NCBI RefSeq assembly: GCF_001940455.1
Contig: NZ_MKQR01000028.1
Location: 288,057 to 352,056 of the forward strand
Origin: Actinokineospora bangkokensis
GTDB lineage: Bacteria; Actinomycetota; Actinomycetes; Mycobacteriales; Pseudonocardiaceae
Direction: 5' to 3'
DNA: 64,000 nt
Notes under the pieces: generated by a model
Told to the model about the DNA's origin: nothing
What the model saw: the letters and a program-made list of their open reading frames with translations, nothing else
Database searches by the model: none
Program-made: the position numbers and the translations under genes
Part shown: positions 1 through 64,000 of the stretch, in pieces
Layout of the letters: every line of letters starts with the position of its first letter
Numbering within the stretch: position 1 is the first letter of the stretch

Positions 1-720
1 TCGGCGCAGGAGCTGGCGGGCCTGTACGACCCGGTGCCGGACCTGGGCGTCGACGAGCGCGTGCTCGCCGCCATCGGCGTGCGCGCCGAGCTGGTCGTGG
101 CGGACGCCGACGACGCCGAGGACCTGCTGGTGCGGCTGGGCGACCCGGACCGCGGCCTGCACCCCGGCGCGGTGCTGCGCACGCACGCCGCGCTCGCGGA
201 GGCGGTGGCCGACGACGTGTTCGACCCGGCCGACGTGCGGCTGCCCGAGCACACGCGGACGCTGGCGGGCACGGTCGCCGCCGACTGCGCCGTGCTCGAC
301 GCGCCGTGGCTGCTCGCGGTGCTCGGTGAGGACCAGGTGGTCTCGGCGGGCCCGGACTTCGCCCTCGCGGAGCCGCTGGCCGAGCTGCTCGACCTGGAGC
401 TGGCCAGCGAGGTCGTCGACGCCGAGGTCGTCGCCGACGGCGAGCCGGTGCCGTGGTCGGAGCTGGGCGCGGTGGCCGCGGCGTGCGAGCTGCTGGGCGT
501 CGACCCGCCGCGGGGCAGCGCGGTGGTGCACGACAAGCTGGTCGTGCGCACCGACTCCGGCGACCACCCGGTCACCTGGTGGGTGACCCCGGACGGCGTG
601 GCGCACTGCGAGGACACCCCCGAGGCGCTGGCCCGCGCCCTGGCCTGGACCACCGACCGCTGGACCGAGCGCCACCTGCTCACCGCGCTCATCGAGGAAC
701 CGGCGCACTACCTGACCTGA
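1..720 (+). CDS. C-terminal part of a sacsin/Hsp90-like ATP-binding protein (5' truncated by window edge)
   Basis: The reading frame is open from base 1, so only the last 239 residues are present. The first visible residues (SAQELAGLYDPVPDLGVD) run straight on from outside the window. No ATPase motif is visible. The Leu/Ala/Asp-rich tail, with its VPLA-like repeats and final block of tryptophans (TTDRWTERHLLTALIEEP), resembles the C-termini of large actinobacterial proteins with an N-terminal sacsin-type Hsp90 ATPase domain. Those sit next to DUF2530 and NCS2 permease genes in Pseudonocardiales. The family call rests on recalled resemblance and context, so the product is tentative; that the frame is coding is secure. 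A GNAT gene follows after 29 bp on the same strand. Confidence 0.6.
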   Translation, partial: SAQELAGLYDPVPDLGVDERVLAAIGVRAELVVADADDAEDLLVRLGDPDRGLHPGAVLRTHAALAEAVADDVFDPADVRLPEHTRTLAGTVAADCAVLDAPWLLAVLGEDQVVSAGPDFALAEPLAELLDLELASEVVDAEVVADGEPVPWSELGAVAAACELLGVDPPRGSAVVHDKLVVRTDSGDHPVTWWVTPDGVAHCEDTPEALARALAWTTDRWTERHLLTALIEEPAHYLT

Positions 721-749
721 CCCGGGGGCGACGTGAGCGAGGTGCGGAA

Positions 750-1187
750 GTGACCAGGGTGGAGCGGGCGCGTCCCGAGCAGCACGCGGCCCTGCTGCGG
801 ATCTGGCGGGCCGCCGTCGAGGCCACGCACCACTTCCTCACCCCGGCGGACGTCGAGTTCTACGCGGGCGTGGTCGCCGAGCACCTGCCGCTGGTGCCGG
901 ACCTGCGGGTCGCGCTGTCCGCGGCGGGCGACCCGGTCGGGTTCATCGGCCAGTCCGGCGGGGAGGTCGCGATGCTGTTCGTGGACCCGGTCGCGCACGG
1001 CACCGGCGTCGGCACCGCCCTGCTCGACGACGTCGCCCGCGACCACCCCGTGCTGCTGGTGGACGTCAACGAGCAGAACCCCGCCGCCCGCGGCTTCTAC
1101 GAGTCGCGGGGCTTCACCGCCACCGGCCGCTCGCCCCTCGACGGCGAGGGCAGGCCGTTCCCGCTGGTGCACCTGCGCCGCCCCTGA
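750..1187 (+). CDS. GNAT family N-acetyltransferase, YjaB-like
   Basis: A 145-residue protein covering a single GNAT domain. It would transfer an acetyl group from acetyl-CoA to an unidentified small-molecule or protein amine in the cytosol. Its N-terminus (IWRAAVEATHHFLTPADVEF) and C-terminus (VNEQNPAARGFYESRGF, then TGRSPLDGEGRPFPLVHL) align closely with E. coli YjaB as I recall it. The acetyl-CoA loop is the segment GTGVGTALLDD near residue 90. The GTG at 750 was chosen because a GAGG ribosome site lies about 8 nt upstream and the first residues already match the family start. It is probably co-transcribed with the preceding gene. Confidence 0.85.
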   Translation: MTRVERARPEQHAALLRIWRAAVEATHHFLTPADVEFYAGVVAEHLPLVPDLRVALSAAGDPVGFIGQSGGEVAMLFVDPVAHGTGVGTALLDDVARDHPVLLVDVNEQNPAARGFYESRGFTATGRSPLDGEGRPFPLVHLRRP

Positions 1188-1246
1188 CGGGTGGCCGCGG
1201 GCGCCGCCAGGTGCGCGCCGTGTGAACGCGTGTAACGGTTGGCGCC

Positions 1247-1531
1247 TCAGTCGACCTTCTGCGCCGTCCGGGAGCCCCGTTCCGACGCTCGCTGCTGCCA
1301 CAGCATGATCCCAGCCCCTACTATCCCCAGTGCCACACCGGACAGCGCGGTCCACAACCAGATCGGTGGGGTCCTGTCGAAGCCGTAGCGGGCCACGAGC
1401 AGGGCGACCGCCGCCACCACCCACCCGCCGGTGCCGACGTACACCACGGGGCCCAGCGCGAGCAGCCGCCGCGGCAGCGGCGGGGTTCGGCGCTGGTGCT
1501 CTGGCTCTGCGTTCTCCGCCGGTCCGGACAC
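1247..1531 (-). CDS. DUF2530 small membrane protein
   Basis: A 94-residue protein with two hydrophobic segments, about residues 27-46 (ALGPVVYVGTGGWVVAAVAL) and 56-77. A basic, Gln/Arg-rich cytoplasmic tail follows. Length, the PRRLLALGPVVYVGTG block and position beside a purine permease match the DUF2530 family found throughout Actinobacteria, of unknown function. It is transcribed away from the permease gene, with only 17 bp between the two starts. Each gene's promoter must therefore lie partly inside the other's 5' end, or both must share a very compact control region. Confidence 0.85.
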   Translation of the reverse strand: MSGPAENAEPEHQRRTPPLPRRLLALGPVVYVGTGGWVVAAVALLVARYGFDRTPPIWLWTALSGVALGIVGAGIMLWQQRASERGSRTAQKVD

Positions 1532-1548
1532 ACCCGGGAGGCTACGCC

Positions 1549-3069
1549 ATGGCCACCGAGCACCAGCCCGAGGCGAGCGCGCCGAGCGCGCCAGAGCCCG
1601 AGCCCGCCACCGACCCCGCCCCGCCGCCGCGCTCGGGCGTGGACCGGTTCTTCCACATCTCCGACCGCGGCTCGACCATCGGCCGGGAGGTGCGCGGCGG
1701 GCTGGTCACCTTCGTGACCATGGCCTACATCGTCGTGCTGAACCCGCTGATCATCGGCAGCTTCGCCGCCGACGACGCCGGGGCGCACAAGGACATCTTC
1801 GGCAACGTCCTGCCCGTGGGGCAGGTCGCCGCGGTGACCGCGCTGGTCGCGGGCGTGATGACGATCCTGTTCGGCATGGTGGCCAACGCCCCGTTCGCGC
1901 TGGCGACCGGGCTGGGCATCAACACCCTGGTCGCGGTCACCCTGGCCCCGCAGATGACCTGGCCGGAGGCCATGGGCCTGGTCGTGGTCAACGGCGTCGT
2001 GGTGCTGCTGCTGGTGGTCACCGGCGTGCGCAAGGCGGTGTTCAACGCCGTGCCGGGGCCGCTGAAGTCCGCGATCGCCGTCGGCATCGGCCTGTTCATC
2101 ACCCTGATCGGCCTGGTGGACGCGGGCTTCGTCCGCAGGCTGCCCGACGCGGCGGGCACGACCGTCCCGGTCGGACTCGGGATCAACGGCTCGATCGCCT
2201 CCTGGCCCACGTTCGTGTTCCTGGTGGGCCTGCTGCTCACCGGCATCCTGGTCGCCAAGAAGGTGCGCGGCGCCATCCTCATCGGCGTCCTGGGCACGGC
2301 GGTGTTCGCCATCGTCCTGGAGGCCATCGTCAAGGCCGGGCCGTCGGCGGGCACCAACCCCAAGGGCTGGAACCTGGGCTACCCCGGCCTGCCGGACAGC
2401 TTCTTCTCCCTGCCGGACCTGTCCCTGGTCGGGGACGTGTCCTTCGGCGCGTGGGGGCGCATCCCGGCCCTGACCGCGGCGCTGCTGGTGTTCACCCTGG
2501 TGCTGACCGACTTCTTCGACACCATCGGCACCATGACCGGCCTGGGCAAGGAGGCGGGGCTGCTGGACAAGGACGGGCAGCTGCCCAACACCACCAAGGC
2601 CCTGTTCATCGACGGCGTGGGCGCGGTGGCGGGCGGCGCGGCGTCGTCGAGCTCCAACACCGTCTACATCGAGTCGGCGGCGGGCATCGCCGAGGGTGCC
2701 CGCACCGGCCTGGCCAACGTCGTCACCGGCCTGCTGTTCCTCGTCGCCATGTTCTTCACCCCGCTCTACGAGGTCATCCCCATCGAGGCCGCCGCCCCGG
2801 CCCTGGTCGTGGTCGGGGCGATGATGATGGCCCAGGTCACCGAGATCGACTTCAGCGACTTCAGCATCGCCCTGCCCGCCTTCCTGACCATCGTCGTGAT
2901 GCCGTTCACCTACTCCATCGCCAACGGCATCGGGGTCGGCTTCATCACCTACGTCGTCCTGCAGGTGGTCACCGGCAAGGCCCGCCGCATCCACCCGCTG
3001 ATGTGGTTCGTCGCCGCCGCCTTCGCCGTGTACTTCGTCATCGGCCCCATCGAGGCCGCCCTCGGCTGA
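1549..3069 (+). CDS. NCS2 family permease (AzgA/PbuG-type purine transporter)
   Basis: A 506-residue integral membrane protein with 12-14 hydrophobic segments, predicted to import guanine/hypoxanthine or adenine by proton symport. The segment from residue about 27 (VDRFFHISDRGSTIGREVRG, then GGLVTFVTMAYIVVLNP) is the diagnostic start of the AzgA/PbuG branch of NCS2. Later signatures include ATGLGINTLVA and TDFFDTIGTMTG, which carries the conserved substrate-region acidic residue. ATG 1549 follows a GGGAGG ribosome site by 7 nt. The first 25 residues are a Pro/Glu-rich cytoplasmic extension. A strong hairpin follows the stop. The exact purine cannot be read from sequence. Confidence 0.88.
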   Translation: MATEHQPEASAPSAPEPEPATDPAPPPRSGVDRFFHISDRGSTIGREVRGGLVTFVTMAYIVVLNPLIIGSFAADDAGAHKDIFGNVLPVGQVAAVTALVAGVMTILFGMVANAPFALATGLGINTLVAVTLAPQMTWPEAMGLVVVNGVVVLLLVVTGVRKAVFNAVPGPLKSAIAVGIGLFITLIGLVDAGFVRRLPDAAGTTVPVGLGINGSIASWPTFVFLVGLLLTGILVAKKVRGAILIGVLGTAVFAIVLEAIVKAGPSAGTNPKGWNLGYPGLPDSFFSLPDLSLVGDVSFGAWGRIPALTAALLVFTLVLTDFFDTIGTMTGLGKEAGLLDKDGQLPNTTKALFIDGVGAVAGGAASSSSNTVYIESAAGIAEGARTGLANVVTGLLFLVAMFFTPLYEVIPIEAAAPALVVVGAMMMAQVTEIDFSDFSIALPAFLTIVVMPFTYSIANGIGVGFITYVVLQVVTGKARRIHPLMWFVAAAFAVYFVIGPIEAALG

Positions 3070-3087
3070 TCCGCCGCACCCCCGCCC

Positions 3088-3117
3088 GGAGGCGGCCCCC
3101 ACCCGGGGGCCGCCTCC
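3088..3117 (+). terminator. Hairpin terminator after the purine permease
   Basis: Inverted repeat with perfect 13-bp arms (GGAGGCGGCCCCC and its complement) and a 4-nt loop, starting 18 bp after the permease stop. There is no clear T-run, which is common for actinobacterial hairpin terminators. Confidence 0.7.
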
Positions 3118-3156
3118 GCGCACGTCCGGGGCCCGGTGAGGGCGGACACCTGGAGG

Positions 3157-3187
3157 TTGATTAGTTGTTGAGGTAAGCTAACTACTG
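3157..3187 (+). promoter_or_regulatory. Leaderless promoter and probable MarR operator
   Basis: A -10-like TAAGCT at 3174-3179 lies 7 nt before the GTG start of the MarR gene, so transcription would begin at or near the start codon (leaderless mRNA). An inverted repeat TAGTT (3162-3166) / AACTA (3180-3184) straddles the -10 element, the usual layout for an autorepressing MarR operator. The -35 region is poor. Confidence 0.5.
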
Positions 3188-3621
3188 TGCCCGAGGCGTC
3201 GGATGGGGAGTTGACCAGCAGGCTGCGGTTGGCGGTGGTGCGGCTCAACCGGCGGTTGCGGGCGCAGCGGGCCGGGCAGGGGTTGAGCCTCACGCAGTTG
3301 TCCGCGCTGTCGTGCCTGCACAAGTGCGGGCCGATGTCGCCGGGGGAGCTGGCGGCAGCGGAGGGGGTGCAGCCGCCCTCGATGACCAGGGTGATCGCCG
3401 CCCTGGAGGAGCAGGGGCACGTGAGCAGGCGGCCCAACCCCGACGACGGGCGGCAGGCGATCGTGGCGCTCACCGGCAGCGGCCTGGCCCGCATCCGCGA
3501 GGACATCTGCGCCCGCGAGGCGTGGCTGGACCGGCGGCTGGCAGAACTGGACCCGGGGGAGCGCGACGTCCTCGCCCGGGCCGCCGAGATCATCGACAGG
3601 ATGGCGGGGAACAAGGACTAG
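3187..3621 (+). CDS. MarR family transcriptional regulator
   Basis: A 144-residue winged-helix repressor of the MarR type. The helix-turn-helix spans about residues 45-80 (LSALSCLHKCGPMSPGELA, then AAEGVQPPSMTRVIAALEEQ). The wing follows (RRPNPDDGRQAIVALTGSG), with dimerisation helices at both ends. GTG 3187 gives a family-typical N-terminus and fits a leaderless transcript. Its stop TAG is followed immediately by the ATG of an MFS transporter, so it probably controls that exporter and itself, releasing when a ligand (often a phenolic or drug) binds. The pair matches my recollection of the conserved MarR/MFS neighbourhood around mycobacterial Rv0880/Rv0876c. Confidence 0.88.
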   Translation: MPEASDGELTSRLRLAVVRLNRRLRAQRAGQGLSLTQLSALSCLHKCGPMSPGELAAAEGVQPPSMTRVIAALEEQGHVSRRPNPDDGRQAIVALTGSGLARIREDICAREAWLDRRLAELDPGERDVLARAAEIIDRMAGNKD

Positions 3622-5061
3622 ATGCGGGCCTACACGGGTGGTACCCGGGAGCACAGACCGACCGACGACACCGACCTCCGCGAACCCGCTCGGCAGCACG
3701 TCGAGCGCCCACCCGAACCCGACCCGCCCGAGCCCGCCGCGACCGCGACCCCCAAGACCGCGGCGATCGCGGACACCGCCGCGGAGGCCGAGCCCACGAC
3801 CGCCCCGCCCGGGATGTTCTCCTCGCTGCGGGTGCGCAACTACCGGTACTTCTTCTCCGGCCAGATCATCTCCAACGTCGGCACCTGGATGCAGCGCATC
3901 GCCCAGGACTGGCTGGTCCTCCAGCTCACCGGCAACGACCCGGTCGCCCTCGGCATCGCCGCCGCGCTCCAGTTCCTGCCGACGCTGATGCTGTCGCTGT
4001 GGGCGGGGGTGCTCGCCGACCGGTTCGACAAGCGCCGGATGCTGGTGCTGGTGCAGACCGGCATGGCGGCCAGCGCGCTGGTGCTGGGGCTGCTCGACGT
4101 CACCGGCGCGGTGCAGGTGTGGCACGTCTACGTGCTGTGCTTCGTGCTCGGGGCGTTCTCCGCGGTGGAGGTGCCGACCCGGCAGTCGTTCACCGTCGAG
4201 ATCGTCGGCCGCGACCAGGTCACCAACGCCGTGGCGCTCAACTCCACCAGCTTCAACCTCGCGCGCATCGTCGGCCCCGCCATCGCGGGCGTGATGATCA
4301 CCCTGGTGGGGACGGGGTGGCTGTTCCTGGGCAACGCCGTGTTCACCGTCGCGGTGATCGTCGGCCTGCTCGCGATGGACCCGGCGCGGCTGATCCGCGG
4401 GCCGCGGCTGGAGCGCTCGAAGGGGCAGCTGCGCGAGGGCCTGCGCTACGTGTGGCGCCGCCCGGACCTGATGACGGTGATGGTGCTGGTGTTCTTCGTC
4501 AGCACCTTCGGCATGACCTTCTTCGTCAGCCTCGCCGTGGTGGCGGCCAACGTCTTCCACCGCGACGCCGCGGGCTACGGCCTGCTGTCGACGACGCTGG
4601 CGGTCGGCACCCTGGCGGGCGCGCTGCTGGCGGCGCGGATGTCGAACCGGGGGGCGCCGAGCACGCGCAGGCTGCTGACCGCCGCGCTGGTGTTCGGCGT
4701 GCTGGAGGTGGTGGCGGGGCTGATGCCCAGCTACCTCACCTTCGCCATCGCGCTGGTCCCGGTGGGCTTCTTCGTGATGACCTTCATGACCACGGCGAAC
4801 TCCACCGTGCAGCTGGCGGTGTCGCCGGAGATGCGCGGCCGGGTCATGGGCCTGTACATGCTGGTGTTCGTCGGCGGCAACCCGCTGGGCGCGCCGATGA
4901 CCGGGTGGCTGGCCGACGAGTTCGGCGGCCGGTCGCCGCTGCTGGTCGGCGGGTCGGTGGCCGCGCTGGCGGCGCTGGTCTGCGGGCTGGTGCTGGCGCG
5001 CCGCGGCGGGGTCCGGCTGCCCGCGCGGGTGCGCGGGCTGCGGGTGCTGCGCCGGGCCTGA
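3622..5061 (+). CDS. MFS transporter (EntS-like exporter)
   Basis: A 479-residue major facilitator with 11-12 membrane helices, after an unusually long cytoplasmic N-terminal tail of about 55 residues rich in Pro, Ala and Thr. The first helix block (RNYRYFFSGQIISNVGTWMQ, then RIAQDWLVLQLTG) and the loop 2-3 motif LADRFDKRRMLV are typical of the enterobactin-exporter/multidrug branch. The start codon abuts the MarR stop, so the two genes form an operon and the regulator probably senses a substrate of this pump. The substrate is unknown; siderophore export is possible given the iron box 80 bp downstream, but that site faces away from this gene. Confidence 0.85.
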   Translation: MRAYTGGTREHRPTDDTDLREPARQHVERPPEPDPPEPAATATPKTAAIADTAAEAEPTTAPPGMFSSLRVRNYRYFFSGQIISNVGTWMQRIAQDWLVLQLTGNDPVALGIAAALQFLPTLMLSLWAGVLADRFDKRRMLVLVQTGMAASALVLGLLDVTGAVQVWHVYVLCFVLGAFSAVEVPTRQSFTVEIVGRDQVTNAVALNSTSFNLARIVGPAIAGVMITLVGTGWLFLGNAVFTVAVIVGLLAMDPARLIRGPRLERSKGQLREGLRYVWRRPDLMTVMVLVFFVSTFGMTFFVSLAVVAANVFHRDAAGYGLLSTTLAVGTLAGALLAARMSNRGAPSTRRLLTAALVFGVLEVVAGLMPSYLTFAIALVPVGFFVMTFMTTANSTVQLAVSPEMRGRVMGLYMLVFVGGNPLGAPMTGWLADEFGGRSPLLVGGSVAALAALVCGLVLARRGGVRLPARVRGLRVLRRA

Positions 5062-5082
5062 CACCGCGCAGGCAGGAGGGGG

Positions 5083-5112
5083 AAGGCCGTCACCCGAGCG
5101 GGTGGCGGCCTT
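5083..5112 (+). terminator. Intrinsic terminator of the MarR-MFS operon
   Basis: Arms AAGGCCGTCACCCG and CGGGTGGCGGCCTT pair over 14 bp with one G-T pair, followed by TTTC. It lies 22 bp after the MFS stop, so the iron-box promoter downstream is a separate unit. Confidence 0.75.
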
Positions 5113-5127
5113 TCGTCGACCGGGGGG

Positions 5128-5158
5128 TTGCGCTGGTGGTGAAGTAAGGCTAACCTAA
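5128..5158 (+). promoter_or_regulatory. Promoter overlapping a DtxR/IdeR-type iron box
   Basis: TTGCGC at 5128-5133 and TAACCT at 5151-5156 are separated by exactly 17 nt, a good sigma-A layout. Bases 5140-5158 match 16 of 19 positions of the DtxR/IdeR/DmdR consensus (palindromic TTAGGTTAG-S-CTAACCTAA). The box covers the -10 element, so the iron-loaded repressor would block initiation. No protein gene lies downstream on this strand for 2.5 kb. Confidence 0.65.
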
Positions 5159-5162
5159 GTCT

Positions 5163-5250
5163 CGTCCGCTTCGTGGTGGGAGCGGCAGTCAGTTCGGGAA
5201 ACAGCGAGGCCCCGGACTCCCAGCGTCCGGGAGTCCGGGGCCTCGCGCTT
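5163..5250 (+). ncRNA. Candidate iron-regulated small RNA
   Basis: Predicted from its boundaries only. A promoter with an iron box should start near 5163, and a perfect 18-bp hairpin (5204-5246) followed by GCTTTG would end it, giving about 88 nt. The unit is insulated from the MFS gene by that gene's own terminator, and it faces the 3' end of the superoxide dismutase gene. A GTG-initiated frame from 5173 runs through the hairpin and into the antisense of sod; it has no recognisable features and no ribosome site, so I favour an RNA. Family and target are unknown. Control of iron-using proteins would be the natural guess, as for RyhB or mycobacterial MrsI. Confidence 0.4.
5204..5246. terminator. 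Perfect 18-bp hairpin, bidirectional terminator
   Basis: Arms 5204-5221 and 5229-5246 are exact complements with a 7-nt loop (AGCGTCC). It can end the candidate small RNA on the plus strand and read-through from sodF on the minus strand. Confidence 0.75.
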
Positions 5251-5265
5251 TGCGCCGCCCGGCGA

Positions 5266-5327
5266 GGGGGCTTGTCGGAGCACCCCGCCAGACCCTGCGC
5301 GGGGGGCTTGTCGGAGCACCCCGTCAG
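5266..5327. repeat. Two 26-bp direct repeats
   Basis: Copies at 5266-5291 and 5302-5327 share 25 of 26 bases (core GGGGGCTTGTCGGAGCACCC), spaced 36 bp start to start. They sit between the shared terminator and the sodF stop. No function is known. Confidence 0.8.
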
Positions 5328-5354
5328 GTCTCGGGAGGGCCGCGGCCCTCGGCG

Positions 5355-5993
5355 TCAGGCCTTGGGCGTCGGCGGCTGCAAGCCCACGACGGTGCCCGCT
5401 CGGGCCGCCTCGAAGCGGGCGGCCACGTCCGCCCAGTCGACGATGTTCCACAGGCGGTCGATGTAGTCGGCCTTCACGTTCTTGTACTGCAAGTAGTAGG
5501 CGTGCTCCCACGCGTCGAACGCCAGCAGCGGCGTGGTGCCGATCGACAGGTTCGAGTGGTGGTCCTTGAGCTGCTGGGTCACCAGCCGCTGCCCCACCGG
5601 GTCCCAGGCCAGCAGCCCCCAGCCCGAGCCCTGGATGGTGCTCGCGGCGGCGGTGAGCTGGGCGCGCAGGCCGTCGAAGGAGCCGAAGTGCTCGTCCACC
5701 GCGGCGGCGAGCTCGCCGGTGGGCTTGTCCCCGCCGTCCGGGCTGAGGTTCTTCCACCACTGGATGTGCAGGGTGTGGCCCGCCAGGTTGAACGCCAGCG
5801 TGGTCTCCAGGCCGACGATCGAGCCGAAGTCGCCCTTGTCCCTGGCCTCGGCGATCTTGTCCAGGGTGTCGTTGACGCCCTTGACGTAGGCGGCGTGGTG
5901 CTTGCCGTGGTGCAGCTCGTTGATCTCGCCGATGATCACCGGCTCCAGCTGCCCGTAGTCGTAGTCCAGGTCGGGCAGGACGTAGGGGGCCAC
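5355..5993 (-). CDS. sodF: Iron/manganese superoxide dismutase (SodF-like)
   Basis: A 212-residue Fe/Mn-family superoxide dismutase, converting superoxide to peroxide and oxygen in the cytosol. The helical N-terminal domain carries [15 protein letters not shown] (first metal His and active-site region), then [14 protein letters not shown] (second His). The C-terminal domain has [11 protein letters not shown] and [13 protein letters not shown], supplying the Asp and last His. GTG 5993 was chosen over upstream frames: it gives the family start ([14 protein letters not shown]) and has GAGGA 6 nt upstream. A near-perfect Nur box lies 37 bp upstream, arguing for a nickel-repressed iron enzyme as in Streptomyces sodF, with a nickel SOD expected elsewhere. 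The metal itself cannot be assigned from sequence. Confidence 0.9.
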
Positions 5994-6029
5994 GCGCGGT
6001 CCTCGCTTCTTCTCGCCAGCAGGTGTCAA

Positions 6030-6046
6030 CTGCAATCTACTTGCAA
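6030..6046 (-). promoter_or_regulatory. Nur-type (nickel-responsive Fur family) operator upstream of sodF
   Basis: On the minus strand the site reads TTGCAA-GTAGA-TTGCAG, one base from the Streptomyces Nur box TTGCAA-N5-TTGCAA. It contains a -10-like TAGATT, so bound Nur would occlude RNA polymerase. It ends 37 bp from the sodF start. Confidence 0.6.
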
Positions 6047-6093
6047 GAAGTGGCGGGCGCACGCGGCCCCGGGGAGTGGGACGCCCGCCGGGC

Positions 6094-7596
6094 TCAGCCC
6101 TCGACCGGCCAGGTGTGCACCGGGGCGCCGGTGGCGCTCAGCTCCGCGTAGCGGCCGAGCATCGCGGCCAGCGCCTTGTCCCGGTCGAGGCCGCGCTGCT
6201 CCAGGTCGGCCACGGTGTCGCGCTGCCAGGCCGAGCCGCTGCGCCGGGTCCGGCAGCGGGCCTCGACGACCGACAGGTGCTGGTCGCGGGTGGCCGCGCC
6301 CACCCCCAGCTCGGCCAGGCCCGCGTCGGCCAGCGGCAGCAGGTGGTCGAGCACCAGGGTCGCCGGGTCGGTCCACCCGGCGCCGGGCCAGTACAGGTGC
6401 GCGCCGAAGCCGTGCCGGGCGGCGGCGTGCAGGTTCTCCTCGGCCGCCTGGAACGACAGCCGCGCCCACAGCGGGTCGGTGGTGGTCGCGAGCGCGCGCT
6501 GGGCGCCGTAGAAGAACGCGGCGTTGGCCAGCACGTCGGTGGTGGTGGGGCCCGAGGGCAGCACCCGGTTCTCCACCCGCAGGTGCGCGCCGTCGGCGGT
6601 GACGTCGTACACCGGGCGGTTCCAGCGCCAGATGGTGCCGTTGTGCAGGCGCAGCTCGGCCAGCCGCGGCACCGCCCCGGCGGCCAGCGCCTCGATCGGG
6701 TCCTCGTCGTCGACCTCGGGCAGCAGGCCGGGGAAGTAGCGGGCGTTCTCCTCGAACAGCTCGGTGACCGAGGAGATCCAGCGCTCGCCGAACCACACCC
6801 TCGGCCGCACGCCCTGGTTCTTCAGCTCGTCCGGGCGGGTGTCGGTGGACTGGAGGAACAGCGGGATGCGGGTCTCGTGCCACAGCGCCGTGCGCAGCAG
6901 GAACGGGGAGTTGGCGCCGATGGCGACCTGCACCCCGGCCAGGCACTGCGCGGCGTTCCAGTGCGCGGCGAAGTCCGCGGGCGCCACCCGCAGGTGCAGC
7001 TGGGTGGAGGTGCAGGCGGACTCGGCGAGGATCGAGTCGTGCAGGCTGCGCAGCCGCTCGGCCGCGGCCCCGCCCGGCAGCGGCGCGCCGTCGAGCGCCA
7101 GCCGCACCCGCTCGCCCCTGGCCGCCACGATGCGGTCGTTGAGCCGCCGGTAGCGGGGGTTGGCCGACAGCCAGCGGGTGTCGAAGTGCTCGGCGCGCAG
7201 CGTCGGCAGGCTGCCGATCAGCACCGGGGTGGCGCCCTCCGCCCGCGCCGCCACCGCCGCGCGGTCGAGCGCGCCGCGCATGTCGTCCTCCAGCGCGCGC
7301 AGCCCGTCGTCGGTGAGCGGGCGCGGCGCGGTGTTGAGCTCCAGGTTGTGCTGGCCCAGCTCGGTGGTGAAGGCGGGGTCGTCGACCCGGTCGAGCACGG
7401 CCCGGTTGCGCATGGCGGGCTGGTGGTCGGCGTCGACGAGGCTGAACTCCAGCTCCACGCCCACGGTGGGGGCGGACGGGGCGAAGGCGCCGTCGGCGAG
7501 CATCACCCGCAGGGCGGCCAGGCCGCGCCGGACCTTGTCGCGGTGGTCGTCGTGGTCCTCCCGGGGACCCCCGGCCACCCGCACGTCGCGCCCCAT
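6094..7596 (-). CDS. Carboxylate-amine ligase of the GCS2 (glutamate-cysteine ligase) family
   Basis: A 500-residue ATP-dependent ligase of the GCS2 fold. The N-terminal block [11 protein letters not shown] carries the acidic metal/ATP residues, and [16 protein letters not shown] is the second family signature. A Thr/Gln/His segment ([13 protein letters not shown], near residue 210) and [20 protein letters not shown] follow. ATG 7596 has a GGGAGG ribosome site 5 nt upstream; a longer frame adds only Arg/Ala-rich residues. Substrates are unknown. Since actinobacteria use mycothiol, glutathione synthesis is not implied. The gene is about 100 bp upstream of sodF on the same strand but probably separate because of the sodF promoter. 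Confidence 0.78.
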
Positions 7597-7750
7597 GTCC
7601 GCCTCCCGGTCCGCTGCGGATGCCCACGGTCGCACTTGCCCGCGCGCCCTGCCAGCGGCCAAAGCGGTGCTCTGCGTTATGTCGTCATCACCCTCAGCGA
7701 TGACCCGCGCACCCCCCGGCGACCGCGGCGCGGCGTGGGAGACTGCTGCC

Positions 7751-8587
7751 GTGGCGCAGGTGATCGAGGTCGACGACCCGGCCGACCCGCGGCTGGACGA
7801 CTTCCGCGACCTGTCGACCGCCGACCGCAGGCCGGACCGCCCGGGCGGGCGCGGGCTGGTGGTGGCCGAGGGCGTCGTGGTGGTGCGGCGGCTGCTGGCC
7901 TCGGCCTACCCGGTGCGCGCCCTGCTCGGGGTGCGCCGCCGGGTCGAGGCGCTGGCCGACGACCTGACCGGGGTCGACGCCCCCGCCTACGTCACCACCG
8001 CCGAGGTCATGGCCGAGGTCGTCGGCTTCCACCTCAACCGCGGCGTGCTGGCCACCGCCGACCGGGCCGCCCCACCCGACCCCGCCGCCCTGGTCGCGGG
8101 CGCGCGCGCCGTGGCGGTGCTGGAGGGCGTCGGCGACCACGAGAACCTGGGGTCGATCTTCCGCAACGCCGCCGCGCTGGGCGTCGACGCCGTCCTGCTG
8201 GGACCCGGGTGCAGCGACCCGCTCTACCGGCGCAGCGTCCGCGTCTCCATGGGCCACGTCCTCGCCGTCCCGTTCGCCCCGCTCGAACCCTGGCCGGACG
8301 GGCTGGAGCGGTTGCGCGACAACGGCTTCCGCGTCTTGGCGCTCACCCCGCGGGCGGGCTCGACCCCGCTGGCGGCGCTGCCCCCCGCCCCGCGCACCGC
8401 GCTGCTGCTCGGCTCGGAGGGCCCCGGCCTCACCGACGAGGCCATTGCCGCGGCGGACGCGGCCGTCGCCATCCCGATGTCCCGCGGCGTCGACTCGCTC
8501 AACGTCGCCACCGCGGCCGCCGTGGCCTTCTACGCCCTGCACCCGCACACCGAAGGGGATCCCGGTGCGACTGCACGTCGAGGCTGA
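7751..8587 (+). CDS. TrmH/SpoU family RNA 2'-O-methyltransferase
   Basis: A 278-residue SPOUT methyltransferase that should use S-adenosylmethionine to methylate a ribose in rRNA or tRNA. The N-terminal substrate-binding domain starts VAQVIEVDDPADPRLDDFRD, near identical to my recollection of mycobacterial Rv0881. The C-terminal knot has the three SpoU motifs: NLGSIFRNAAALGVDAVLLG, LLLGSEGPGL and IPMSRGVDSLNVATAAAVAF. GTG 7751 gives this N-terminus; an upstream ATG at 7700 adds unconserved residues. It overlaps the DUF2537 gene by 23 bp. The target nucleotide is not deducible. Confidence 0.88.
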   Translation: MAQVIEVDDPADPRLDDFRDLSTADRRPDRPGGRGLVVAEGVVVVRRLLASAYPVRALLGVRRRVEALADDLTGVDAPAYVTTAEVMAEVVGFHLNRGVLATADRAAPPDPAALVAGARAVAVLEGVGDHENLGSIFRNAAALGVDAVLLGPGCSDPLYRRSVRVSMGHVLAVPFAPLEPWPDGLERLRDNGFRVLALTPRAGSTPLAALPPAPRTALLLGSEGPGLTDEAIAAADAAVAIPMSRGVDSLNVATAAAVAFYALHPHTEGDPGATARRG

Positions 8588-9137
8588 CCACCCCGTCCTC
8601 ACCGGCGACGACGGCACCGGCCCCCGGGCGGTCGACCCCGCCACCCTCCCGCTCGACCGGGACCTCGTCACCGCGCTCACCGAGTGGGCCAGGGTCGCCC
8701 GGGCGGTCGACGGCGAGGACGCCGGGGCGCTGGTCACCCGCCGGGGCCTGCAACTGGCCGCCCGCCTGGCCACCGCCATGAACCACCCGATCGACTACGT
8801 CGACCCGATCACCGGCGGCACGACCCCCGTCCGCCCCGCCCCGCGGCAGGCCCGCCCGGCCCCCGCGCCCACCGGCGAGCCGACCCCGTGGCTCACCGGG
8901 CTCACCCTCTCGGCCTTCCTCGCCGCGATCACGGTCGTGGCGGTGGTCGCCCTCGCCATCACCCTGCACGACACCAACCCCGTGCTGCCCCTGGTGTCCA
9001 ACCTGGTCGTCACCGCGGGCCTGCTCCCCTCCATCTGGCTGGCCCGCCGGACCCCGACCTGGCGCTGGGTCTCCTACGGCGTGGCCACCGGCATCGCCCT
9101 GAGCTGGCTCGTGCTCCCGTTCGTCCTGTTCTCCTGA
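8565..9137 (+). CDS. DUF2537 membrane protein
   Basis: A 190-residue protein. The soluble N-terminal half of about 85 residues is followed by a Pro/Ala linker and three hydrophobic segments: about 105-127 (LTLSAFLAAITVVAVVALAI), 133-150 and 160-185. The organisation and its position directly after a SpoU methyltransferase match DUF2537, represented by Rv0882 in mycobacteria; the role is unknown. GTG 8565 has GAAGGGG a few bases upstream and overlaps the methyltransferase by 23 bp, indicating translational coupling. It converges on an ABC exporter gene with a 39-bp gap. Confidence 0.78.
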   Translation: MRLHVEADHPVLTGDDGTGPRAVDPATLPLDRDLVTALTEWARVARAVDGEDAGALVTRRGLQLAARLATAMNHPIDYVDPITGGTTPVRPAPRQARPAPAPTGEPTPWLTGLTLSAFLAAITVVAVVALAITLHDTNPVLPLVSNLVVTAGLLPSIWLARRTPTWRWVSYGVATGIALSWLVLPFVLFS

Positions 9138-9176
9138 CGCCTGTCCTCCCGGTGCCGCGCCGCGGGCGGGCCTGCC

Positions 9177-11018
9177 TCACACCAGGGACTCCCGCCAGGC
9201 CTGGTGCAGCCCGGCGAACGCCCCGCCCGAGGCGATCAGCTCCGCGGGGGACCCGTCCTCCACGACCCGCCCGCCGTCGACGACCAGCACCCGGTCGGCG
9301 ATGAGCACCGTCGAGAACCGGTGCGCGATGATCAACGCCGTGCGGTCGACCAGCACCGACTCCAGCGCCCGCTGCACCACCGCCTCGGTCGGCACGTCCA
9401 AGCTGGACGTCGCCTCGTCGAGCACCAGCACACCGGGGGAGGCCAGGTAGGCGCGCGCGAACGCGATCACCTGCCGCTGCCCGGCGGACAGCCGACCCCC
9501 GCGCTTGCGCACGTCGGTGTCGTAGCCCTCCGGCAGCGCCGAGATGAACTCGTGCCCGCCGACCGCCCGCGCCGCCGCCTCCACCTCCGCGCGCGTGGCC
9601 CGCGGCGCGCCCAGCGCGATGTTGTCCGCGACGGACCCGCTGAACAGGAAGTTCTCCTGCGTCACCATCACCACCGCGCGCCGCAGGTCGGCGTCGGCGA
9701 CCTCCCGCAGGTCCACCCCGTCCAGCCGCACCGCCCCCTCGCTGGGGTCGTAGAAGCGCGCGACGAGCTTGGCCACGGTGGACTTCCCGGCGCCGGTCGG
9801 GCCGACCAGCGCGACCGTCTGGCCCGCCGGGACCACCAGGTCCAGCCGGTGCAGCACCACGGGGGTGTCCGCGCGGTAGCGGAACACCACCCCGCCGAAC
9901 TCCACCGCCCGCCCACCGCCGCGCGCGGGCAGCGGGCGCGGGTGCTCGGGCTCGGCGACGTCCGGGCGCTCCTCCAGCAGGCCGGAGATCTTCTCCAGTG
10001 CCGCCGAGGCCGAGGAGTAGGCGTTGGCGAACATGGCGATCTCGTCGAGCGGGTCGTAGAAGCGGCGCAGGTACAGGGTGAACGCGGCCAGCACGCCCAG
10101 CTCCAGCCCGCCGCCGATCACCCGGTAGGCGCCGATGGCCAGCACCAGCGCCAGCGACAGGTTGCCCACCAGCCGCACGGCCAGGGTGAAGTGGGCCATC
10201 ACGGTGAACGCGCGGTGGTTGGCCCGGCGGAAGTCGTCGTTGAGCGCGTCGAAGATGCGCTCGTTGCGCTCCTCCCGGCGGTAGGCCTGCACGGCGCGGA
10301 TGCCGTTCATGGTCTCCACGTACTGCACGATCACCTTGGCGATCGCGCCGCGGGTGCCCCGGTAGGCGGCGTCGGAGTGCTTCTGGAACCAGCGGGTCGC
10401 CAGGTAGACGGGCAGGAAGCCGATGAGCACCAGCGCCGCCAGCGGCGGGTCGAGCCACAGCATCAGCCCGGCGATGCCCAGCAGCGACAGCACCGCGCTC
10501 AGCGTGTTCTCCACGCCGGTGTCCAGCAGCTCCTCCAGCGCGTCGACGTCGCTGGTCATCCGGGACACGACCTTGCCGGAGGTGTACTCCTCGTGGAAGG
10601 ACACCGACAGCCGCCCGGAGTGCTCGAACACCCGCTGCCGCAGGTCGGTGAGCACGTCGCGGCCCAGCCGCCCGGACAGCCGCATGAACGCGTAGAACAG
10701 CCCGGACGCCGAGGTCGCGGTGGCGAAGTAGCCGACGACGCACCACAGCAGGGTCGTCGGGTCCCCGTCGACCGCGCGCGGGATGCCGGAGTCGAGCGCC
10801 ACCGCGACCAGCAGCGGCCCGGACAGCGTGGCCGCGTTGTAGAGCACCACCAGCGCCAGCGCGGCCAGCGCCACCCACCGGCGCGGGCGCAGCAGCGACC
10901 CGAGCAGTGCCCGCGACCGCCTGCGCAGCTGGGTGCCGACGCCAGCGAGCAGCTCGTCGTCGTCCTCGGCGGCCACGCCCCGCCAGGACAGCTCGTCGTC
11001 GGGGACCTGCTCGCTCAC
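9177..11018 (-). CDS. ABC exporter half-transporter with canonical ATPase site (subunit 2)
   Basis: A 613-residue type IV ABC half-exporter: about 75 cytoplasmic residues, six membrane helices to about residue 355, then a nucleotide-binding domain. Walker A is GPTGAGKST near residue 405. The signature is LSAGQ rather than LSGGQ. Walker B VLVLDEATSSLD has the catalytic Glu, and the H-loop is IIAHRFST. Its GTG overlaps the stop of the upstream half-exporter by 4 nt. In heterodimeric exporters the active site combines this Walker B Glu with the partner's intact LSGGQ, exactly as seen here. The substrate (lipid, peptide or drug) is unknown. Confidence 0.88.
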   Translation of the reverse strand: MSEQVPDDELSWRGVAAEDDDELLAGVGTQLRRRSRALLGSLLRPRRWVALAALALVVLYNAATLSGPLLVAVALDSGIPRAVDGDPTTLLWCVVGYFATATSASGLFYAFMRLSGRLGRDVLTDLRQRVFEHSGRLSVSFHEEYTSGKVVSRMTSDVDALEELLDTGVENTLSAVLSLLGIAGLMLWLDPPLAALVLIGFLPVYLATRWFQKHSDAAYRGTRGAIAKVIVQYVETMNGIRAVQAYRREERNERIFDALNDDFRRANHRAFTVMAHFTLAVRLVGNLSLALVLAIGAYRVIGGGLELGVLAAFTLYLRRFYDPLDEIAMFANAYSSASAALEKISGLLEERPDVAEPEHPRPLPARGGGRAVEFGGVVFRYRADTPVVLHRLDLVVPAGQTVALVGPTGAGKSTVAKLVARFYDPSEGAVRLDGVDLREVADADLRRAVVMVTQENFLFSGSVADNIALGAPRATRAEVEAAARAVGGHEFISALPEGYDTDVRKRGGRLSAGQRQVIAFARAYLASPGVLVLDEATSSLDVPTEAVVQRALESVLVDRTALIIAHRFSTVLIADRVLVVDGGRVVEDGSPAELIASGGAFAGLHQAWRESLV

Positions 11019-12808
11019 GACGCCACCGCGCCTTCCTGCTCGGAGTCCAACGCGGACATCAGCGCCCGGTAGCCGGGGTCGGTGGCCAGCAGCTCAGCGT
11101 GCGTGCCGACGGCGGTGACCCGGCCGCCGTCGAGCACGGCCACCCGGTCGGCCAACCGCACGGTGCTGGAGCGGTGCGCCACCACCAGCGCGCTCACCCC
11201 GCTGAGCACCCGGCGCAGCGCGCGCTCCACCTCGGCCTCGGTGTGCACGTCCAGCGCCGAGAGCGGGTCGTCGAGCACCAGCAACCTCGGCCTGCCCACG
11301 ACCGCCCTGGCCAGCGCCAACCGCTGCCGCTGCCCACCGGACAGCGACAGCCCCTGCTCGCCGATGCGGGTGTCGAGGCCCCAGGGCAGGGCGCGCACGA
11401 AGTCCTCGGCGCTGGCCACCCGCAGCGCCAGCCACACGTCGTCGTCGGTGGCGCCCGGGGAGCCCAGGGCCACGTTCTCCCGCACGCTGGCGGAGAACAG
11501 CACCGGCTCCTCGAACGCGGTGGCCACGGTCGCGCGCAGGTCGGCCAGGCGCGCGTCGCGCACGTCCACCCCGTCCACCAGCACCCGCCCGCCGGTCACG
11601 TCCGCCAGGCGCGGCACCAGCGCGGTGAGGGTCGTCTTGCCGGAACCGGTGGGCCCCACCAGCGCCAGCGTCTCCCCGGGCCGCACCACCAGGTCCACGC
11701 CGTCGAGCACGGGCGCGCCCGCCCCCGGGTAGGTGAACCGCACGCCCTCGAACCGCAGCTCACCGCCGGTGGCGGGCAGGTCGGCGGGCTCGGCGGGGTC
11801 GGTGATGGTGACCTCGGCGTCGCGCACCTCCCAGTACCGCTCGCACGCGGTGGCGCTCTGGTTGGCGTCGGCCAGCAGCCAGCCGATCGAGTCGATGGGC
11901 CAGCGCAGGTACCCGGCCACGGTGACCGCGGCGACCAGCGTGCCCACCGTCATCGTGCCGTCGGCGATGCCCAGCGCCCCCACCAGCAGTTGCAGCCCCA
12001 GCCCCAGCTCGGGCAGCAGGATGATCACGGCGATGAGCGCGGCCAGCACCTTGTACTTGGCCAGCTCCGTGCGCCGCCAGGCCGCGGCCTGCCCGGCGAA
12101 GCGGCGGGCGATGTCGGGCCCCCGGCCGAAGGCCTTGAGCACCCGGATCCCCAGCACCGACTCCTCGACGGTCGTGGCCAGGTCCCCCGCCTGGTCCTGC
12201 GAGCGCCGCGCCAGCACCGCGTACCGGGTCTCGTGGTGGGCCGAGACCAGCACCAGCGGCACCCCGCAGGCCAGCGTGATCAGCCCCAGCCACGGGTCCA
12301 GCACGAACAGCACCCCGATCCCCAGCAGGATCGTCGTGGTGTTGACGACGATGAACACCGCGCTGAACCCGATGAACCGGCGCAGCGTCGACAGGTCGGT
12401 GACCGCCCGCGACAGCAGCTGCCCGGACTGCCACTGGTCGTGGAACGCCACCGGCAGCCGCTGCAGGTGGCGGTAGAGGTCCGCCCGCAGGTTCGCCTCG
12501 ATCCGCGGCCCCGGCGCCGAGGCCAGCCGCCGCCGCGCCCACACCAGCAGCGCCTCGGCCACCCCCAGGGCGGTGATCAGGGCGATCAACCACCCCAGCG
12601 ACCCGGGGTCGCGCCCGGCCACCGGCCCGTCCAGCACCGCCTTGATCACCAGCGGGGTGGCCAGCCCGCACACCATCGCGGCCAGCACGGCGCCCGCCGA
12701 CCCGATCAGGTACCAGCGGAAGGGCTTGACGTAGGGCAGCAGCCGCAGGAGCGTGCGCAACCTCGTGCCGCTGGTCGTGGAGTCGGTGTCGGTCTCGCCG
12801 GAGGTCAT
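11015..12808 (-). CDS. ABC exporter half-transporter with degenerate ATPase site (subunit 1)
   Basis: A 597-residue half-exporter with six membrane helices and an ATPase domain. Walker A is GPTGSGKTT near residue 382 and the signature LSGGQRQRLALARA is perfect. Walker B reads LLVLDDPLSALD, with Asp in place of the catalytic Glu near residue 512; the H-loop is VVAHRSST. The Glu-to-Asp change with an intact signature marks the non-catalytic subunit of a heterodimer and complements the overlapping downstream gene. ATG 12808 follows an acidic Thr/Ser-rich start. The two genes form an operon; nothing nearby reveals the cargo. Confidence 0.88.
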   Translation of the reverse strand: MTSGETDTDSTTSGTRLRTLLRLLPYVKPFRWYLIGSAGAVLAAMVCGLATPLVIKAVLDGPVAGRDPGSLGWLIALITALGVAEALLVWARRRLASAPGPRIEANLRADLYRHLQRLPVAFHDQWQSGQLLSRAVTDLSTLRRFIGFSAVFIVVNTTTILLGIGVLFVLDPWLGLITLACGVPLVLVSAHHETRYAVLARRSQDQAGDLATTVEESVLGIRVLKAFGRGPDIARRFAGQAAAWRRTELAKYKVLAALIAVIILLPELGLGLQLLVGALGIADGTMTVGTLVAAVTVAGYLRWPIDSIGWLLADANQSATACERYWEVRDAEVTITDPAEPADLPATGGELRFEGVRFTYPGAGAPVLDGVDLVVRPGETLALVGPTGSGKTTLTALVPRLADVTGGRVLVDGVDVRDARLADLRATVATAFEEPVLFSASVRENVALGSPGATDDDVWLALRVASAEDFVRALPWGLDTRIGEQGLSLSGGQRQRLALARAVVGRPRLLVLDDPLSALDVHTEAEVERALRRVLSGVSALVVAHRSSTVRLADRVAVLDGGRVTAVGTHAELLATDPGYRALMSALDSEQEGAVAS

Positions 12809-12962
12809 CAGGGGTCCCCTCGGGTTGTGGCCCGAGGAGACAGGTTAGGGCGGTACCTGGTGGGGGAGCACCTGGTTTTCCGCCGCGCGGCGTCGAGCGC
12901 CTACGCCCCCGCGCGCGGCGCAGGCACGTCAGACCCGCGGCTCGACCACGGGGTCGGGGAGA

Positions 12963-14048
12963 TCACCCGCGGTTGGAGCGGGTCCCCAGGAGCACGTCCT
13001 CCCAGGACGGCACGGTGGGGCGGGCCTTCTTCCCGCTCTTGGGCCGCCGGACCGCCGCCGCGGGCTCGGCCTTGCGCGGGGGCTCCTCCATCAGCGCCTC
13101 CTGCTCGTCGGCGCCCTCGGGCGACGACGGCGGGGACTGCGGCCCGGGGGCCTGCTCCGGGTGCACCACGTCGTCCGGGAACTCCACGACCGCCGCCTGC
13201 TCCGCCGCGGGCCCCGCGGTGTCGTCCGGCGCGGTGTCGTCCAGGGCGGTGTCGTCCAGGGCGGCGGCGGGCACGGGGTCGGGCGTCAGCTCGAAGTCCT
13301 CGACGAACTCCTGCTCGGCGTCGCGCACCGGCGCGGCGGGCAGCTCCGCGGCGACCGGCGACGCCGGGTACGGCTCGTGCGCCGCGGGCTCGACGTCGGT
13401 GGTCTCCAGGTTGATCGCGGCCTGGGCCAGCTCGGTGACCGGCCGGACCGTGCGCAGCGGCCGGTTGGGCTGGGGGTCGAGCAGGTCGTGGGCGTGCTCG
13501 TCGACCGGGGTGACGGTGCCGCCGTTGACCCCGGGGGCGAAGGTCCAGTGCGCGCGGTTGTGGCTGCGGCCCGCGGTCCAGGACAGCCGGACGACCCACT
13601 TGCCGTCCTCGCCGCGCCAGGAGTCCCACTCGGCGACCTCGGCGTAGTCGTGGCCGCGCAGGGTGAACGCGTGCTGCACGACCTCGTCGAGGGTCTGCAC
13701 GTCCGGGCCGCCCTCGCGCACCGGGTGGGCGCGCTGGGCCATCTCGGCGTAGCGGGAGCGCTCCAGCAGCACCGGGTAGGCGAAGCGCTCCACCTTGTGC
13801 GTGGGCACCCCCGCCGCCTCGGCGACCTGCTCCACCGACTCGCCCGCGCGGATGCGGGCCTGGATCTCGCGAGGACGCATCTGGCTCTCCAGCTCGATCT
13901 CGATCTGGCCGAGTCGGGTGACGTCTCCTCGGGCGGCGGCGCGCAGCCGCTCGTCCGCCGGGAGGGTGAAGCGCTCGCCCCGCGCGTGGTCCTCGCAGAT
14001 GACGGTCTTGCCGTCATCCGAGAGCCCGACGACCCGCAGCGCGCGCAC
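12963..14048 (-). CDS. sepH: SepH, FtsZ-interacting cell division regulator
   Basis: A 361-residue protein of the former DUF3071 family, which stimulates FtsZ assembly in Streptomyces and mycobacteria (Rv0883c). Residues 1-30 (VRALRVVGLSDDGKTVICED) and the helix-turn-helix near 65-95 (REIQARIRAGESVEQVAE, then AAGVPTHKVERFAYPVLLER) are highly conserved, followed by the WDSWRGEDGKWVVRLSW block. The C-terminal half is a disordered acidic Pro/Ala stretch ending in a basic patch (KSGKKARPTVPSWEDVL), the usual FtsZ-contacting layout. GTG 14048 has GGGAGGT 5 nt upstream. It lies beside serC, as in mycobacteria. Confidence 0.92.
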   Translation of the reverse strand: MRALRVVGLSDDGKTVICEDHARGERFTLPADERLRAAARGDVTRLGQIEIELESQMRPREIQARIRAGESVEQVAEAAGVPTHKVERFAYPVLLERSRYAEMAQRAHPVREGGPDVQTLDEVVQHAFTLRGHDYAEVAEWDSWRGEDGKWVVRLSWTAGRSHNRAHWTFAPGVNGGTVTPVDEHAHDLLDPQPNRPLRTVRPVTELAQAAINLETTDVEPAAHEPYPASPVAAELPAAPVRDAEQEFVEDFELTPDPVPAAALDDTALDDTAPDDTAGPAAEQAAVVEFPDDVVHPEQAPGPQSPPSSPEGADEQEALMEEPPRKAEPAAAVRRPKSGKKARPTVPSWEDVLLGTRSNRG

Positions 14049-14241
14049 CGTGCACCTCCCATACGGCATGAGCAGAAATCACTCGTCAGCGTCCCACGGT
14101 AGATCGGCCCTGGGGCCTGGCGCGGCAGGCGCGCCGCGATCGCCGTGACATCCCTTCGTGATCTTGCCGTATCCACCTGGGGGGTCGCATCCCGATTGGG
14201 TGAACCTTCACCCATTCGCGCCGCGTGTCCCCCTGGACACG

Positions 14242-14284
14242 CCGCAGGGCCACCGCCCACGGTGATCGGGCGGTGGCCCTGCGG
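14242..14284. terminator. Perfect 17-bp hairpin terminator of serC
   Basis: Arms 14242-14258 and 14268-14284 are exact complements (CCGCAGGGCCACCGCCC) with a 9-nt loop, starting 13 bp after the serC stop on the minus strand. Confidence 0.75.
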
Positions 14285-14296
14285 CAGGGGGGTACC

Positions 14297-17072
<2,776 letters not shown>

Positions 17073-17116
17073 GCCGGCGATTGTCGGCCATGCCCGGCGG
17101 CGGCCTCCCCCGGGGC

Positions 17117-17740
17117 TCAGCCGGGCAGCAGGCCGCGGGCCATGGCGGTGGTCACCGCGGCCGTGCGGTCGGAGACGCCCAGCTTGGCGAAGGCGCGCAG
17201 CAGGTGGGTCTTCACCGTGGCCTCGCCGATGTGCAGCTCCCGGCCGACCTCGGCGTTGGTCATGCCCGTGGCCACCAGCGCGAGCACCTGCACCTCCCGG
17301 CCGGACAGCTCCGGTCGGGCGGGCGCGCGCACCCGGTGCACCAGCCTGCCCGCCACCGAGGGGGCCAGCACCGTCTCGCCGCGGTGGGCGGCCCGCACCG
17401 CCGCCGCCAGCTCCGCGCGGGAGGCGTCCTTGAGCAGGTAGCCCGCGGCGCCCGCCTCCACCGCGCGCAGGATGTCGGCGTCGGTCTCGTAGGTCGTCAC
17501 GACCACCACCCGGGTGCCCGGCAGCTCGGCGGTGATCCGGGCGGTGGCGCCCGCCCCGTCCAGGCCGGGCATCCGCAGGTCCATCAGCACCACGTCCGGG
17601 CGCAGCGCCCGCGCGGTGGCCACGGCCTCCGCCCCGGAGCCGGCCTCGCCCACCACGTCGAGGTCGGGCTCGGCGGCGAGCATCCCGCGCAGCCCCTGCC
17701 GCACGACCGGGTGGTCGTCGACCAGCAGGACGGTGATCAC
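17117..17740 (-). CDS. NarL/FixJ family response regulator
   Basis: A 207-residue two-component regulator. The receiver domain starts ITVLLVDDHPVVRQGLRGML, with acidic pocket DD at 8-9, phosphoacceptor Asp in VLMDLRMPG and the switch Lys in GAAGYLLKDA. The C-terminal LuxR-type helix-turn-helix is LSGREVQVLALVATGMTNAE followed by VGRELHIGEATVKTHL. GTG 17740 overlaps the kinase stop by 4 nt. It is the last gene of a four-gene operon (ABC ATPase, ABC permease, kinase, regulator) and probably activates that operon when the transported compound is sensed. Confidence 0.92.
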   Translation of the reverse strand: MITVLLVDDHPVVRQGLRGMLAAEPDLDVVGEAGSGAEAVATARALRPDVVLMDLRMPGLDGAGATARITAELPGTRVVVVTTYETDADILRAVEAGAAGYLLKDASRAELAAAVRAAHRGETVLAPSVAGRLVHRVRAPARPELSGREVQVLALVATGMTNAEVGRELHIGEATVKTHLLRAFAKLGVSDRTAAVTTAMARGLLPG

Positions 17741-18894
17741 GGGCGCACCTTGAGCACGACGGTGGTGCCCTGGCCGGGGGCGGACTGCACGGCCAGCTCG
17801 CCGCGCACCTGCTCGGCCCGGGCGCGCATGCCCCGCAGGCCGTAGCCGTCGGTGGGGGCGCCGGGGTCGAAGCCCGCGCCGTCGTCGGTGACGGTGAGCA
17901 CCACCGCGCCCGCGGCGTGCACCAGGTCGACGGTGACGGCGGTGGCGCCCGCGTGCTTGCCGACGTTGGCCAGCGCCTCCTGGGCGGTGCGCAGCAGCAC
18001 GACCTCGACCCCGGTGGGCAGCCCGCCCCCGGGCACGCCCTCGGCGTGGAAGTCCGCGGCGGTGCCGGTCTCGGCGGCCAGCCGCTCGACCTGGCGGCGC
18101 AGCGCGGCGACCAGGCCGCCGCCCGCCAGCGCGGTCGGGGCCAGCGCGGCGACCATCGCCCTGGCCTCGGCCAGGTTCTCCCGGGCGGTGCGGGTGGCCA
18201 GCGCCAGCGCCCGGTCCACCCTGTCCCGGTCCTGGTCGGCCTCGGCGGCCTGGAGCAGGGTGATGATGCTGGTGAAGCCCTGGGCGAGGGTGTCGTGGAT
18301 CTCCCCGGCCAGCCGGGCCCGCTCGGCGGCCACCCCGGCCTCGTGCGAGAGCCGGACGACCTCGGCCCGGCTGGCCTCCAGCTCCCCGATGAGCCGGGCC
18401 CGCTCGCCGTTCTGCCGCACGACCCGGTGGATGAACGTGCCCATCAGCAGCGACAGCGCCAGCCCGAGCACCGCCGTGGGCAGCAGCCCGCCCAGGTCGC
18501 CGACGCCCTGCCCGGTCAGCGCGGGCACCAGCAGCGGCAGCAGGTTGGCCAGCACCACCACCGGTGCCGCCGCGGCCAGCGGCAGCGCCATGAACACCAT
18601 CGGGCAGAGCGCGAAGAGGGCGAACGCGCTCGCCGGGGCCAGCCGCAGCGCCACCGCGAACAGCACCAGCGACACCGCGGTGAAGACCCACGTGTGCGGC
18701 GCCCGCTCCCGCAGCACGGCCCGGTCGCGGCCGTAGGCGGCGTAGAGCACGCCGATCGCCAGCACCGCCCCGGCCGCCCAGAACCGGCCGGGCGCGTCGC
18801 CGGAGGCGATGAGCGCGGGCACGAACAGGTAGCCCACCGCGTAGTAGGCGTCCCACAGGCGCAGCGACCGGCTGTCCTCGGCCCGCGCCGTCAC
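17737..18894 (-). CDS. Membrane sensor histidine kinase (HisKA_3/NarX-type)
   Basis: A 385-residue kinase with five or six hydrophobic segments in residues 15-170, a short coiled linker, a HisKA_3 dimerisation domain with phosphoacceptor His in RLAGEIHDTLAQGFTSII, and an HATPase domain (AQEALANVGKHAGATAVTVD, then DDGAGFDP and GYGLRGMRAR). The small extracellular portion suggests sensing within the membrane or via the transporter. GTG 18894 overlaps the permease stop by 4 nt, and its own stop overlaps the regulator start by 4 nt. Confidence 0.9.
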   Translation of the reverse strand: MTARAEDSRSLRLWDAYYAVGYLFVPALIASGDAPGRFWAAGAVLAIGVLYAAYGRDRAVLRERAPHTWVFTAVSLVLFAVALRLAPASAFALFALCPMVFMALPLAAAAPVVVLANLLPLLVPALTGQGVGDLGGLLPTAVLGLALSLLMGTFIHRVVRQNGERARLIGELEASRAEVVRLSHEAGVAAERARLAGEIHDTLAQGFTSIITLLQAAEADQDRDRVDRALALATRTARENLAEARAMVAALAPTALAGGGLVAALRRQVERLAAETGTAADFHAEGVPGGGLPTGVEVVLLRTAQEALANVGKHAGATAVTVDLVHAAGAVVLTVTDDGAGFDPGAPTDGYGLRGMRARAEQVRGELAVQSAPGQGTTVVLKVRP

Positions 18895-19694
18895 CGCCGG
18901 TCGGTCCACCGGAACACCACCGCGCACAGCGCCGCGCCGACGGCGCACCAGCAGAGCAGCACCAGCGCCACCGTCCCGTGCTCCCACGATCCCGCCACCT
19001 CCTGTGCGGCCATCGTGTCCGGGAGGAACACCGAGCGGAAGCCCTGGGCCATCCACCGCACCGGGAACAGCGCCGCGACCTGGGTCATCACCGAGGGCAG
19101 CGCGCTGGTCCGCACGAACACCCCGGAGGTGAACTGGAGGGCCAGCACCGGCACGTTGAGCACCGCCGCCGCGGCCCGCGAGGACCGGACCAGGCTGCTC
19201 GCGGCGATGCCCAGCAGCGAGCACGCCAGCACCGAGAGCGCGAACACCCACGCGAAGGTCAGCCACCGGCCCGGGTCGGCGGGCAGCGGCAGGTCGAATG
19301 CCACCACCGCCACGAGCAGGACCAGCGCCACCTCGGCCAGCGAGCTGACCGCCACCAGCACGACCTTGCCCGCGAAGTACGCCCCCGCCGGGACGGGCGT
19401 GCCGCGCAGGCGCTTGAGCGTGCCGTCCTCCCGGTCGGCGGTGATGCCGACGCCGACGCTGAGGAACGCCGTCGACAGCACGCCGTAGGCGACGGTGCTC
19501 GCGGCGAGCACGTGCGAGTACGGCTCCGGGCCCGCCCCGCCGCCGCCGATCCCGCCGAGCAGCAGCAGGACCAGCGCGGGCAGGCAGAACGTGAACAGCA
19601 CGGCTTCCTTGGCCCGGAAGAACATCCGCAGCTCGGCCACACCCCTCGCGAGGCCGATCCGCAGCGGGCTGGGCAGCGCCACCGGGCGGGTCAC
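18891..19694 (-). CDS. ABC-2 type transporter permease
   Basis: A 267-residue ABC-2 permease with six hydrophobic helices (first about 30-50, LFTFCLPALVLLLLGGIGGG). The conserved ITADREDGTLKRLRGTPVP block precedes helix 3, as in DrrB/YadH-type drug or polysaccharide exporters. Both ends overlap neighbouring genes by 4 nt, so it is translationally coupled to the ATPase upstream and the kinase downstream. The substrate is unknown; linkage to a two-component system suggests a self-induced antibiotic or cell-envelope stress exporter. Confidence 0.88.
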   Translation of the reverse strand: MTRPVALPSPLRIGLARGVAELRMFFRAKEAVLFTFCLPALVLLLLGGIGGGGAGPEPYSHVLAASTVAYGVLSTAFLSVGVGITADREDGTLKRLRGTPVPAGAYFAGKVVLVAVSSLAEVALVLLVAVVAFDLPLPADPGRWLTFAWVFALSVLACSLLGIAASSLVRSSRAAAAVLNVPVLALQFTSGVFVRTSALPSVMTQVAALFPVRWMAQGFRSVFLPDTMAAQEVAGSWEHGTVALVLLCWCAVGAALCAVVFRWTDRR

Positions 19695-20518
19695 GCCGCC
19701 GCCCCGATCAACCGCAGGTACACGTCCTCCAGGCTCGGCTGCCGCACGGCCAGCCCGCGCACCGGCCCGCGCCGGGCCAGCTCGACGACCAGCCCCGCCG
19801 GGTCGGCGGAGGTCGTCTCGTGCTCGCCGTCGCCGTCGGTCCAGCGCACGAGCGCGGGCGCGGTGTCCCGGCCGCCGACGGTGCGGGGGGTGCCCTCGGC
19901 GATGATCCGCCCGCCCGCGATCACCGCCAGCCGGTCGGCCAGCGCCTCGGCCTCGTCCAGGTAGTGCGTCGTCAGCAGCACGGTGCTGCCGCTGTCGCGC
20001 AGCGACCGCACCAGGTCCCAGAACCGCCGCCGCGCCTCGGGGTCGAACCCGGTCGTCGGCTCGTCCAGGAACACCAGCTCCGGCCTGCCCACGATGCCCA
20101 GCGCGACGTCCACCCGGCGCCGCTGGCCCCCCGACAGCGAGGCCAGCCTGGCCCCCGCCCGGTCGCGCAGCCCGCACAGCTCCAGCACCTCGTCCACCGG
20201 CCGCGGGTCGGGGTAGTAGCGGGCGAAGTGCCGCACGACCTCCCGCACCGACAGCTCCCCGGCGTCGGTGGCCGACTGGGCCACGATCCCGATCCGGGCC
20301 CGCCACGCCCGCCCGGCCCGCGCCGGGTCCTCGCCCAGCACCCGCACCCGGCCCGCGTCGCGGCGCCGGTGCCCCTCCAGGACCTCGACGGTCGTCGACT
20401 TCCCGGCGCCGTTCGGGCCCAGCAGGGCGTACACCTCCCCCGAGCGCACGCCCAGCCCCACACCGTCCACCGCGGTCGTGCCGCCGTAGCTCTTGCGCAA
20501 CCCCGTCACCTCGATCAC
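19691..20518 (-). CDS. ABC transporter ATP-binding protein (DrrA/CcmA type)
   Basis: A 275-residue ATPase with Walker A GPNGAGKST near residue 36, Q-loop IGIVAQS, signature LSGGQRRRVDVALGIV, Walker B LVFLDEPTTGFD and H-loop TTHYLDEAEALAD. The C-terminal 70 residues (about PALVRWTDGDGEHET onward) form the regulatory extension seen in drug-export ATPases. GTG 20518 (IEVTGLRKSYGG) was chosen; a GTG two codons upstream at 20524 is equally possible, and neither has a strong ribosome site. It heads the operon with the permease, kinase and regulator; a perfect 20-bp palindrome lies 63 bp upstream. Confidence 0.9.
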   Translation of the reverse strand: MIEVTGLRKSYGGTTAVDGVGLGVRSGEVYALLGPNGAGKSTTVEVLEGHRRRDAGRVRVLGEDPARAGRAWRARIGIVAQSATDAGELSVREVVRHFARYYPDPRPVDEVLELCGLRDRAGARLASLSGGQRRRVDVALGIVGRPELVFLDEPTTGFDPEARRRFWDLVRSLRDSGSTVLLTTHYLDEAEALADRLAVIAGGRIIAEGTPRTVGGRDTAPALVRWTDGDGEHETTSADPAGLVVELARRGPVRGLAVRQPSLEDVYLRLIGAAA

Positions 20519-20565
20519 GTCCACCCGTCGAGCATCGCGTGTGGACCGTCGCGGTGGGACGACCG

Positions 20566-20606
20566 CGGGGTTGACCCCGCTGTCCACCGATCGGTGGACA
20601 ACCCCG
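20566..20606. promoter_or_regulatory. Palindromic operator candidate upstream of the ABC/two-component operon
   Basis: TGTCCACCGATCGGTGGACA (20581-20600) is a perfect 20-bp palindrome. Outer arms CGGGGTTG (20566-20573) and CAACCCCG (20599-20606) partly extend the symmetry. The site lies between the operon start and the citA terminator. It is a reasonable binding site for the NarL-type regulator, though a terminator role cannot be excluded. Confidence 0.45.
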
Positions 20607-20612
20607 GGAACG

Positions 20613-20649
20613 GCGGAAGCCGCCTCCCGCGGGGGGAAGCGGCTTCCGC
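20613..20649. terminator. Hairpin terminator of citrate synthase 2
   Basis: Arms GCGGAAGCCGC (20613-20623) and GCGGCTTCCGC (20639-20649) are exact complements around a 15-nt loop, 15 bp after the stop on the minus strand. Confidence 0.65.
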
Positions 20650-20663
20650 GACGAGGTGCCGGG

Positions 20664-21815
20664 TCAGGCGGTGGTGCCCCAGCCCTCGACCTCCTCGGGC
20701 TTGCGCGGGCCGGGGCCGATGTACTTGGCGGCCGGGCGCACGAGGCGGCCGGTGCGCTTCTGCTCCAGGATGTGCGCGCACCAGCCCGCGGTCCGCGCGC
20801 AGGTGAACATCGCGGGCATCATGTGCGTGGGCACCTGGGCGAAGTCCAGGATCACCGCCGCCCAGAACTCCACGTTGGTCTCGATCGCCCGGTCCGGGCG
20901 GCGCTCGCGCAGCTCGGCCAGCGCCGCCTGCTCCAGCGCCTCGGCGGCCTCGTAGCGCTCGGCGCCGAGCTCCTTGGCGGTGCGGCGCAGCACGCGGGCG
21001 CGCGGGTCCTCGGCCCGGTAGACCCGGTGCCCGAAGCCCATCAGCCGCTCCTTGCGGTCGAGCAGGCCCTTGACGAAGCCGCGGGCGTCGCCGGACTCCT
21101 CCACCGCCTTGATCATCGGCAGCACGCGGGCCGGGGCGCCGCCGTGCAGCGGGCCGGACATCGCGCCGATCGCGCCGGACAGCGACGCCGCCACGTCGGC
21201 CCCGGTGGAGGCGATGACGCGGGCGGTGAAGGTGGAGGCGTTGAGGCCGTGCTCGGCGGCGGAGACCCAGTAGGCGTCGATGGCCTGCACGTGCCGGGGG
21301 TCGGGCTCGCCGCGCCAGCGGGTCATGAACCGCTCGGTGATCGTCGAGCACTGGTCGACCCGCGACTGCGGCACGGCGGGCTCGTAGATGCCGCGCGCGG
21401 ACTGCGCCACGTAGGACAGCGCCATCACCGAGGCGCGGGCCAGCTGGTCGCGGGCCTCGGCGTCGGTGATGTCGAGCAGCGGCTGGTAGCCCCAGATCGG
21501 CGCCAGCATGGCCAGGCCCGCCTGCACGTCGACCCGGACGTCGCCGGAGTGCACCGGCAGCGGGAACGGCTCGGCGGGCGGCAGGCCGGTGCCGAAGCGG
21601 CCGTCGACCAGCAGCGCCCACACGTCGCCGAAGGTGACCTTGCCCGCCAGGTCCTCGATGTCCACGCCGCGGTAGCGCAGCGCGCCGCCGTCGCGGTCGG
21701 GCTCGGCGATCTCGGTGCGGAAGGCGACCACGCCCTCCAACCCCGGGCGGAAGCCGTCGTCGGGCTCCGCGGGGGCGGGGTCCTGTGCCTTGCCGTCGTG
21801 CACCGCGTTCGTCAT
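20664..21815 (-). CDS. citA: Citrate synthase 2 (CitA-like)
   Basis: A 383-residue citrate synthase, condensing oxaloacetate and acetyl-CoA. Catalytic motifs are visible: AAEHGLNASTF (His), GPLHGGAPARVLPM, LMGFGHRVYRAEDPRA (second His and CoA Arg) and NVEFWAAVILDFAQVP (Asp position). It is shorter than the main synthase in this window (436 residues) and closer to the CitA/CitY paralogue; as in mycobacteria it lies divergent from or near pdxH-like genes. A 2-methylcitrate synthase role is possible but no prp genes are near. ATG 21815 has AGAGG 4 nt upstream. Confidence 0.88.
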   Translation of the reverse strand: MTNAVHDGKAQDPAPAEPDDGFRPGLEGVVAFRTEIAEPDRDGGALRYRGVDIEDLAGKVTFGDVWALLVDGRFGTGLPPAEPFPLPVHSGDVRVDVQAGLAMLAPIWGYQPLLDITDAEARDQLARASVMALSYVAQSARGIYEPAVPQSRVDQCSTITERFMTRWRGEPDPRHVQAIDAYWVSAAEHGLNASTFTARVIASTGADVAASLSGAIGAMSGPLHGGAPARVLPMIKAVEESGDARGFVKGLLDRKERLMGFGHRVYRAEDPRARVLRRTAKELGAERYEAAEALEQAALAELRERRPDRAIETNVEFWAAVILDFAQVPTHMMPAMFTCARTAGWCAHILEQKRTGRLVRPAAKYIGPGPRKPEEVEGWGTTA

Positions 21816-22157
21816 TCGCCTCTGCCCTTCCCGATGCCCATGTTGCGGTCCGCGGCCGTGTCCGGTCGGCACCCTGCGGCAGGCAGCTCGTGGCAGCGCG
21901 CGAGCGCCGGGCACCAGTGCACGGCTGGCTCCGACCTTCCCCTGTGCCGGACGAGCCTGCAATCTTTCCCGCCGGTGTCGTCGGTCACGATCCAGTGGAA
22001 CGATTCAGGTGTCCGAAACCCTCCAAGGGGTGATCCAAACCCCGTGAACTGCACGGATCCGGTGGTACCCGTCACCGGTCGAGCGGTTTCCGTTCACCGG
22101 GAATCCCCGTACCTTTCAGGTTGCGAGGTGACCCCTGAGCAGCGAGGAGAGGCCCCC
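21816..22157. other. 342-bp divergent promoter region between citA and pdxH
   Basis: No gene is supported here. It must hold both promoters. A TACCTT at 22110-22115 is a plausible pdxH -10 element, but I find no convincing -35 partner, and I see no strong operator or riboswitch-like structure. Confidence 0.5.
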
Positions 22158-22817
22158 ATGACGGCAGGCGACATCGCACTGAAGCTCCCGACCATGCGCG
22201 TCGCCTACGAGGAGGGCACCCTCGCCGAGGGGGAGCTGCTGCCGACCTGGCACGAGCAGCTCCAGCTGTGGCTGGACCAGGCCGCGTCGCAGGGGCTGCC
22301 GGACGCCAACGCCATGGTGCTCGCCACCGCGAGCGCCGACGGCCTGCCGTCCTCGCGCACCGTGCTGGCCAAGGGCCTCGACGAGCGCGGGGTGGTGTTC
22401 TTCACCAACTACACCTCCGCCAAGAGCCACGACCTGCTCGCCACCCGCTACGCCTCGGCCACCTTCCCCTGGTACGGCCTCCAGCGGCAGGTGACGGTGC
22501 GCGGGACCGTGGAGAAGGTGCGCAGCGCCGAGACCGCCGAGTACTGGGCGCAGCGCCCGCGCGGCTCGCAGCTGGGCGCCTGGGCCTCCCCGCAGTCCAT
22601 CGTGGTCAGCGGGCGCGGCTCGCTGGAGGCCGCGCTGGCCAATGTGGAGCGCCAGTTCGCCGACGCCGAGACCATCCCGGTGCCGCCGCACTGGGGCGGC
22701 TGGCGGATCCAGCCGGAGTCGGTGGAGTTCTGGCAGGGCCGCGCCGACCGGATGCACGACCGGCTGCGGTTCAAGAACACCCGCGGCGGCTGGAAGGTCG
22801 AGCGCCTCGGCCCGTGA
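22158..22817 (+). CDS. pdxH: Pyridoxamine/pyridoxine 5'-phosphate oxidase PdxH
   Basis: A 219-residue FMN flavoprotein that oxidises pyridoxine or pyridoxamine phosphate to pyridoxal phosphate. Motifs in order: MRVAYEEGTLAEGELLPTW at the N-terminus; ANAMVLATASADGLPSSRTV with LAKGLDERGVVFFTNYTSAK (FMN contacts); PWYGLQRQVTVRGTVEKV; SRGSQ-like RPRGSQLGAWASPQS; and the C-terminal substrate motif EFWQGRADRMHDRLRF. ATG 22158 has GAGGAGAGG just upstream. It is divergent from citrate synthase 2, and could supply cofactor for SerC and other PLP enzymes nearby. Confidence 0.94.
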   Translation: MTAGDIALKLPTMRVAYEEGTLAEGELLPTWHEQLQLWLDQAASQGLPDANAMVLATASADGLPSSRTVLAKGLDERGVVFFTNYTSAKSHDLLATRYASATFPWYGLQRQVTVRGTVEKVRSAETAEYWAQRPRGSQLGAWASPQSIVVSGRGSLEAALANVERQFADAETIPVPPHWGGWRIQPESVEFWQGRADRMHDRLRFKNTRGGWKVERLGP

Positions 22818-22901
22818 GGCCCGCGGGCCCTCGCGCCCCGCTGCCCGTGCCGCCTGCCTGGTGTGTCCGGTGACCTGGGGACATCACAGCGGCGTTAAAG
22901 G

Positions 22902-22924
22902 TTAGCGGGGCTAAGCTCCGCTCG
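22902..22924 (+). promoter_or_regulatory. Leaderless promoter with inverted repeat before an MFS gene
   Basis: A -10-like TAAGCT (22912-22917) lies 6 nt before the GTG start. TTAGC (22902-22906) and GCTAA (22910-22914) form an inverted repeat across it, a candidate operator. There is no clear -35. Confidence 0.45.
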
Positions 22925-24201
22925 TGAGCAACGAGGTGCGACCGCGCGGCAGGCTGCGCGAGGTCATCGGCAAGATCGTCATCGACACCCGCCCGCTGCG
23001 GGTGCGCGACTACCGCCTGCTCTGGTACTCCACCGCGGTCACCGCCATCGGCAGCCAGCTGACCGCCGTGGCGGTGCCCAAGCAGGTCTACGACCTCACC
23101 GGGTCCTCCGGCTGGGTCGGCGTGGCGGGCGGGGTCGGCCTGGTCCCGCTGCTGGTGTTCGGGCTCTGGGGCGGCGCCATCGCCGACGCCGTCGACCGCC
23201 GCAAGGTCATGGTGGTCAGCAACATCGGCATCGCGGTGACCTCCGGGCTGTTCTGGGCCCAGGCCTTCCTCGGCCTGGGCTCGGTGCCCGCGCTGCTGGT
23301 GCTGCTGGCCGTCCAGCAGGCGTTCGCCGCGGTGAACATGCCCACCCGCAGCGCCGCCGTGGCCCGGGTGGTGCCACCGGAGCTGCTGCCGCCCGCGAAC
23401 GCGCTCAGCTTCACCACGTTCACCTTCGGCTCGGTGTTCGGGCCGCTGCTCGCGGGCGCCCTCATCCCGCTGCTCGGGCTGCCCACCCTCTACCTCGTCG
23501 ACACCGCCGCGCTGGTCATCGCGCTATTGATGGTGCTGCGGCTGCCCGCCATCCCGCCAGGGGAGACCTCCTCGCGCACCGCGGGCATCGCCGACATCCT
23601 CAACGGCTTCCGCTACCTCGCCGCCCGCAAGCTGCTGCTGATGTCGTTCCTGGTGGACATCATCGCCATGGTCGCGGGGATGCCGCGGGCGCTGTTCCCC
23701 GAGCTGGCCGAGCGCTCCTTCGGGGACCCGCCCGGCGGCGGGGGAGTGGCGCTGGGCCTGCTCTACGCGGCCATCCCGATCGGGTCGGTGGTCTTCGGCC
23801 TGTTCTCCGGCACGTTCTCCCGGCTCACCCGCCGCGGCGCGGTGATCACCCTCGCGGTCTGCGCCTGGGGGCTGTGCGTCGCCGCGGCGGGGCTGACCTC
23901 GGCGCTGTGGCTGGCCGTGCTGCTGCTCGCCCTGGCGGGCGGGTTCGACCTGGTCAGCGCCGTGCACCGCAGCGCCATGCTCCAGACGGAGGCCACCGAC
24001 GAGATGCGCGGGCGCATGCAGGGGGTGTTCACCGTCGTCGTGGCGGGCGGGCCGCGGCTGGCCGACGTGCTGCACGGCTGGGGCGCCGAGGCCGTCGGCG
24101 CGAGCGTGGCCCTGGTCGCGGGTGGCGCGCTGGTGGTCGTGCTGACCGGGGTTGCGGTCGCCTGCGCCCCCGCGTTCTGGCGCTACCGCTTCCAGGGCTG
24201 A
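22924..24201 (+). CDS. MFS transporter (EntS-like)
   Basis: A 425-residue major facilitator with about 12 helices. The opening block (VRDYRLLWYSTAVTAIGSQL, then TAVAVPKQVYDLTG) and ADAVDRRKVMVVSN after helix 2 place it in the enterobactin-exporter/macrolide-efflux branch, distinct from the MarR-linked pump at 3.6-5.1 kb. GTG 22924 is supported by a -10 element 6 nt upstream (leaderless) and the NEVRPRGRLREV start. It converges on a metallo-hydrolase gene. The substrate is unknown; no regulator is adjacent. Confidence 0.85.
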   Translation: MSNEVRPRGRLREVIGKIVIDTRPLRVRDYRLLWYSTAVTAIGSQLTAVAVPKQVYDLTGSSGWVGVAGGVGLVPLLVFGLWGGAIADAVDRRKVMVVSNIGIAVTSGLFWAQAFLGLGSVPALLVLLAVQQAFAAVNMPTRSAAVARVVPPELLPPANALSFTTFTFGSVFGPLLAGALIPLLGLPTLYLVDTAALVIALLMVLRLPAIPPGETSSRTAGIADILNGFRYLAARKLLLMSFLVDIIAMVAGMPRALFPELAERSFGDPPGGGGVALGLLYAAIPIGSVVFGLFSGTFSRLTRRGAVITLAVCAWGLCVAAAGLTSALWLAVLLLALAGGFDLVSAVHRSAMLQTEATDEMRGRMQGVFTVVVAGGPRLADVLHGWGAEAVGASVALVAGGALVVVLTGVAVACAPAFWRYRFQG

Positions 24202-24334
24202 CCCGGCGGTCGCGACCGCCGTGCTGCTGGTGTCCATAGTGGACATCTCACTGCTCGGCGGTACCACGTTGCCGCTGCTGGTGTTCGCTGGCGCCGCCGT
24301 GCTCGTGCTGCGCCAGGAGGACGCCCGTCGCCCG

Positions 24335-25159
24335 CTAGGACGTGAAGCGCGACAGCTCGGTGTCGTCGTGGGCGGAGAACACCGCGACCTCCGAACCGTG
24401 CTGCCGGACGAGGTCGCGCAGGCGCTGCTGGTTCGCCTTGCGCTCCTTGGCCAACGTCTGCACGGCACCCTCGAACACGCGCAGCACCGGCGTCGTCGAC
24501 GGCTTCTGGTCCAGCTGCGCGCGGTGGAAGTAGGCGTCGCCCGCGTGCAGCAGCCAGCCGTCGTCGCCCTTGACGGCGACGCCGACGTGCCCGCGCGTGT
24601 GCCCGGGCAGCGGGACGAGCAGGAAGTCCTCCGACAGGCCGGGCAGCGCCTTCACCGCGTCCAGGCCGAACCACCGCTCACCCGGGGTGTCCTCGTGCAC
24701 GGCCCACTTCGGCTGGTGCGCCCACTGCGCCGCCACGTAGCGCTGCTTCTCCCCGGCCGTCGCCGGGTTCGTCGCGGCCCGCAGCTCCGGCCCGTGCACG
24801 TGCACCGTGGCCCACGGGAAGTCGACGAGCCCGCCCGCGTGGTCGAGGTCGAGGTGGGTGAGCAGCACGTGCCGCACGTCGCGCGGGTCGAACCCGAGCG
24901 CCGCCACCTGCTCCACCGCCGCGGCGGCCGGGTCGCGGCGCGGGTTCACCAGCCACCAGAACGGCCGGGGCATCGTGCCCGGCGGGTTCGCCAGGTCGCC
25001 GCGGCCGAGCCCGCTGTCGACCAGCACGAGCCCGTCCGGGGACTCCACGAGCAGCACGTGGCAGCACATCCGCGCGGTGCGCAGCAGCCCCGGTCGGCCG
25101 TCGACGAGGGAACCGCCGAGCGGGCGCATCGGACCGCAGTCGAGGTGGTGCACGCGCAT
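24335..25159 (-). CDS. Metallo-beta-lactamase fold hydrolase
   Basis: A 274-residue MBL-fold hydrolase. The metal site is intact: THLDLDHAGG (HxDxDH form) near residue 108, LPGHTRGHVGV for the next His, HAGDAYFHR for the bridging Asp, and a C-terminal AHDD. The N-terminus MRVHHLDCGPMRPLGGSLVD, with a Cys pair (ARMCCHVLLVES), is typical of a lactonase/hydrolase subgroup that includes AHL-lactonase-like enzymes. ATG 25159 has GGAAGG 8 nt upstream. It is divergent from the epimerase-like gene. The substrate is not known. Confidence 0.85.
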   Translation of the reverse strand: MRVHHLDCGPMRPLGGSLVDGRPGLLRTARMCCHVLLVESPDGLVLVDSGLGRGDLANPPGTMPRPFWWLVNPRRDPAAAAVEQVAALGFDPRDVRHVLLTHLDLDHAGGLVDFPWATVHVHGPELRAATNPATAGEKQRYVAAQWAHQPKWAVHEDTPGERWFGLDAVKALPGLSEDFLLVPLPGHTRGHVGVAVKGDDGWLLHAGDAYFHRAQLDQKPSTTPVLRVFEGAVQTLAKERKANQQRLRDLVRQHGSEVAVFSAHDDTELSRFTS

Positions 25160-25251
25160 GGGGGACACCTTCCAGGTGAGGACCGGCCGGGGAGATCCAA
25201 CACGCTCCCGGGCCCCGGGTCCAGAGGTCTGTGGGCGGGCGCGCCGGGCCG

Positions 25252-25265
25252 TAGGCTTCCGGCCA
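25252..25265 (+). promoter_or_regulatory. Leaderless promoter of the epimerase-amidohydrolase operon
   Basis: TAGGCT at 25252-25257 lies 7 nt before the ATG, and no ribosome site is present. This fits a transcript starting at the start codon. Confidence 0.4.
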
Positions 25266-26173
25266 TGGACGTTGAGCAGTGGGAGATCCGGTCCGGTCGG
25301 GCCCGCGCTGTGGTCAGCGCGCACGGCGCGGGCCTGCGGGTGCTGGAGCGCGACGGGGTGCCCTACGCCGAGACCTACGCCGCCGACCAGGCCCCGCCGA
25401 TGGGCGCGGGCGCGGTGCTGGTCCCGTGGCCCAACCGGGTGGCCGACGGGCAGTGGCCGCTCGACGGGGTGACCCAGCACCTCAACCTCACCGAGCCCGA
25501 CCGCGGCAACGCCATCCACGGCCTCGTCCGGCACGAGGAGTGGACCGCCACCGCCCGCGCGCAGGACTCGGTCACCCTGTCGGTGCTCGTCGACCGCCGC
25601 CCCGGCTGGCCGTTCACCTTCGAGACCACCGTGACCTACTTCGTCGACGACTCCGGGCTCACCGTCACCCACGGCCTGCGCAACCTCAGCGAGGACCCGA
25701 TGCCCTTCGGCGTCGGCACCCACCCGTACCCGAGGCCGGGCAACGCCGACGTCGACGACTGCGCGCTCACCCTCGCCGCCACCACGCGGCTGCCGGTGGA
25801 CCCCGAGCGCCTGCTGCCCAGCGGTCCCGCCGAACCGATCACCGACTTCGACTTCGCCGCGGGCCAGCCGCTGCGCGGCGTGGTGCTCGACGACGCCTTC
25901 GGCGGCTGCGAGCCCGGCGCCGACGGCCTGGTCCGCCACGCCGTCACCGGCCCCGGCGGCGGCGTCGAGGTGTGGGCGGACGCGGTGTTCAAGTGGGTGC
26001 AGGTCTACACGGCCGCGGAGTTCCCCGGGAAGGGGCAGCGCGCCGTGGCCGTCGAGCCGATGACCTGCCCGCCGGACGCGCTCAACTCCGGTGAGGACGT
26101 GCTCGTGCTCGCCCCGGGGGACAGCTGGACCGGGTCGTGGGGCATCTCGTGGGTCGAGGGGGAGGGCGCGTGA
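25265..26173 (+). CDS. Aldose 1-epimerase family protein (GalM-like)
   Basis: A 302-residue beta-sandwich mutarotase-like protein. Recognisable elements are GAVLVPWPNRVADGQW (substrate Asn/Arg loop), NAIHGLVRHEEW (catalytic His), FGVGTHPYPRPG (second His) and AVAVEPMTCPPDALN with the catalytic Glu near residue 265. It should interconvert alpha and beta anomers of a hexose or a phosphorylated sugar; specificity is not evident. The stop overlaps the GTG of an amidohydrolase by 4 nt, so the two are coupled, an unusual pairing with no obvious shared pathway. Confidence 0.85.
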   Translation: MDVEQWEIRSGRARAVVSAHGAGLRVLERDGVPYAETYAADQAPPMGAGAVLVPWPNRVADGQWPLDGVTQHLNLTEPDRGNAIHGLVRHEEWTATARAQDSVTLSVLVDRRPGWPFTFETTVTYFVDDSGLTVTHGLRNLSEDPMPFGVGTHPYPRPGNADVDDCALTLAATTRLPVDPERLLPSGPAEPITDFDFAAGQPLRGVVLDDAFGGCEPGADGLVRHAVTGPGGGVEVWADAVFKWVQVYTAAEFPGKGQRAVAVEPMTCPPDALNSGEDVLVLAPGDSWTGSWGISWVEGEGA

Positions 26174-27369
26174 AGGTCGCGATCACCGGGGGCCGGGTCG
26201 TCCCCGTGCTGGGCGAGGTCGTCGAGGGCGGCACGGTGCTGGTCGAGGACGGGCGGATCACCGCCGTCGGCGCGGACGTGGCCGTGCCCGGCGACGCCGA
26301 GGTCGTCGACGCGTCCGGCCGCTGGGTGCTGCCCGGCTTCGTCGAGGCGCACGGCCACCTCGGCGTGCACGAGGAGGCCGAGGGCTGGGCGGGCCAGGAC
26401 ACCAACGAGATGACCGACCCGGTCACCGCCAAGGTCAAGGCGCTCGACGGCATCAACCCCGACGACGAGGGCTTCCGCGACGCGCTGGCGGGCGGGGTCA
26501 CCACCATCGTCGTCAAGCCCGGCTCCGGCAACGTCATCGGCGGCCAGACCGTCGCGGTGAAGCCGTGGGGCAAGACCGTCGACGAGATGCTGCTGCGCGA
26601 CCCGGTGAGCATGAAGAGCGCCCTGGGCGAGAACCCCAAGCGCGTCTACGGCGAGAAGAAGCAGATGCCCTCCACCCGCCTCGGCGTGGCGGCGGTCATC
26701 CGCGAGGCGCTGACCAAGGCCCAGGACTACAAGGCCAAGCGCGACGCCGCCGAGGGCCCCTTCGACCGCGACCTCACCAACGAGGCCCTCGTCAAGGTCC
26801 TCGACGGCGAACTCCCCTGGTGCCAGCACGCCCACCGCGCCGACGACATCGCCACCGCCCTGCGCCTGGCCGAGGAGTTCGGCTACAACCTCGTCCTCAA
26901 CCACGGCACCGAGGCCCACCTGCTCGCCGACCTCATCGCCGAGCGCGACATCCCCGTCGTCATCGGCCCGCTGTTCACCACCCGCAGCAAGGTCGAGCTC
27001 CGCCAGCGCACCCTGCGCAACCCCGGCATCCTCGCCCGCGCGGGCGTGCGCATCGCCATCACCACCGACCACCCGGTCATCCCCATCAACTTCCTCGTCC
27101 ACCAGGTCACCCTGGCCGTCAAGGAGGGCCTGGACCCGGAGGTGGGCCTGCGCAGCATCACCCACAACCCGGCCCAGATGCTCGGCCTGGACGACCGCGT
27201 CGGCGCCCTGGCCCCCGGCCTCGACGCCGACATCGTCCTCTGGTCGGGCGACCCGCTCGACGTGATGAGCCGAGCCATGCAGGTCTTCGTCAACGGCAGG
27301 CAGGTCTACCACTTCGACGAGGCGACGGGGTTGGGCGTGACGGAGGACCCGTACTACCGGGAGGCGTGA
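26170..27369 (+). CDS. Metal-dependent amidohydrolase (imidazolonepropionase-like)
   Basis: A 399-residue amidohydrolase with a small beta domain (residues 1-55 plus the C-terminus, NPAQMLGLDDRVGALAPGLD, then ADIVLWSGDPLD) around a TIM barrel. Metal ligands are suggested by EAHGHLGVHEE, HAHRADD, LNHGTEA and ITTDHPV (catalytic Asp). The segment GVTTIVVKPGSGNVIGGQ is typical of the D-aminoacylase/imidazolonepropionase-related group of actinobacteria. Likely cytosolic; natural substrate unknown. GTG 26170 overlaps the epimerase stop. The 3' end abuts a half copy of the dispersed repeat. Confidence 0.87.
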   Translation: MKVAITGGRVVPVLGEVVEGGTVLVEDGRITAVGADVAVPGDAEVVDASGRWVLPGFVEAHGHLGVHEEAEGWAGQDTNEMTDPVTAKVKALDGINPDDEGFRDALAGGVTTIVVKPGSGNVIGGQTVAVKPWGKTVDEMLLRDPVSMKSALGENPKRVYGEKKQMPSTRLGVAAVIREALTKAQDYKAKRDAAEGPFDRDLTNEALVKVLDGELPWCQHAHRADDIATALRLAEEFGYNLVLNHGTEAHLLADLIAERDIPVVIGPLFTTRSKVELRQRTLRNPGILARAGVRIAITTDHPVIPINFLVHQVTLAVKEGLDPEVGLRSITHNPAQMLGLDDRVGALAPGLDADIVLWSGDPLDVMSRAMQVFVNGRQVYHFDEATGLGVTEDPYYREA

Positions 27370-27376
27370 GGGGTTC

Positions 27377-27464
27377 GGCTGCTGCGCAGCGGGGGGAGGA
27401 CGTGGAGCTGCTGCGCAGCAGCCTCAAAGAACGCGGATTGCCCTGCGGGCTCGACGGGGTGGTC
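27377..27464 (-). repeat. Half copy (D) of the dispersed palindromic element
   Basis: Read on the plus strand, 27404-27464 matches the reverse complement of the right flank of copy B (37590-37643): CTGCTGCGCAGC, then AGAACGCGGATTG, then GGCTCGA-GGGGTGGTC. The outer repeated CTGCTGCGC block from 27377 also matches copy A. The element stops at the acyl-CoA dehydrogenase stop codon; the inner stem and apical hairpin are missing. Confidence 0.75.
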
Positions 27465-28608
27465 AGGCGGACTTGAGCTGGCGGGCGATGACCATGCGCT
27501 GGATCTGGTTGGTGCCCTCGAAGATCTGGGTCACCTTGGCCTCGCGCATGTAGCGCTCCACCGGGAAGTCCCGGGTGTAACCGGCTCCGCCGAGGACCTG
27601 GACCGCGTCGGTGGTGACCTTCATGGCCGCGTCGGTGGCGACCAGCTTGGCGACGGAGGCCTGGCGGACGAAGGGCAGGCCGCGGTCGCGGCGGCGGGCG
27701 GCGTCGAGGTAGGTGGCGCGGGCGGTGTCGACGGCGGCGGCCATGTCGGCGAGGACGAACTCCAGGCCCTGGAAGTCGATGATGGGCCTGCCGAACTGGG
27801 TGCGGCCCGCGGCGTAGGCGACGGCCTCGTCGAGGGCGGCTTGGGCGAGGCCGACGGCGCAGGCGGCGATGCCGAGCCTGCCGGAGTTGAGGGCCTCCAG
27901 GGCGAAGCGCAGGCCCGCGCCCTCGGGGCCGATGCGGCGGTCGGCGGGGACGCGGGCGGCGTCGAAGGTGATCTGGGCGGTGGTGGAGCCGGTGAGGCCC
28001 ATCTTGCGCTCGGGGGCGGCGGCGGACAGGCCGGGGGTGGCGGCGTCGACGAGCAGGCAGCTGATGCCGCGGCTGCCGTCGTCGGAGGTGCGGACCATGG
28101 TGGTGTAGAAGTCGGCCTCACCGCCGTGGGTGATCCAGGCCTTGGTGCCGGTGACGGCGTAGGCGTCGCCGTCGCGGCGGGCGCGGGTGGTGAGGGCGGC
28201 GGCGTCGGAGCCCGCGTGCGGCTCGGACAGGGCGTAGGCGCCGAGCAGGTCGCCGCCGAGCATGTCGGGCAGGAAGCGGTCGCGCTGCTCGTCGGTGCCG
28301 TGGTGGGCCAGTGCCCAGCACGACATGGTGTGCACCGACAGGCCGACGCCCACCGACATCCACGCGGCGGCGACCTCCTCCAAGACCTGCAGGTAGACCT
28401 CGTAGGACAGCTCCGCGCCGCCCCAGCGCTCGGCGTAGGGCAGGCCCAGCAGGCCGCTGCGGCCCAGCAGCCGGAACTGCTCGCGGGGGAACTGCCCGGC
28501 CTCCTCGTGCTTGGCCGCGTGCGGCGCCAGCTCGTCGCGGGCGATCTCGCGGACGAGGGCCAGCAGGTCCTCGGCGTCGGTGTCGGGCAGCACGCGGTCG
28601 ACGGTCAT
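27463..28608 (-). CDS. Acyl-CoA dehydrogenase
   Basis: A 381-residue FAD-dependent acyl-CoA dehydrogenase for the first oxidation of a CoA thioester. Seen in order: helical N-terminal domain; ALSEPHAGSDAAALTTRARR with GTKAWITHGGEAD (FAD site); RTQFGRPIIDFQGLEF; QVLGGAGYTRDFPVERYMRE; and AKVTQIFEGTNQIQRMVIAR, with the catalytic Glu in FEGT. ATG 28608 has GGAGGA 5 nt upstream. It is divergent from a TetR gene, its probable regulator. The stop codon lies at the edge of repeat copy D. Chain-length or branched substrate is not clear. Confidence 0.93.
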   Translation of the reverse strand: MTVDRVLPDTDAEDLLALVREIARDELAPHAAKHEEAGQFPREQFRLLGRSGLLGLPYAERWGGAELSYEVYLQVLEEVAAAWMSVGVGLSVHTMSCWALAHHGTDEQRDRFLPDMLGGDLLGAYALSEPHAGSDAAALTTRARRDGDAYAVTGTKAWITHGGEADFYTTMVRTSDDGSRGISCLLVDAATPGLSAAAPERKMGLTGSTTAQITFDAARVPADRRIGPEGAGLRFALEALNSGRLGIAACAVGLAQAALDEAVAYAAGRTQFGRPIIDFQGLEFVLADMAAAVDTARATYLDAARRRDRGLPFVRQASVAKLVATDAAMKVTTDAVQVLGGAGYTRDFPVERYMREAKVTQIFEGTNQIQRMVIARQLKSA

Positions 28609-28690
28609 CGGGGTCCTCCGGGGAACACGCGGTACGCGCAGCTGTACTGGGGTGCCCTCCAGCGTACTGTGCGGGGTGCTGGGCTGTCGA

Positions 28691-28703
28691 TAACCTGGGC
28701 CGA
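28691..28703 (+). promoter_or_regulatory. Leaderless promoter of the TetR gene
   Basis: TAACCT at 28691-28696 lies 6 nt before the ATG. The 94-bp divergent region also holds three GTAC-centred repeats (near 28632, 28644 and 28665) that could form the TetR operator. Confidence 0.4.
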
Positions 28704-29296
28704 TGACCCGCTCCACCCGGCGCACCCCGACGGCCCGCCAGGCCGCGCTGCTCGACCAGTTGCTCCAGCTGTTCCTGGTCGAGGGCTTCGCCGGGGTCAC
28801 CCTCGACGACTACGCCGCAAGGCTGCGCTGCTCGAAGTCGACGCTGTACGCGCTGGCCCCGAGCAAGGAGCAGCTGGCGCTGAAGGTGGTCGGGCAGTTC
28901 TTCCGGGTGGCCACCGAGCGGGTGGAGAAGGACGTGGCGGGCGCGGGCGACGCGCGCGAGCGGATCGCGGCCTACCTCTCCGGCGCGGCCAGGGAGCTGG
29001 GCGTGGCCTCGGCCGCGTTCGTCCGCGACGTGGTCGACTTCCCGCCCACCCGGGCGGTGTACCAGCGCAACGCCCAGGCCGCGGCGGCCCGGCTGCGCGG
29101 GTTCATCACCGAGGGCGTCGCCCAGGGCCGCTTCCGCGACGTCCCGGCCCGGCTGGTCGGGGAGATGGCGGGCTGGTTGATCGAGGGCATCCAGTCGGGG
29201 GTGATCGGCGAGCGGGCCGGGGTGTCGGACTCCGCGGCCTTCGCGGGCCTGTCCGACCTGCTGCTCGGCGGGCTCGCGCGCGCCGACGACCGCTGA
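28703..29296 (+). CDS. TetR family transcriptional regulator
   Basis: A 197-residue TetR repressor. The N-terminal DNA-binding domain covers residues 10-55, with the helix-turn-helix FAGVTLDDYAARLRCSKST followed by LYALAPSKEQLALKVV. The C-terminal ligand domain is all-helical (residues 60-190). It is transcribed divergently from an acyl-CoA dehydrogenase over a 94-bp gap, so it probably represses that gene and itself and responds to an acyl-CoA or fatty acid; this is inference from arrangement. ATG 28703 fits a leaderless transcript. Confidence 0.88.
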   Translation: MTRSTRRTPTARQAALLDQLLQLFLVEGFAGVTLDDYAARLRCSKSTLYALAPSKEQLALKVVGQFFRVATERVEKDVAGAGDARERIAAYLSGAARELGVASAAFVRDVVDFPPTRAVYQRNAQAAAARLRGFITEGVAQGRFRDVPARLVGEMAGWLIEGIQSGVIGERAGVSDSAAFAGLSDLLLGGLARADDR

Positions 29297-29330
29297 ACCC
29301 GCCGCCGCCTTGTGATACGTGTCCCATGAG

Positions 29331-29371
29331 CCCGCCGCAGGCCGGGGTACGGCTGTCCGTGCTGCGGCGGG
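29331..29371 (+). promoter_or_regulatory. Hairpin between the TetR gene and gltA (leader structure or terminator)
   Basis: Arms CCCGCCGCAG (29331-29340) and CTGCGGCGGG (29362-29371) pair exactly, with a smaller GCCG/CGGC hairpin inside. It starts 34 bp after the TetR stop and 136 bp before gltA. A 17-codon frame (ATG 29326 to TAG) lies across it, without a ribosome site. A TAGCGT at about 29379 could be a gltA -10 element, making the hairpin simply the TetR terminator. Confidence 0.4.
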
Positions 29372-29506
29372 CGCACTAGCGTAGGAAGCTCAGGACCCCA
29401 ACGGGGCGGTGCTGCGCTGCGGCGACATCGAGCCGCGATCGCACCCGACCAGGGCCGCACCGGCTCGGCCGTCACCGCCCTGACCGAGTGTGAGAGGTAC
29501 TTGCAC

Positions 29507-30817
<1,311 letters not shown>

Positions 30818-30831
30818 GCCCGGTCCCGCCA

Positions 30832-30865
30832 GGAGGGCCGCCCCCGGCACCGGGGGCGGCCCTCC
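30832..30865 (+). terminator. Perfect 16-bp hairpin terminator of gltA
   Basis: Arms 30832-30847 (GGAGGGCCGCCCCCGG) and 30850-30865 are exact complements, 15 bp after the stop. Confidence 0.75.
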
Positions 30866-30891
30866 GCTGTGCGGGGACCCGCCGGGGTGGG

Positions 30892-30906
30892 TAGCGTCTG
30901 CCGCCG
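30892..30906 (+). promoter_or_regulatory. Leaderless promoter of the photolyase gene
   Basis: TAGCGT at 30892-30897 lies 8 nt before the GTG start; no ribosome site is present. It begins right after the gltA terminator, so photolyase is its own unit. Confidence 0.4.
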
Positions 30907-32273
30907 TGGCAGCATCCCCCGCGATCGTCTGGTTCCGCCGCGACCTGCGCCTGGGCGACCACCCGGCGCTGCTGGAGGCCGCGGACCGCGCGGGCTCGGC
31001 GGTCGCCCTCTACGTCCTCGACGACGCGCTGCGCGACCGCTCCGGCGCCCCCCGGCTGGACTTCCTCTACGGCTGCCTGCGCGCGCTCGACGACCAGCTC
31101 GGCGGCAGGCTGCTGGTGGTGCACGGCGACCCGGTCGACGCCGTCCCCCGGGTGGCGCGGGCGTTCGGGGCGGGCTCGGTGCACGTCTCCGCCGACGCGG
31201 GCCCCTACGGCAGGCGCCGCGACGAGCGGGTCGAACAGGCCCTCGGCGACGTCGAGCTGGTGCGCACCGGCTCCCCGTACGCGGTGACCCCCGGCCGGGT
31301 GACCAAGGACGACGGCACCCCCTTCAAGGTCTTCACCCCGTTCAGCCGCGCCTGGGCCCGCCACGGCTGGCGCGCGCCCGCGAGCACGTCGAAGTCCACA
31401 GTGGAGTGGGTGGACCCCGGGGACAAGTCCGGCGGCCCGCGGCGGGTGCGGGTCCCCACCGCGCCCGCGCACTCGGCCACCCTGCCGGAGCCGGGGGAGC
31501 GGGCCGCGCTGGAGCACTGGTCGGACTTCCTCGAAGGCCCGCTGCGCGACTACAAGCGCGACCGCGACAAGCCCGGTGTGGACGGCACCTCCCGCATGTC
31601 CGCCTACCTCCGCTGGGGCTGCGTGCACCCGCGCACCCTCCTCGCGGACCTCGCCGGGCACTCCGGCGACGGCCCCGACACCTACCGCACCGAACTGGCC
31701 TGGCGCGACTTCTACGCCGACGTCCTGTGGAACCAGCCCCGGACGGCCAGGGAGAACTTCAACGAGCGCTTCGACGCCATCGAGCACGACTCCGGCCCGC
31801 ACGCCGACGAGCACCACCGGGCCTGGGCCGAGGGCCGCACCGGCTTCCCCATCGTCGACGCGGGCATGCGCCAACTGCTGGCCGAGGGCTGGGTCCACAA
31901 CCGCGTCCGCATGATCGTCGCCTCCTTCTACGCCAAGGACCTGCACCTGCCCTGGTGGCGCGGCGCCCGCCACTTCATGCAGCACCTCGTCGACGGCGAC
32001 CTCGCCTCCAACCAGCACGGCTGGCAGTGGACAGCGGGCTCCGGCACCGACGCCTCGCCCTACTTCCGCGTCTTCAACCCCACCACCCAGGCCGAGAAGT
32101 TCGACCCCACCGGCGACTACGTCCGCAAGTACGTCCCCGAACTCCGCGGCATCGAGGGCAAGAAGGTCCACCAGCCCCAGGACAACCCCCCCAACGGCTA
32201 CCCCACCCCCATCGTCGACCACGCCCACGAACGCCAAGTGGCCCTGGACCGCTACAACAAGATCAAGGCCTAA
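30906..32273 (+). CDS. phr: Deoxyribodipyrimidine photolyase (class I CPD)
   Basis: A 455-residue photolyase that uses blue light and reduced FAD to split cyclobutane pyrimidine dimers. The N-terminal antenna domain begins PAIVWFRRDLRLGDHPALLEA. The C-terminal FAD domain carries GTSRMSAYLRWGCVHPRTLL, YRTELAWRDFYADVLW, GRTGFPIVDAGMRQLLAEGW with VHNRVRMIVASFYAKDLHLPW, and DLASNQHGWQWTAGSGTDASP with YFRVFNP. The Trp residues for electron transfer are present. GTG 30906 is supported by a -10 element upstream. The last 30 codons show no decay. Convergent with an ABC permease; repeat copy A lies between. Confidence 0.94.
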   Translation: MAASPAIVWFRRDLRLGDHPALLEAADRAGSAVALYVLDDALRDRSGAPRLDFLYGCLRALDDQLGGRLLVVHGDPVDAVPRVARAFGAGSVHVSADAGPYGRRRDERVEQALGDVELVRTGSPYAVTPGRVTKDDGTPFKVFTPFSRAWARHGWRAPASTSKSTVEWVDPGDKSGGPRRVRVPTAPAHSATLPEPGERAALEHWSDFLEGPLRDYKRDRDKPGVDGTSRMSAYLRWGCVHPRTLLADLAGHSGDGPDTYRTELAWRDFYADVLWNQPRTARENFNERFDAIEHDSGPHADEHHRAWAEGRTGFPIVDAGMRQLLAEGWVHNRVRMIVASFYAKDLHLPWWRGARHFMQHLVDGDLASNQHGWQWTAGSGTDASPYFRVFNPTTQAEKFDPTGDYVRKYVPELRGIEGKKVHQPQDNPPNGYPTPIVDHAHERQVALDRYNKIKA

Positions 32274-32308
32274 CCCCACCTTCCACGCCCCACCCCGCTG
32301 CCTTCAAA

Positions 32309-32543
32309 GCAGCGCGCCCACCCACAAACCGCAACGCGCCCCACGAGGACTGCTCGATGGGGTGGTTGTGCTTGGTCGGGGGAGGCGATCATGTGCTACC
32401 CAACGGGACGGGCGGGCGTCTTTTCAGCCCGCCTTTTCCCCGCCCGACAGCGCATGATCGCCGCAGGGGCCCCGACCAAGCACAACCACCGCATCGAGCC
32501 CGCAAACCAATCCGCGCTCTTCACAGAGCTGCGCAGCAGCTCC
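32309..32543 (+). repeat. Dispersed palindromic element, copy A
   Basis: Outer stem 32352-32381 with 32470-32499 (29 of 30 pairs); inner stem 32384-32397 with 32449-32462 (14 bp, one G-T pair); bulge GCAGGGG at 32463-32469 opposite GA. The apical part has hairpin GGCGGGC/GCCCGCC followed by TTTTCCCC (32411-32441), which resembles an intrinsic terminator; CGGGCGGG can alternatively pair with CCCGCCCG. The right flank carries CTGCGCAGCAG. The flanks also match copy B over about 235 bp. It lies between convergent genes. Confidence 0.85.
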
Positions 32544-32572
32544 CCGCTCCCCAAGCCGCGCAGCAGCCCCCT

Positions 32573-33757
32573 TCACACCCCGCGCAACGCCTCCCGCACC
32601 CGCACCCGCCCATCCGTCCGCAGGATCGCCCCCGCGTACACCCGCCCACCCACCCACGCCAGCCCCGCCACCGCCACCACCATCAGCACCAGCGCCACCG
32701 CCACCTCCCACCCGCTGGCCACCCCCAGCGCCAGCCGCCCCGGCATGAGGATCGGCGCGAACGGCGGCAGCAGCGACAGCACCGCCGTCGCGGCGCCGCC
32801 GGGTGCCCGGGACAGCAGGCCGAAGCCGAGCACGAACGCCAGCACGAGCACCGAGGTCACCGGCAGCAGCACCGACTGGGTCTCCTCCTGCCGCGACACC
32901 AGCGATCCCGCCGCCGCGAACACCGCCGCGTAGAACAGGTAGCCGAGCAGGTACCAGACCAGGCCCCACAGCAGGGTCCCCGCCGCGGCAGCCGGGATGG
33001 TCAGCACGCCGGTAGCCCAGGCGAGCACGACCCCCGCGCCGCCGATCACCGACAGCTGCGCCAGGCCCACCACGCCGAGCCCGATCACCTTGCCCAGCAG
33101 CAACTGCCAGGGCCGCACCGCGGCGAGCAGCAGCTCCGCGACGCGGCTGGACTTCTCCTCCACGACGCCCTGGGCGACCATCGTGCCGTGCAGCAGCAGT
33201 GACGTGTAGAGCAGCACGACCACCACCAGCGCCACCGCGAGGCGCTGCCCGCGGGCGGGGTCGCCGGTGTCGATGGCGTGCACGTCCACGGTGGCGTCGG
33301 AGACGGTGGCGAGGACCTCGGCCGGGTCGACGTCGTCGCCGAGGGTGGCGAGCAGGCCGCGCAGGACCTCCTGCTGCACCAGCGCGGTGAGGGCGCCGCG
33401 CAGGTTCTCGTCGACCGAGTCGCGCACGAGCACGCGCAGGGCGCTGGGGGTGCCGGTGACCAGCGCGTCCAGGGTGCCGTCCGCGACCTGGGCGGTGCCG
33501 TCCGCCTGGTCGCGGATGGTGGTGGTCTCCACCACCAGGCCGCGGGCCCTGGTCTCGTCCTTGAGCGGTTCGGCGATGGCGGTGGCCTGGCCGAGCAGGC
33601 CGACCCGGGGGCCGTGCCGGTCGGTGAACAGCGAGGTCTGCACCAGCACGAACGCCACCAGCACCGCCACCGACACCGCGGTGCCGAGCAGGAACGAGCG
33701 CGCCCGCAGCCGGGTGCGCAGCTCCCGGCGGGCGATGACCCAGACCGTCCTGGTCAC
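32573..33757 (-). CDS. ABC-2 type permease (NatB-like)
   Basis: A 394-residue permease with one N-terminal helix (about 22-42), a large extracytoplasmic loop to about residue 175, then five helices, the layout of NatB/YhaP-type ABC-2 exporters. VEEKSSRVAELLLAAVRPWQ, after helix 2, is the family signature. GTG 33757 overlaps the ATPase stop by 4 nt. With the ATPase it should export a cation, peptide or lipid; the substrate is unknown. The 3' end lies 30 bp from repeat copy A. Confidence 0.88.
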   Translation of the reverse strand: MTRTVWVIARRELRTRLRARSFLLGTAVSVAVLVAFVLVQTSLFTDRHGPRVGLLGQATAIAEPLKDETRARGLVVETTTIRDQADGTAQVADGTLDALVTGTPSALRVLVRDSVDENLRGALTALVQQEVLRGLLATLGDDVDPAEVLATVSDATVDVHAIDTGDPARGQRLAVALVVVVLLYTSLLLHGTMVAQGVVEEKSSRVAELLLAAVRPWQLLLGKVIGLGVVGLAQLSVIGGAGVVLAWATGVLTIPAAAAGTLLWGLVWYLLGYLFYAAVFAAAGSLVSRQEETQSVLLPVTSVLVLAFVLGFGLLSRAPGGAATAVLSLLPPFAPILMPGRLALGVASGWEVAVALVLMVVAVAGLAWVGGRVYAGAILRTDGRVRVREALRGV

Positions 33758-34683
33758 CGGTCGACCACCTCGCGGTAGAGGTCGACCAGGGCGGGGCGGG
33801 CCAGGCGGAACTCGCGCACCGGGCCGGTGGCCAGCGCCGCGGCGAGCACCAGCTGCTCGTCGGCGCCCTCGGCCAGCGCCAGCACGGTCCTGGTGCCCTC
33901 GACGCCGGTGACCCGGGCGCCGGGGACGCCGTCGGCCCAGCCGGGGCGGGCCCCGGGGGCGTCGACGACGAGCACCTCACCGCTGCCCGCGCGCAGCTGC
34001 GGCACCGTCCCGGCGGCCACCGCCCGGCCCGCCCGCGCGATGACCACCCGGTCGCAGACCCGCTCCACCAGGTCGAGCTGGTGGCTGGAGAACAGCACCG
34101 GCACCCCGGCCGCGGCCCGCTCGCGCAGCACGTCGGCGAGCACGTCGACCGCGGCGGGATCCAGGCCGGAGAACGGCTCGTCGAGCACCAGCAGCACCGG
34201 GTCGTGCACCAGGGCGGCGGCCAGCTGCACGCGCTGCTGGGTGCCCAGGCTCAGCCGCTGCACCTCGGTGCCGCGGTGCGGGCGCAGGCCCAGCCTGGCC
34301 ACCCAGTCCTCGGCGGCCCGGTGCGCGGTGTCGACGTCGGCGCCGTGCAGCTCGGCCAGGTAGACCAGGTGGTCCAGGACGCGCATCCGGGGGTAGAGGC
34401 CGCGCTCCTCGGGCAGGTAGCCGAAGCGCACCCGGTCGGCCGGGGTGACCGGGGCGCCGCCCCAGGTGACCGCGCCGGAGTCGGGGCGCAGGATGCCCAG
34501 CACCACCCGCATGGCGGTGGTCTTGCCCGCGCCGTTGCCGCCGACGAAGCCGACCAGCTCGCCGGGGTCGGCCCGCAGGTCGAGCCGGTCCAGGGCGGTC
34601 ACCGGGCCGAACCGCTTGCTCACCGCCGTGACCAGCAGCCCCGCGGCCCCGGCGTGCGCCGCCCCCGCCCTCGCAGAAGGCAC
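33754..34683 (-). CDS. ABC transporter ATP-binding protein (NatA-like)
   Basis: A 309-residue ATPase with Walker A GGNGAGKTT near residue 52, the signature variant LSLGTQQRVQLAAAL, Walker B LLVLDEPFSGLDP and H-loop SSHQLDLVERVCD. A C-terminal domain of about 80 residues follows. The LSLG-QQR signature and FGYLPEERGLYPRM Q-loop region are typical of NatA/YhaQ-type ATPases paired with NatB permeases. GTG 34683 has GGAAGGGG 6 nt upstream; a TTG one codon earlier is less likely. Upstream DNA (182 bp) separates it from a divergent ESX cassette. Confidence 0.9.
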   Translation of the reverse strand: MPSARAGAAHAGAAGLLVTAVSKRFGPVTALDRLDLRADPGELVGFVGGNGAGKTTAMRVVLGILRPDSGAVTWGGAPVTPADRVRFGYLPEERGLYPRMRVLDHLVYLAELHGADVDTAHRAAEDWVARLGLRPHRGTEVQRLSLGTQQRVQLAAALVHDPVLLVLDEPFSGLDPAAVDVLADVLRERAAAGVPVLFSSHQLDLVERVCDRVVIARAGRAVAAGTVPQLRAGSGEVLVVDAPGARPGWADGVPGARVTGVEGTRTVLALAEGADEQLVLAAALATGPVREFRLARPALVDLYREVVDR

Positions 34684-34864
34684 CAAGTACCCCTTCCCGG
34701 CTGCTCCGTCGTGGTCCAGTATCCCGGGTGCGGGCGGGTCGGCACGCCGGTGCCCGGTGCGACCGCAAACGAGTTCGGCGTTTCCGGCACGAGCCGGAAC
34801 CGATCGGAGGATGCTCCGTCATACAGGGGCGGATGCTCCGGGTAGGACCATTGGAGAGGTCAGG

Positions 34865-35299
34865 ATGAACCCTGAACAGTGGCTCGCGCAGTACGACGAG
34901 GAGCTGCAGCAGGTGGCGGCGAAGGCCGCGAAGACGGAGAAGGCGCTCAAGGAGATCTCCGGGTCCGCGACCTCCTCCGACGGCGAGGTGTCGGTGCACG
35001 TCAGCGCCAACGGCGTGACCACCGGCCTCGTCCTGCGCCAGGGCGCCCGCGAGCACGAGCCCGACCAGCTGGCCAGGCTGATCATGGAGACCACCCGGCA
35101 GGCGCAGCGCGACGCCAGCGCCCAGGTGGTGGCGGCCATGGAGGGCCTGGTCGGCGACGGGGAGGCGCTCGACGTCGTCAAGTCCAGCATGCCGGTGGGC
35201 TTCCGCGGGGACGCCGAGGACGGCGGCGCGCCCGCGCCGCGCCGGGACAAGCGGTCCGACGACGAGTACTTCGACAACCCACCCGAAGTCGTGAACTAG
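34865..35299 (+). CDS. YbaB/EbfC family protein of an ESX cassette
   Basis: A 144-residue protein with a YbaB/EbfC-like core (residues 1-105): long N-terminal helix, a beta sheet around GEVSVHVSANGVTTGLVLRQ, and a second long helix (RLIMETTRQAQRDASAQVVA). The tail is acidic, charged and disordered. Family members bind DNA as dimers, but in actinobacteria a diverged branch precedes genes for type VII secretion substrates and may act with them. ATG 34865 follows GGAGAGGTCAGG. It is 16 bp upstream of the EspC-like gene, in one operon. Confidence 0.8.
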   Translation: MNPEQWLAQYDEELQQVAAKAAKTEKALKEISGSATSSDGEVSVHVSANGVTTGLVLRQGAREHEPDQLARLIMETTRQAQRDASAQVVAAMEGLVGDGEALDVVKSSMPVGFRGDAEDGGAPAPRRDKRSDDEYFDNPPEVVN

Positions 35300-35315
35300 A
35301 ACGGGGCGGAATCCG

Positions 35316-35615
35316 ATGGGCCAAGGTTTCAACGTCAACGTGCCGGAGTTGGTGAGCCACGCGCGGACCGTGGCGAACATCTCCCACCAGGTGCAGGCCG
35401 TGACCAGTTCCGCCCAGGCGGTCAACGGGGACGCCTTCGGGGTGATCGGGCAGTTCTTCGCCCAGGCCGTCATCGGCGCCTGCGGCGACGTGGTGCAGGG
35501 GATCGTCAAGGTCGCGACGTCGGTGGACGACGTGCGCAAGGGGCTGGAGGCGGTCGCCAAGACCTACTCCGACATCGACGCGGCGAACGCGGGCACGTTC
35601 GCCGGGAAGCTGTGA
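35316..35615 (+). CDS. EspC-like ESX secretion-associated protein (WXG100 superfamily)
   Basis: A 99-residue, all-helical protein of two predicted helices (about 8-40 and 48-86). The turn region is QAVNGDAFGVIGQFF. The C-terminal type VII secretion motif Y-x-x-x-D is present as YSDID (Tyr84, Asp88). Size, hairpin layout and tail match the EspC/ESX-1 secretion-associated family. It probably forms a heterodimer with the product of the next gene, 7 bp downstream, and carries the export signal for both. No ESX membrane components (EccA-E, MycP) are in this window, so the machinery must be elsewhere. Confidence 0.82.
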   Translation: MGQGFNVNVPELVSHARTVANISHQVQAVTSSAQAVNGDAFGVIGQFFAQAVIGACGDVVQGIVKVATSVDDVRKGLEAVAKTYSDIDAANAGTFAGKL

Positions 35616-35622
35616 GGCGGGC

Positions 35623-37287
35623 ATGACGACCACCGGCACGACGACCTCCACGACGACGGCGTCCGGCGCGCGCACCGCCGAGCAGGGCGCGCAGAACCTC
35701 ACCAACGACATCACCAGCGTGAAGTCCTCCATCGAGCGCGGCGACTGGCTGGAAGCGGGCCTGGGCGCGACGAACGTGGCGATGGACGTCATCGGCATCA
35801 TGGGCGACCCGCTGCAGGCGGCGGGCTCGGCCGGGTTCGGCTGGATCATCAGCCACATCTCGTTCCTGCGCAAGCCGTTCGAGGCGCTGTTCGGCGACGT
35901 CAACTCGATCCTGGGCAGCGCGGGCGGCTGGACCAAAACCGGCTCCCAGCTGACCCAGACCGCCGAGTCGTTCCGCCAGGCCGCGGTCAAGGAGACGACG
36001 AGCTGGGTGGGCGCCGCGGCCGACGGCTACCGCAAGGCCGCCGCCACCCAGGCCCAGGGCCTCGACGCGCTGGCCCAGGTCAGCAAGGCCATCGGCGAGA
36101 CGGTCAAGCAGGCGGGCCAGCTGCTGGCCGAGGTCCGCAACGCGGTGCTGGACTTCATCAACAAGTGCGTGCAGAAGGTCATCCAGATCATCATCGAGGC
36201 CCTGGCGAAGGCCTGGCTGAGCTTCGGCGCCTCGATCGCCGAGGGCATCGCCCGCTCGGTGGCCACCGCGGTGCAGACCGCGCAGAAGATCGCCTCGAAG
36301 GTGCAGAAGTTCGTCTCCTCGCTGCAGAAGATCATCCAGGCGGTGCAGAAGGTCGTCCAGCTGGCCAAGGCGGTCAAGCAGCTGCTGGAGACCATCGGCG
36401 GCAAGGCCGCGGGCACCGCCCCGGCGCAGACCACCCAGGCCCCGCAGGTCAACCCCGGCCAGCTCGACCAGGCGGCCAACACCCAGTACAGCAACAACGG
36501 CCAGACCAACCAGGCCAACTACGGCCAGCAGCAGGTGCCCGGCTACGGCGGCTACCAGCCGCTGCCCCAGGGCCAGTCGAACTCGGCCAACTACGGCCAG
36601 CGCCCCACCCCCGGCTACGGCGGCTACCAGCAGCCCTCGGGCGGCTACACCAACCCCGCCAACTACGGCCAGGGCACCACCCCCAGCTACACCGGCTACC
36701 AGCCCCCGGCGGGCCAGGGCAGCTACCAGCAGCCCCCCACCTACGGCAACTACGGCGGCAACACCCCCAGCTACGGCGGCTACCAGCCCATCCAGCAGCC
36801 CACCCCGTACACCCCGGGCGGCTCGACCCCGGGCACCCTCCCGCCGACCCCCGGCCAGGTCACCCCGCCCAACTACGGCACCTCCGGCCCGCCCCCCACC
36901 CCGGGCGCCCCCGCCTCAATGGTCGACCGGGCCCGCTGGATCGGCAGCGCCGTGGAGATCCTCGTCGCCCACGGCGTCGACCCCTCCAAGATCGATCCCG
37001 GCCTCATCGCCCAGATCGTCGACCGCCAGTCCGGCGGCAACCCGCACGCCATCGACATGTCGGCCCCCGGCGCCGCCGACGGCCAGGCCCCCAAGGGCAT
37101 CATGGGCGTGACCGACCAGCAGTTCCAGCAGCACCAGGTCCCCGGCTACCAGAACATCTGGGAACCCGTCGACAACATGCTGGCGGGCATCAAGCACCTC
37201 GTCCAGGAGTGGGGCTCCATCATGGACGCCCTCAACGCCCTCAACGGCGGCACCTCCGGCACCGGCCCCATGACCATCCAGGCCTGA
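35623..37287 (+). CDS. Putative ESX substrate: WXG-like helical region, Tyr/Gly/Gln/Pro repeats and degenerate lytic transglycosylase domain
   Basis: A 554-residue protein in three parts. Residues 1-265 are helical, with a WVG motif at 128-130 and long amphipathic or hydrophobic helices (for example KVIQIIIEALAKAWLSFGAS). Residues about 270-430 are low complexity, with repeats such as ANYGQRPTPGYGGYQ and PSYGGYQP. Residues 432-554 resemble actinobacterial SLT transglycosylase domains (ILVAHGVDPSKIDPGLIAQI, then VDRQSGGNPHAI, PKGIMGVT, NIWEPVDNMLAGIKHLVQEWG). The catalytic Glu of the usual RESGGNP motif is Gln469 here (codon CAG), so enzyme activity is doubtful; peptidoglycan binding is likelier. 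No signal peptide, consistent with ESX export. An intrinsic terminator follows. Confidence 0.75.
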   Translation: MTTTGTTTSTTTASGARTAEQGAQNLTNDITSVKSSIERGDWLEAGLGATNVAMDVIGIMGDPLQAAGSAGFGWIISHISFLRKPFEALFGDVNSILGSAGGWTKTGSQLTQTAESFRQAAVKETTSWVGAAADGYRKAAATQAQGLDALAQVSKAIGETVKQAGQLLAEVRNAVLDFINKCVQKVIQIIIEALAKAWLSFGASIAEGIARSVATAVQTAQKIASKVQKFVSSLQKIIQAVQKVVQLAKAVKQLLETIGGKAAGTAPAQTTQAPQVNPGQLDQAANTQYSNNGQTNQANYGQQQVPGYGGYQPLPQGQSNSANYGQRPTPGYGGYQQPSGGYTNPANYGQGTTPSYTGYQPPAGQGSYQQPPTYGNYGGNTPSYGGYQPIQQPTPYTPGGSTPGTLPPTPGQVTPPNYGTSGPPPTPGAPASMVDRARWIGSAVEILVAHGVDPSKIDPGLIAQIVDRQSGGNPHAIDMSAPGAADGQAPKGIMGVTDQQFQQHQVPGYQNIWEPVDNMLAGIKHLVQEWGSIMDALNALNGGTSGTGPMTIQA

Positions 37288-37312
37288 CCCGCACCACCAC
37301 AGCACCACACAG

Positions 37313-37343
37313 AGAGGGCCGCTCCCCCCGGGAGCGGCCCTCT
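37313..37343 (+). terminator. Terminator of the ESX cassette
   Basis: Arms AGAGGGCCGCTCCC and GGGAGCGGCCCTCT pair exactly over 14 bp with a CCC loop, followed by TCCTGTCC. Confidence 0.75.
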
Positions 37344-37408
37344 TCCTGTCCCACCTACAAACCACCCCCACCTCACCCACCCCTCATCTCGCCTGCCCTG
37401 TCCTTGAG

Positions 37409-37643
37409 GCAGCGCGCCCACCCACCCAACGCAACGCGCCCTGCAAGGACTGCTCGATGGGGTGGTCCTGCTTGGTCGGGGAAGGCGATCATGTGCTACC
37501 CACAGCGGACGGGCGGGCATCTTCTCAGCCCGCCTTTTCCCGCCCGACAGCACATGATCGCCGCAGGGGCCCCGACCAAGCAGGACCACCCCATCGAGCC
37601 AGCAAAGCAATCCGCGTTCTCTTCTTAGCTGCGCAGCAGCTCC
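37409..37643 (+). repeat. Dispersed palindromic element, copy B
   Basis: Outer stem 37452-37481 with 37570-37599, perfect over 30 bp; inner stem 37484-37497 with 37549-37562, perfect over 14 bp; bulge GCAGGGG at 37563-37569 opposite AA. The apical hairpin GGCGGGC/GCCCGCC is followed by TTTTCCC. Relative to copy A the outer stem has GGTCCTGC/GCAGGACC in place of GGTTGTGC/GCACAACC, a three-pair compensatory change. It lies between the convergent ESX effector and glpD genes, where a terminator already exists at 37313. Confidence 0.87.
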
Positions 37644-37659
37644 ATGCCCGACCACACGC

Positions 37660-39183
37660 TCACAACCCAGCGAGAGCGCGCTCCACCAACCCCTCCACAA
37701 CCCCCCGAACAGCGTCCCCCTCCGCCCGCACCAACCCCACCCGGCTCCGCCGCTCCACCACGTCCTCCACCGTCAACACCCCCTCGTTGCGCACCCCCCA
37801 CACCACTTCCCCCGCGGTCACGTCCCCCCACAGCACCTCCCCCAACTCCGCGTCGACCTCTCCCATCGCCGCGACCACCCCGGCCTCGACCCCGTACCGC
37901 CCCACCAATCCCGCGGGCGCGTCCACCCGCGCCAGCTCCTCCCGCGACGCCGCCCCCACCAGCGGGAGATCGGCGGAAACCGAAGGCCCGCAGGCCAACC
38001 CGCCGCGCACCACCGCCACGTCCACCGCGTCGGCCGCCATCCGCCGGTACGTCGTCAGCTTCCCCCCGACGACGGTCACCACCCCCTCCGACGACACCAC
38101 GACGGCGTGGTGCCGGGACAGGTCGGCGCTGCGCCCGGGGGCGTCGAGCAGCGGGCGCAGCCCGGCGAACGCGCCCAGCACGTCCGCCCGCCGCACCGGC
38201 GCGGCCAGCGCCGAGGACGCGACCCCGAGCAGGAAGTCCACATCGGACTCCGGGACCTCGGGCACGTCCGGCACCGGCCCGTCCACCGGTTCGTCGGTGA
38301 GCCCCACGTACACGCGCCCGCCCGGCTGCGGCAGCACGAGCCCGTAGCGGCCGAAGGAGATCGGCACGGCCAGCGCGGTGCCGGTGATCCCCAGCCGGGT
38401 GCCGTCGAGCACCAGGTGCGTGCCGCGCGAGGGCCGCAGCACCACCTCCGGCACCAGGGACCCGGCCCACACCCCGGCCGCGTTGACCACCACCCGCGCC
38501 CGCACGTCGAAGCGCTCCCCGGTGAGCGCGTCCTCGGCCGACACGCCGTCGCGCCGCGCTTCGAGCACGCGCGCCCGGGTGATGACCCGCGCGCCCAGGC
38601 CCGCCGCGGTGCGGGCGAGCGCCACCACCAGCCGCGCGTCGTCGACGAGCTGGCCGTCGAACGACAGCAGCCCGCCGCGCAGGTCGCGGCGCAGGCCCGG
38701 GGCCAGCGCCAGCGCCTCCTGCGCGGACACCCGGCGGGGCCGGGGGAGCAGCGACGACGGGGTGCGGGCGGAGCGGCGCAGGCCGTCGCCCGCGACGAGC
38801 CCGGCCATCGTCAGTGCGGCGTCCCGGCTCGACACCCCGGGCGTGAGCGGCACCAGCTGCGGCAGGGCCCTGGTCAGGTGCGGGGCGGTGCGGGTCATCA
38901 GGACGCCGCGCTCCACCGCGCTCTCCCTGGCCAGCCCGACGTCGCCCTTGGCCAGGTAGCGCAGGCCGCCGTGGACGAGCTTGCTCGACCAGCGCGAGGT
39001 GCCGAAGGCCAGGTCGTGCGCCTCCAGCAGCACCACCGACAGCCCGCGCGCGGCCGCGTCCAGCGCCACCCCCGCCCCGGTGACCCCGCCGCCGACGACC
39101 ACCACGTCCGCCACCCCGTCGGCGGCGGCCGCCAGGTCGCGGGCGCGGCGCCGGGCGTTGAGGGCGGTGGGGCGGTCGGACAC
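37660..39183 (-). CDS. glpD: FAD-dependent glycerol-3-phosphate dehydrogenase GlpD
   Basis: A 507-residue membrane-associated flavoenzyme oxidising glycerol 3-phosphate to dihydroxyacetone phosphate, passing electrons to quinone. The FAD-binding GGGVTGAGVALDAAARG lies near residue 30, then FGTSRWSSKLVHGGLRYL (substrate/FAD region), NAAGVWAG, PQPGGRVYVGLTDEPVDGP and SSEGVVTVVGGKLTTYRRMA. GTG 39183 has GAGGAG 6 nt upstream. The TetR gene is 10 bp upstream, probably its regulator. Codon use near the 3' end is normal despite the repeat 17 bp beyond. Confidence 0.93.
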   Translation of the reverse strand: MSDRPTALNARRRARDLAAAADGVADVVVVGGGVTGAGVALDAAARGLSVVLLEAHDLAFGTSRWSSKLVHGGLRYLAKGDVGLARESAVERGVLMTRTAPHLTRALPQLVPLTPGVSSRDAALTMAGLVAGDGLRRSARTPSSLLPRPRRVSAQEALALAPGLRRDLRGGLLSFDGQLVDDARLVVALARTAAGLGARVITRARVLEARRDGVSAEDALTGERFDVRARVVVNAAGVWAGSLVPEVVLRPSRGTHLVLDGTRLGITGTALAVPISFGRYGLVLPQPGGRVYVGLTDEPVDGPVPDVPEVPESDVDFLLGVASSALAAPVRRADVLGAFAGLRPLLDAPGRSADLSRHHAVVVSSEGVVTVVGGKLTTYRRMAADAVDVAVVRGGLACGPSVSADLPLVGAASREELARVDAPAGLVGRYGVEAGVVAAMGEVDAELGEVLWGDVTAGEVVWGVRNEGVLTVEDVVERRSRVGLVRAEGDAVRGVVEGLVERALAGL

Positions 39184-39193
39184 GGGGTGCTCC

Positions 39194-39811
39194 TCAGGGG
39201 GACAGGGCGGCGTCGAGCAGGTGCGCCAGCTCGGCGTAGAGGGCCTCGGCGTCGAGGTCGGCGGTGGCGGGGGCGTGGGACAGCACGAACGACTGCACCA
39301 CCAGCAGCAGCGCCCTGGCCTGCGCCCGCGGCTCGGCCCGGCGGACGGTGCCGTCGGCGTGGCCCGCGGTGATGTGGGCCAGCAGGAACTCCTCGGCGAT
39401 CTGCTGGGTGCTGCCCAGCCGGGTGACGACGTAGGGCAGCACCAGGTCGCCGTCGCGGTCGAGGATGGTGCGCATGAGCGGGTCGGCGGCGATCGCGCGC
39501 ACCCCCGCCACGGCCCCGGTGACGAGCCGGTCGCGGGCGGCGGGGCGGTGCGCGACCTCGGTCTGGGTGCGCGCGAGGGCCTGGCCGAACTCCCTGGTCA
39601 TCAGGGTCGCCAGCAGCCCGCGCACGTCCGGGAAGCGGCGGTAGAGGGTCATCCGGCTGACCTCGGCCCGGCGGGCGACGTCGGTCAGCGTGGTGCGGCG
39701 CACCCCGTTGGCCAGGACGCAGTCGCGGGCCGCGTCCAGCAGCACGTCGTCCTCCACCCGGGTGGGCGCGGTGCCCCTGGAGACCGTGTTGCTGTGACGT
39801 TTATCCGTCAT
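39194..39811 (-). CDS. TetR family transcriptional regulator of the glpD/flavoprotein divergon
   Basis: A 205-residue TetR regulator. The helix-turn-helix is RTTLTDVARRAEVSRMTLYR with RFPDVRGLL near residues 40-68; the C-terminal ligand domain is helical. It is co-directional with glpD (10-bp gap) and divergent from the flavoprotein gene with only 17 bp between starts. This matches my recollection of mycobacterial Rv2250c between glpD1 and Rv2251. ATG 39811 lies inside a palindrome, arguing for autoregulation. The ligand may be a glycerolipid intermediate; this is inference. Confidence 0.88.
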   Translation of the reverse strand: MTDKRHSNTVSRGTAPTRVEDDVLLDAARDCVLANGVRRTTLTDVARRAEVSRMTLYRRFPDVRGLLATLMTREFGQALARTQTEVAHRPAARDRLVTGAVAGVRAIAADPLMRTILDRDGDLVLPYVVTRLGSTQQIAEEFLLAHITAGHADGTVRRAEPRAQARALLLVVQSFVLSHAPATADLDAEALYAELAHLLDAALSP

Positions 39812-39819
39812 GTGTCACA
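39793..39819. promoter_or_regulatory. Palindromic TetR operator candidate over the divergent starts
   Basis: TGACG-TTTATC-CGTCA (39795-39810) is a perfect inverted repeat covering the TetR start codon. A second repeat, TGTGAC (39793-39798) / GTCACA (39814-39819), overlaps it. The 17-bp divergent gap leaves no room elsewhere for an operator. Confidence 0.5.
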
Positions 39820-39828
39820 CTCTATCCC

Positions 39829-41505
39829 GTGAGCGCTGAGAGGAACCACCCCGACCGGCCGGACCAGCTGGACCGCCTCGCCCGGAGCGGGTGGGCGCGG
39901 GCCGGGGACGCGGCCGCCGCGCTGCCCGCGCACGCGGGGCGCTGGCTCGCCGCGCGCACCGGGTGGACCCCGGCGGGCACACCGGCCGCGCCGGGCGCGG
40001 TGGCGCCGGTGCCGCCGTCGGCGCTGCCCGCGTCGGTGCGGGCGGAGCTGGGGACCATTGTCGGGGTGGAGCACGTCCTGGTCGAGGCCGACGACCGGTT
40101 GGGCCGCTCCGGCGGGCTGTCCTACGTGGACCTGCTGCGCCGCCGCGGTGCCGGCGACCTGCTCGTCCCCGACGCGGTGGTGCGCCCGGCGGACCCGGGT
40201 GAGGTCGGTCGCGTCCTGGCCGCGTGCGCCGAGCGCGGCGTCGGCGTGGTGCCCTTCGGCGGCGGCACCTCGGTCGTCGGCGGGGTCGCCGCGCTGCGCG
40301 GGCGGTTCGACTCGGTGGTCGTGCTCGACCTCGACCGGCTCGACCGGCTCGTCTCGGTCGACCCGGTCTCCCGGCTGGCCGTCCTGCAGGCCGGGGTCAC
40401 CGCGCCGCGCGCCGAGGAGCTGCTGGGCAGGCATGGGTTCACCCTGGGCCACTTCCCGCAGTCCTACGAGCGGGCCACCCTCGGCGGCTTCGCGGCCACC
40501 CGCTCCTCCGGGCAGGCCTCGGCGGGCTACGGCCGGTTCGAGGACATGGTGGCGGGGGTGCGGCTGGCCACCCCGCGCGGCGACTGGCGGCTCGGCGTCG
40601 CCCCGGCCAGCGCGGCGGGCCCGGACCTCAAGCACCTGGTCATCGGCAGCGAGGGCGCCTTCGGCGTGATCACCGAGCTGACCCTGCGGGTGCGCCCCAA
40701 GCCGGTGCTCACCCGCTACGAGGGGTTCGTCCTCGACGGCTGGGCGGCGGGGGTCGACGCCGTGCGGGCGCTGACCCACGACGGCGTGCGCGGCGCGGTC
40801 ACCCGGCTGTCGGACCCGCAGGAGACCGAGGTCGGGTTCGAGCTCAAGGGTGGCTGGAAGACCCGGGCCGTGCGCGGGTACCTCGCCGCCCGCGGGGTGC
40901 GCGAGCCCTGCCTGCTGATCGTCGGCTGGGAGGCGCGGACCGCCGCGCAGCTGCGGGCCAAGCGCAAGGCCACCAGGGCGTCCCTGCGCGGCGCCGTGGC
41001 GCTGGGCAGGCCGGTGGGGGAGGCGTGGCGGCACGGCCGGTTCGCCGGACCGCGCCAGCGCGACGCCCTGATGGACCAGGGCGTGTGCGTCGAGACGCTG
41101 GAGACCGCCGCGCACTGGTCCAAGCTCAGCGAGCTGCGGGCCGCGGTGGCGCGGGCGCTGACCGCCGAGCTGACCACCGCGGGCCGCAGGCCGGTCGTGG
41201 CCTGCCACGTCTCGCACACCTACGAGACCGGCGCCTCGCTGTACTTCACCGTGCTCGTGCCGCGCGACCCCGAGGACCCGGTGGGGCAGTGGACGCGGGC
41301 CAAGGAGGCCGCCTCGGCGGCGATCCGCGGGCTGGGCACGATCACCCACCACCACGCCGTCGGCGTCGACCACGCCCCGCACCTGGCGGCCGAGATCGGG
41401 CAGCTCGGCGTGGACGTGCTGCGCGCGGTGAAGCGGGAGCTGGACCCCGAGGGCGTGCTCAACCCCGGGAAGCTGCTCCCCGAGGACCCCACCGCACCAC
41501 GGTGA
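39829..41505 (+). CDS. FAD-binding oxidase, alkyldihydroxyacetonephosphate synthase-like
   Basis: A 558-residue VAO-family flavoprotein. The FAD domain has GVVPFGGGTSVVGGVAALRG and FPQSYERATLGGFAATRSSG, followed by GSEGAFGVITELTLRVRP. The cap domain ends in GTITHHHAVGVDH (active-site His tract). The C-terminus LDPEGVLNPGKLLPE is the family tail. Similar enzymes make ether-lipid precursors (AGPS), but bacterial members often have other or unknown substrates. The pairing with glpD (which makes dihydroxyacetone phosphate) supports a glycerol/ether-lipid link; mycobacterial Rv2251 is the likely counterpart. Its last 47 bp overlap a gene on the other strand. Confidence 0.85.
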   Translation: MSAERNHPDRPDQLDRLARSGWARAGDAAAALPAHAGRWLAARTGWTPAGTPAAPGAVAPVPPSALPASVRAELGTIVGVEHVLVEADDRLGRSGGLSYVDLLRRRGAGDLLVPDAVVRPADPGEVGRVLAACAERGVGVVPFGGGTSVVGGVAALRGRFDSVVVLDLDRLDRLVSVDPVSRLAVLQAGVTAPRAEELLGRHGFTLGHFPQSYERATLGGFAATRSSGQASAGYGRFEDMVAGVRLATPRGDWRLGVAPASAAGPDLKHLVIGSEGAFGVITELTLRVRPKPVLTRYEGFVLDGWAAGVDAVRALTHDGVRGAVTRLSDPQETEVGFELKGGWKTRAVRGYLAARGVREPCLLIVGWEARTAAQLRAKRKATRASLRGAVALGRPVGEAWRHGRFAGPRQRDALMDQGVCVETLETAAHWSKLSELRAAVARALTAELTTAGRRPVVACHVSHTYETGASLYFTVLVPRDPEDPVGQWTRAKEAASAAIRGLGTITHHHAVGVDHAPHLAAEIGQLGVDVLRAVKRELDPEGVLNPGKLLPEDPTAPR

Positions 41506-41860
41506 GCGCGAGCCCGCCGACGACACCCGCGGTGAGCAGCACCATCGTGGTGGTGCCCCGGTCGCTCAGCGCCTCCTCGCAGGTGCCCAGGTAGGACACC
41601 AGGGTCAGCTTGTCCGGCCTGCCCAGGTCCTCGTCCACCCACGCCGTCTCCACCCCGCCGACGGCGTTGCCGCAGGTGACCGGGCCGCCCGCGGGGTCGG
41701 TGCCCGCGACGTGCACGGGCACGAGCAGCAGGACGAGCCCGAGCAGCAGCGCGGCCACCACCAGCACCCCCGCGAACCGCCGCGGGGTGAGCGTGATCGC
41801 GGCCAGCGGGTCGGGGCCGGGCTCCGGGGTCGCCTGCGCGGGTGGCTGCTCGTCGCTCAT
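41459..41860 (-). CDS. Small membrane protein of unknown function
   Basis: A 133-residue protein. A Pro/Gln-rich cytoplasmic start is followed by helix 1 at about 28-49 (FAGVLVVAALLLGLVLLLVP), an external loop with two Cys (VTCGNAV and LGTCEEA) that could form a disulfide, and helix 2 at about 104-122. I recognise the layout from unnamed Pseudonocardiales membrane proteins but know no function. The start at ATG 41860 lacks a strong ribosome site; GTG 41878 is an alternative. It overlaps the 3' end of the flavoprotein gene by 47 bp, tail to tail. Confidence 0.65.
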   Translation of the reverse strand: MSDEQPPAQATPEPGPDPLAAITLTPRRFAGVLVVAALLLGLVLLLVPVHVAGTDPAGGPVTCGNAVGGVETAWVDEDLGRPDKLTLVSYLGTCEEALSDRGTTTMVLLTAGVVGGLALTVVRWGPRGAASRG

Positions 41861-41962
41861 GCCAGAAGGGTCCACCACGGCAGGGCCTTTGCCCAGGGTC
41901 CGCAGCGCCGCCGACCGGGGCCCGCGGCGGGTCGGGGGCGGGCGGGCCGCCCCGGCGCCCGG

Positions 41963-42778
41963 TCAGCCCAGCGCGGCCTTGGCGGCGTCCTCGACCGGGG
42001 TGGCCGCGCGGCCCAGCAGCTCGGCCAGGTCGGGGCGCACCCGCTCGAACACGCCCGCGCCGATGTTGACCTCGATGTCGGTCAGCAGGTCGGCCAGCGG
42101 CTCGGGCAGGCCGAAGCCGACCAGGCCCGCCTTGCGCTCGGCGGCGGTGACGGCGGTGTGCCGCAGGCCCGCGAGCGCGGCCAGCTCGTCGAACCCCCAC
42201 GCGCGGGGGCCGGTCAGCTCGTAGGCCTTGCCCTCGTGCCCCTCGCCGGTGAGCACGACCGCGGCGGCCTCGGCCAGGTCGGACCGGCTCGCGGAGGCGA
42301 TGCGACCGGTGCCTGCGGCGGTGACGACCGCACCCTGGGCCAGTGACGGAGTGTAGTTTTCATGGTACATACCGTTGCGGAGGAACGTGTGCGCCACGCC
42401 GGAGGCGCGCAGGGCCTCCTCGGTGGCCTTGTGGTCGGCGGCCAGGTTCACCGGGGACGAGTCGGCGTCGGTGACGCTGGTGTAGGCGATGTGCCGCACG
42501 CCCGCCCGCACCGCCGCGTCGATGGCGGCGCGGTGGTCGGCCACCCGGTTCGGGCCGTCGGAGGACACCAGCAGCAGCTTGTCGACGCCGGAGAAGTCCA
42601 GCGAGGCGGGGTCGGTGAAGTCGCCCCGGCGGACCTCGACGCCCTGCGCGGCGAGGTCGGCGGCCTTGCGCGGGTCGCGGACCGAGACGACGACGTCGGC
42701 CGCGGGCACCCGGGTCAGCAGGTGGCGGACGGCGAGGGCGCCGAAGTGGCCGGTGGCGCCGGTGACCAGGTACTTCAT
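41963..42778 (-). CDS. NAD(P)H-binding NmrA/QOR2-like oxidoreductase
   Basis: A 271-residue atypical short-chain dehydrogenase. The dinucleotide motif GATGHFGALAVRHLL is at residues 7-21, with VSVRDPRKAADLAAQGVEV (cofactor 2'-phosphate region) next and YTSVTDADSSPVNLAADHKA near residue 100. The fold and divergent HxlR gene are those of the E. coli YtfG (QOR2)-YtfH pair, where quinone or electrophile stress induces an NADPH quinone reductase. ATG 42778 follows GGAGTCC. The regulator gene lies divergently with a palindrome in the gap. Confidence 0.87.
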   Translation of the reverse strand: MKYLVTGATGHFGALAVRHLLTRVPAADVVVSVRDPRKAADLAAQGVEVRRGDFTDPASLDFSGVDKLLLVSSDGPNRVADHRAAIDAAVRAGVRHIAYTSVTDADSSPVNLAADHKATEEALRASGVAHTFLRNGMYHENYTPSLAQGAVVTAAGTGRIASASRSDLAEAAAVVLTGEGHEGKAYELTGPRAWGFDELAALAGLRHTAVTAAERKAGLVGFGLPEPLADLLTDIEVNIGAGVFERVRPDLAELLGRAATPVEDAAKAALG

Positions 42779-42832
42779 GGTGGAGGACTCCCTTTCGACT
42801 GGTGTTCCCTCACCGTAGGAGTGTTACTCTCC

Positions 42833-42853
42833 TTGAGTAAGTACCTACCTCAA
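42833..42853. promoter_or_regulatory. HxlR operator candidate
   Basis: Arms TTGAG (42833-42837) and CTCAA (42849-42853) flank an AT-richer core TAAGTACCTAC, in the 102-bp gap between the NmrA-like and HxlR genes. The core contains GTAAGTAC-like repeats typical of sites bound by HxlR-family redox sensors. Confidence 0.45.
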
Positions 42854-42880
42854 GCTCCCATACTTACCCGGAGGGAAGAA

Positions 42881-43285
42881 ATGAGGTCAGCGCCCGCCGC
42901 TGTGGCCGAGGTCACCCCCGAGCGGTTCAACCTGTTCGACCCCAACTGCCCCGGGCGGGCGGTGATGGAGCACATCGTGAGCCGGTGGGGCGTGCTCGTC
43001 CTCGGGGTGCTGCTGCGCGGCACGCACCGGTTCGGGGAGATCCGGGCGGCCGTGGGCGGGGTGAGCGAGAAGATGCTCGCCCAGACCCTGCAAGCCCTCG
43101 AACGCGACGGGATGGTGCTGCGCGAGGTGCGCCCGGTGATCCCGCCGCACGTCGACTACTCGCTCACCGACCTGGGCAGGCCGTTCGCGGAGACGATCAC
43201 CACCCTGTACACGATGATCGAGCGCGCGGCGCCGGACGTGCAGGCCGCCCAGCAGGCCTACGACGAGCGCAAGGCCGCCCGCTAG
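42881..43285 (+). CDS. HxlR family transcriptional regulator
   Basis: A 134-residue winged-helix regulator: FNLFDPNCPGRAVMEHIVSR carries one N-terminal Cys (near residue 23), the usual redox-sensing position in QorR/YodB relatives. The helix-turn-helix follows (THRFGEIRAAVGGVSEKMLA, then QTLQALERDGMVLREV) and a C-terminal dimer helix. ATG 42881 has GGAGGGA 5 nt upstream. Divergent from a quinone-reductase-like gene, it probably represses that gene until its Cys is oxidised or alkylated. This is a family-based inference. Confidence 0.9.
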   Translation: MRSAPAAVAEVTPERFNLFDPNCPGRAVMEHIVSRWGVLVLGVLLRGTHRFGEIRAAVGGVSEKMLAQTLQALERDGMVLREVRPVIPPHVDYSLTDLGRPFAETITTLYTMIERAAPDVQAAQQAYDERKAAR

Positions 43286-43332
43286 GCGCGTCCTCCGGTC
43301 GTCGTGGCGGGTCGGGCACGAGGGGGCTGGCC

Positions 43333-44430
43333 GTGGAACAGGCGCGAGCGGTGCCGTGGGACTTCCGGGACGCGGAGTTCCCCGCGGTCCCGTACCCGGG
43401 CGCGCGCCCGCCCTACTCCTACGCCCACGTCGACGGCGCGGGCGTGCGCGTCACGACCTCCCCGTCCGGGTGGCTGGCGGGCGGCGCGGACCTCGACGCG
43501 TGGCTCACCGCGCACGGCGGCGCCCCGATGGCGGGCCGCCTGCCGGTGCTGTCCTACGGCTCGAACCCCTGCCCCGCCAAGCTGACCTGGCTGCGCGAGG
43601 CCCTGGGCCTGCCCGGTCCCGTCGTCGTCCTGCGGGTGCGCTGCACCGGGCTCGCCGCGGTGTGGGCGGCCGGGTTCCGGGTGGTCGACGACCAGCGCCC
43701 GGCGGTGCTGGCCGCCGCGGGCGGCAGCGAGGACCACGCCGTGCTGATGCTGACCCCCGAGCAGATCGCGGTCCTGGACGTGTGCGAGGGCCGGGGCCAC
43801 CGCTACGCCCTCGCCCGCGTGCACACCGGCACCACCACCCAGCTCGACGACGGCACCCGGCTCGACGACGTGCTGGCCTACGTCGGCGCCGCCGAGATCC
43901 GCCGCCCGCTGCTGGTGCGCGGCGCGCCCGTGCGCTGCGCCGAGGTCCCCCAGGCCGAGGCGGTCGGGCTCGTCGGCGTCCCCGCCGCGGGCGACGGGCT
44001 GCGCACCACGGTCGTCGAGGGCGCCCCGGACCCGGACTCCTTCCCCCGCAGCCTGTTCGTCTACGGCACCCTGCAACCCGGTGGCCGCGCCTGGCCGCTG
44101 CTGCGCCCCTGGTCGGCGGGCGAGCCGACCCGCGCGCACCTGCCCGGCACCCTCTACGACACCGGCCACGGCTACCCGGCGATCCGCCTCGACGACGGCC
44201 CCGGCATCGACGGCTGGCGCGTCCCGCTGGCGTCCCGGGTGGACTTCGCCGCGCTCGACGACTACGAGGGCCCCGAGTACACCCGTGTGCGCGTGGTGGT
44301 GGACGGGGCCCTCGCCTGGACGTACCTGTGGACCGACCCGGTGGACGGCATGCGCGTGCTCGCCGGGCCCTGGCCCGTGGGGGAGCTGGGCTCGGGCCCG
44401 GCCAGCACGCCGCCGGGCCTCAGCGGGTGA
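43333..44430 (+). CDS. Two-domain gamma-glutamylcyclotransferase-like protein
   Basis: A 365-residue protein with two GGCT/AIG2-like regions. The N-terminal part has LPVLSYGSNPCPAKLTWLRE (YGSN motif near residue 75) but a divergent remainder. The C-terminal part (about 240-360) has SLFVYGTLQPGGRAW (YGTLxPG near residue 243) and ALDDYEGPEYTRVRV, with the catalytic-type Glu in YEG. The family cleaves gamma-glutamyl amines or peptides to release 5-oxoproline. GTG 43333 has GAGGGGG 7 nt upstream. It overlaps the C39 peptidase gene by 11 bp, tail to tail. The substrate is unknown. Confidence 0.78.
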   Translation: MEQARAVPWDFRDAEFPAVPYPGARPPYSYAHVDGAGVRVTTSPSGWLAGGADLDAWLTAHGGAPMAGRLPVLSYGSNPCPAKLTWLREALGLPGPVVVLRVRCTGLAAVWAAGFRVVDDQRPAVLAAAGGSEDHAVLMLTPEQIAVLDVCEGRGHRYALARVHTGTTTQLDDGTRLDDVLAYVGAAEIRRPLLVRGAPVRCAEVPQAEAVGLVGVPAAGDGLRTTVVEGAPDPDSFPRSLFVYGTLQPGGRAWPLLRPWSAGEPTRAHLPGTLYDTGHGYPAIRLDDGPGIDGWRVPLASRVDFAALDDYEGPEYTRVRVVVDGALAWTYLWTDPVDGMRVLAGPWPVGELGSGPASTPPGLSG

Positions 44431-45667
44431 TGATGTAGGCCACACCGCCCGAGCCGGACGCGGTGCCGCCGGAACTGGTGTGCCGCTTGGTGCGCAGCCA
44501 GATCGTCTCGAACTGCGCCCGCTTGTACACGTGGCGCACGGCGGCGTTGCCGGGCGAGGCCGGGTCGTTGGCGATGACGTCGCCCGCCGGGGTGAAGCCG
44601 ATGACCACCATCAGGTGCCCGGCCGTGCCGTACCCGGCGCCGTCGAGCTCCTGCTTCTCGAACGACTGCGAGGTGACCACCGGGATGCCCCGGGCGATGT
44701 AGGACTCCAGCTCGTTCAGCGACCGCAACCGGGTCACGTGCGCCTTGAGCCCGTAGGTGGCGGCGTAGGCGGTGTTGAACGGCCAGTTGCCCGTGCCGTC
44801 GTAGTCCGCGTCGTAGGTGCCCCGCGCCGCGTGGTCCACCGACGGGTCGGCGTAGGTGGGGTCCACCCAGGACAGCGCCTCGGGCGAGGGCCGCTCGCCC
44901 CAGTACTCGATGACCATCTGCGTCGAGGTGGGGCTGCACCACGCCTCACCGCCACCGCCGTACTGCGGGTACTCGCCGACGTGGACGTTCTGGGAGTAGG
45001 CGGGCACCGGCAGCTCCACCCCGCGCGGCAGCGACGGCCGCGACGCCGGGACCTCGAAGCGCGCCGGGACCGCCGAGGTCATCGCCCCGAGGGTGCGCAC
45101 GACCGGGGTGGCCCGGGTGCCCGCGAGCCGGTACAGCGTCACCTTGAGCTGGTAGGCGCGCAGCGGGTGCCCGGACGCCGCGACGAACGTGTCCACGTCG
45201 ACGTAGCCGGTGTCGTCGGACTGGTCGGGCACGCTGGTCCGGGTGATGTCCTGGTCGCCCGACGCCCAGCGGCCCAGGGTGAACCAGGTGGCCCCCTCGC
45301 CCTTGACCTGCACCTGCAACCACGTGCCCGCCGGGGTGTCGGCGTTCCACGACGCCACCAGCTGCGTGGCGTCGAAGCCCGGCCGGTACACCGGGGAGGT
45401 CCAGCTGCCGAACTCGTAGCGGCGGGTGGTCCCCAGACCGGGCTCGGTGTGCTCCACGGCACCGGCCGGTCGCCCGATCCGCAGCCCGCGCTGGCCCGGC
45501 AGCAGGCCCTCCGCGCGCCCCGCGCCCGCGTCGCGGGGCAGGGTCCACTGGTGGTAGTCCACCGGAGCGGGGTCGGCCGCACCCCCGGTCGCGGTCGCGG
45601 GCAGGGCGGCGGACGTGGTGGCGGCCAGCGCGACCACCCCCGCGGTGAGCAGGCGCATGGGTCTCAT
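44420..45667 (-). CDS. Secreted C39-family cysteine peptidase-like protein
   Basis: A 415-residue exported protein. The signal peptide (MRPMRLLTAGVVALAATTSA, ending about ATA at 25-27) is followed by a beta-rich domain (residues 35-225) and a papain-fold C39-like domain. This has the catalytic Cys in GGEAWCSPTSTQMVIEYWG near residue 243, His in GTAGHLMVVIGFTPAGD and Asn/Asp in VIANDPASPGN. Unlike bacteriocin-processing C39 domains it is not fused to an ABC transporter, so it is probably a wall or medium peptidase. No peptide substrate gene is adjacent. Confidence 0.85.
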   Translation of the reverse strand: MRPMRLLTAGVVALAATTSAALPATATGGAADPAPVDYHQWTLPRDAGAGRAEGLLPGQRGLRIGRPAGAVEHTEPGLGTTRRYEFGSWTSPVYRPGFDATQLVASWNADTPAGTWLQVQVKGEGATWFTLGRWASGDQDITRTSVPDQSDDTGYVDVDTFVAASGHPLRAYQLKVTLYRLAGTRATPVVRTLGAMTSAVPARFEVPASRPSLPRGVELPVPAYSQNVHVGEYPQYGGGGEAWCSPTSTQMVIEYWGERPSPEALSWVDPTYADPSVDHAARGTYDADYDGTGNWPFNTAYAATYGLKAHVTRLRSLNELESYIARGIPVVTSQSFEKQELDGAGYGTAGHLMVVIGFTPAGDVIANDPASPGNAAVRHVYKRAQFETIWLRTKRHTSSGGTASGSGGVAYIITR

Positions 45668-45720
45668 GCGGGAGATTTTCGCGGCACCGCGGCGGTGTGT
45701 AAATGGGTGTCACCCGCGGG

Positions 45721-46290
45721 TCAGGCCCGGCCGTCTGCCTCCAGCTCGGCGAGGAAGTCCGACCAGAACTCCTCCACGCAGCGCTCGAACCGGATGCCCA
45801 GCTCCAGCGACTTGAGCTGCCAGGGCGTCGCCACCCCGGAGACCTGCGCGTACTGCGCCACGTAGGCGTCGGCGCGGGCCTTGTGCGAGGAGTGCCGGTC
45901 GCGGGCCAGACCGGCCAGCACCGCCGGGTCGCCCTCCCCGGCGAAGAACAGCTTGAGCAGCCCCAGGTCGCGCACCTCGGTCTGGTCGTGGGTCGGCGCC
46001 GAGAGCCAGTCGCCCAGCGCCGCGCGGCCCGCCTCGGTGATCGAGTAGGTGCGCCTGCGCCTGCCGCCCTCCTCGGTGCTCGCCTCGACCAGCCCGTCCT
46101 CGACCAGCCTGCTCGGCTCGTCGTAGAGCTGCGAGTGCGCGAAGGCCCAGAAGTTGCCGATGGTGTAGCCGACCCGCTGCTTGAGGTCGTAGCTGGTGGC
46201 CGGGCCCGCGCTGAGCATGCCCAGGACCACGTACGAGGTGGCGTTGAGCTTGCGCGCGCGCCCACCGGACCGGTTCGCCAGCTCGGCCAC
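45721..46290 (-). CDS. PadR family transcriptional regulator
   Basis: A 189-residue regulator with an N-terminal PadR winged helix: LNATSYVVLGMLSAGPATSY, DLKQRVGYTIGNFWAFAHSQ, LYDEPSRLVEDGLVEASTEE, then RRRRTYSITEAGRAALGDWL. The helical C-terminal half (Vir_act_alpha_C-like) is used for dimerisation. GTG 46290 has GGGGAG directly adjacent, so the start is uncertain. It lies 152 bp downstream of an acyl-CoA ligase gene on the same strand, past a hairpin, so it may be independently expressed. The target is unknown. Confidence 0.85.
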   Translation of the reverse strand: MAELANRSGGRARKLNATSYVVLGMLSAGPATSYDLKQRVGYTIGNFWAFAHSQLYDEPSRLVEDGLVEASTEEGGRRRRTYSITEAGRAALGDWLSAPTHDQTEVRDLGLLKLFFAGEGDPAVLAGLARDRHSSHKARADAYVAQYAQVSGVATPWQLKSLELGIRFERCVEEFWSDFLAELEADGRA

Positions 46291-46397
46291 CTCCCCAGGT
46301 TGCTCGTCCCGCCCGCCGGCGACTCTACCCAGCCCAGGCTAGCCGCGGTGGCGCAGGACGCGCCCGCGTCCGGCCCAGCGCCCGCCGCCGGACGGCC

Positions 46398-46432
46398 GAC
46401 CGCGCGGGCGCCCGGCGGGCACCCGCGCGGTC
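46398..46432 (-). terminator. Hairpin terminator of the 546-residue acyl-CoA ligase
   Basis: Arms GACCGCGCGGG (46398-46408) and CCCGCGCGGTC (46422-46432) pair exactly; the hairpin starts 11 bp after the stop on the minus strand. Confidence 0.65.
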
Positions 46433-46442
46433 GGGCCGGGCC

Positions 46443-48083
46443 TCAGCCCAGCCGGGTCACGTCCAACCGGCCGTCGGCGTGCTGGGCGCGCAGGACCTTC
46501 TTGTCGAACTTGCCGACGCTGGTCTTGGGCACCTCCGGCACGAACGCCCAGTTCTCCGGCAGCTGCCACTTGGCGACCTTGTCGGTCAGGAACTCGCGCA
46601 GCTCCTCCGGCCCGGCCGCGGCGCCCTCCTTGAGCACCACGGCCACCAGCGGCCGCTCGTCCCACTTCGGGTCCGGCACGCCGATCACCGCCGCCTCGGC
46701 CACCGCCGGGTGGCCCATCACCGCGTTCTCCAGGTCCACCGAGGAGATCCACTCGCCGCCGGACTTGATGATGTCCTTGGACCGGTCGGTCAGGGTGAGG
46801 AAGCCGTCGTGGGTCAGCGTGCCCACGTCACCGGTGCGCAGCCAGCCGTCGTGGAACTTCTCGCTGCCCTCGCCGTCCTCGTCGAGCCGGTAGTAGGACG
46901 CGGCGATCCACGGCCCGCGCACCTCCAGCTCGCCCACCGAGGCGCCGTCCCACGGCAGCTCCTGGCCCTGGTCGCCGACCAGCCGGGCGCTCACCGAGGC
47001 GGGCAGGCGGCCCTGGGTGTAGCGGTAGCGCCACTCCTCGTCCTCGGCCAGGCCCGCGGGCGGGCGGCACACCGTGCCCAGCGGCGAGGTCTCGGTCATG
47101 CCCCACGCGTGCACGATGTGGATGCCGAACTTCTCCTGGAAGGCGTGCATCATCGCGGGCGGGCACGCCGAGCCGCCCACCACGACCTCGCGCAGCGAGC
47201 TGAGGTCGGAGTCCGGGTGCGCGTCGAGGTACTGGAGCACGCCCTGCCAGATCGTCGGCACCGCGGCGGAGTGGGTGGGGCGCAGCTGCTCGATCATCGC
47301 CACCAGCGGCTCGGGCTGCAGGAACCGGTCCGGCATCACCAGCGACGCGCCGGACATGAACGCCGCGTACGGCATGCCCCAGGACATCGCGTGGAACTGC
47401 GGCACGATCACCAGCGAGCGGTCGGTGGGGGACAGGCCCATGCCGTCGGCCATGCAGACCTGCATCGAGTGCAACCAGATCGACCGGTGCGAGTAGACGA
47501 CGCCCTTGGGGTTGCCCGTGGTGCCGGAGGTGTAGCACATGGCCGCCGCGCTGCGCTCGTCCACGTCCGGCCACTCGAACTCGGCGGGCTGGGCGGCCAG
47601 CAGCTCGTCCCAGGAGTGCACCTGCACGCCCTCCGGGGCGGTCAGCGCCTCGGCCGGGCCGTTGGCCACGACCACGTGCTCGACGGTGGTGAACGTGGGC
47701 AGCTGCTTGGCCAGCAGCGGGGCCACCGTGGCGTCGACGATGACCACGCGGTCCTCGGCGTGGTTGGCGATGTAGGTCAGCTGCTCGGGGAACAGGCGCA
47801 GGTTCAGGGTGTGCAGCACCGCGCCCATCGCGGGCACCGCCAGGTAGGCGGTCTGGTGCTCGGCGTTGTTCCACATGAAGGTCGCGACCCGCTCGTCGCC
47901 GGTGACCCCGAGGGAGCGCAGCGCGTTGGCCAGCCGCGCGGCCTGCTCGCCGATCTCGGCGAAGGTGGTCACCCGGCTGCCCGCGCCGGTCCAGGTGTGG
48001 ACCTGCGTGCCACCGTGCACGGTCGCCCCGTGCCGCAGCAGCGCGCCGATGGACAGGTTCCCGTCCTGCATGGTGCTCAACAT
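46443..48083 (-). CDS. Fatty-acyl-CoA ligase (AMP-binding, medium/long-chain type)
   Basis: A 546-residue ANL-superfamily enzyme forming acyl-CoA through an acyl-adenylate. Motifs: P-loop YTSGTTGNPKGVVYSHRS near residue 188; HAWGMTETSPLG (A5); DGWLRTGDVGTLTHDGFLTL with TDRSKDIIKSGGEWIS (hinge); and the catalytic Lys in KTSVGKFDKK at the end. The N-terminal GALLRHGATVHGGTQVHTW is typical of AlkK/FadD-type long-chain ligases. ATG 48083 (LSTMQDGNLSIG) is 11 nt from AGGGAG. A role in fatty acid degradation is likely but not proven. Confidence 0.9.
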   Translation of the reverse strand: MLSTMQDGNLSIGALLRHGATVHGGTQVHTWTGAGSRVTTFAEIGEQAARLANALRSLGVTGDERVATFMWNNAEHQTAYLAVPAMGAVLHTLNLRLFPEQLTYIANHAEDRVVIVDATVAPLLAKQLPTFTTVEHVVVANGPAEALTAPEGVQVHSWDELLAAQPAEFEWPDVDERSAAAMCYTSGTTGNPKGVVYSHRSIWLHSMQVCMADGMGLSPTDRSLVIVPQFHAMSWGMPYAAFMSGASLVMPDRFLQPEPLVAMIEQLRPTHSAAVPTIWQGVLQYLDAHPDSDLSSLREVVVGGSACPPAMMHAFQEKFGIHIVHAWGMTETSPLGTVCRPPAGLAEDEEWRYRYTQGRLPASVSARLVGDQGQELPWDGASVGELEVRGPWIAASYYRLDEDGEGSEKFHDGWLRTGDVGTLTHDGFLTLTDRSKDIIKSGGEWISSVDLENAVMGHPAVAEAAVIGVPDPKWDERPLVAVVLKEGAAAGPEELREFLTDKVAKWQLPENWAFVPEVPKTSVGKFDKKVLRAQHADGRLDVTRLG

Positions 48084-48497
48084 CGTTGATCAAGCTCCCT
48101 GGGGATCACGGCCGCGGCCGTCGGTGGTCAGCGGGCCCCGACAAAACCTACTCGCGGTAAGAACGATAGTCCGGAAGTGGCGTGCGCAACACTCCCGGAC
48201 GCACGGGCGCTTGTCCACGATGTCGCTTTCCGGAACCCGGACGGTCGCCAAACGATCATGCTGTCACTCAGCGTGCGCCCCGCGTGCCGCCCGCCCTCCC
48301 CAGGAGGTTTGCGCGTGTCGGGGGTATGTTCGCCCCCGAGGTGTCGTTTACTGGTGAAAGGCGTCGGGCGGCCGGGTCGCGCGGTGTGTCCGGGGTGGGC
48401 AGTGCTCCCCGCCCCGGTGACTGTCGGTAGTCGCGACGCCTCGTGATCGCAGGCCCGCCGCCAGCCGCGGCGGGTGAAGAAGGAAAGGACAACCACG
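48084..48497. other. 414-bp divergent intergenic region before the mIHF gene
   Basis: No frame here has both a ribosome site and a recognisable product. Base composition is less GC-rich than the genes. It must hold the ligase promoter on the minus strand and a long upstream region for the mIHF gene; I see no riboswitch-like structure and no confident -35/-10 pair. Confidence 0.5.
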
Positions 48498-48809
48498 TTG
48501 GCTCTGCCCACGTTGACTCCCGAGCAGCGCGCCGAGGCGCTGGCCAAGGCCGCCGAGGCGCGCAAGGCGCGTTCGGAGCTGCTGGCGTCGATCAAGTCCG
48601 GCGAGCAGACCGTCGCGTCGGTGCTCGGCAAGGCCAAGGACGACAAGACCATCGGCAAGACCAAGGTCTCCGCCCTGCTCAAGGCCGTCCCCGGCCTGGG
48701 CGCGGTGAAGGTCGCCGCCCTGCTGGAGCAGGCCGGGATCGACCCCGACCGCCGCGCGGCGGGCCTGGGTGACCGCCAGCGCGCCGCGCTCATCGAGGCG
48801 CTCGGCTGA
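48498..48809 (+). CDS. mihF: Actinobacterial integration host factor (mIHF/sIHF)
   Basis: A 103-residue nucleoid-associated protein. The family start LALPTLTPEQRAEALAKAAE is followed by a basic helix and an H2TH-like DNA-binding part: KTKVSALLKAVPGLGAVKVA, LLEQAGIDPDRRAAGLGDRQ. It compacts DNA and aids recombination, replication and gene control in mycobacteria and Streptomyces. The start is TTG 48498: homologues begin at this residue and AGGAAAGG lies about 9 nt upstream. An upstream GTG at 48474 would place that ribosome site inside the gene. Unlike the usual arrangement next to gmk, it is flanked by an acyl-CoA ligase and isochorismate synthase, so it may be a second copy. Confidence 0.9.
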   Translation: MALPTLTPEQRAEALAKAAEARKARSELLASIKSGEQTVASVLGKAKDDKTIGKTKVSALLKAVPGLGAVKVAALLEQAGIDPDRRAAGLGDRQRAALIEALG

Positions 48810-48826
48810 CCGCTCGCGAGGACTTC

Positions 48827-48866
48827 CGCCGGGGGCGGGCGGCCGACCGGCCGCCCGCCCCCGGCG
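48827..48866 (+). terminator. Perfect 18-bp hairpin terminator of mihF
   Basis: Arms 48827-48844 and 48849-48866 are exact complements (CGCCGGGGGCGGGCGGCC) with a GACC loop. Confidence 0.75.
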
Positions 48867-48920
48867 CGTCGTGGCCCACCCCACCCCGGGTGGCCCGGCC
48901 GCGGTGCCCGCACCGGGCGC

Positions 48921-50054
48921 ATGATGGGTGTCGTGGTCGACGACGGGGTGCTCAACTACCGGCCGGGGGCGTTCGCGCTGGCCGGTCCGACATCGCTGCT
49001 GGTCGCTGAGGGTGAGCGCGCCCGGGTGGCCGAGACGGGCCGAACCGACCCCGCCGACGCCGTGGCCAAGGCCCTCGCCGACACCGGCGCGCCGCTCGCG
49101 GTCGGCGCCCTGCCCTTCGACGTGGGCGCCCCGTCCCACCTGGTGGTCCCAGAATCGGTCAAAACGGGCGGCGCGGCGCAGCTCACACCAGGTTCGCCCC
49201 CCCGGCTGACCCCCACAAGGGTGTCACCCGACCCGGCGGCCCCCGACTACGCGGCGGCGGTCGCCGCCGCGGTGGCCGAACTGCGCGCGGGCGGCCCGCT
49301 GCGCAAGGTGGTGCTGGCCAGGGCGCTGCGCGTGGCCTTCGACACCGCCCCCGACCTCGCCGCCCTGCTGCCGGGCCTGGCCGCGGCCACCCCCCACGCG
49401 CACACCTTCGCCACCCCGCTGCCCGGCGGCGCCACCCTCTTCGGCGCCTCACCCGAGCTGCTGGTCTCCCGCCGCGGCCCGCGGGTGGTGTCCAACCCGC
49501 TCGCCGGGTCCGCCCCGCGCGGCAGCACCCCCGCCGAGGACCGCGAGCGCGCCGCCGCCCTCGCCGCCTCCGCCAAGGACCTGGCCGAGCACCGCGTGGT
49601 CGTCGAGGCGGTGGCCGACACCCTCGCCCCCTTCTGCTCCGACCTGCGGGTCCCCGCGGGCCCCTCGCTCGTCGCCACCCCGACCGTGTGGCACCTGTCC
49701 ACCCGCATCACCGGCGAACTGGCCGACCCCTCGGTCTCCGCCCTGCGCCTGGCCTCCGCCCTGCACCCCACCCCCGCCGTCTGCGGCACCCCCACCACCG
49801 ACGCCCGCCGCGCCATCGCCCGGCTGGAGCCCTTCGACCGCGGCTTCTACGGCGGCGCCGTCGGCTGGACCGACCACTCCGGCGACGGCACCTGGGTCGT
49901 GGCCATCCGCTGCGCCCGCCTCGCGGGCACCGAGATGACCCTCTACGCCGGAGCGGGCATCATGCCCGACTCCGACCCGGACGCGGAGCTGGCCGAGACC
50001 TCGGCCAAGTTCGCCACCCTCCTGCGCGGCCTGGGCCTCCCCCCGCTCGGCTGA
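48921..50054 (+). CDS. Isochorismate synthase (MenF/EntC/DhbC family)
   Basis: A 377-residue chorismate-utilising enzyme. The catalytic domain (residues about 110-375) has LRKVVLARALRVAFD, FGASPELLVSRRGPRVVSNP with LAGSAPRG, TVWHLSTRITGEL, LHPTPAVCGTPTTDARRAIA and FDRGFYGGAVGWTD, then YAGAGIMPDSDPDAELAETS with the metal-binding Glu. These match isochorismate synthases (chorismate to isochorismate) serving menaquinone or catecholate/salicylate siderophores. No other men or siderophore gene is here, so the pathway is undetermined. The start is uncertain: ATG 48921, ATG 48924 and GTG 48933 are all in frame without a ribosome site. Confidence 0.87.
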   Translation: MMGVVVDDGVLNYRPGAFALAGPTSLLVAEGERARVAETGRTDPADAVAKALADTGAPLAVGALPFDVGAPSHLVVPESVKTGGAAQLTPGSPPRLTPTRVSPDPAAPDYAAAVAAAVAELRAGGPLRKVVLARALRVAFDTAPDLAALLPGLAAATPHAHTFATPLPGGATLFGASPELLVSRRGPRVVSNPLAGSAPRGSTPAEDRERAAALAASAKDLAEHRVVVEAVADTLAPFCSDLRVPAGPSLVATPTVWHLSTRITGELADPSVSALRLASALHPTPAVCGTPTTDARRAIARLEPFDRGFYGGAVGWTDHSGDGTWVVAIRCARLAGTEMTLYAGAGIMPDSDPDAELAETSAKFATLLRGLGLPPLG

Positions 50055-50182
50055 ACCGCCCGCGGGCACCGGCCACGGCTCGGCCGGTTGCGGGGGTGCG
50101 CCGGGGTGCTGGACCCCCGGCCCGGACCCCTCACCCCGCGACAAGCACCGCGCGGACCCTGGGACGCGGCGCCCGCAGGGGA

Positions 50183-50195
50183 TACGCTCCGGCGG
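50183..50195 (+). promoter_or_regulatory. Leaderless promoter of the PucR-type regulator gene
   Basis: TACGCT at 50183-50188 lies 6 nt before the GTG start; there is no ribosome site. Confidence 0.4.
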
Positions 50196-50986
50196 TGGTC
50201 GACCTCGCCCCGGGCCCAGAGATGGCCGACGTGACCGTGTACCAGGAGTTCGGTGGCGTGCCCTCGGACGAGAAGGTGCGCCGCGAGCTGGTCGACCGGT
50301 TGCTGGAGGGTCGGTTCAGCCGCCGCTCGGAGCTCGACGACGCCGCCAGGGTGCTGGAGCTGCCCGAGGACGGGCTGTTCGTGGTCCTCTACGGCGACGG
50401 CGCCACCGACGAGGCCCGGCCCGAGGTCAGCGTCACCGCCGTCGACCCCGCCCGCGGCCGGGTGATCGTCTGGCGCAGCCTGCCCGAGGCCGAGATCGGC
50501 ATCGTGGCCGTGGAGCAGGTCTCCGACTTCGAGGGCCTGCGCGCCGCCCTGGCGGGCACCGGCCAGGTCATCGGCATGAGCCGCCCCGTCGTCGGCCTCA
50601 CCCGGGTGCCCGCCGCCCTGCGCCGCGCGCGCATCGCCCGCCGGTGCCTGGCCCCCGGCGACACCGGCGTCGCGGTCTTCGGCGAACACCCGATCAGCAC
50701 CCTCGTCGCAGGCGCCCCCAAGCTGGCCAAGGAGGTCGCCGCCGAGGTCCTGTCCGCCCTCACCGAGCTGGACGACGGCGAGCGCGACGACCTGCTCGGC
50801 ACCCTGCGCCTCTGGTACGACCACGGCGGCCAGGCCAAGGACGTCGCGGACGTGCTCGGCGTGCACCCCAACACCGTCCGCTACCGCCTGCGCCGCGTCC
50901 AGGAGCTCACCGAACGCGACCTCGACGACCCGCGCGCGGTGGCCGAGCTGTACCTCGCCCTGGAGTCCGCCCGCCTCGACCCCTGA
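50195..50986 (+). CDS. PucR/CdaR-type helix-turn-helix regulator
   Basis: A 263-residue regulator. The C-terminal 60 residues form the PucR-C/HTH_30 domain: LRLWYDHGGQAKDVADVLGV, HPNTVRYRLRRVQELTERDL, DDPRAVAELYLALESARL. The N-terminal 200 residues contain a GGDEF-like regulatory region typical of this group (for example VIGMSRPVVGLTRVPAALRR), without readable catalytic residues. GTG 50195 fits a leaderless transcript; ATG 50222 is possible. It follows isochorismate synthase after 140 bp, but a functional link is not shown. Effector and targets are unknown. Confidence 0.82.
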   Translation: MVDLAPGPEMADVTVYQEFGGVPSDEKVRRELVDRLLEGRFSRRSELDDAARVLELPEDGLFVVLYGDGATDEARPEVSVTAVDPARGRVIVWRSLPEAEIGIVAVEQVSDFEGLRAALAGTGQVIGMSRPVVGLTRVPAALRRARIARRCLAPGDTGVAVFGEHPISTLVAGAPKLAKEVAAEVLSALTELDDGERDDLLGTLRLWYDHGGQAKDVADVLGVHPNTVRYRLRRVQELTERDLDDPRAVAELYLALESARLDP

Positions 50987-51175
50987 TCAGGCCGAGGCGA
51001 ACGACGCCCGCACCGGCGCCGCCGCGGGTGAACAGCGCCGCGCCCCGAGCCATCGGCGCCGGCGTCCACCCCGACGACGCGCCGCAGCCGGGGCGCACGG
51101 CCACCGGCACCGTCCGGGTCCCCGGGCATCGCCGCGCGCCAGGACGGCAGCAGAGGGCCGAAGGCCGCGGGGCCC

Positions 51176-51411
51176 GCTGACGGCGGGACGACGGCTCAGG
51201 CCGCCGCAGCGGAGGGGCGGGGCTGCGGAGGGGCGGGGCTGCGGCGGCCTGCTGATGGCGGGACGGCGGCTGGGGCCGCCACAGCGGAGGGCCAGGGTTT
51301 GTGGGGGCGGGGTGATGGCCGGGGACGACGGCCAGGGCCGCCGCAGCGGAGGGCCAGGGGCTGCGGGGGCCTGCTGACGGCCGGGGACGGCGGCCGGGCC
51401 GCCGCATTCGG
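51176..51411. repeat. Degenerate GC-rich tandem repeat, four units of 60-75 bp
   Basis: Units begin at about 51176, 51251, 51311 and 51373, each opening GSTGAYGGC and containing GGCCGCCGCAGCGGAGGG or a variant. The first unit has an internal 15-bp duplication (GGAGGGGCGGGGCTGC). It lies in an 840-bp stretch without a gene. Confidence 0.7.
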
Positions 51412-51827
51412 GCACCTCCCCGGGCCCCGTCCCCGCGGCTGCGCGGGGCGCCCCGGGGCAAGTCCACCACCCCGTGTCGCCAGCGGAGGTGGTCACCCGC
51501 GTTGCCTCGCCCTGCGCGCCTGCCCGTGCGTTGTGCTGCGGGCGCGGGTCGGGCAACTGCGGCGGTGTCGTTCTGGGCCTGTTGGGGTGGCCGGCTTCGG
51601 TGGGGCCTGGTGTTCGGTGTGCGGCCGCCGCCCCCGCGCTCTTCCTCTGCTCAAGCGTAATCGGGAGGTACGACAGAAATCAGAGCCTCAAGGCAGCTAT
51701 CCACAACCCGGACGAGTGAATCGCGTGCGATCCCGACGAGCGGGCCTGGGCCTACCAGCGCTTCGTCCCGACACGGCACACTACCACCGGATCACTCCCC
51801 GGGCGGGTGCTGAACCGCCCGTGCGGG
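51412..51827. other. Gene-free stretch with possible decayed coding remnant
   Basis: This follows the tandem repeat and has lower GC, especially 51650-51720. Short frames in two registers (LKAAIHNPDE, then a stop at 51717, then CDPDERAWAYQRFV at about 51726-51767) look protein-like, but none has a start or a known domain. It may be a remnant of a lost gene or simply upstream DNA; I cannot tell. Confidence 0.25.
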
Positions 51828-52781
51828 TCAGCGGAATCGCAGCAGGGCCTTGGACAGTTCGGCGTTCGAGGCGGCGGTGGACTGGTGGCCGGATCCCTCC
51901 AGCACGACCAGTTCCGCGTCCGGCCAGGCCTTCGCCAGTTCCCAGGCCGTCTCCAGCGGGCCCGCGAGGTCCATCCGGCCGTGGACCAGCACGCCGGGGA
52001 TGCCCGCCAGCCGCCCGGCTTCGCGGATCAGGACTCCCTCGGGCAGCCACGCCCCGTGCGAGAAGTAGTGCGAGCAGATGCGGACCAGCGCCACCTCCTG
52101 CTCGCCCACCTCGCCGCTGAACGGCGACGGCGGCCCGGCTTCGTGTGCCAGCACGGCGTCTTCCCAGGCGCACCAGGCCCGGGTCGCGGCCAGGCGGACC
52201 TGCGGGTCCACATCGGACACGCGGCGCGCGTAGGCGGCCAGCACCTCGTCATCCCGGGTGGCTTCGGGGACCGCCGCTCGGAAGCGCTCGGCCGCCTCGG
52301 GGAAGATGCGGGCCAGTCCGGAGTAGAGCCAGTCGATCTCGCGGCGGCGGGTGGTGGTCACCGCCAGCAGGACCATCGCCCGCACCCGGTCGGGGTGCGC
52401 CTGCGCGTAGGCCAGCGCGAGGGTCGAGCCCCAGGAGCCGCCGACCACGACCCACTGCTGGATGCCCAGGAAGGCGCGCAGCTCCTCCATGTCCGCGATG
52501 AGGTGGGCGGTGGTGTTCACCGACATGTCCGTCGCCGGGTCGGCCGCGGACGGGGTGGAGTGGCCGCAGCCGCGCTGGTGGAAGATGACGACGCGGTGGC
52601 CGTGGGCGGAGAGCTTGCGGCGCCAGCGCATGCCCGTGGCCATGCCCGGACCACCGTGCACCCACACGAGCGGGGGGCCGTCCGGGTCGCCGGAGGTCTC
52701 CCAGTAGACGAGGTTGCCGTCGCCCACGTCGAGCATGCCGGTCTCGTCGGGCAGCACGGGTTCGCGGCGCGGCCCGGTCAC
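51828..52781 (-). CDS. pip: Proline iminopeptidase (alpha/beta hydrolase, peptidase S33)
   Basis: A 317-residue alpha/beta hydrolase of the prolyl aminopeptidase family, releasing N-terminal Pro from peptides. Motifs: oxyanion HGGPGMATGMRWRR near residue 38; QRGCGHSTPSA; nucleophile elbow VVGGSWGSTLALAYAQAHPD; LVHGRMDLAGPLETAWELA with the Asp; and LEGSGHQSTAAS with the His. The RRREIDWLYSGLARIFPEA cap helix region is characteristic. GTG 52781 overlaps the VWA-protein stop by 4 nt, so the two genes are coupled. No signal peptide; cytosolic. Confidence 0.9.
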   Translation of the reverse strand: MTGPRREPVLPDETGMLDVGDGNLVYWETSGDPDGPPLVWVHGGPGMATGMRWRRKLSAHGHRVVIFHQRGCGHSTPSAADPATDMSVNTTAHLIADMEELRAFLGIQQWVVVGGSWGSTLALAYAQAHPDRVRAMVLLAVTTTRRREIDWLYSGLARIFPEAAERFRAAVPEATRDDEVLAAYARRVSDVDPQVRLAATRAWCAWEDAVLAHEAGPPSPFSGEVGEQEVALVRICSHYFSHGAWLPEGVLIREAGRLAGIPGVLVHGRMDLAGPLETAWELAKAWPDAELVVLEGSGHQSTAASNAELSKALLRFR

Positions 52782-54448
52782 GGCGTGCACCCCGCGGGCG
52801 GGCACATCACGGCGGCGAGGGCGGCGTAGAAGATGTCCGCGATCTTCGTCGGGTCGGGGGTGGTGTAGGCCTTCCCGCCGGTGGCCTCGGCGATCGACCT
52901 CAGCTCGGCCTCGTCGACGTCCGGCCCGATGCCCACGCCCACCAGCGGCAGCGGGCGCCTGGGGTCCTGGAGCTCCGCCAACTCCGCCAGGAGCCCTTCC
53001 CGGCTGATGCCGTTCGCGTCCTCGTTGCGACCGTCGGTCATCACGATGACCACGTTGATCCGCCCCGCTTCCCAGTTCTCGCGCGACAGCCGGTAGGCGG
53101 CGAGCACGCTGTCGTAGAGGCCGGTGGCCCCGCCCGCCACGGCCTTGACGCCCTTGACGCTCTCCGCCGCGCCTGCCGCCAGGTGGTCGCGCACCGGGCC
53201 CATCGGCAGCAGCTCGCGGTAGTCCTTGTCCCCGTCGAGGTTGGTGGAGAACAACCACATCCCGTACTCCGAGGTCGGCTGGAACAGGGTCATGCCCAGC
53301 GACGCGGCTTCGGTCGTGATCGCCATGCGGTCCTTGCCGGTGCCGGGCACGGCCTGCGCCATCGACCCGGACACGTCCAGCAGCACCTGCGTGCGCGAGG
53401 ACCGGTTCGCCCCCGCCCACTGCTCCAGCAGGGCGGCCACGGCGTCGTCGTCGGGGGTGGTGGTGCGCGCGACCCGGGCGCTGGAGGTCCGCTGGTCCTG
53501 CGAGCGGTCGCGCAGCACCGAGCCGTCGGCGGCCCGGTACCCGGCGTCGCCGAGGAACCGCACCGACGACTCGTCGAGCAGCCTGCCCGCGAACGCCAGC
53601 GCCACGTCCCGCCTGTCCTGCGGGGTGCTGGGCAGGACGGTGTACGGGTAGTCCATCGACGGCACCGGGGGGTCGGCGTACCCGGCGACCAGCTTCGTCG
53701 ACCCCTCGCGGGCGTTGTGCCTGAGCACGTCGTGCTCGGTGGCGGCGATGACCCCCAGCGGCTGGTCGGCCGACCCGCCCGGCAGCCGGTCGAACAGGTC
53801 CGCGGCCCGGGGTGCGGTGCCCGCGGCGACCCGGCGCAGGGTGCTGGTGAGCGCGGCGCTGGGGTCCGGGGCCCGCTCCGCCACCGCCCGCACGCCGAAC
53901 AGCGCGGACGTGCCCACCGGGTCGCGGGCCGGGTCGGGCACGCCCAGGGCGGTGCCCGCCGGGACGGCGAGCAGGTCGGCCCACGTCGGGGTGCGCTGCG
54001 GCCAGCCCAGCGCCCCGGCCACGTCGTCGGTGGTGGCGAGCACGACCGGGGACGAGGCGAGGGAGGTGCCGTTGACCCGGCCGGTGAACCCGCCGTTGGC
54101 CCGCGCCCGGTCCAGCGACAGGGTCGACTCGGGGATCCACACGTCGGGCAGGGTGCCGCTGGCCGACACCGCCAGCGACTCCGCGACGGCCACCGAGTCC
54201 TGGGCCGTCACCACCACGCGGTAGCAGGCCTGCGGGTCGGCGGCCGCCCGCTTGCCGAGCTCGTCCACCAGCGGGGCGATGTCCGGCGCGGCGGTCACCG
54301 CCAGCTCGGTGGTGCGGTCGCAGGTGGGGCCGAACCAGCCGGGGACGACGGCGACGCCGAGCCAGGCCAGCAGCCCCACCACGACCGCCCCCACCACCGC
54401 GAGCACGGCGGGGCGTGCGCCGCCGCGGCCGGACGAGTGACGCCCCAT
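52778..54448 (-). CDS. Membrane-anchored substrate-binding and VWA-domain protein
   Basis: A 556-residue protein with an N-terminal membrane helix (about 14-33, VLAVVGAVVVGLLAWLGVAV). The outward-facing part begins with a periplasmic-binding-protein-like domain (residues 45-320, including LPDVWIPESTLSLDRA) and ends with a von Willebrand A domain (about 350-545). The MIDAS motif is DVSGS, with the Thr in the GGATGLYD loop and Asp in VMTDGRNED. Such proteins are widespread in actinobacteria; they may bind ligands or metal outside the membrane, but their role is unknown. It precedes and overlaps the proline iminopeptidase gene. Confidence 0.83.
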   Translation of the reverse strand: MGRHSSGRGGARPAVLAVVGAVVVGLLAWLGVAVVPGWFGPTCDRTTELAVTAAPDIAPLVDELGKRAAADPQACYRVVVTAQDSVAVAESLAVSASGTLPDVWIPESTLSLDRARANGGFTGRVNGTSLASSPVVLATTDDVAGALGWPQRTPTWADLLAVPAGTALGVPDPARDPVGTSALFGVRAVAERAPDPSAALTSTLRRVAAGTAPRAADLFDRLPGGSADQPLGVIAATEHDVLRHNAREGSTKLVAGYADPPVPSMDYPYTVLPSTPQDRRDVALAFAGRLLDESSVRFLGDAGYRAADGSVLRDRSQDQRTSSARVARTTTPDDDAVAALLEQWAGANRSSRTQVLLDVSGSMAQAVPGTGKDRMAITTEAASLGMTLFQPTSEYGMWLFSTNLDGDKDYRELLPMGPVRDHLAAGAAESVKGVKAVAGGATGLYDSVLAAYRLSRENWEAGRINVVIVMTDGRNEDANGISREGLLAELAELQDPRRPLPLVGVGIGPDVDEAELRSIAEATGGKAYTTPDPTKIADIFYAALAAVMCPPAGCTP

Positions 54449-54547
54449 CGCGCTGAACCTCCCTGGATCCGCCGGTCCGCCCCGCAGGTTAGGGCAGGCG
54501 ACGGGCTGCCAGGGAGGTCCAGGCGTCGTGCGTCACCCGCGGCCGGG

Positions 54548-56347
54548 TCAGGAGTACAGCGCGTCGACCTCGGCGCCGAAGTCCTTCATGATCACGTTGC
54601 GCTTGAGCTTGAGCGACGGGGTCAGGTGCCCGGTCTCCGGGGAGAACTCGGTGGCCAGGATGCGGAACCGGCGCACCGACTCGGCCTTCGACACCGCCAG
54701 GTTGCCCTCGTCGACGGCCTGCTGCACCTCGGCGATGAGGTCCGGGTCGTCCACCAGGTCGGCCACGCTCGCGCCCGCGTCCTTGCCCGCGCCCTTCTTC
54801 CAGTGCGCGAAGAACTCCGGGTCGATGGTGATGAGCGCGGCGATGTACTTCTGCCCGTCGCCGACCACCATGGCCTGCGCCACCAGCGGGTGCGAGGCGA
54901 TCCGGTCCTCGATGACCGCCGGGGCGACGTTCTTGCCGCCGGAGGTCACCAGGATCTCCTTCTTCCGCCCGGTGATCTTGAGGAAGCCGTCGGCGTCGAG
55001 CGAGCCGAGGTCGCCGGTGGCGAACCAGCCGTCGGCGTCGAGCGCGTCGGCGGTGGCCTGCTCGTTGCGCCAGTAGCCGTGGAAGACCTGGCCGCCCTTG
55101 AGCAGCACCTCGCCGTCCTCGGAGATGCGCACCGCGGTGCCGGGCAGCGGCTGGCCCACCGTGCCGGGCTTGATGCGGTCGGGGTGGTTCACCGTGGCGG
55201 CGGCGGTGGTCTCGGTCAGGCCGTAGCCCTCCAGCACCTTGACCCCGACGCCGCGGAAGAAGTGCGTGAGCCGCATGCCCAGCGCGGCGCCGCCGGAGAT
55301 CGCGTACTGGGCCTTGCCGCCCAGCGCCGCGCGCAGCTTGCCGTAGACGAGCTTGTCGAACAGCGCGTGCTTGACCTTGAGCCCCAGGCCCGCCTTGCCG
55401 TCGGCCTCGCTGAAGGCGATCGCGGTGGCCACCGCGGCGTCGAAGATCTTGCCCTTGCCCTCGGCGTGCGCCTTCTGCCGCGCGCCGTTGTAGACCTTCT
55501 CCAGCACGTAGGGCACCGAGAGGATGAACGTGGGCTGGAACGCGGCCAGGTCGGGCAGCAGGTTCTTCACGTCCGGGGCGTGGCCCATGGTGGCCTGCGA
55601 GTACACGCAGCCCACCTGCACCATCCGGCCGAAGACGTGCGCGATGGGCAGGAACAGCAGCGTCGAGGCGTCCTCGGGGATGTCGGTGCCCTTGAACAGC
55701 TTGCCCAGCACGTCGGTGCCGTAGCCGACCTCGGCGAAGAAGTTGTCGTGGGTCAGCGCCACGCCCTTGGGCTGGCCGGTGGTGCCGGAGGTGTAGATGA
55801 TCGTGGCGACGTCGCCGCCCTTGACCGCGGTGCGCCGGGCGTCGACCTCGGCGGCGTCCACCGCCTCGCCCGCCCGGACCAGCTCGGCCACCGCGTCCGC
55901 GTCCAGCCGCCACACGCTGCTGAGGTCGGGCAGGTCGTTCTGCACGGCGGCGACGCGCTTCTCGTGCTCCTCGGTCTCCACCACCACGGCGACCGCGCCG
56001 GAGTCCGACAGGATCCAGCGGATCTGCTCGGCGGAGGAGGTCACGTAGATCGGCACCGGCACCGCGCCCGCGGCCCAGATGGCGAAGTCGAGCAGCGTCC
56101 ACTCGTAGCGGGTGGCGGCCAGGATGCCCACCCGGTCGCCCGCGCCCACCCCGGCGGCGATCAGGCCGCGGGCGACGCCGGTGACCTCGTCGGCGAAGCG
56201 GGCGGCGGTGACGTCCTCCCAGCGCTCCCCGACCTTGCGCCGGAACTGCACGTTGGCCGGGTCGGTCCCGGCGTTGGTGAACACCAGGTCGGCGAGGCCG
56301 CCAGCCTCTTCTCGCTTCGCGACGGCGGGCACGGCGAACTCGCGCAT
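54548..56347 (-). CDS. Long-chain fatty-acyl-CoA synthetase (FadD15-like)
   Basis: A 599-residue long-chain ACS of the eukaryotic/FadD15 type. It has the long linker form of the ANL fold: IIYTSGTTGQPKGVALTHDN (P-loop) near residue 186; the extended gate region LFLPIAHVFGRMVQVGCVYS; YGLTETTAAATVNHPDRIKP; DGWFATGDLGSLDADGFLKI with TGRKKEILVTSGGKNVAP; and the LTPSLKLKRNVI end with the catalytic Lys region. ATG 56347 has GGAGGAG upstream. It activates long-chain fatty acids with ATP and CoA, likely at the membrane. GTAAC (56379-56383) and GTTAC (56402-56406) form a weak inverted repeat upstream. Confidence 0.92.
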   Translation of the reverse strand: MREFAVPAVAKREEAGGLADLVFTNAGTDPANVQFRRKVGERWEDVTAARFADEVTGVARGLIAAGVGAGDRVGILAATRYEWTLLDFAIWAAGAVPVPIYVTSSAEQIRWILSDSGAVAVVVETEEHEKRVAAVQNDLPDLSSVWRLDADAVAELVRAGEAVDAAEVDARRTAVKGGDVATIIYTSGTTGQPKGVALTHDNFFAEVGYGTDVLGKLFKGTDIPEDASTLLFLPIAHVFGRMVQVGCVYSQATMGHAPDVKNLLPDLAAFQPTFILSVPYVLEKVYNGARQKAHAEGKGKIFDAAVATAIAFSEADGKAGLGLKVKHALFDKLVYGKLRAALGGKAQYAISGGAALGMRLTHFFRGVGVKVLEGYGLTETTAAATVNHPDRIKPGTVGQPLPGTAVRISEDGEVLLKGGQVFHGYWRNEQATADALDADGWFATGDLGSLDADGFLKITGRKKEILVTSGGKNVAPAVIEDRIASHPLVAQAMVVGDGQKYIAALITIDPEFFAHWKKGAGKDAGASVADLVDDPDLIAEVQQAVDEGNLAVSKAESVRRFRILATEFSPETGHLTPSLKLKRNVIMKDFGAEVDALYS

Positions 56348-56464
56348 GGGCCTTCTCCTCCGGACGTGCTACGCGTGGGTAACTTCGTCCGTATCTTGCC
56401 TGTTACTACTCCGTTCAGCCAGAGTACGCGGCCCTTCCGTTCTCATGGCGTGACAACTGCGCGC

Positions 56465-56511
56465 CGCGGGGCCCCGACCGGTGGGCTCCACCACCGGGCC
56501 GGGGCCCCGCG
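56465..56511 (-). terminator. Long hairpin terminator of the secreted protease gene
   Basis: Arms 56465-56484 and 56491-56511 pair over about 20 bp with one bulged base. The hairpin lies 36-82 bp after the protease stop on the minus strand. Confidence 0.65.
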
Positions 56512-56546
56512 CTGCGCTGGTCTGAACTGATTCGGAGCGGACCGTC

Positions 56547-58106
<1,560 letters not shown>

Positions 58107-58520
58107 GTGCCCGCACTGCCCACCAGCGACGCCGTCCGGGGTCGGATGAGCCGCCAGCGCGCCCGCGACACCGGGGTGGAGGTCGCGCTGCGCAAGGCGC
58201 TGCACGCCCTCGGCCTGCGCTACCGGGTGCACCGCAAGCCCCTGCCGGGGGTGCGCCGCGAGGTCGACGTGGTGTTCGGCCGGGCGCGCGTCGCGGTGTT
58301 CGTGGACGGTTGCTTCTGGCACGGGTGCCCCGAGCACGCGACCTGGCCGCGCAACAACGCGGAGTTCTGGCGCGCCAAGATCGAGGCGAACCGCACCCGC
58401 GACCGCGACACCGACCGCCGCTTCGCCGAGTCGGGCTGGGCGGTGGTGCGGGTGTGGGAGCACGAGGACCCCGCGGTGGCCGCCGAGCGCGTCCGGGAGG
58501 TCGTCGCACGGCGCAGGTGA
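58107..58520 (+). CDS. vsr: Very short patch repair (Vsr-like) endonuclease
   Basis: A 137-residue nuclease of the Vsr family, which nicks 5' of T in T-G mismatches left by 5-methylcytosine deamination. Family blocks are intact: RMSRQRARDTGVEVALRKAL, LRYRVHRKPLPGVRREVDVV (catalytic Asp), VAVFVDGCFWHGCPEHATWP (zinc-site Cys and His), NNAEFWRAKIEANRTRDRDT and GWAVVRVWEHED; the last has His where E. coli has Cys. GTG 58107 is assumed from family length. No cytosine methyltransferase gene is adjacent, so its partner must lie elsewhere or it is solitary. Confidence 0.9.
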   Translation: MPALPTSDAVRGRMSRQRARDTGVEVALRKALHALGLRYRVHRKPLPGVRREVDVVFGRARVAVFVDGCFWHGCPEHATWPRNNAEFWRAKIEANRTRDRDTDRRFAESGWAVVRVWEHEDPAVAAERVREVVARRR

Positions 58521-58605
58521 GCACCGTCACACCCCGGGGGTTCAACATCCGGGGCGGTGGCGGGCTTCCCAGGGGCGCACTCGACAGACCGCCAGGAGGG
58601 CCACG

Positions 58606-59112
58606 GTGCGCCAGAGCTTCGACCACTTCATCGCCGAGCGGTTGGACCGCTTGCTCCGCTACGCCACCGCGCTGACCTGCGACCGGGACCTGGCGCAGGA
58701 CGTCGTGCAGGAGGTGCTGCTGCGCGCCCAGCGCAAGTGGTCCCGCATCGGGGAGGTCGACGCCCCCTACCTGTACGTGAAGAAGATGGTGACCAACGAG
58801 TACCTGTCCTGGCGCAGGCGCCGCGCCGCCCGGGACGTCCCGGCGTCCTCGGCGGCCCTGGACGCGGTGGCCCCGCCCGTCGCGGACTTCACCACCGCGC
58901 ACGCCGAGCGCGACGCCATGCGCGCCCGCATCGCCGCCCTCCCGCGCCGCCAGCGCGCCGCGGTGGTGCTGCGCTACTACGAGGACTGCACGACGGCGCA
59001 GGTCGCCCACGTCCTCGGCTGCTCGGAGGGCACCGCCCGCAGCCACCTCTCCCGCGCGCTCGCCACCCTGCGCGCCACCACCCCCGCGCCCGCCCCGGAG
59101 GCACTGCGATGA
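58606..59112 (+). CDS. ECF sigma factor, SigE-like family
   Basis: A 168-residue group 4 sigma factor. Region 2 covers residues 5-75 (DHFIAERLDRLLRYATALTC, DRDLAQDVVQEVLLRAQRKW, then YVKKMVTNEYLSWRRRR for -10 recognition). Region 4 covers 100-155 (ALPRRQRAAVVLRYYEDCTT, AQVAHVLGCSEGTARSHLSR) for -35 binding. This is the form of the actinobacterial 'SigE family' ECFs. GTG 58606 has AGGAGGG 6 nt upstream. The stop overlaps by 4 nt the ATG of an LCP-family membrane protein, which may be its anti-sigma partner. No self-promoter was recognised upstream. Confidence 0.92.
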   Translation: MRQSFDHFIAERLDRLLRYATALTCDRDLAQDVVQEVLLRAQRKWSRIGEVDAPYLYVKKMVTNEYLSWRRRRAARDVPASSAALDAVAPPVADFTTAHAERDAMRARIAALPRRQRAAVVLRYYEDCTTAQVAHVLGCSEGTARSHLSRALATLRATTPAPAPEALR

Positions 59113-60170
59113 CCGACCACGAGCACCTGATCCGCGAGGCCGTGGCCGCCGAGGCCGCCCGCTCCGCCGACCCCGAGTCCGTCCGGGCCTTCCTGCGCGC
59201 GGCCGCCCGCCCCAAGCCCACCTGGCCCCGCTTGGTGGTCATCACCGCCGCGGCCGCCGCCGTCGTGCTCGCCGCCGTCCTGCTGCCCCTGGCCTTCCGC
59301 GACACCGCGACCGCCCCCGTCAACCAGATCGCCACCCAGCCCGCCCCCACCCCCGCACCCCAGACGGTGCTCCTGGCGGGCCTCGACGACAACGGCACCG
59401 CGGACACCATCGTCCTGGGCCGCGTCCACACCGACGGCACCGTCCGCGCCGTCTCCATCCCCCGCGACACCACCGCCGACGTCCCAGCCCTCACCGGGGA
59501 CGTCCGCATCAGCACCACCTACCTGAGCGCCCGCGACGCCGCAAAGCAGTCCGGCGCCGATGACGTCACCGCCCAGTCCGCGGGCAGGCAGGCCCTCGCC
59601 ACCGCCGTCGAACAGCTCACCGGCGTCCGCCCCGACCACACGGCCACCCTGACCACCGCATCCCTCCCACCCCTGGTCGAGGCCCTCGGCGGCGTGGACG
59701 TCTGCGTGGCCAAGGCGACCCGCGACCCCGTCACCGGCGCCACCTTCCGCCAGGGCCCCCAAACCCTCGACGGCACCGCCGCCCTGGCCTACCTCCGCCA
59801 GCGCCACGGCCTCCCGGCAGCCGACCTCTCCCGCATCGACCGCGCGCAGCTGTTCCTGCGCAACCTCGCGCAGGAACTCATCCTGCAGGGCTTCACCACC
59901 GACCCCCAGAAGCGCGCCCAGCTCGTCTCGCTGGCCCAGCGCGCCATCACCACCGACCCCGGCTGGGACCTGCTCACCCTGGCGGCCACCCTCACCTCCC
60001 AGTCCCCAGTGGACACCAGGACCCTCCCCTGGGTCACCTACGCCCGGTCCCTCGTGGTGGACCCCGCGCAGGCCAAGGCCTTCACCGCCCAACAGCTCAC
60101 CCCCCAACCCTCCCCCACCACCCCCAGCGCCCCCCTGCCCGCCAGTGGCGACCCCCTCTGCGTGGACTGA
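59109..60170 (+). CDS. LytR-CpsA-Psr (LCP) family protein coupled to an ECF sigma factor
   Basis: A 353-residue single-pass membrane protein: about 42 cytoplasmic residues (EHLIREAVAAEAARSADPES), helix at about 43-63, then an external LCP-like domain. LCP marks are VLLAGLDDNG with TADTIVLGRVHTDG, VSIPRDTTADVP (conserved Arg/Asp pair) and YLRQRHGLPAADLSRIDRAQ. LCP enzymes attach polymers such as arabinogalactan or teichoic acid to peptidoglycan. The overlap with a sigma factor gene and the short cytoplasmic tail suggest it may also act as an anti-sigma factor, linking wall state to gene expression; this is inference. The C-terminus is Pro-rich and ends in a Cys pair region (DPLCVD). Confidence 0.83.
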   Translation: MTDHEHLIREAVAAEAARSADPESVRAFLRAAARPKPTWPRLVVITAAAAAVVLAAVLLPLAFRDTATAPVNQIATQPAPTPAPQTVLLAGLDDNGTADTIVLGRVHTDGTVRAVSIPRDTTADVPALTGDVRISTTYLSARDAAKQSGADDVTAQSAGRQALATAVEQLTGVRPDHTATLTTASLPPLVEALGGVDVCVAKATRDPVTGATFRQGPQTLDGTAALAYLRQRHGLPAADLSRIDRAQLFLRNLAQELILQGFTTDPQKRAQLVSLAQRAITTDPGWDLLTLAATLTSQSPVDTRTLPWVTYARSLVVDPAQAKAFTAQQLTPQPSPTTPSAPLPASGDPLCVD

Positions 60171-60276
60171 CAGGACAACCACTTCCGTGTGAAGCCCATC
60201 CACAACCCTTGCAGCGGAAGCGGTTATTGACACCCCCCGGTGCTCTACTGGAACCAACCGAACTGGGGAGCCCGTC

Positions 60277-60516
60277 ATGCCGAACGACAACCCGCTGAAC
60301 ACCGCCCTGCAAGACTTCCTGACCCAGGAGGGCTGCCTGCCCCCCGGCCGCATCCTCACCCACGCGGTGGTCCTCTACCGCACCTACGCGGTGGAGAACG
60401 GCAAGACCACCATCCGCCGAGGCCGCTGCTACCCCCTGGGCGAACTCGACGCCACCCTGGAACGAGGAATGCTCGCCGACGCCCTCCACGACGCCCGCCA
60501 CCACTCCACCGCCTGA
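60277..60516 (+). CDS. Small protein of unknown function
   Basis: A 79-residue protein I do not recognise. It has no signal peptide or membrane helix; the sequence is mixed alpha/beta, with GRILTHAVVLYRTYAVENGK in the middle, KTTIRRGRCYPLGELDATLE after it, and two Cys. ATG 60277 has GGGGAG 6 nt upstream and a TTGACA at 60227-60232 lies 45 bp further up, without a convincing -10. A hairpin follows the stop, so this is a complete small unit. Codon use matches neighbouring genes. Confidence 0.7.
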   Translation: MPNDNPLNTALQDFLTQEGCLPPGRILTHAVVLYRTYAVENGKTTIRRGRCYPLGELDATLERGMLADALHDARHHSTA

Positions 60517-60520
60517 CCCC

Positions 60521-60546
60521 GGGGGCCGCCCACCCCGGCGGCCCCC
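60521..60546 (+). terminator. Hairpin terminator of the small gene
   Basis: Arms GGGGGCCGCC (60521-60530) and GGCGGCCCCC (60537-60546) pair exactly, 4 bp after the stop. Confidence 0.7.
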
Positions 60547-60629
60547 ACCCACACCGCGCCACTCCCGCTTCCCAAGGAGCTTCCCGAAGAACAGCACCAC
60601 AACGACACCGGCGGCCCGGCTACGGGGAT

Positions 60630-60840
60630 GCCCGGGTGGGTGGTTGTGCTTGACAGGGGAAGGCGATCACGTGCTACCCACGGCCGGGGGTGGGGCCGAA
60701 GGCCTCACCTTTTCCCCACCCCGAGCACATGATCGCCGCAGGGGCCCCTGTCAAGCGCAACCACCCACCCGGGCAAGCCCCAAAATCCCGGATCTTTGCT
60801 CTGCCTGTCCCGGTTCTTTCACGGTCTGCGCAGCAGACCC
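60630..60840 (+). repeat. Dispersed palindromic element, copy C
   Basis: Outer stem 60630-60659 with 60745-60774 (30 pairs, one G-T); inner stem 60662-60675 with 60724-60737 (13 of 14 pairs); bulge GCAGGGG at 60738-60744 opposite AA, identical to copies A and B. Against copy A the outer stem has TTGACAGGGG/CCCCTGTCAA for TTGGTCGGGG/CCCCGACCAA, again compensatory. The apical part differs in sequence but keeps a hairpin (GTGGGGCC/GGCCTCAC) followed by CTTTTCCCC and an alternative GGGGTGGGG/CCCCACCCC pairing. CTGCGCAGCAG recurs at about 60826-60836. It lies between convergent genes. Confidence 0.85.
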
Positions 60841-60874
60841 GTGCCCCCGAACAGTCCCGGCACCGCGCAGCGGC

Positions 60875-61327
60875 TCACTCCGAGCGCTCGGCCGCCTCCG
60901 CGACCCCCGACCGCGCCTGCTCCGCCACTTCCCCGTCCTCCGGCTCCACGAACGACCGCATCAGCTCCGCCACCGCCGCCCGCTGCCGCGCGGTCAACCG
61001 CCCCGCCAACCGCTCGATGTCCTTCGGCGACGCGGGTCCCACCCGCCGCCCCCGTCCCCGCGGCCGCCCGGGGACCACGCCCGCCAACCGCAGCAGCCGC
61101 GCGGGGTCCAGCTCCAGAGCCTCGGCCACCGCCACGACCAGGTCCTCGGTCGGCTTGAACGGCTTGCCGTCCAACCGCCGCCCGCGCTCGAGGTTCTGCC
61201 ACGCGGACTTGGACACGTCCGCCTCCTGGGCGGCGCCGACGACCGACCAGCCCCGGTCCTCCCGCGCCGCGGCGATCACCCGGGACAGCTCGTCGAGCTG
61301 CGGTTCGGGGACGCGGGCGGCGGGCAC
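60875..61327 (-). CDS. XRE family helix-turn-helix regulator
   Basis: A 150-residue regulator. The N-terminal XRE-like domain (residues 8-82) has the helix-turn-helix GAAQEADVSKSAWQNLERGR followed by PFKPTEDLVVAVAEALELDP. The rest (RPRGRGRRVGPASPKDIERL, then AGRLTARQRAAVAELMRSF) is a basic linker and a short helical segment with an acidic tail. It lacks a sensing domain. GTG 61327 is the only good start. Convergent with the small gene across repeat copy C. It may be chromosomal-accessory; target unknown. Confidence 0.82.
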   Translation of the reverse strand: MPAARVPEPQLDELSRVIAAAREDRGWSVVGAAQEADVSKSAWQNLERGRRLDGKPFKPTEDLVVAVAEALELDPARLLRLAGVVPGRPRGRGRRVGPASPKDIERLAGRLTARQRAAVAELMRSFVEPEDGEVAEQARSGVAEAAERSE

Positions 61328-61441
61328 CCGGCGATGATGCCGTGGCCCCCTCGGTGCCCCGACCGCGAAACACGCCCTGGTCCAGGAAGCTTTTTGTAGC
61401 TGTCCTGTGGCCGGATCGGCCGCCCGGAACCCGCCCGCCGC

Positions 61442-62068
61442 TCACCCGTCCACGCGGGCCTGCGCGCGGGCGATGTGCCCGCGCAGCAGTTCCCAGGCCT
61501 CCGGCAGCCGCCCGGCCAGCACGCGCTCGGCGATCTCCACGTGCTCGCGCGCCGCCGCCTCGACCCTGGCCCGCCCCGCCGACGCGCGCACCCGCGCCGA
61601 GCGCAGCCGCCGCGCCACCGGTTCCAGCGCCGAGACCAGTTCCGCGTTGCCCGCGCTGGAGAGCAGCACCAGGTGGAACCGCTCGTCGGCGGCGACGAAC
61701 TCCGGCCCGGACGGCACCGACCGGGCGTCCCGCCAGCGCGCCAGCTCCGCCTCCAGCGGCTCGGGGTCGTGCCGGGCGCAGGGGTCGTCGACCGCCCGGG
61801 AGATGCCGCGCAGCTCCAGCGCCGCCCGCACCTCGTACAGCTCGCGCGCGGTGGCCGGGTCGGGCACCACCACCGAGTAGCCGTAGTCGTGGCGGCGCAC
61901 CAGGCCGTCGGCCAGCAGCCGGGTCAGCGCCTCCCGGACCGGGGTCCGGGAGACGCCGAGCGAGCGGGCCAGCTTGGGCTCGGTCAACCGGTCGACCACC
62001 GACCAGCGGGTGCCCAGCACCTCCGCGCGCAGCCGCAGGTAGACCTGGTCCCCCAGGGAGTCCGGCAC
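61442..62068 (-). CDS. GntR family regulator with FCD domain
   Basis: A 208-residue regulator. The N-terminal GntR winged helix has DQVYLRLRAEVLGTRWSVVD and LTEPKLARSLGVSRTPVREA with LTRLLADGLVRRHD. The C-terminal FCD helical domain has LYEVRAALELRGISRAV and DERFHLVLLSSAGN, with metal-binding Asp/His positions, and EHVEIAERVLAGRLPEAWEL. It begins 1 bp after the urtE stop on the same strand, so it is the last gene of the urea transporter operon and likely controls nitrogen or urea uptake genes. GTG 62068 lacks a strong ribosome site, consistent with coupling. Confidence 0.88.
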   Translation of the reverse strand: MPDSLGDQVYLRLRAEVLGTRWSVVDRLTEPKLARSLGVSRTPVREALTRLLADGLVRRHDYGYSVVVPDPATARELYEVRAALELRGISRAVDDPCARHDPEPLEAELARWRDARSVPSGPEFVAADERFHLVLLSSAGNAELVSALEPVARRLRSARVRASAGRARVEAAAREHVEIAERVLAGRLPEAWELLRGHIARAQARVDG

Positions 62069-62069
62069 G

Positions 62070-62762
62070 CTAGATGGCCATCGCCGCGCGGACCCGGTCG
62101 ACCGCGGCGGGGCCGCCGTCGCCGCTGGCGGTGACCCGCCCGGCCTCCAGCACGTAGTACCGGGAGGCGGCCGAGAGCGCGAAGCCGATGTGCTGCTCGA
62201 CGAGCAGCACCGCCAGCCCCGCGCCCGAGGCCAGCGACCGGATCGTCGCCTCGATCTCGGCCACCACCGACGGCTGGATGCCCTCGGTGGGCTCGTCGAG
62301 CACCAGCAGCCGCGGCCGGGTGATCAGCGCCCGGGCGATCGCGAGCTGCTGGCGCTGGCCGCCGGAGAGCAGCCCGGCCCGGCGCCCGAGCACCGCGGTC
62401 AGCGCCGGGAACAGCTCCAGCGCCTCGGCCGTGGCCGCCCGCCCGTCCTTGCGGGTGTCGGCCACCAGCCGCAGGTTGTCCTCGGCGGTCAGCTGCGGGA
62501 AGCACTGCTGGCCCTGCGGGACGTAGGCCAGGCCGCGCTTGACCCGCTCGTGCGGGCGCAGCTTGGTGACGTCCTCCCCGTCGAGCAGCACCCGCCCCGA
62601 CGACGGGCGCAGCAGCCCGGCGGCCGCCCGCAGCAGGGTCGTCTTGCCCGCCCCGTTGTGCCCGGTCACGGCGACGACGGAGTCCGCGGGCACCGACACG
62701 GTGGCGCCGTGCACCACCGTCGTGCGGCCGTACCCGACGTGCACGTCCTCCAGCTCCAGCAT
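62070..62762 (-). CDS. urtE: Urea ABC transporter ATP-binding protein UrtE
   Basis: A 230-residue ATPase of the LivF/UrtE group: Walker A GHNGAGKTT near residue 35; AYVPQGQQCFPQLTAEDNLR; signature LLSGGQRQQLAIARALITRP; Walker B LLVLDEPTEGIQPSVV, whose EPTEGIQPS form is the UrtE hallmark; and H-loop LLVEQHIGFALSAASRYYVL. It pairs with UrtD to power urea (or short-chain amide) import. ATG 62762 overlaps the urtD stop by one base. The GntR/FCD gene follows directly. Confidence 0.87.
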   Translation of the reverse strand: MLELEDVHVGYGRTTVVHGATVSVPADSVVAVTGHNGAGKTTLLRAAAGLLRPSSGRVLLDGEDVTKLRPHERVKRGLAYVPQGQQCFPQLTAEDNLRLVADTRKDGRAATAEALELFPALTAVLGRRAGLLSGGQRQQLAIARALITRPRLLVLDEPTEGIQPSVVAEIEATIRSLASGAGLAVLLVEQHIGFALSAASRYYVLEAGRVTASGDGGPAAVDRVRAAMAI

Positions 62763-63505
62763 CACCGCGCCCCTTCCGACGCCCGACCCAGGTAGACCTC
62801 CTGCACCCGCGGGTCGGCCTGCACCTGCGCGACCGTCCCCTCGCTGAGCACCTTCCCGGCGTGCAGCACGGTGACCGAGGTGGCGAAGGAGCGCATGAAG
62901 TCCATGTCGTGCTCCACCACCACGACCGTGCGGTCGGCGCCGATGCGCCGCAGCAGCTGCCCGGTCTCCTCCCGCTCGTGCGCGCTCATGCCCGCCACCG
63001 GCTCGTCGAGCAGCAGCACCCTGGCGTCCTGCACCAGCAGCATGCCGATCTCCAGCCACTGCTTCTGCCCGTGCGCGAGCACGCCCGCCTGCCGGTCGCG
63101 CAGGTCGGCCAGGCCGACGACCTCCAGCGCCTCGGCCACCGCCGCGGGCACCGCCGAGCGGCGGCGCAGCATCGTCAGCGGCCCGCGCCCGGCGCCCGCG
63201 GCGATGTCGAGGTTCTGCAGGACGCTCAGCTCCTCGAACACGCTCGCGGTCTGGAAGGTGCGCCCCACGCCGAGCCGGGCGATCCGGTGCACCTTCCTGC
63301 CCACCAGCTCGTGCCCGCCGAAGGTGACCGACCCGGTGGCGGGCACCAGCCCGGTGATGGCGTCCACCAGCGTCGTCTTGCCCGCGCCGTTGGGCCCGAT
63401 GAGGAACCGCAGCTCCCCGGGGCGCACCGACATCGTCACCCCGTCCACCGCGACGAACCCGTCGAAGGAGACCCCGACGCCCGCCAGCTCCAGCGACCCG
63501 CTCAC
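62762..63505 (-). CDS. urtD: Urea ABC transporter ATP-binding protein UrtD
   Basis: A 247-residue ATPase of the LivG/UrtD group: Walker A GPNGAGKTT near residue 38; GVGRTFQTASVFEELSVLQN; the non-standard signature LAHGQKQWLEIGMLLVQDA, which is diagnostic for UrtD, with Walker B VLLLDEPVAGMSAHERE; and H-loop VVVEHDMDFMRSFATSVTVL. GTG 63505 overlaps the urtC stop by 4 nt. It works with UrtE on the UrtBC membrane pair. Branched amino acid transport is the alternative family, but the signature favours urea. Confidence 0.87.
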   Translation of the reverse strand: MSGSLELAGVGVSFDGFVAVDGVTMSVRPGELRFLIGPNGAGKTTLVDAITGLVPATGSVTFGGHELVGRKVHRIARLGVGRTFQTASVFEELSVLQNLDIAAGAGRGPLTMLRRRSAVPAAVAEALEVVGLADLRDRQAGVLAHGQKQWLEIGMLLVQDARVLLLDEPVAGMSAHEREETGQLLRRIGADRTVVVVEHDMDFMRSFATSVTVLHAGKVLSEGTVAQVQADPRVQEVYLGRASEGAR

Positions 63506-64000
63506 GCCTTCCTCCTCAGCAGCGACCCGACCGTGGACAGCCCGCGCGGCAGGAACGCCACCACGAGCACGAACAGCGCGCCCTGGAAGTAGCTCCAGAA
63601 CGACGGGAACGCCTCCGACAGCGACGTCTGCGCCCAGGCCACCGCGATGGCCCCGACGACCGGGCCGAACAGCGTCGACCGGCCGCCGATGGCCACCCCG
63701 ATGAGGAAGGCGATGGAGGGCACCACGCCGACGCTCGCCGGGGAGATGATCCCGACGATCGGCACGAACAACGCGCCCGCGACGCCCGCCACCACCGCGG
63801 CGAAGACGTAGGCGACGATCTTCACCGTGGCCGGGTCGTAGCCCAGGAAGCGCACCCGCTCCTCCTGGTCGCGCACGGCGACGAGCAGCTCCCCGAACCG
63901 CGACCGGTAGAGCTGCCAGGTGATCAGCAGCACCACGAGCAGCACCGCCGCGGCGATGTAGAACAGCATCCGCTTGTTGACCGGGTCGAACAGGTTGTAG
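63502..64000 (-). CDS. urtC: Urea ABC transporter permease UrtC (N-terminal part outside window)
   Basis: The frame is open to the window edge at 64000, so about 165 C-terminal residues are seen. They contain four to five membrane helices and the LivM-family motif FGELLVAVRDQEERVRFLGY followed by VKIVAYVFAAVVAGVAGALF (EAA-like loop contacting the ATPase). GRSTLFGPVVGAIAVAWAQT matches UrtC rather than LivM as I recall. The visible upstream residues (YNLFDPVNKRMLFY) resemble the UrtC region before helix 4. urtA and urtB should lie beyond the edge. Confidence 0.85.
   Translation of the reverse strand, partial: YNLFDPVNKRMLFYIAAAVLLVVLLITWQLYRSRFGELLVAVRDQEERVRFLGYDPATVKIVAYVFAAVVAGVAGALFVPIVGIISPASVGVVPSIAFLIGVAIGGRSTLFGPVVGAIAVAWAQTSLSEAFPSFWSYFQGALFVLVVAFLPRGLSTVGSLLRRKA

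Follow-up and report, generated by a model that had tools for sequence, protein, structure and literature searches.

Covarying palindromes of Actinokineospora bangkokensis and a possible origin as solo ends of DUF222-HNH mobile elements

Background

In REP13E12 of mycobacteria, a gene for a DUF222 plus HNH protein is repeated at several loci, which form a named repetitive category [PMC10589994, PMC13061034]. In M. tuberculosis these loci are reported, in a preprint, to be gene-conversion hotspots, and the regions are described there as being without a defined biological function [PMC13061034]. YPAL/RU-2 of Yersinia (168 bp) and ERIC (127 bp) are intergenic, non-autonomous repeats that fold into long stems, and both are co-transcribed with upstream genes; YPAL, in addition, has filled and empty sites and target-site duplications of 3-26 bp [PMC2229807]. 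REP/BIME are high-copy extragenic palindromes, often present in mosaic arrays [PMC2817692]. The REPs themselves are 20-40 bp [PMC3733652].

The palindromes considered here occur three times within a 64,000-nt stretch of Actinokineospora bangkokensis DNA (GCF_001940455.1, NZ_MKQR01000028.1, positions 288,057-352,056, forward strand; "the window"). As in REP13E12, related copies in other genera are associated with a DUF222-HNH gene at several loci. However, the relevant portions of PMC10589994 and PMC13061034 make no mention of structured palindromic ends, and covariance model R2 matched only A. bangkokensis itself (1 of 296 genomes) in a sample of the phylum, which may or may not include a genome with REP13E12. 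Like YPAL and ERIC, the palindromes are stem-forming, intergenic, non-autonomous repeats of 100-200 bp, a likeness at the level of general description; unlike for those repeats, for which the relevant portions of PMC2229807 mention no linked endonuclease gene, such a gene is found beside copies in other genera, and target-site duplications like those reported for YPAL are not apparent in 15 units from other genera. The palindromes share high copy number and extragenic location with REP/BIME and RAYT, but REPs are far shorter and A. bangkokensis lacks the Y1 family.

Three palindromes within the window

Copies A, B and C, which the initial annotation had placed in three intergenic regions, are recovered as covariance-model matches, inverted repeats, folds (A and C) and core strings (Table 1). 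Two such strings occur three times each in the window versus 0.06 and 0.03 expected. The inverted repeats comprise 30 nt (97%) plus an inner 14 nt (93%) in copy A, 49 nt (82%) plus an inner pair in copy B, and 36 nt (92%) in copy C. The fold of copy A has a z of -11.2 and that of copy C (-125.9 kcal/mol) a z of -10.4, with 0 of 200 shuffles as stable in either case.

Table 1. Coordinates of the palindromes, their parts and their neighbours (positions in the window)
Feature	Position	Strand	Evidence or detail
Gene left of A, points towards A	30906..32273	+	codon-usage gene call
Copy A, whole palindromic core	32349..32504	+	covariance model R1, 175.7 bits; fold -113.1 kcal/mol
Copy A, outer stem 5' arm	32352..32381	+	inverted repeat
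Copy A, inner stem 5' arm	32384..32397	+	sequence, fold, inverted repeat
Copy A, apical region	32410..32446	+	hairpin 1:2 32410-32433; T-run 32434-32437; strand 3 32438-32446
Copy A, inner stem 3' arm	32449..32462	+	inverted repeat
Copy A, 3' bulge GCAGGGG	32463..32469	+	sequence, fold
Copy A, outer stem 3' arm	32470..32499	+	inverted repeat
Gene right of A, convergent	32573..33757	-	codon-usage gene call
Gene left of B	35623..37287	+	codon-usage gene call
Separate perfect hairpin, 14 pairs, loop 3	37313..37343	+	inverted repeat; relaxed terminator scan
Copy B, whole palindromic core	37449..37604	+	R1, 168.6 bits; inverted repeat; sequence
Copy B, outer arms	37452-37481/37570-37599	+	
Copy B, inner stem	37484-37497/37549-37562	+	
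Copy B, bulge	37563-37569	+	
Gene right of B, convergent	37660..39183	-	codon-usage gene call
Gene left of C, short, low score	60277..60516	+	codon-usage gene call
Copy C, whole palindromic core	60627..60779	+	R1, 152.5 bits; fold; sequence
Copy C, outer arms	60630-60659/60745-60774	+	
Copy C, inner stem	60662-60675/60724-60737	+	
Copy C, bulge	60738-60744	+	
Gene right of C, convergent	60875..61327	-	codon-usage gene call

The flanking gene calls agree with the tail-to-tail setting given for all three copies, and the paired outer-stem differences between copies are as quoted in the initial annotation. Other details needed adjustment. The string TTTTCCCC is present in A and C, but B has TTTTCCCG. 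The 14-bp inner stem is not perfect in every copy: in A it ends AGCGC (a U-G pair) and in C it has a C-A mismatch. The bulge GCAGGGG, called invariant, is so within the window; however, among 52 A. bangkokensis copies T or C occupies its second position, apart from one copy with G, and a few copies read CATAGGGG. The single orientation of the window copies is an accident of the window, as pattern matches in the whole genome number 64 forward versus 58 reverse. The terminator proposed before B is a real hairpin, which lies 3' of the gene left of B, outside the element, and is terminator-like by a relaxed scan.

Directly 3' of the inner 5' arm of copy A is an unpaired ACCCA, at the position of a TAARC motif in other species. 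Apical strand 3 of this copy is an alternative partner of strand 1 (1:3 pairing CGGGCGGG/CCCGCCCG, shuffle p 0.02). The two mutually exclusive apical folds that had been proposed for every copy are thus real in A, and they recur in other species, with a shuffle p <= 0.05 for 1:3 pairing in 18 of 36 representatives.

Family architecture, covariation and folding strand

Members of the family share one architecture, a palindrome of ~155 nt with an outer stem, a 3' bulge ending AGGGG, an inner stem, an unpaired motif, and an apical hairpin with a short T-run. Among 37 divergent copies, the outer stem is 95.3% paired, versus 35-43% in slid controls; double changes are present at 22 of 25 outer pairs, and the covariation score was reached in 0 of 500 shuffles. 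The earlier suggestion that pairing is under selection is therefore supported. Over the first 18 outer pairs, G-U outnumbers A-C by 227:9 (197:8 plus 30:1), indicating that the + strand is the strand that folds. The finder used for this count accepts G-U freely, with <=2 mismatches in 18, and so somewhat favours G-U; the A1 copies were collected without this G-U-tolerant filter. A count over 26 positions overruns the stems of other genera, which are shorter, and there 7 G-U are seen versus 23 A-C.

Bulge and TAARC-type patterns co-occur in 26 of 33 copies from other genera, a count for which the same patterns also served to orient the copies and which has no chance control. T-C mismatches at pairs 8-9 from the bulge fill 58 cells in 105 copies. 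In genome G098, a core of 119 bp is identical at ten loci.

Copy number and distribution

The palindrome is present at many loci: a hand count of covariance-model matches yields no fewer than 117 separate places across the A. bangkokensis genome, three of them in the window. Since match totals may include reverse-strand echoes of the palindrome and are limited by the number of candidates scored, this count of places and the numbers of genomes with a match are given here. Model R1 has matches in 15 of 16 Actinokineospora genomes. Model R2, built from 37 Actinokineospora copies, has matches in 28 of 150 genomes of the family (10 of 46 genera), with scores of 36-68 bits in other genera versus 95-135 in Actinokineospora. 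R2 leans on the outer stem because its RNAalifold structure lost most of the inner stem, and its family and phylum searches used strict filters with 20 and 10 candidates scored per genome, respectively. Further copies in the genome and its relatives, as the initial annotation had anticipated, are thus found.

Several known origins were considered. Rfam gives 0 matches in the window and, in five loci, 5 matches far below the gathering score; hence the view that no named RNA family has this layout holds for Rfam. Copy A has no DNA match that would point to a phage or plasmid origin. The RAYT-like partner that had been suggested is not borne out, as the A. bangkokensis genome has no Y1_Tnp (PF01797) match; the linked gene in other genera is instead DUF222-HNH. 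A retron, DGR or group II intron derivative was likewise rejected (RVT_1 in 3 of 16 genomes of the genus, none in A. bangkokensis). A search of the A. bangkokensis genome for a longer autonomous copy yielded only modular intergenic repeats, and one outward-facing pair, 2 kb apart, encloses ORFs that we take to resemble host genes.

Genomic context and compact sites

Convergent genes flank 71 of the 97 placed Actinokineospora copies; the context count of the named species used 80 of 107 stretches. In the relative G007, which has no element in 199 kb of its DNA, the junction is shorter (compact) at 7 of 10 compared loci, while of the other three one is longer, one rearranged and one unmatched. 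In having many non-coding copies and filled versus compact sites, the palindromes resemble MITE, YPAL and ERIC. The longest direct repeat between the outer flanks of 15 units from other genera is 4-6 bp, with none beyond 6 bp. For target-site duplication at solo copies, it may be noted that these sit in repeat arrays and that, at locus A, identity to the relative used is ~84%.

Linkage to DUF222-HNH genes in other genera

Beyond the window, in genomes of five other genera, the palindromes border DUF222-HNH (13E12-type) genes, forming inverted ends that face outward. The orientation is fixed: the 3'-side palindrome is sense in 15/15 cases and the 5'-side palindrome antisense in 22/22 (25 DUF222 matches in 24 stretches of 7 genomes and 5 genera), in a sample whose DUF222 regions were chosen because of their R2 matches and which therefore does not give the rate of palindrome-free DUF222 genes. 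Of the elements counted in other genera, 35 flank such genes. R2 retrieves the Actinokineospora palindromes and the gene-flanking ones alike, placing them in the same covariance-model family. In G022, the palindrome and an outer trailer of ~35 bp are common to both ends, inverted, in 7 of 8 units, and both G022 and G181 carry similar units at numerous unrelated loci. By eye, the solo and gene-flanking copies of G181 belong to different subfamilies.

Of eight linked ORFs, the best has Pfam matches to DUF222 (1.2e-31) and HNH (3.9e-5), the rest being weaker or below the cut-off. A defence-system library gave no match for two linked proteins, and no solved-structure relative was found for one. 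The HEARO/OMEGA RNA with IscB is likewise a structured element adjoining an HNH endonuclease gene, and the HNH part of a linked protein has a weak NCBIfam match to IscB (19.7 bits versus a cut-off of 175). However, the linked genes carry DUF222 instead of IscB domains, and the palindrome has no Rfam match.

Only solo copies are seen in A. bangkokensis: the window shows no DUF222-HNH gene, and tblastn detects none in 777 kb (overlaps included) of the genome's DNA. Two profiles, each able to pick up the gene in a control set, gave no DUF222 match in overlapping stretches of Actinokineospora DNA amounting to ~2.5 Mb. In the stretches examined, solo copies alone were also seen in genera g17 and g45 and in genome G120.

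Origin and spread of the palindromes

The best explanation, to which a probability of roughly 55% is assigned, is that the window palindromes correspond to the terminal palindrome of Pseudonocardiaceae DUF222-HNH mobile elements, of which they would be solo, non-autonomous copies, and that HNH-provoked copying or gene conversion has spread them. Of the three readings first offered for them (bidirectional terminator, structured RNA, non-autonomous mobile element), the last is thus preferred. The full element, as seen in other genera, spans 1.3-2.4 kb, with an outward-facing inverted palindrome at each end and the endonuclease gene between. The HNH enzyme, as the probable mobility factor, would recognise the folded + strand of the palindrome, either as hairpin or cruciform DNA or as its RNA, and cut there. 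Repair from another copy would then spread and homogenise the palindromes, with persisting insertions mostly at gene 3' ends. In A. bangkokensis the enzyme would presumably act on solo copies in trans. A bolder and rather doubtful extension holds that an element class without a DDE, HUH, serine or tyrosine recombinase is mobilised by DUF222-HNH proteins. These would act on a folded strand of the palindrome (120-180 nt), perhaps in the form of an RNP in which the palindrome transcript guides the HNH nuclease to copies that match. Such repeats would home into each other, and A. bangkokensis would carry >100 solo ends.

A portable 3'-end RNA element, with the + strand transcribed from the upstream gene and copies kept by selection for transcript ends, is a less probable alternative, although terminator or 3'-UTR activity is the chief competitor of the preferred reading. 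The apical hairpin and T-run would end part of the transcripts, and in read-through RNA the rod would block 3' exonucleases or be cut by RNase III. A relaxed scan (>=4 T in 7) finds a terminator-like hairpin on the + strand in 50/55 A. bangkokensis copies versus 1/55 on the - strand (119/197 versus 0/197 across species), and within 150 nt of only 9/142 control genes. This one-sidedness fits such an element, as do the G-U excess, the alternative 1:3 pairing, the rarity of divergent junctions (0/53 A. bangkokensis copies; 5/97 in Actinokineospora), and the tendency in other genera for solo copies to share the orientation of the gene upstream (20:3, p 0.0005), a count that leaves out DUF222-flanking copies and adds further stretches to a first sample of 18:1, in which one of each kind adjoins DUF222. 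However, orientation is unbiased in Actinokineospora (12:9; A. bangkokensis 14:6; four named species 11:10), 6 of 41 copies, including B, already have a terminator-like site upstream, and g17 copies have no T-run (0/13). Applied to 32200-37700, a strict scan (>=5 T in 8) detects nothing within A or B; with the hairpin also restricted to one strand, the bidirectional terminator is not supported in the form first proposed. Moreover, with fully efficient termination the 3' arms would never be transcribed, and the conserved outer stem would go unexplained.

The palindromes might instead be older self-spreading repeats (ERIC/YPAL-like, moved by some transposase) that offered safe docking sites beside or between which DUF222-HNH genes inserted. 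Most copies examined have no gene, including all of those seen in Actinokineospora, g17 and g45, but the outward orientation on 37/37 gene sides with an element and the similar units at unrelated G022 and G181 loci fit a single unit better, and the Y1_Tnp and RVT_1 searches described above also count against this history, which is judged unlikely. Descent of the window copies from element ends is favoured over capture of older palindromes by the gene. Long palindromes can self-correct. It is thus conceivable, albeit very improbable, that hairpin-templated correction at replication produced the covariation without selection, with a one-strand C-to-T bias giving G-U, and that the repeats are inert; slippage-like tandem flank copies around the core would suit this idea. 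However, the recurrence of unpaired features across genera and the T-C mismatches speak against templated correction, which would erase both.

If the palindromes are element ends, DUF222, a domain of unknown function in Pfam, would gain through this linkage a likely job for DUF222-HNH genes. The enzyme would have a testable substrate in this palindrome, which is structured, covaries and has a fixed orientation on either side of the gene, and a large intergenic repeat family of an actinobacterial family would thereby be accounted for. The palindrome would also suggest a reason for recombination at such loci.

Flanking repeats

Repeats flanking the palindromes decay outward, clearly in G098 and partially in A. 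bangkokensis, and the tandem flank copies around the core resemble replication slippage. In A. bangkokensis, forward over reverse flanking repeats number 27:21 upstream and 38:7 downstream.

Architecture and pairing of the palindromes

The three palindromes reported in the initial annotation (copies A, B and C) are present at the positions claimed, well above chance expectation, although some details of the first reading have been corrected. Each copy is about 155 nt long. An outer stem of ~30 pairs carries a 3' bulge of 7 nt terminating in AGGGG, and an inner stem of 14 pairs encloses an unpaired stretch, then an apical hairpin, then a short T-run. A third strand can serve as an alternative partner for the 5' arm of the apical hairpin; of 39 representatives taken, three were unparsed, and this alternative pairing reaches a shuffle p <= 0.05 in 18 of the remaining 36.

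Coordinates of the palindrome cores and of a duplicated segment in the window
Feature	Position	Strand	Remark
Copy A, core	32349..32504	+	
Copy B, core	37449..37604	+	
Copy C, core	60627..60779	+	
Duplicated segment	31958-32696		~740 bp, 98% identity to G000:C26:929008-929746 (L242)

The differences between the outer stems had been taken to suggest selection on pairing, and this is supported. In an alignment of 37 copies, pairing at the 25 outer positions is 98.6% standard, and two-sided changes occur at 22 of these positions. None of 500 shuffles reaches the covariation score of the whole 30-pair structure, and pairing falls from 95.3% to 35-43% once the partner is shifted by 1-3 columns. Non-Watson-Crick pairs are G-U rather than A-C, at ratios of 19:3 and 33:7 in the outer stem (two alignments) and 13:0 in the inner stem. 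Within the first 18 outer pairs the ratio is 197:8 in 175 Actinokineospora copies and 30:1 in 105 copies from other genera. This bias argues that it is the + strand that folds, whether RNA or single-stranded DNA, with the caveat of strand-biased C-to-T mutation. In other genera the palindrome sequence has strongly diverged. In 26 of 33 such copies a TAARC-type motif accompanies a recognisable bulge, either AGGGG with CCCC or AGAGG with CTCC; the patterns counted here also served to orient these copies. A T-C mismatch also recurs 8-9 pairs from the bulge in constant strand order (58 cells in the 105 other-genus copies).

Copy number and gene context

When up to two mismatches are allowed, a 16-base core string matches the A. 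bangkokensis genome (7.45 Mb, 32 contigs) at 64 forward and 58 reverse sites, compared with 2 and 0 for the reversed string. A covariance model built on 52 copies (R1) finds at least 117 distinct places there and matches 15 of 16 Actinokineospora genomes; the further copies to be sought with such a model exist in both the genome and its relatives. The genome of one species (G012) has no match by R1 or by R2, a second model built on 37 Actinokineospora copies. With strict filters, and 20 and 10 candidates scored per genome in the family and phylum runs, R2 matches 28 of 150 genomes and 10 of 46 genera across the family, and 1 of 296 genomes in the phylum sample, that of A. bangkokensis itself. 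A scan of named genomes with a 3'-arm pattern returned Actinokineospora alone among the at least 107 stretches listed. Many contigs of A. spheciospongiae EG49 (L119-L225) terminate within the element, suggesting that draft assemblies break there and that copies are probably undercounted.

Genes were called with a purpose-made codon-usage caller. In four Actinokineospora genomes, convergent-gene junctions hold 71 of 97 placed copies and divergent junctions hold 5; codirectional junctions hold 12 sense and 9 antisense copies, and six further copies reached a stretch edge. In an earlier count, 53 A. bangkokensis copies comprised 33 convergent, 14 sense and 6 antisense cases with 0 divergent, and those of named species comprised 26 convergent, 11 sense, 10 antisense and 1 divergent (with one overlap). 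Element-free junctions at the loci of this earlier count are convergent in 39 of 305 cases. Solo copies in other genera, those lacking a linked DUF222-HNH gene, comprise 20 sense, 3 antisense, 16 convergent and 3 divergent, with 4 at an edge.

Terminator or 3'-UTR activity of the palindromes would be either a rival explanation or a side effect. By a relaxed criterion, a terminator-like hairpin is present on the + strand of 50 of 55 A. bangkokensis copies. However, a strict scan of the stretch holding A and B finds no terminator within the palindromes, and copies in another genus (g17) lack the T-run (0/13). The - strand yields a relaxed hairpin in 1 of the 55 copies; this one-sidedness, together with the negative strict scan, gives no support to the bidirectional terminator as originally considered.

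Linkage to DUF222-HNH genes

The RAYT-like transposase suggested as a linked enzyme finds no counterpart, as the A. bangkokensis genome has no Y1 transposase. A reverse transcriptase, present in 3 of 16 genus genomes and absent from this one, was rejected as a partner.

In four other genomes (G022, G181, G069 and G176), element matches form inverted pairs 1.3-2.4 kb apart, inside which sit DUF222-HNH genes or gene pieces. The best linked ORF matches Pfam DUF222 at 1.2e-31 and HNH at 3.9e-5; shorter ORFs are weaker or partial. Among 25 DUF222 matches from seven genomes and five genera, an element 3' of the gene is always sense (15/15) and an element 5' of it always antisense (22/22). A strict finder places elements on both sides of 13 matches, on one side of 11 and on neither side of one, where the covariance model places both. 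In G022, the palindrome and ~35 bp of outer trailer are common to both ends in 7 of 8 units. Given this fixed flanking and the likeness of the ends, the behaviour of the palindrome is that of terminal inverted repeats bounding a DUF222-HNH element.

Within A. bangkokensis, pairs lying within 500 bp are outward rather than inward by 11:2 (hand count), as expected of internal-deletion derivatives; contrary to this excess, five pairs in three other Actinokineospora genomes (G001, G002 and G009) are all inward. Two DUF222 profiles that recover 19 and 18 fragments, respectively, from a control set find none among 14,962 ORF fragments from ~2.5 Mb (overlapping) of Actinokineospora DNA.

Presence, absence and a possible mode of spread

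Ten occupied A. bangkokensis loci were compared with a relative, G007, of which the 199 kb covered contain no element copy. The G007 junction is shorter at seven: ~303 vs ~44 bp at locus A, ~495 vs ~171 bp at locus B, ~449 vs ~12, ~420 vs ~75, ~372 vs ~18 and ~386 vs ~207 bp elsewhere, and ~970 vs ~40 bp at a junction with a pair of copies. Another locus (L292) is longer in G007 (~1.2 vs ~2.5 kb), L294 at 439 is rearranged, and L301 matched no counterpart there. Since the gained DNA exceeds the palindrome length, modules at its flanks move or grow along with it. Locus A in G008, and locus B in G001 and G005, each carry their own, different copy, consistent with sites of one kind having been occupied independently. 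The locus-A gap holds 400-650 bp of different sequence in five other species, and 868 bp in G001, with no copy. In G098, an identical 119-bp core occurs at ten loci (L337-L339, L349-L355); its tandem flanking arrays, built of 30-bp units on the upstream side and of 24-bp units on the downstream side, decay outwards.

In the mechanism proposed as most likely, the HNH enzyme would cut the folded palindrome, and repair off another copy would then spread it. Such cutting and copying would explain the species-specific homogeneity, the pairing-preserving stem changes, the nested flanking remnants, and persistence where insertion harms little. A published parallel is REP13E12 of M. tuberculosis: a preprint (PMC13061034) reports that gene conversion at these loci ranks with the most frequent in the genome's conversion sites. 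Among the portions consulted of open-licence PMC papers, whether on palindromic repeats, on structured RNAs or on DUF222, none describes this family. YPAL and ERIC (PMC2229807) are similar in kind, but the present family is unlike them in architecture and in its DUF222-HNH link.

Rearrangements and flanking modules

The ~740-bp duplicate comprises copy A and the neighbouring gene ends; it lies near a contig end and adjoins short ORFs. At the locus-A orthologue on contig C85 of G002 (L229, L251), the left gene is inverted, with element matches of opposite orientations close to the junction; recombination between inverted copies may have flipped the segment. One subclass (L023, L025, L027, L028, L041, L044) has a second dispersed module, ~140 bp long, upstream of the core, doubled in L028. 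Downstream of the L005 core, the element's 3' foot and trailer are repeated in tandem, nearly exactly.
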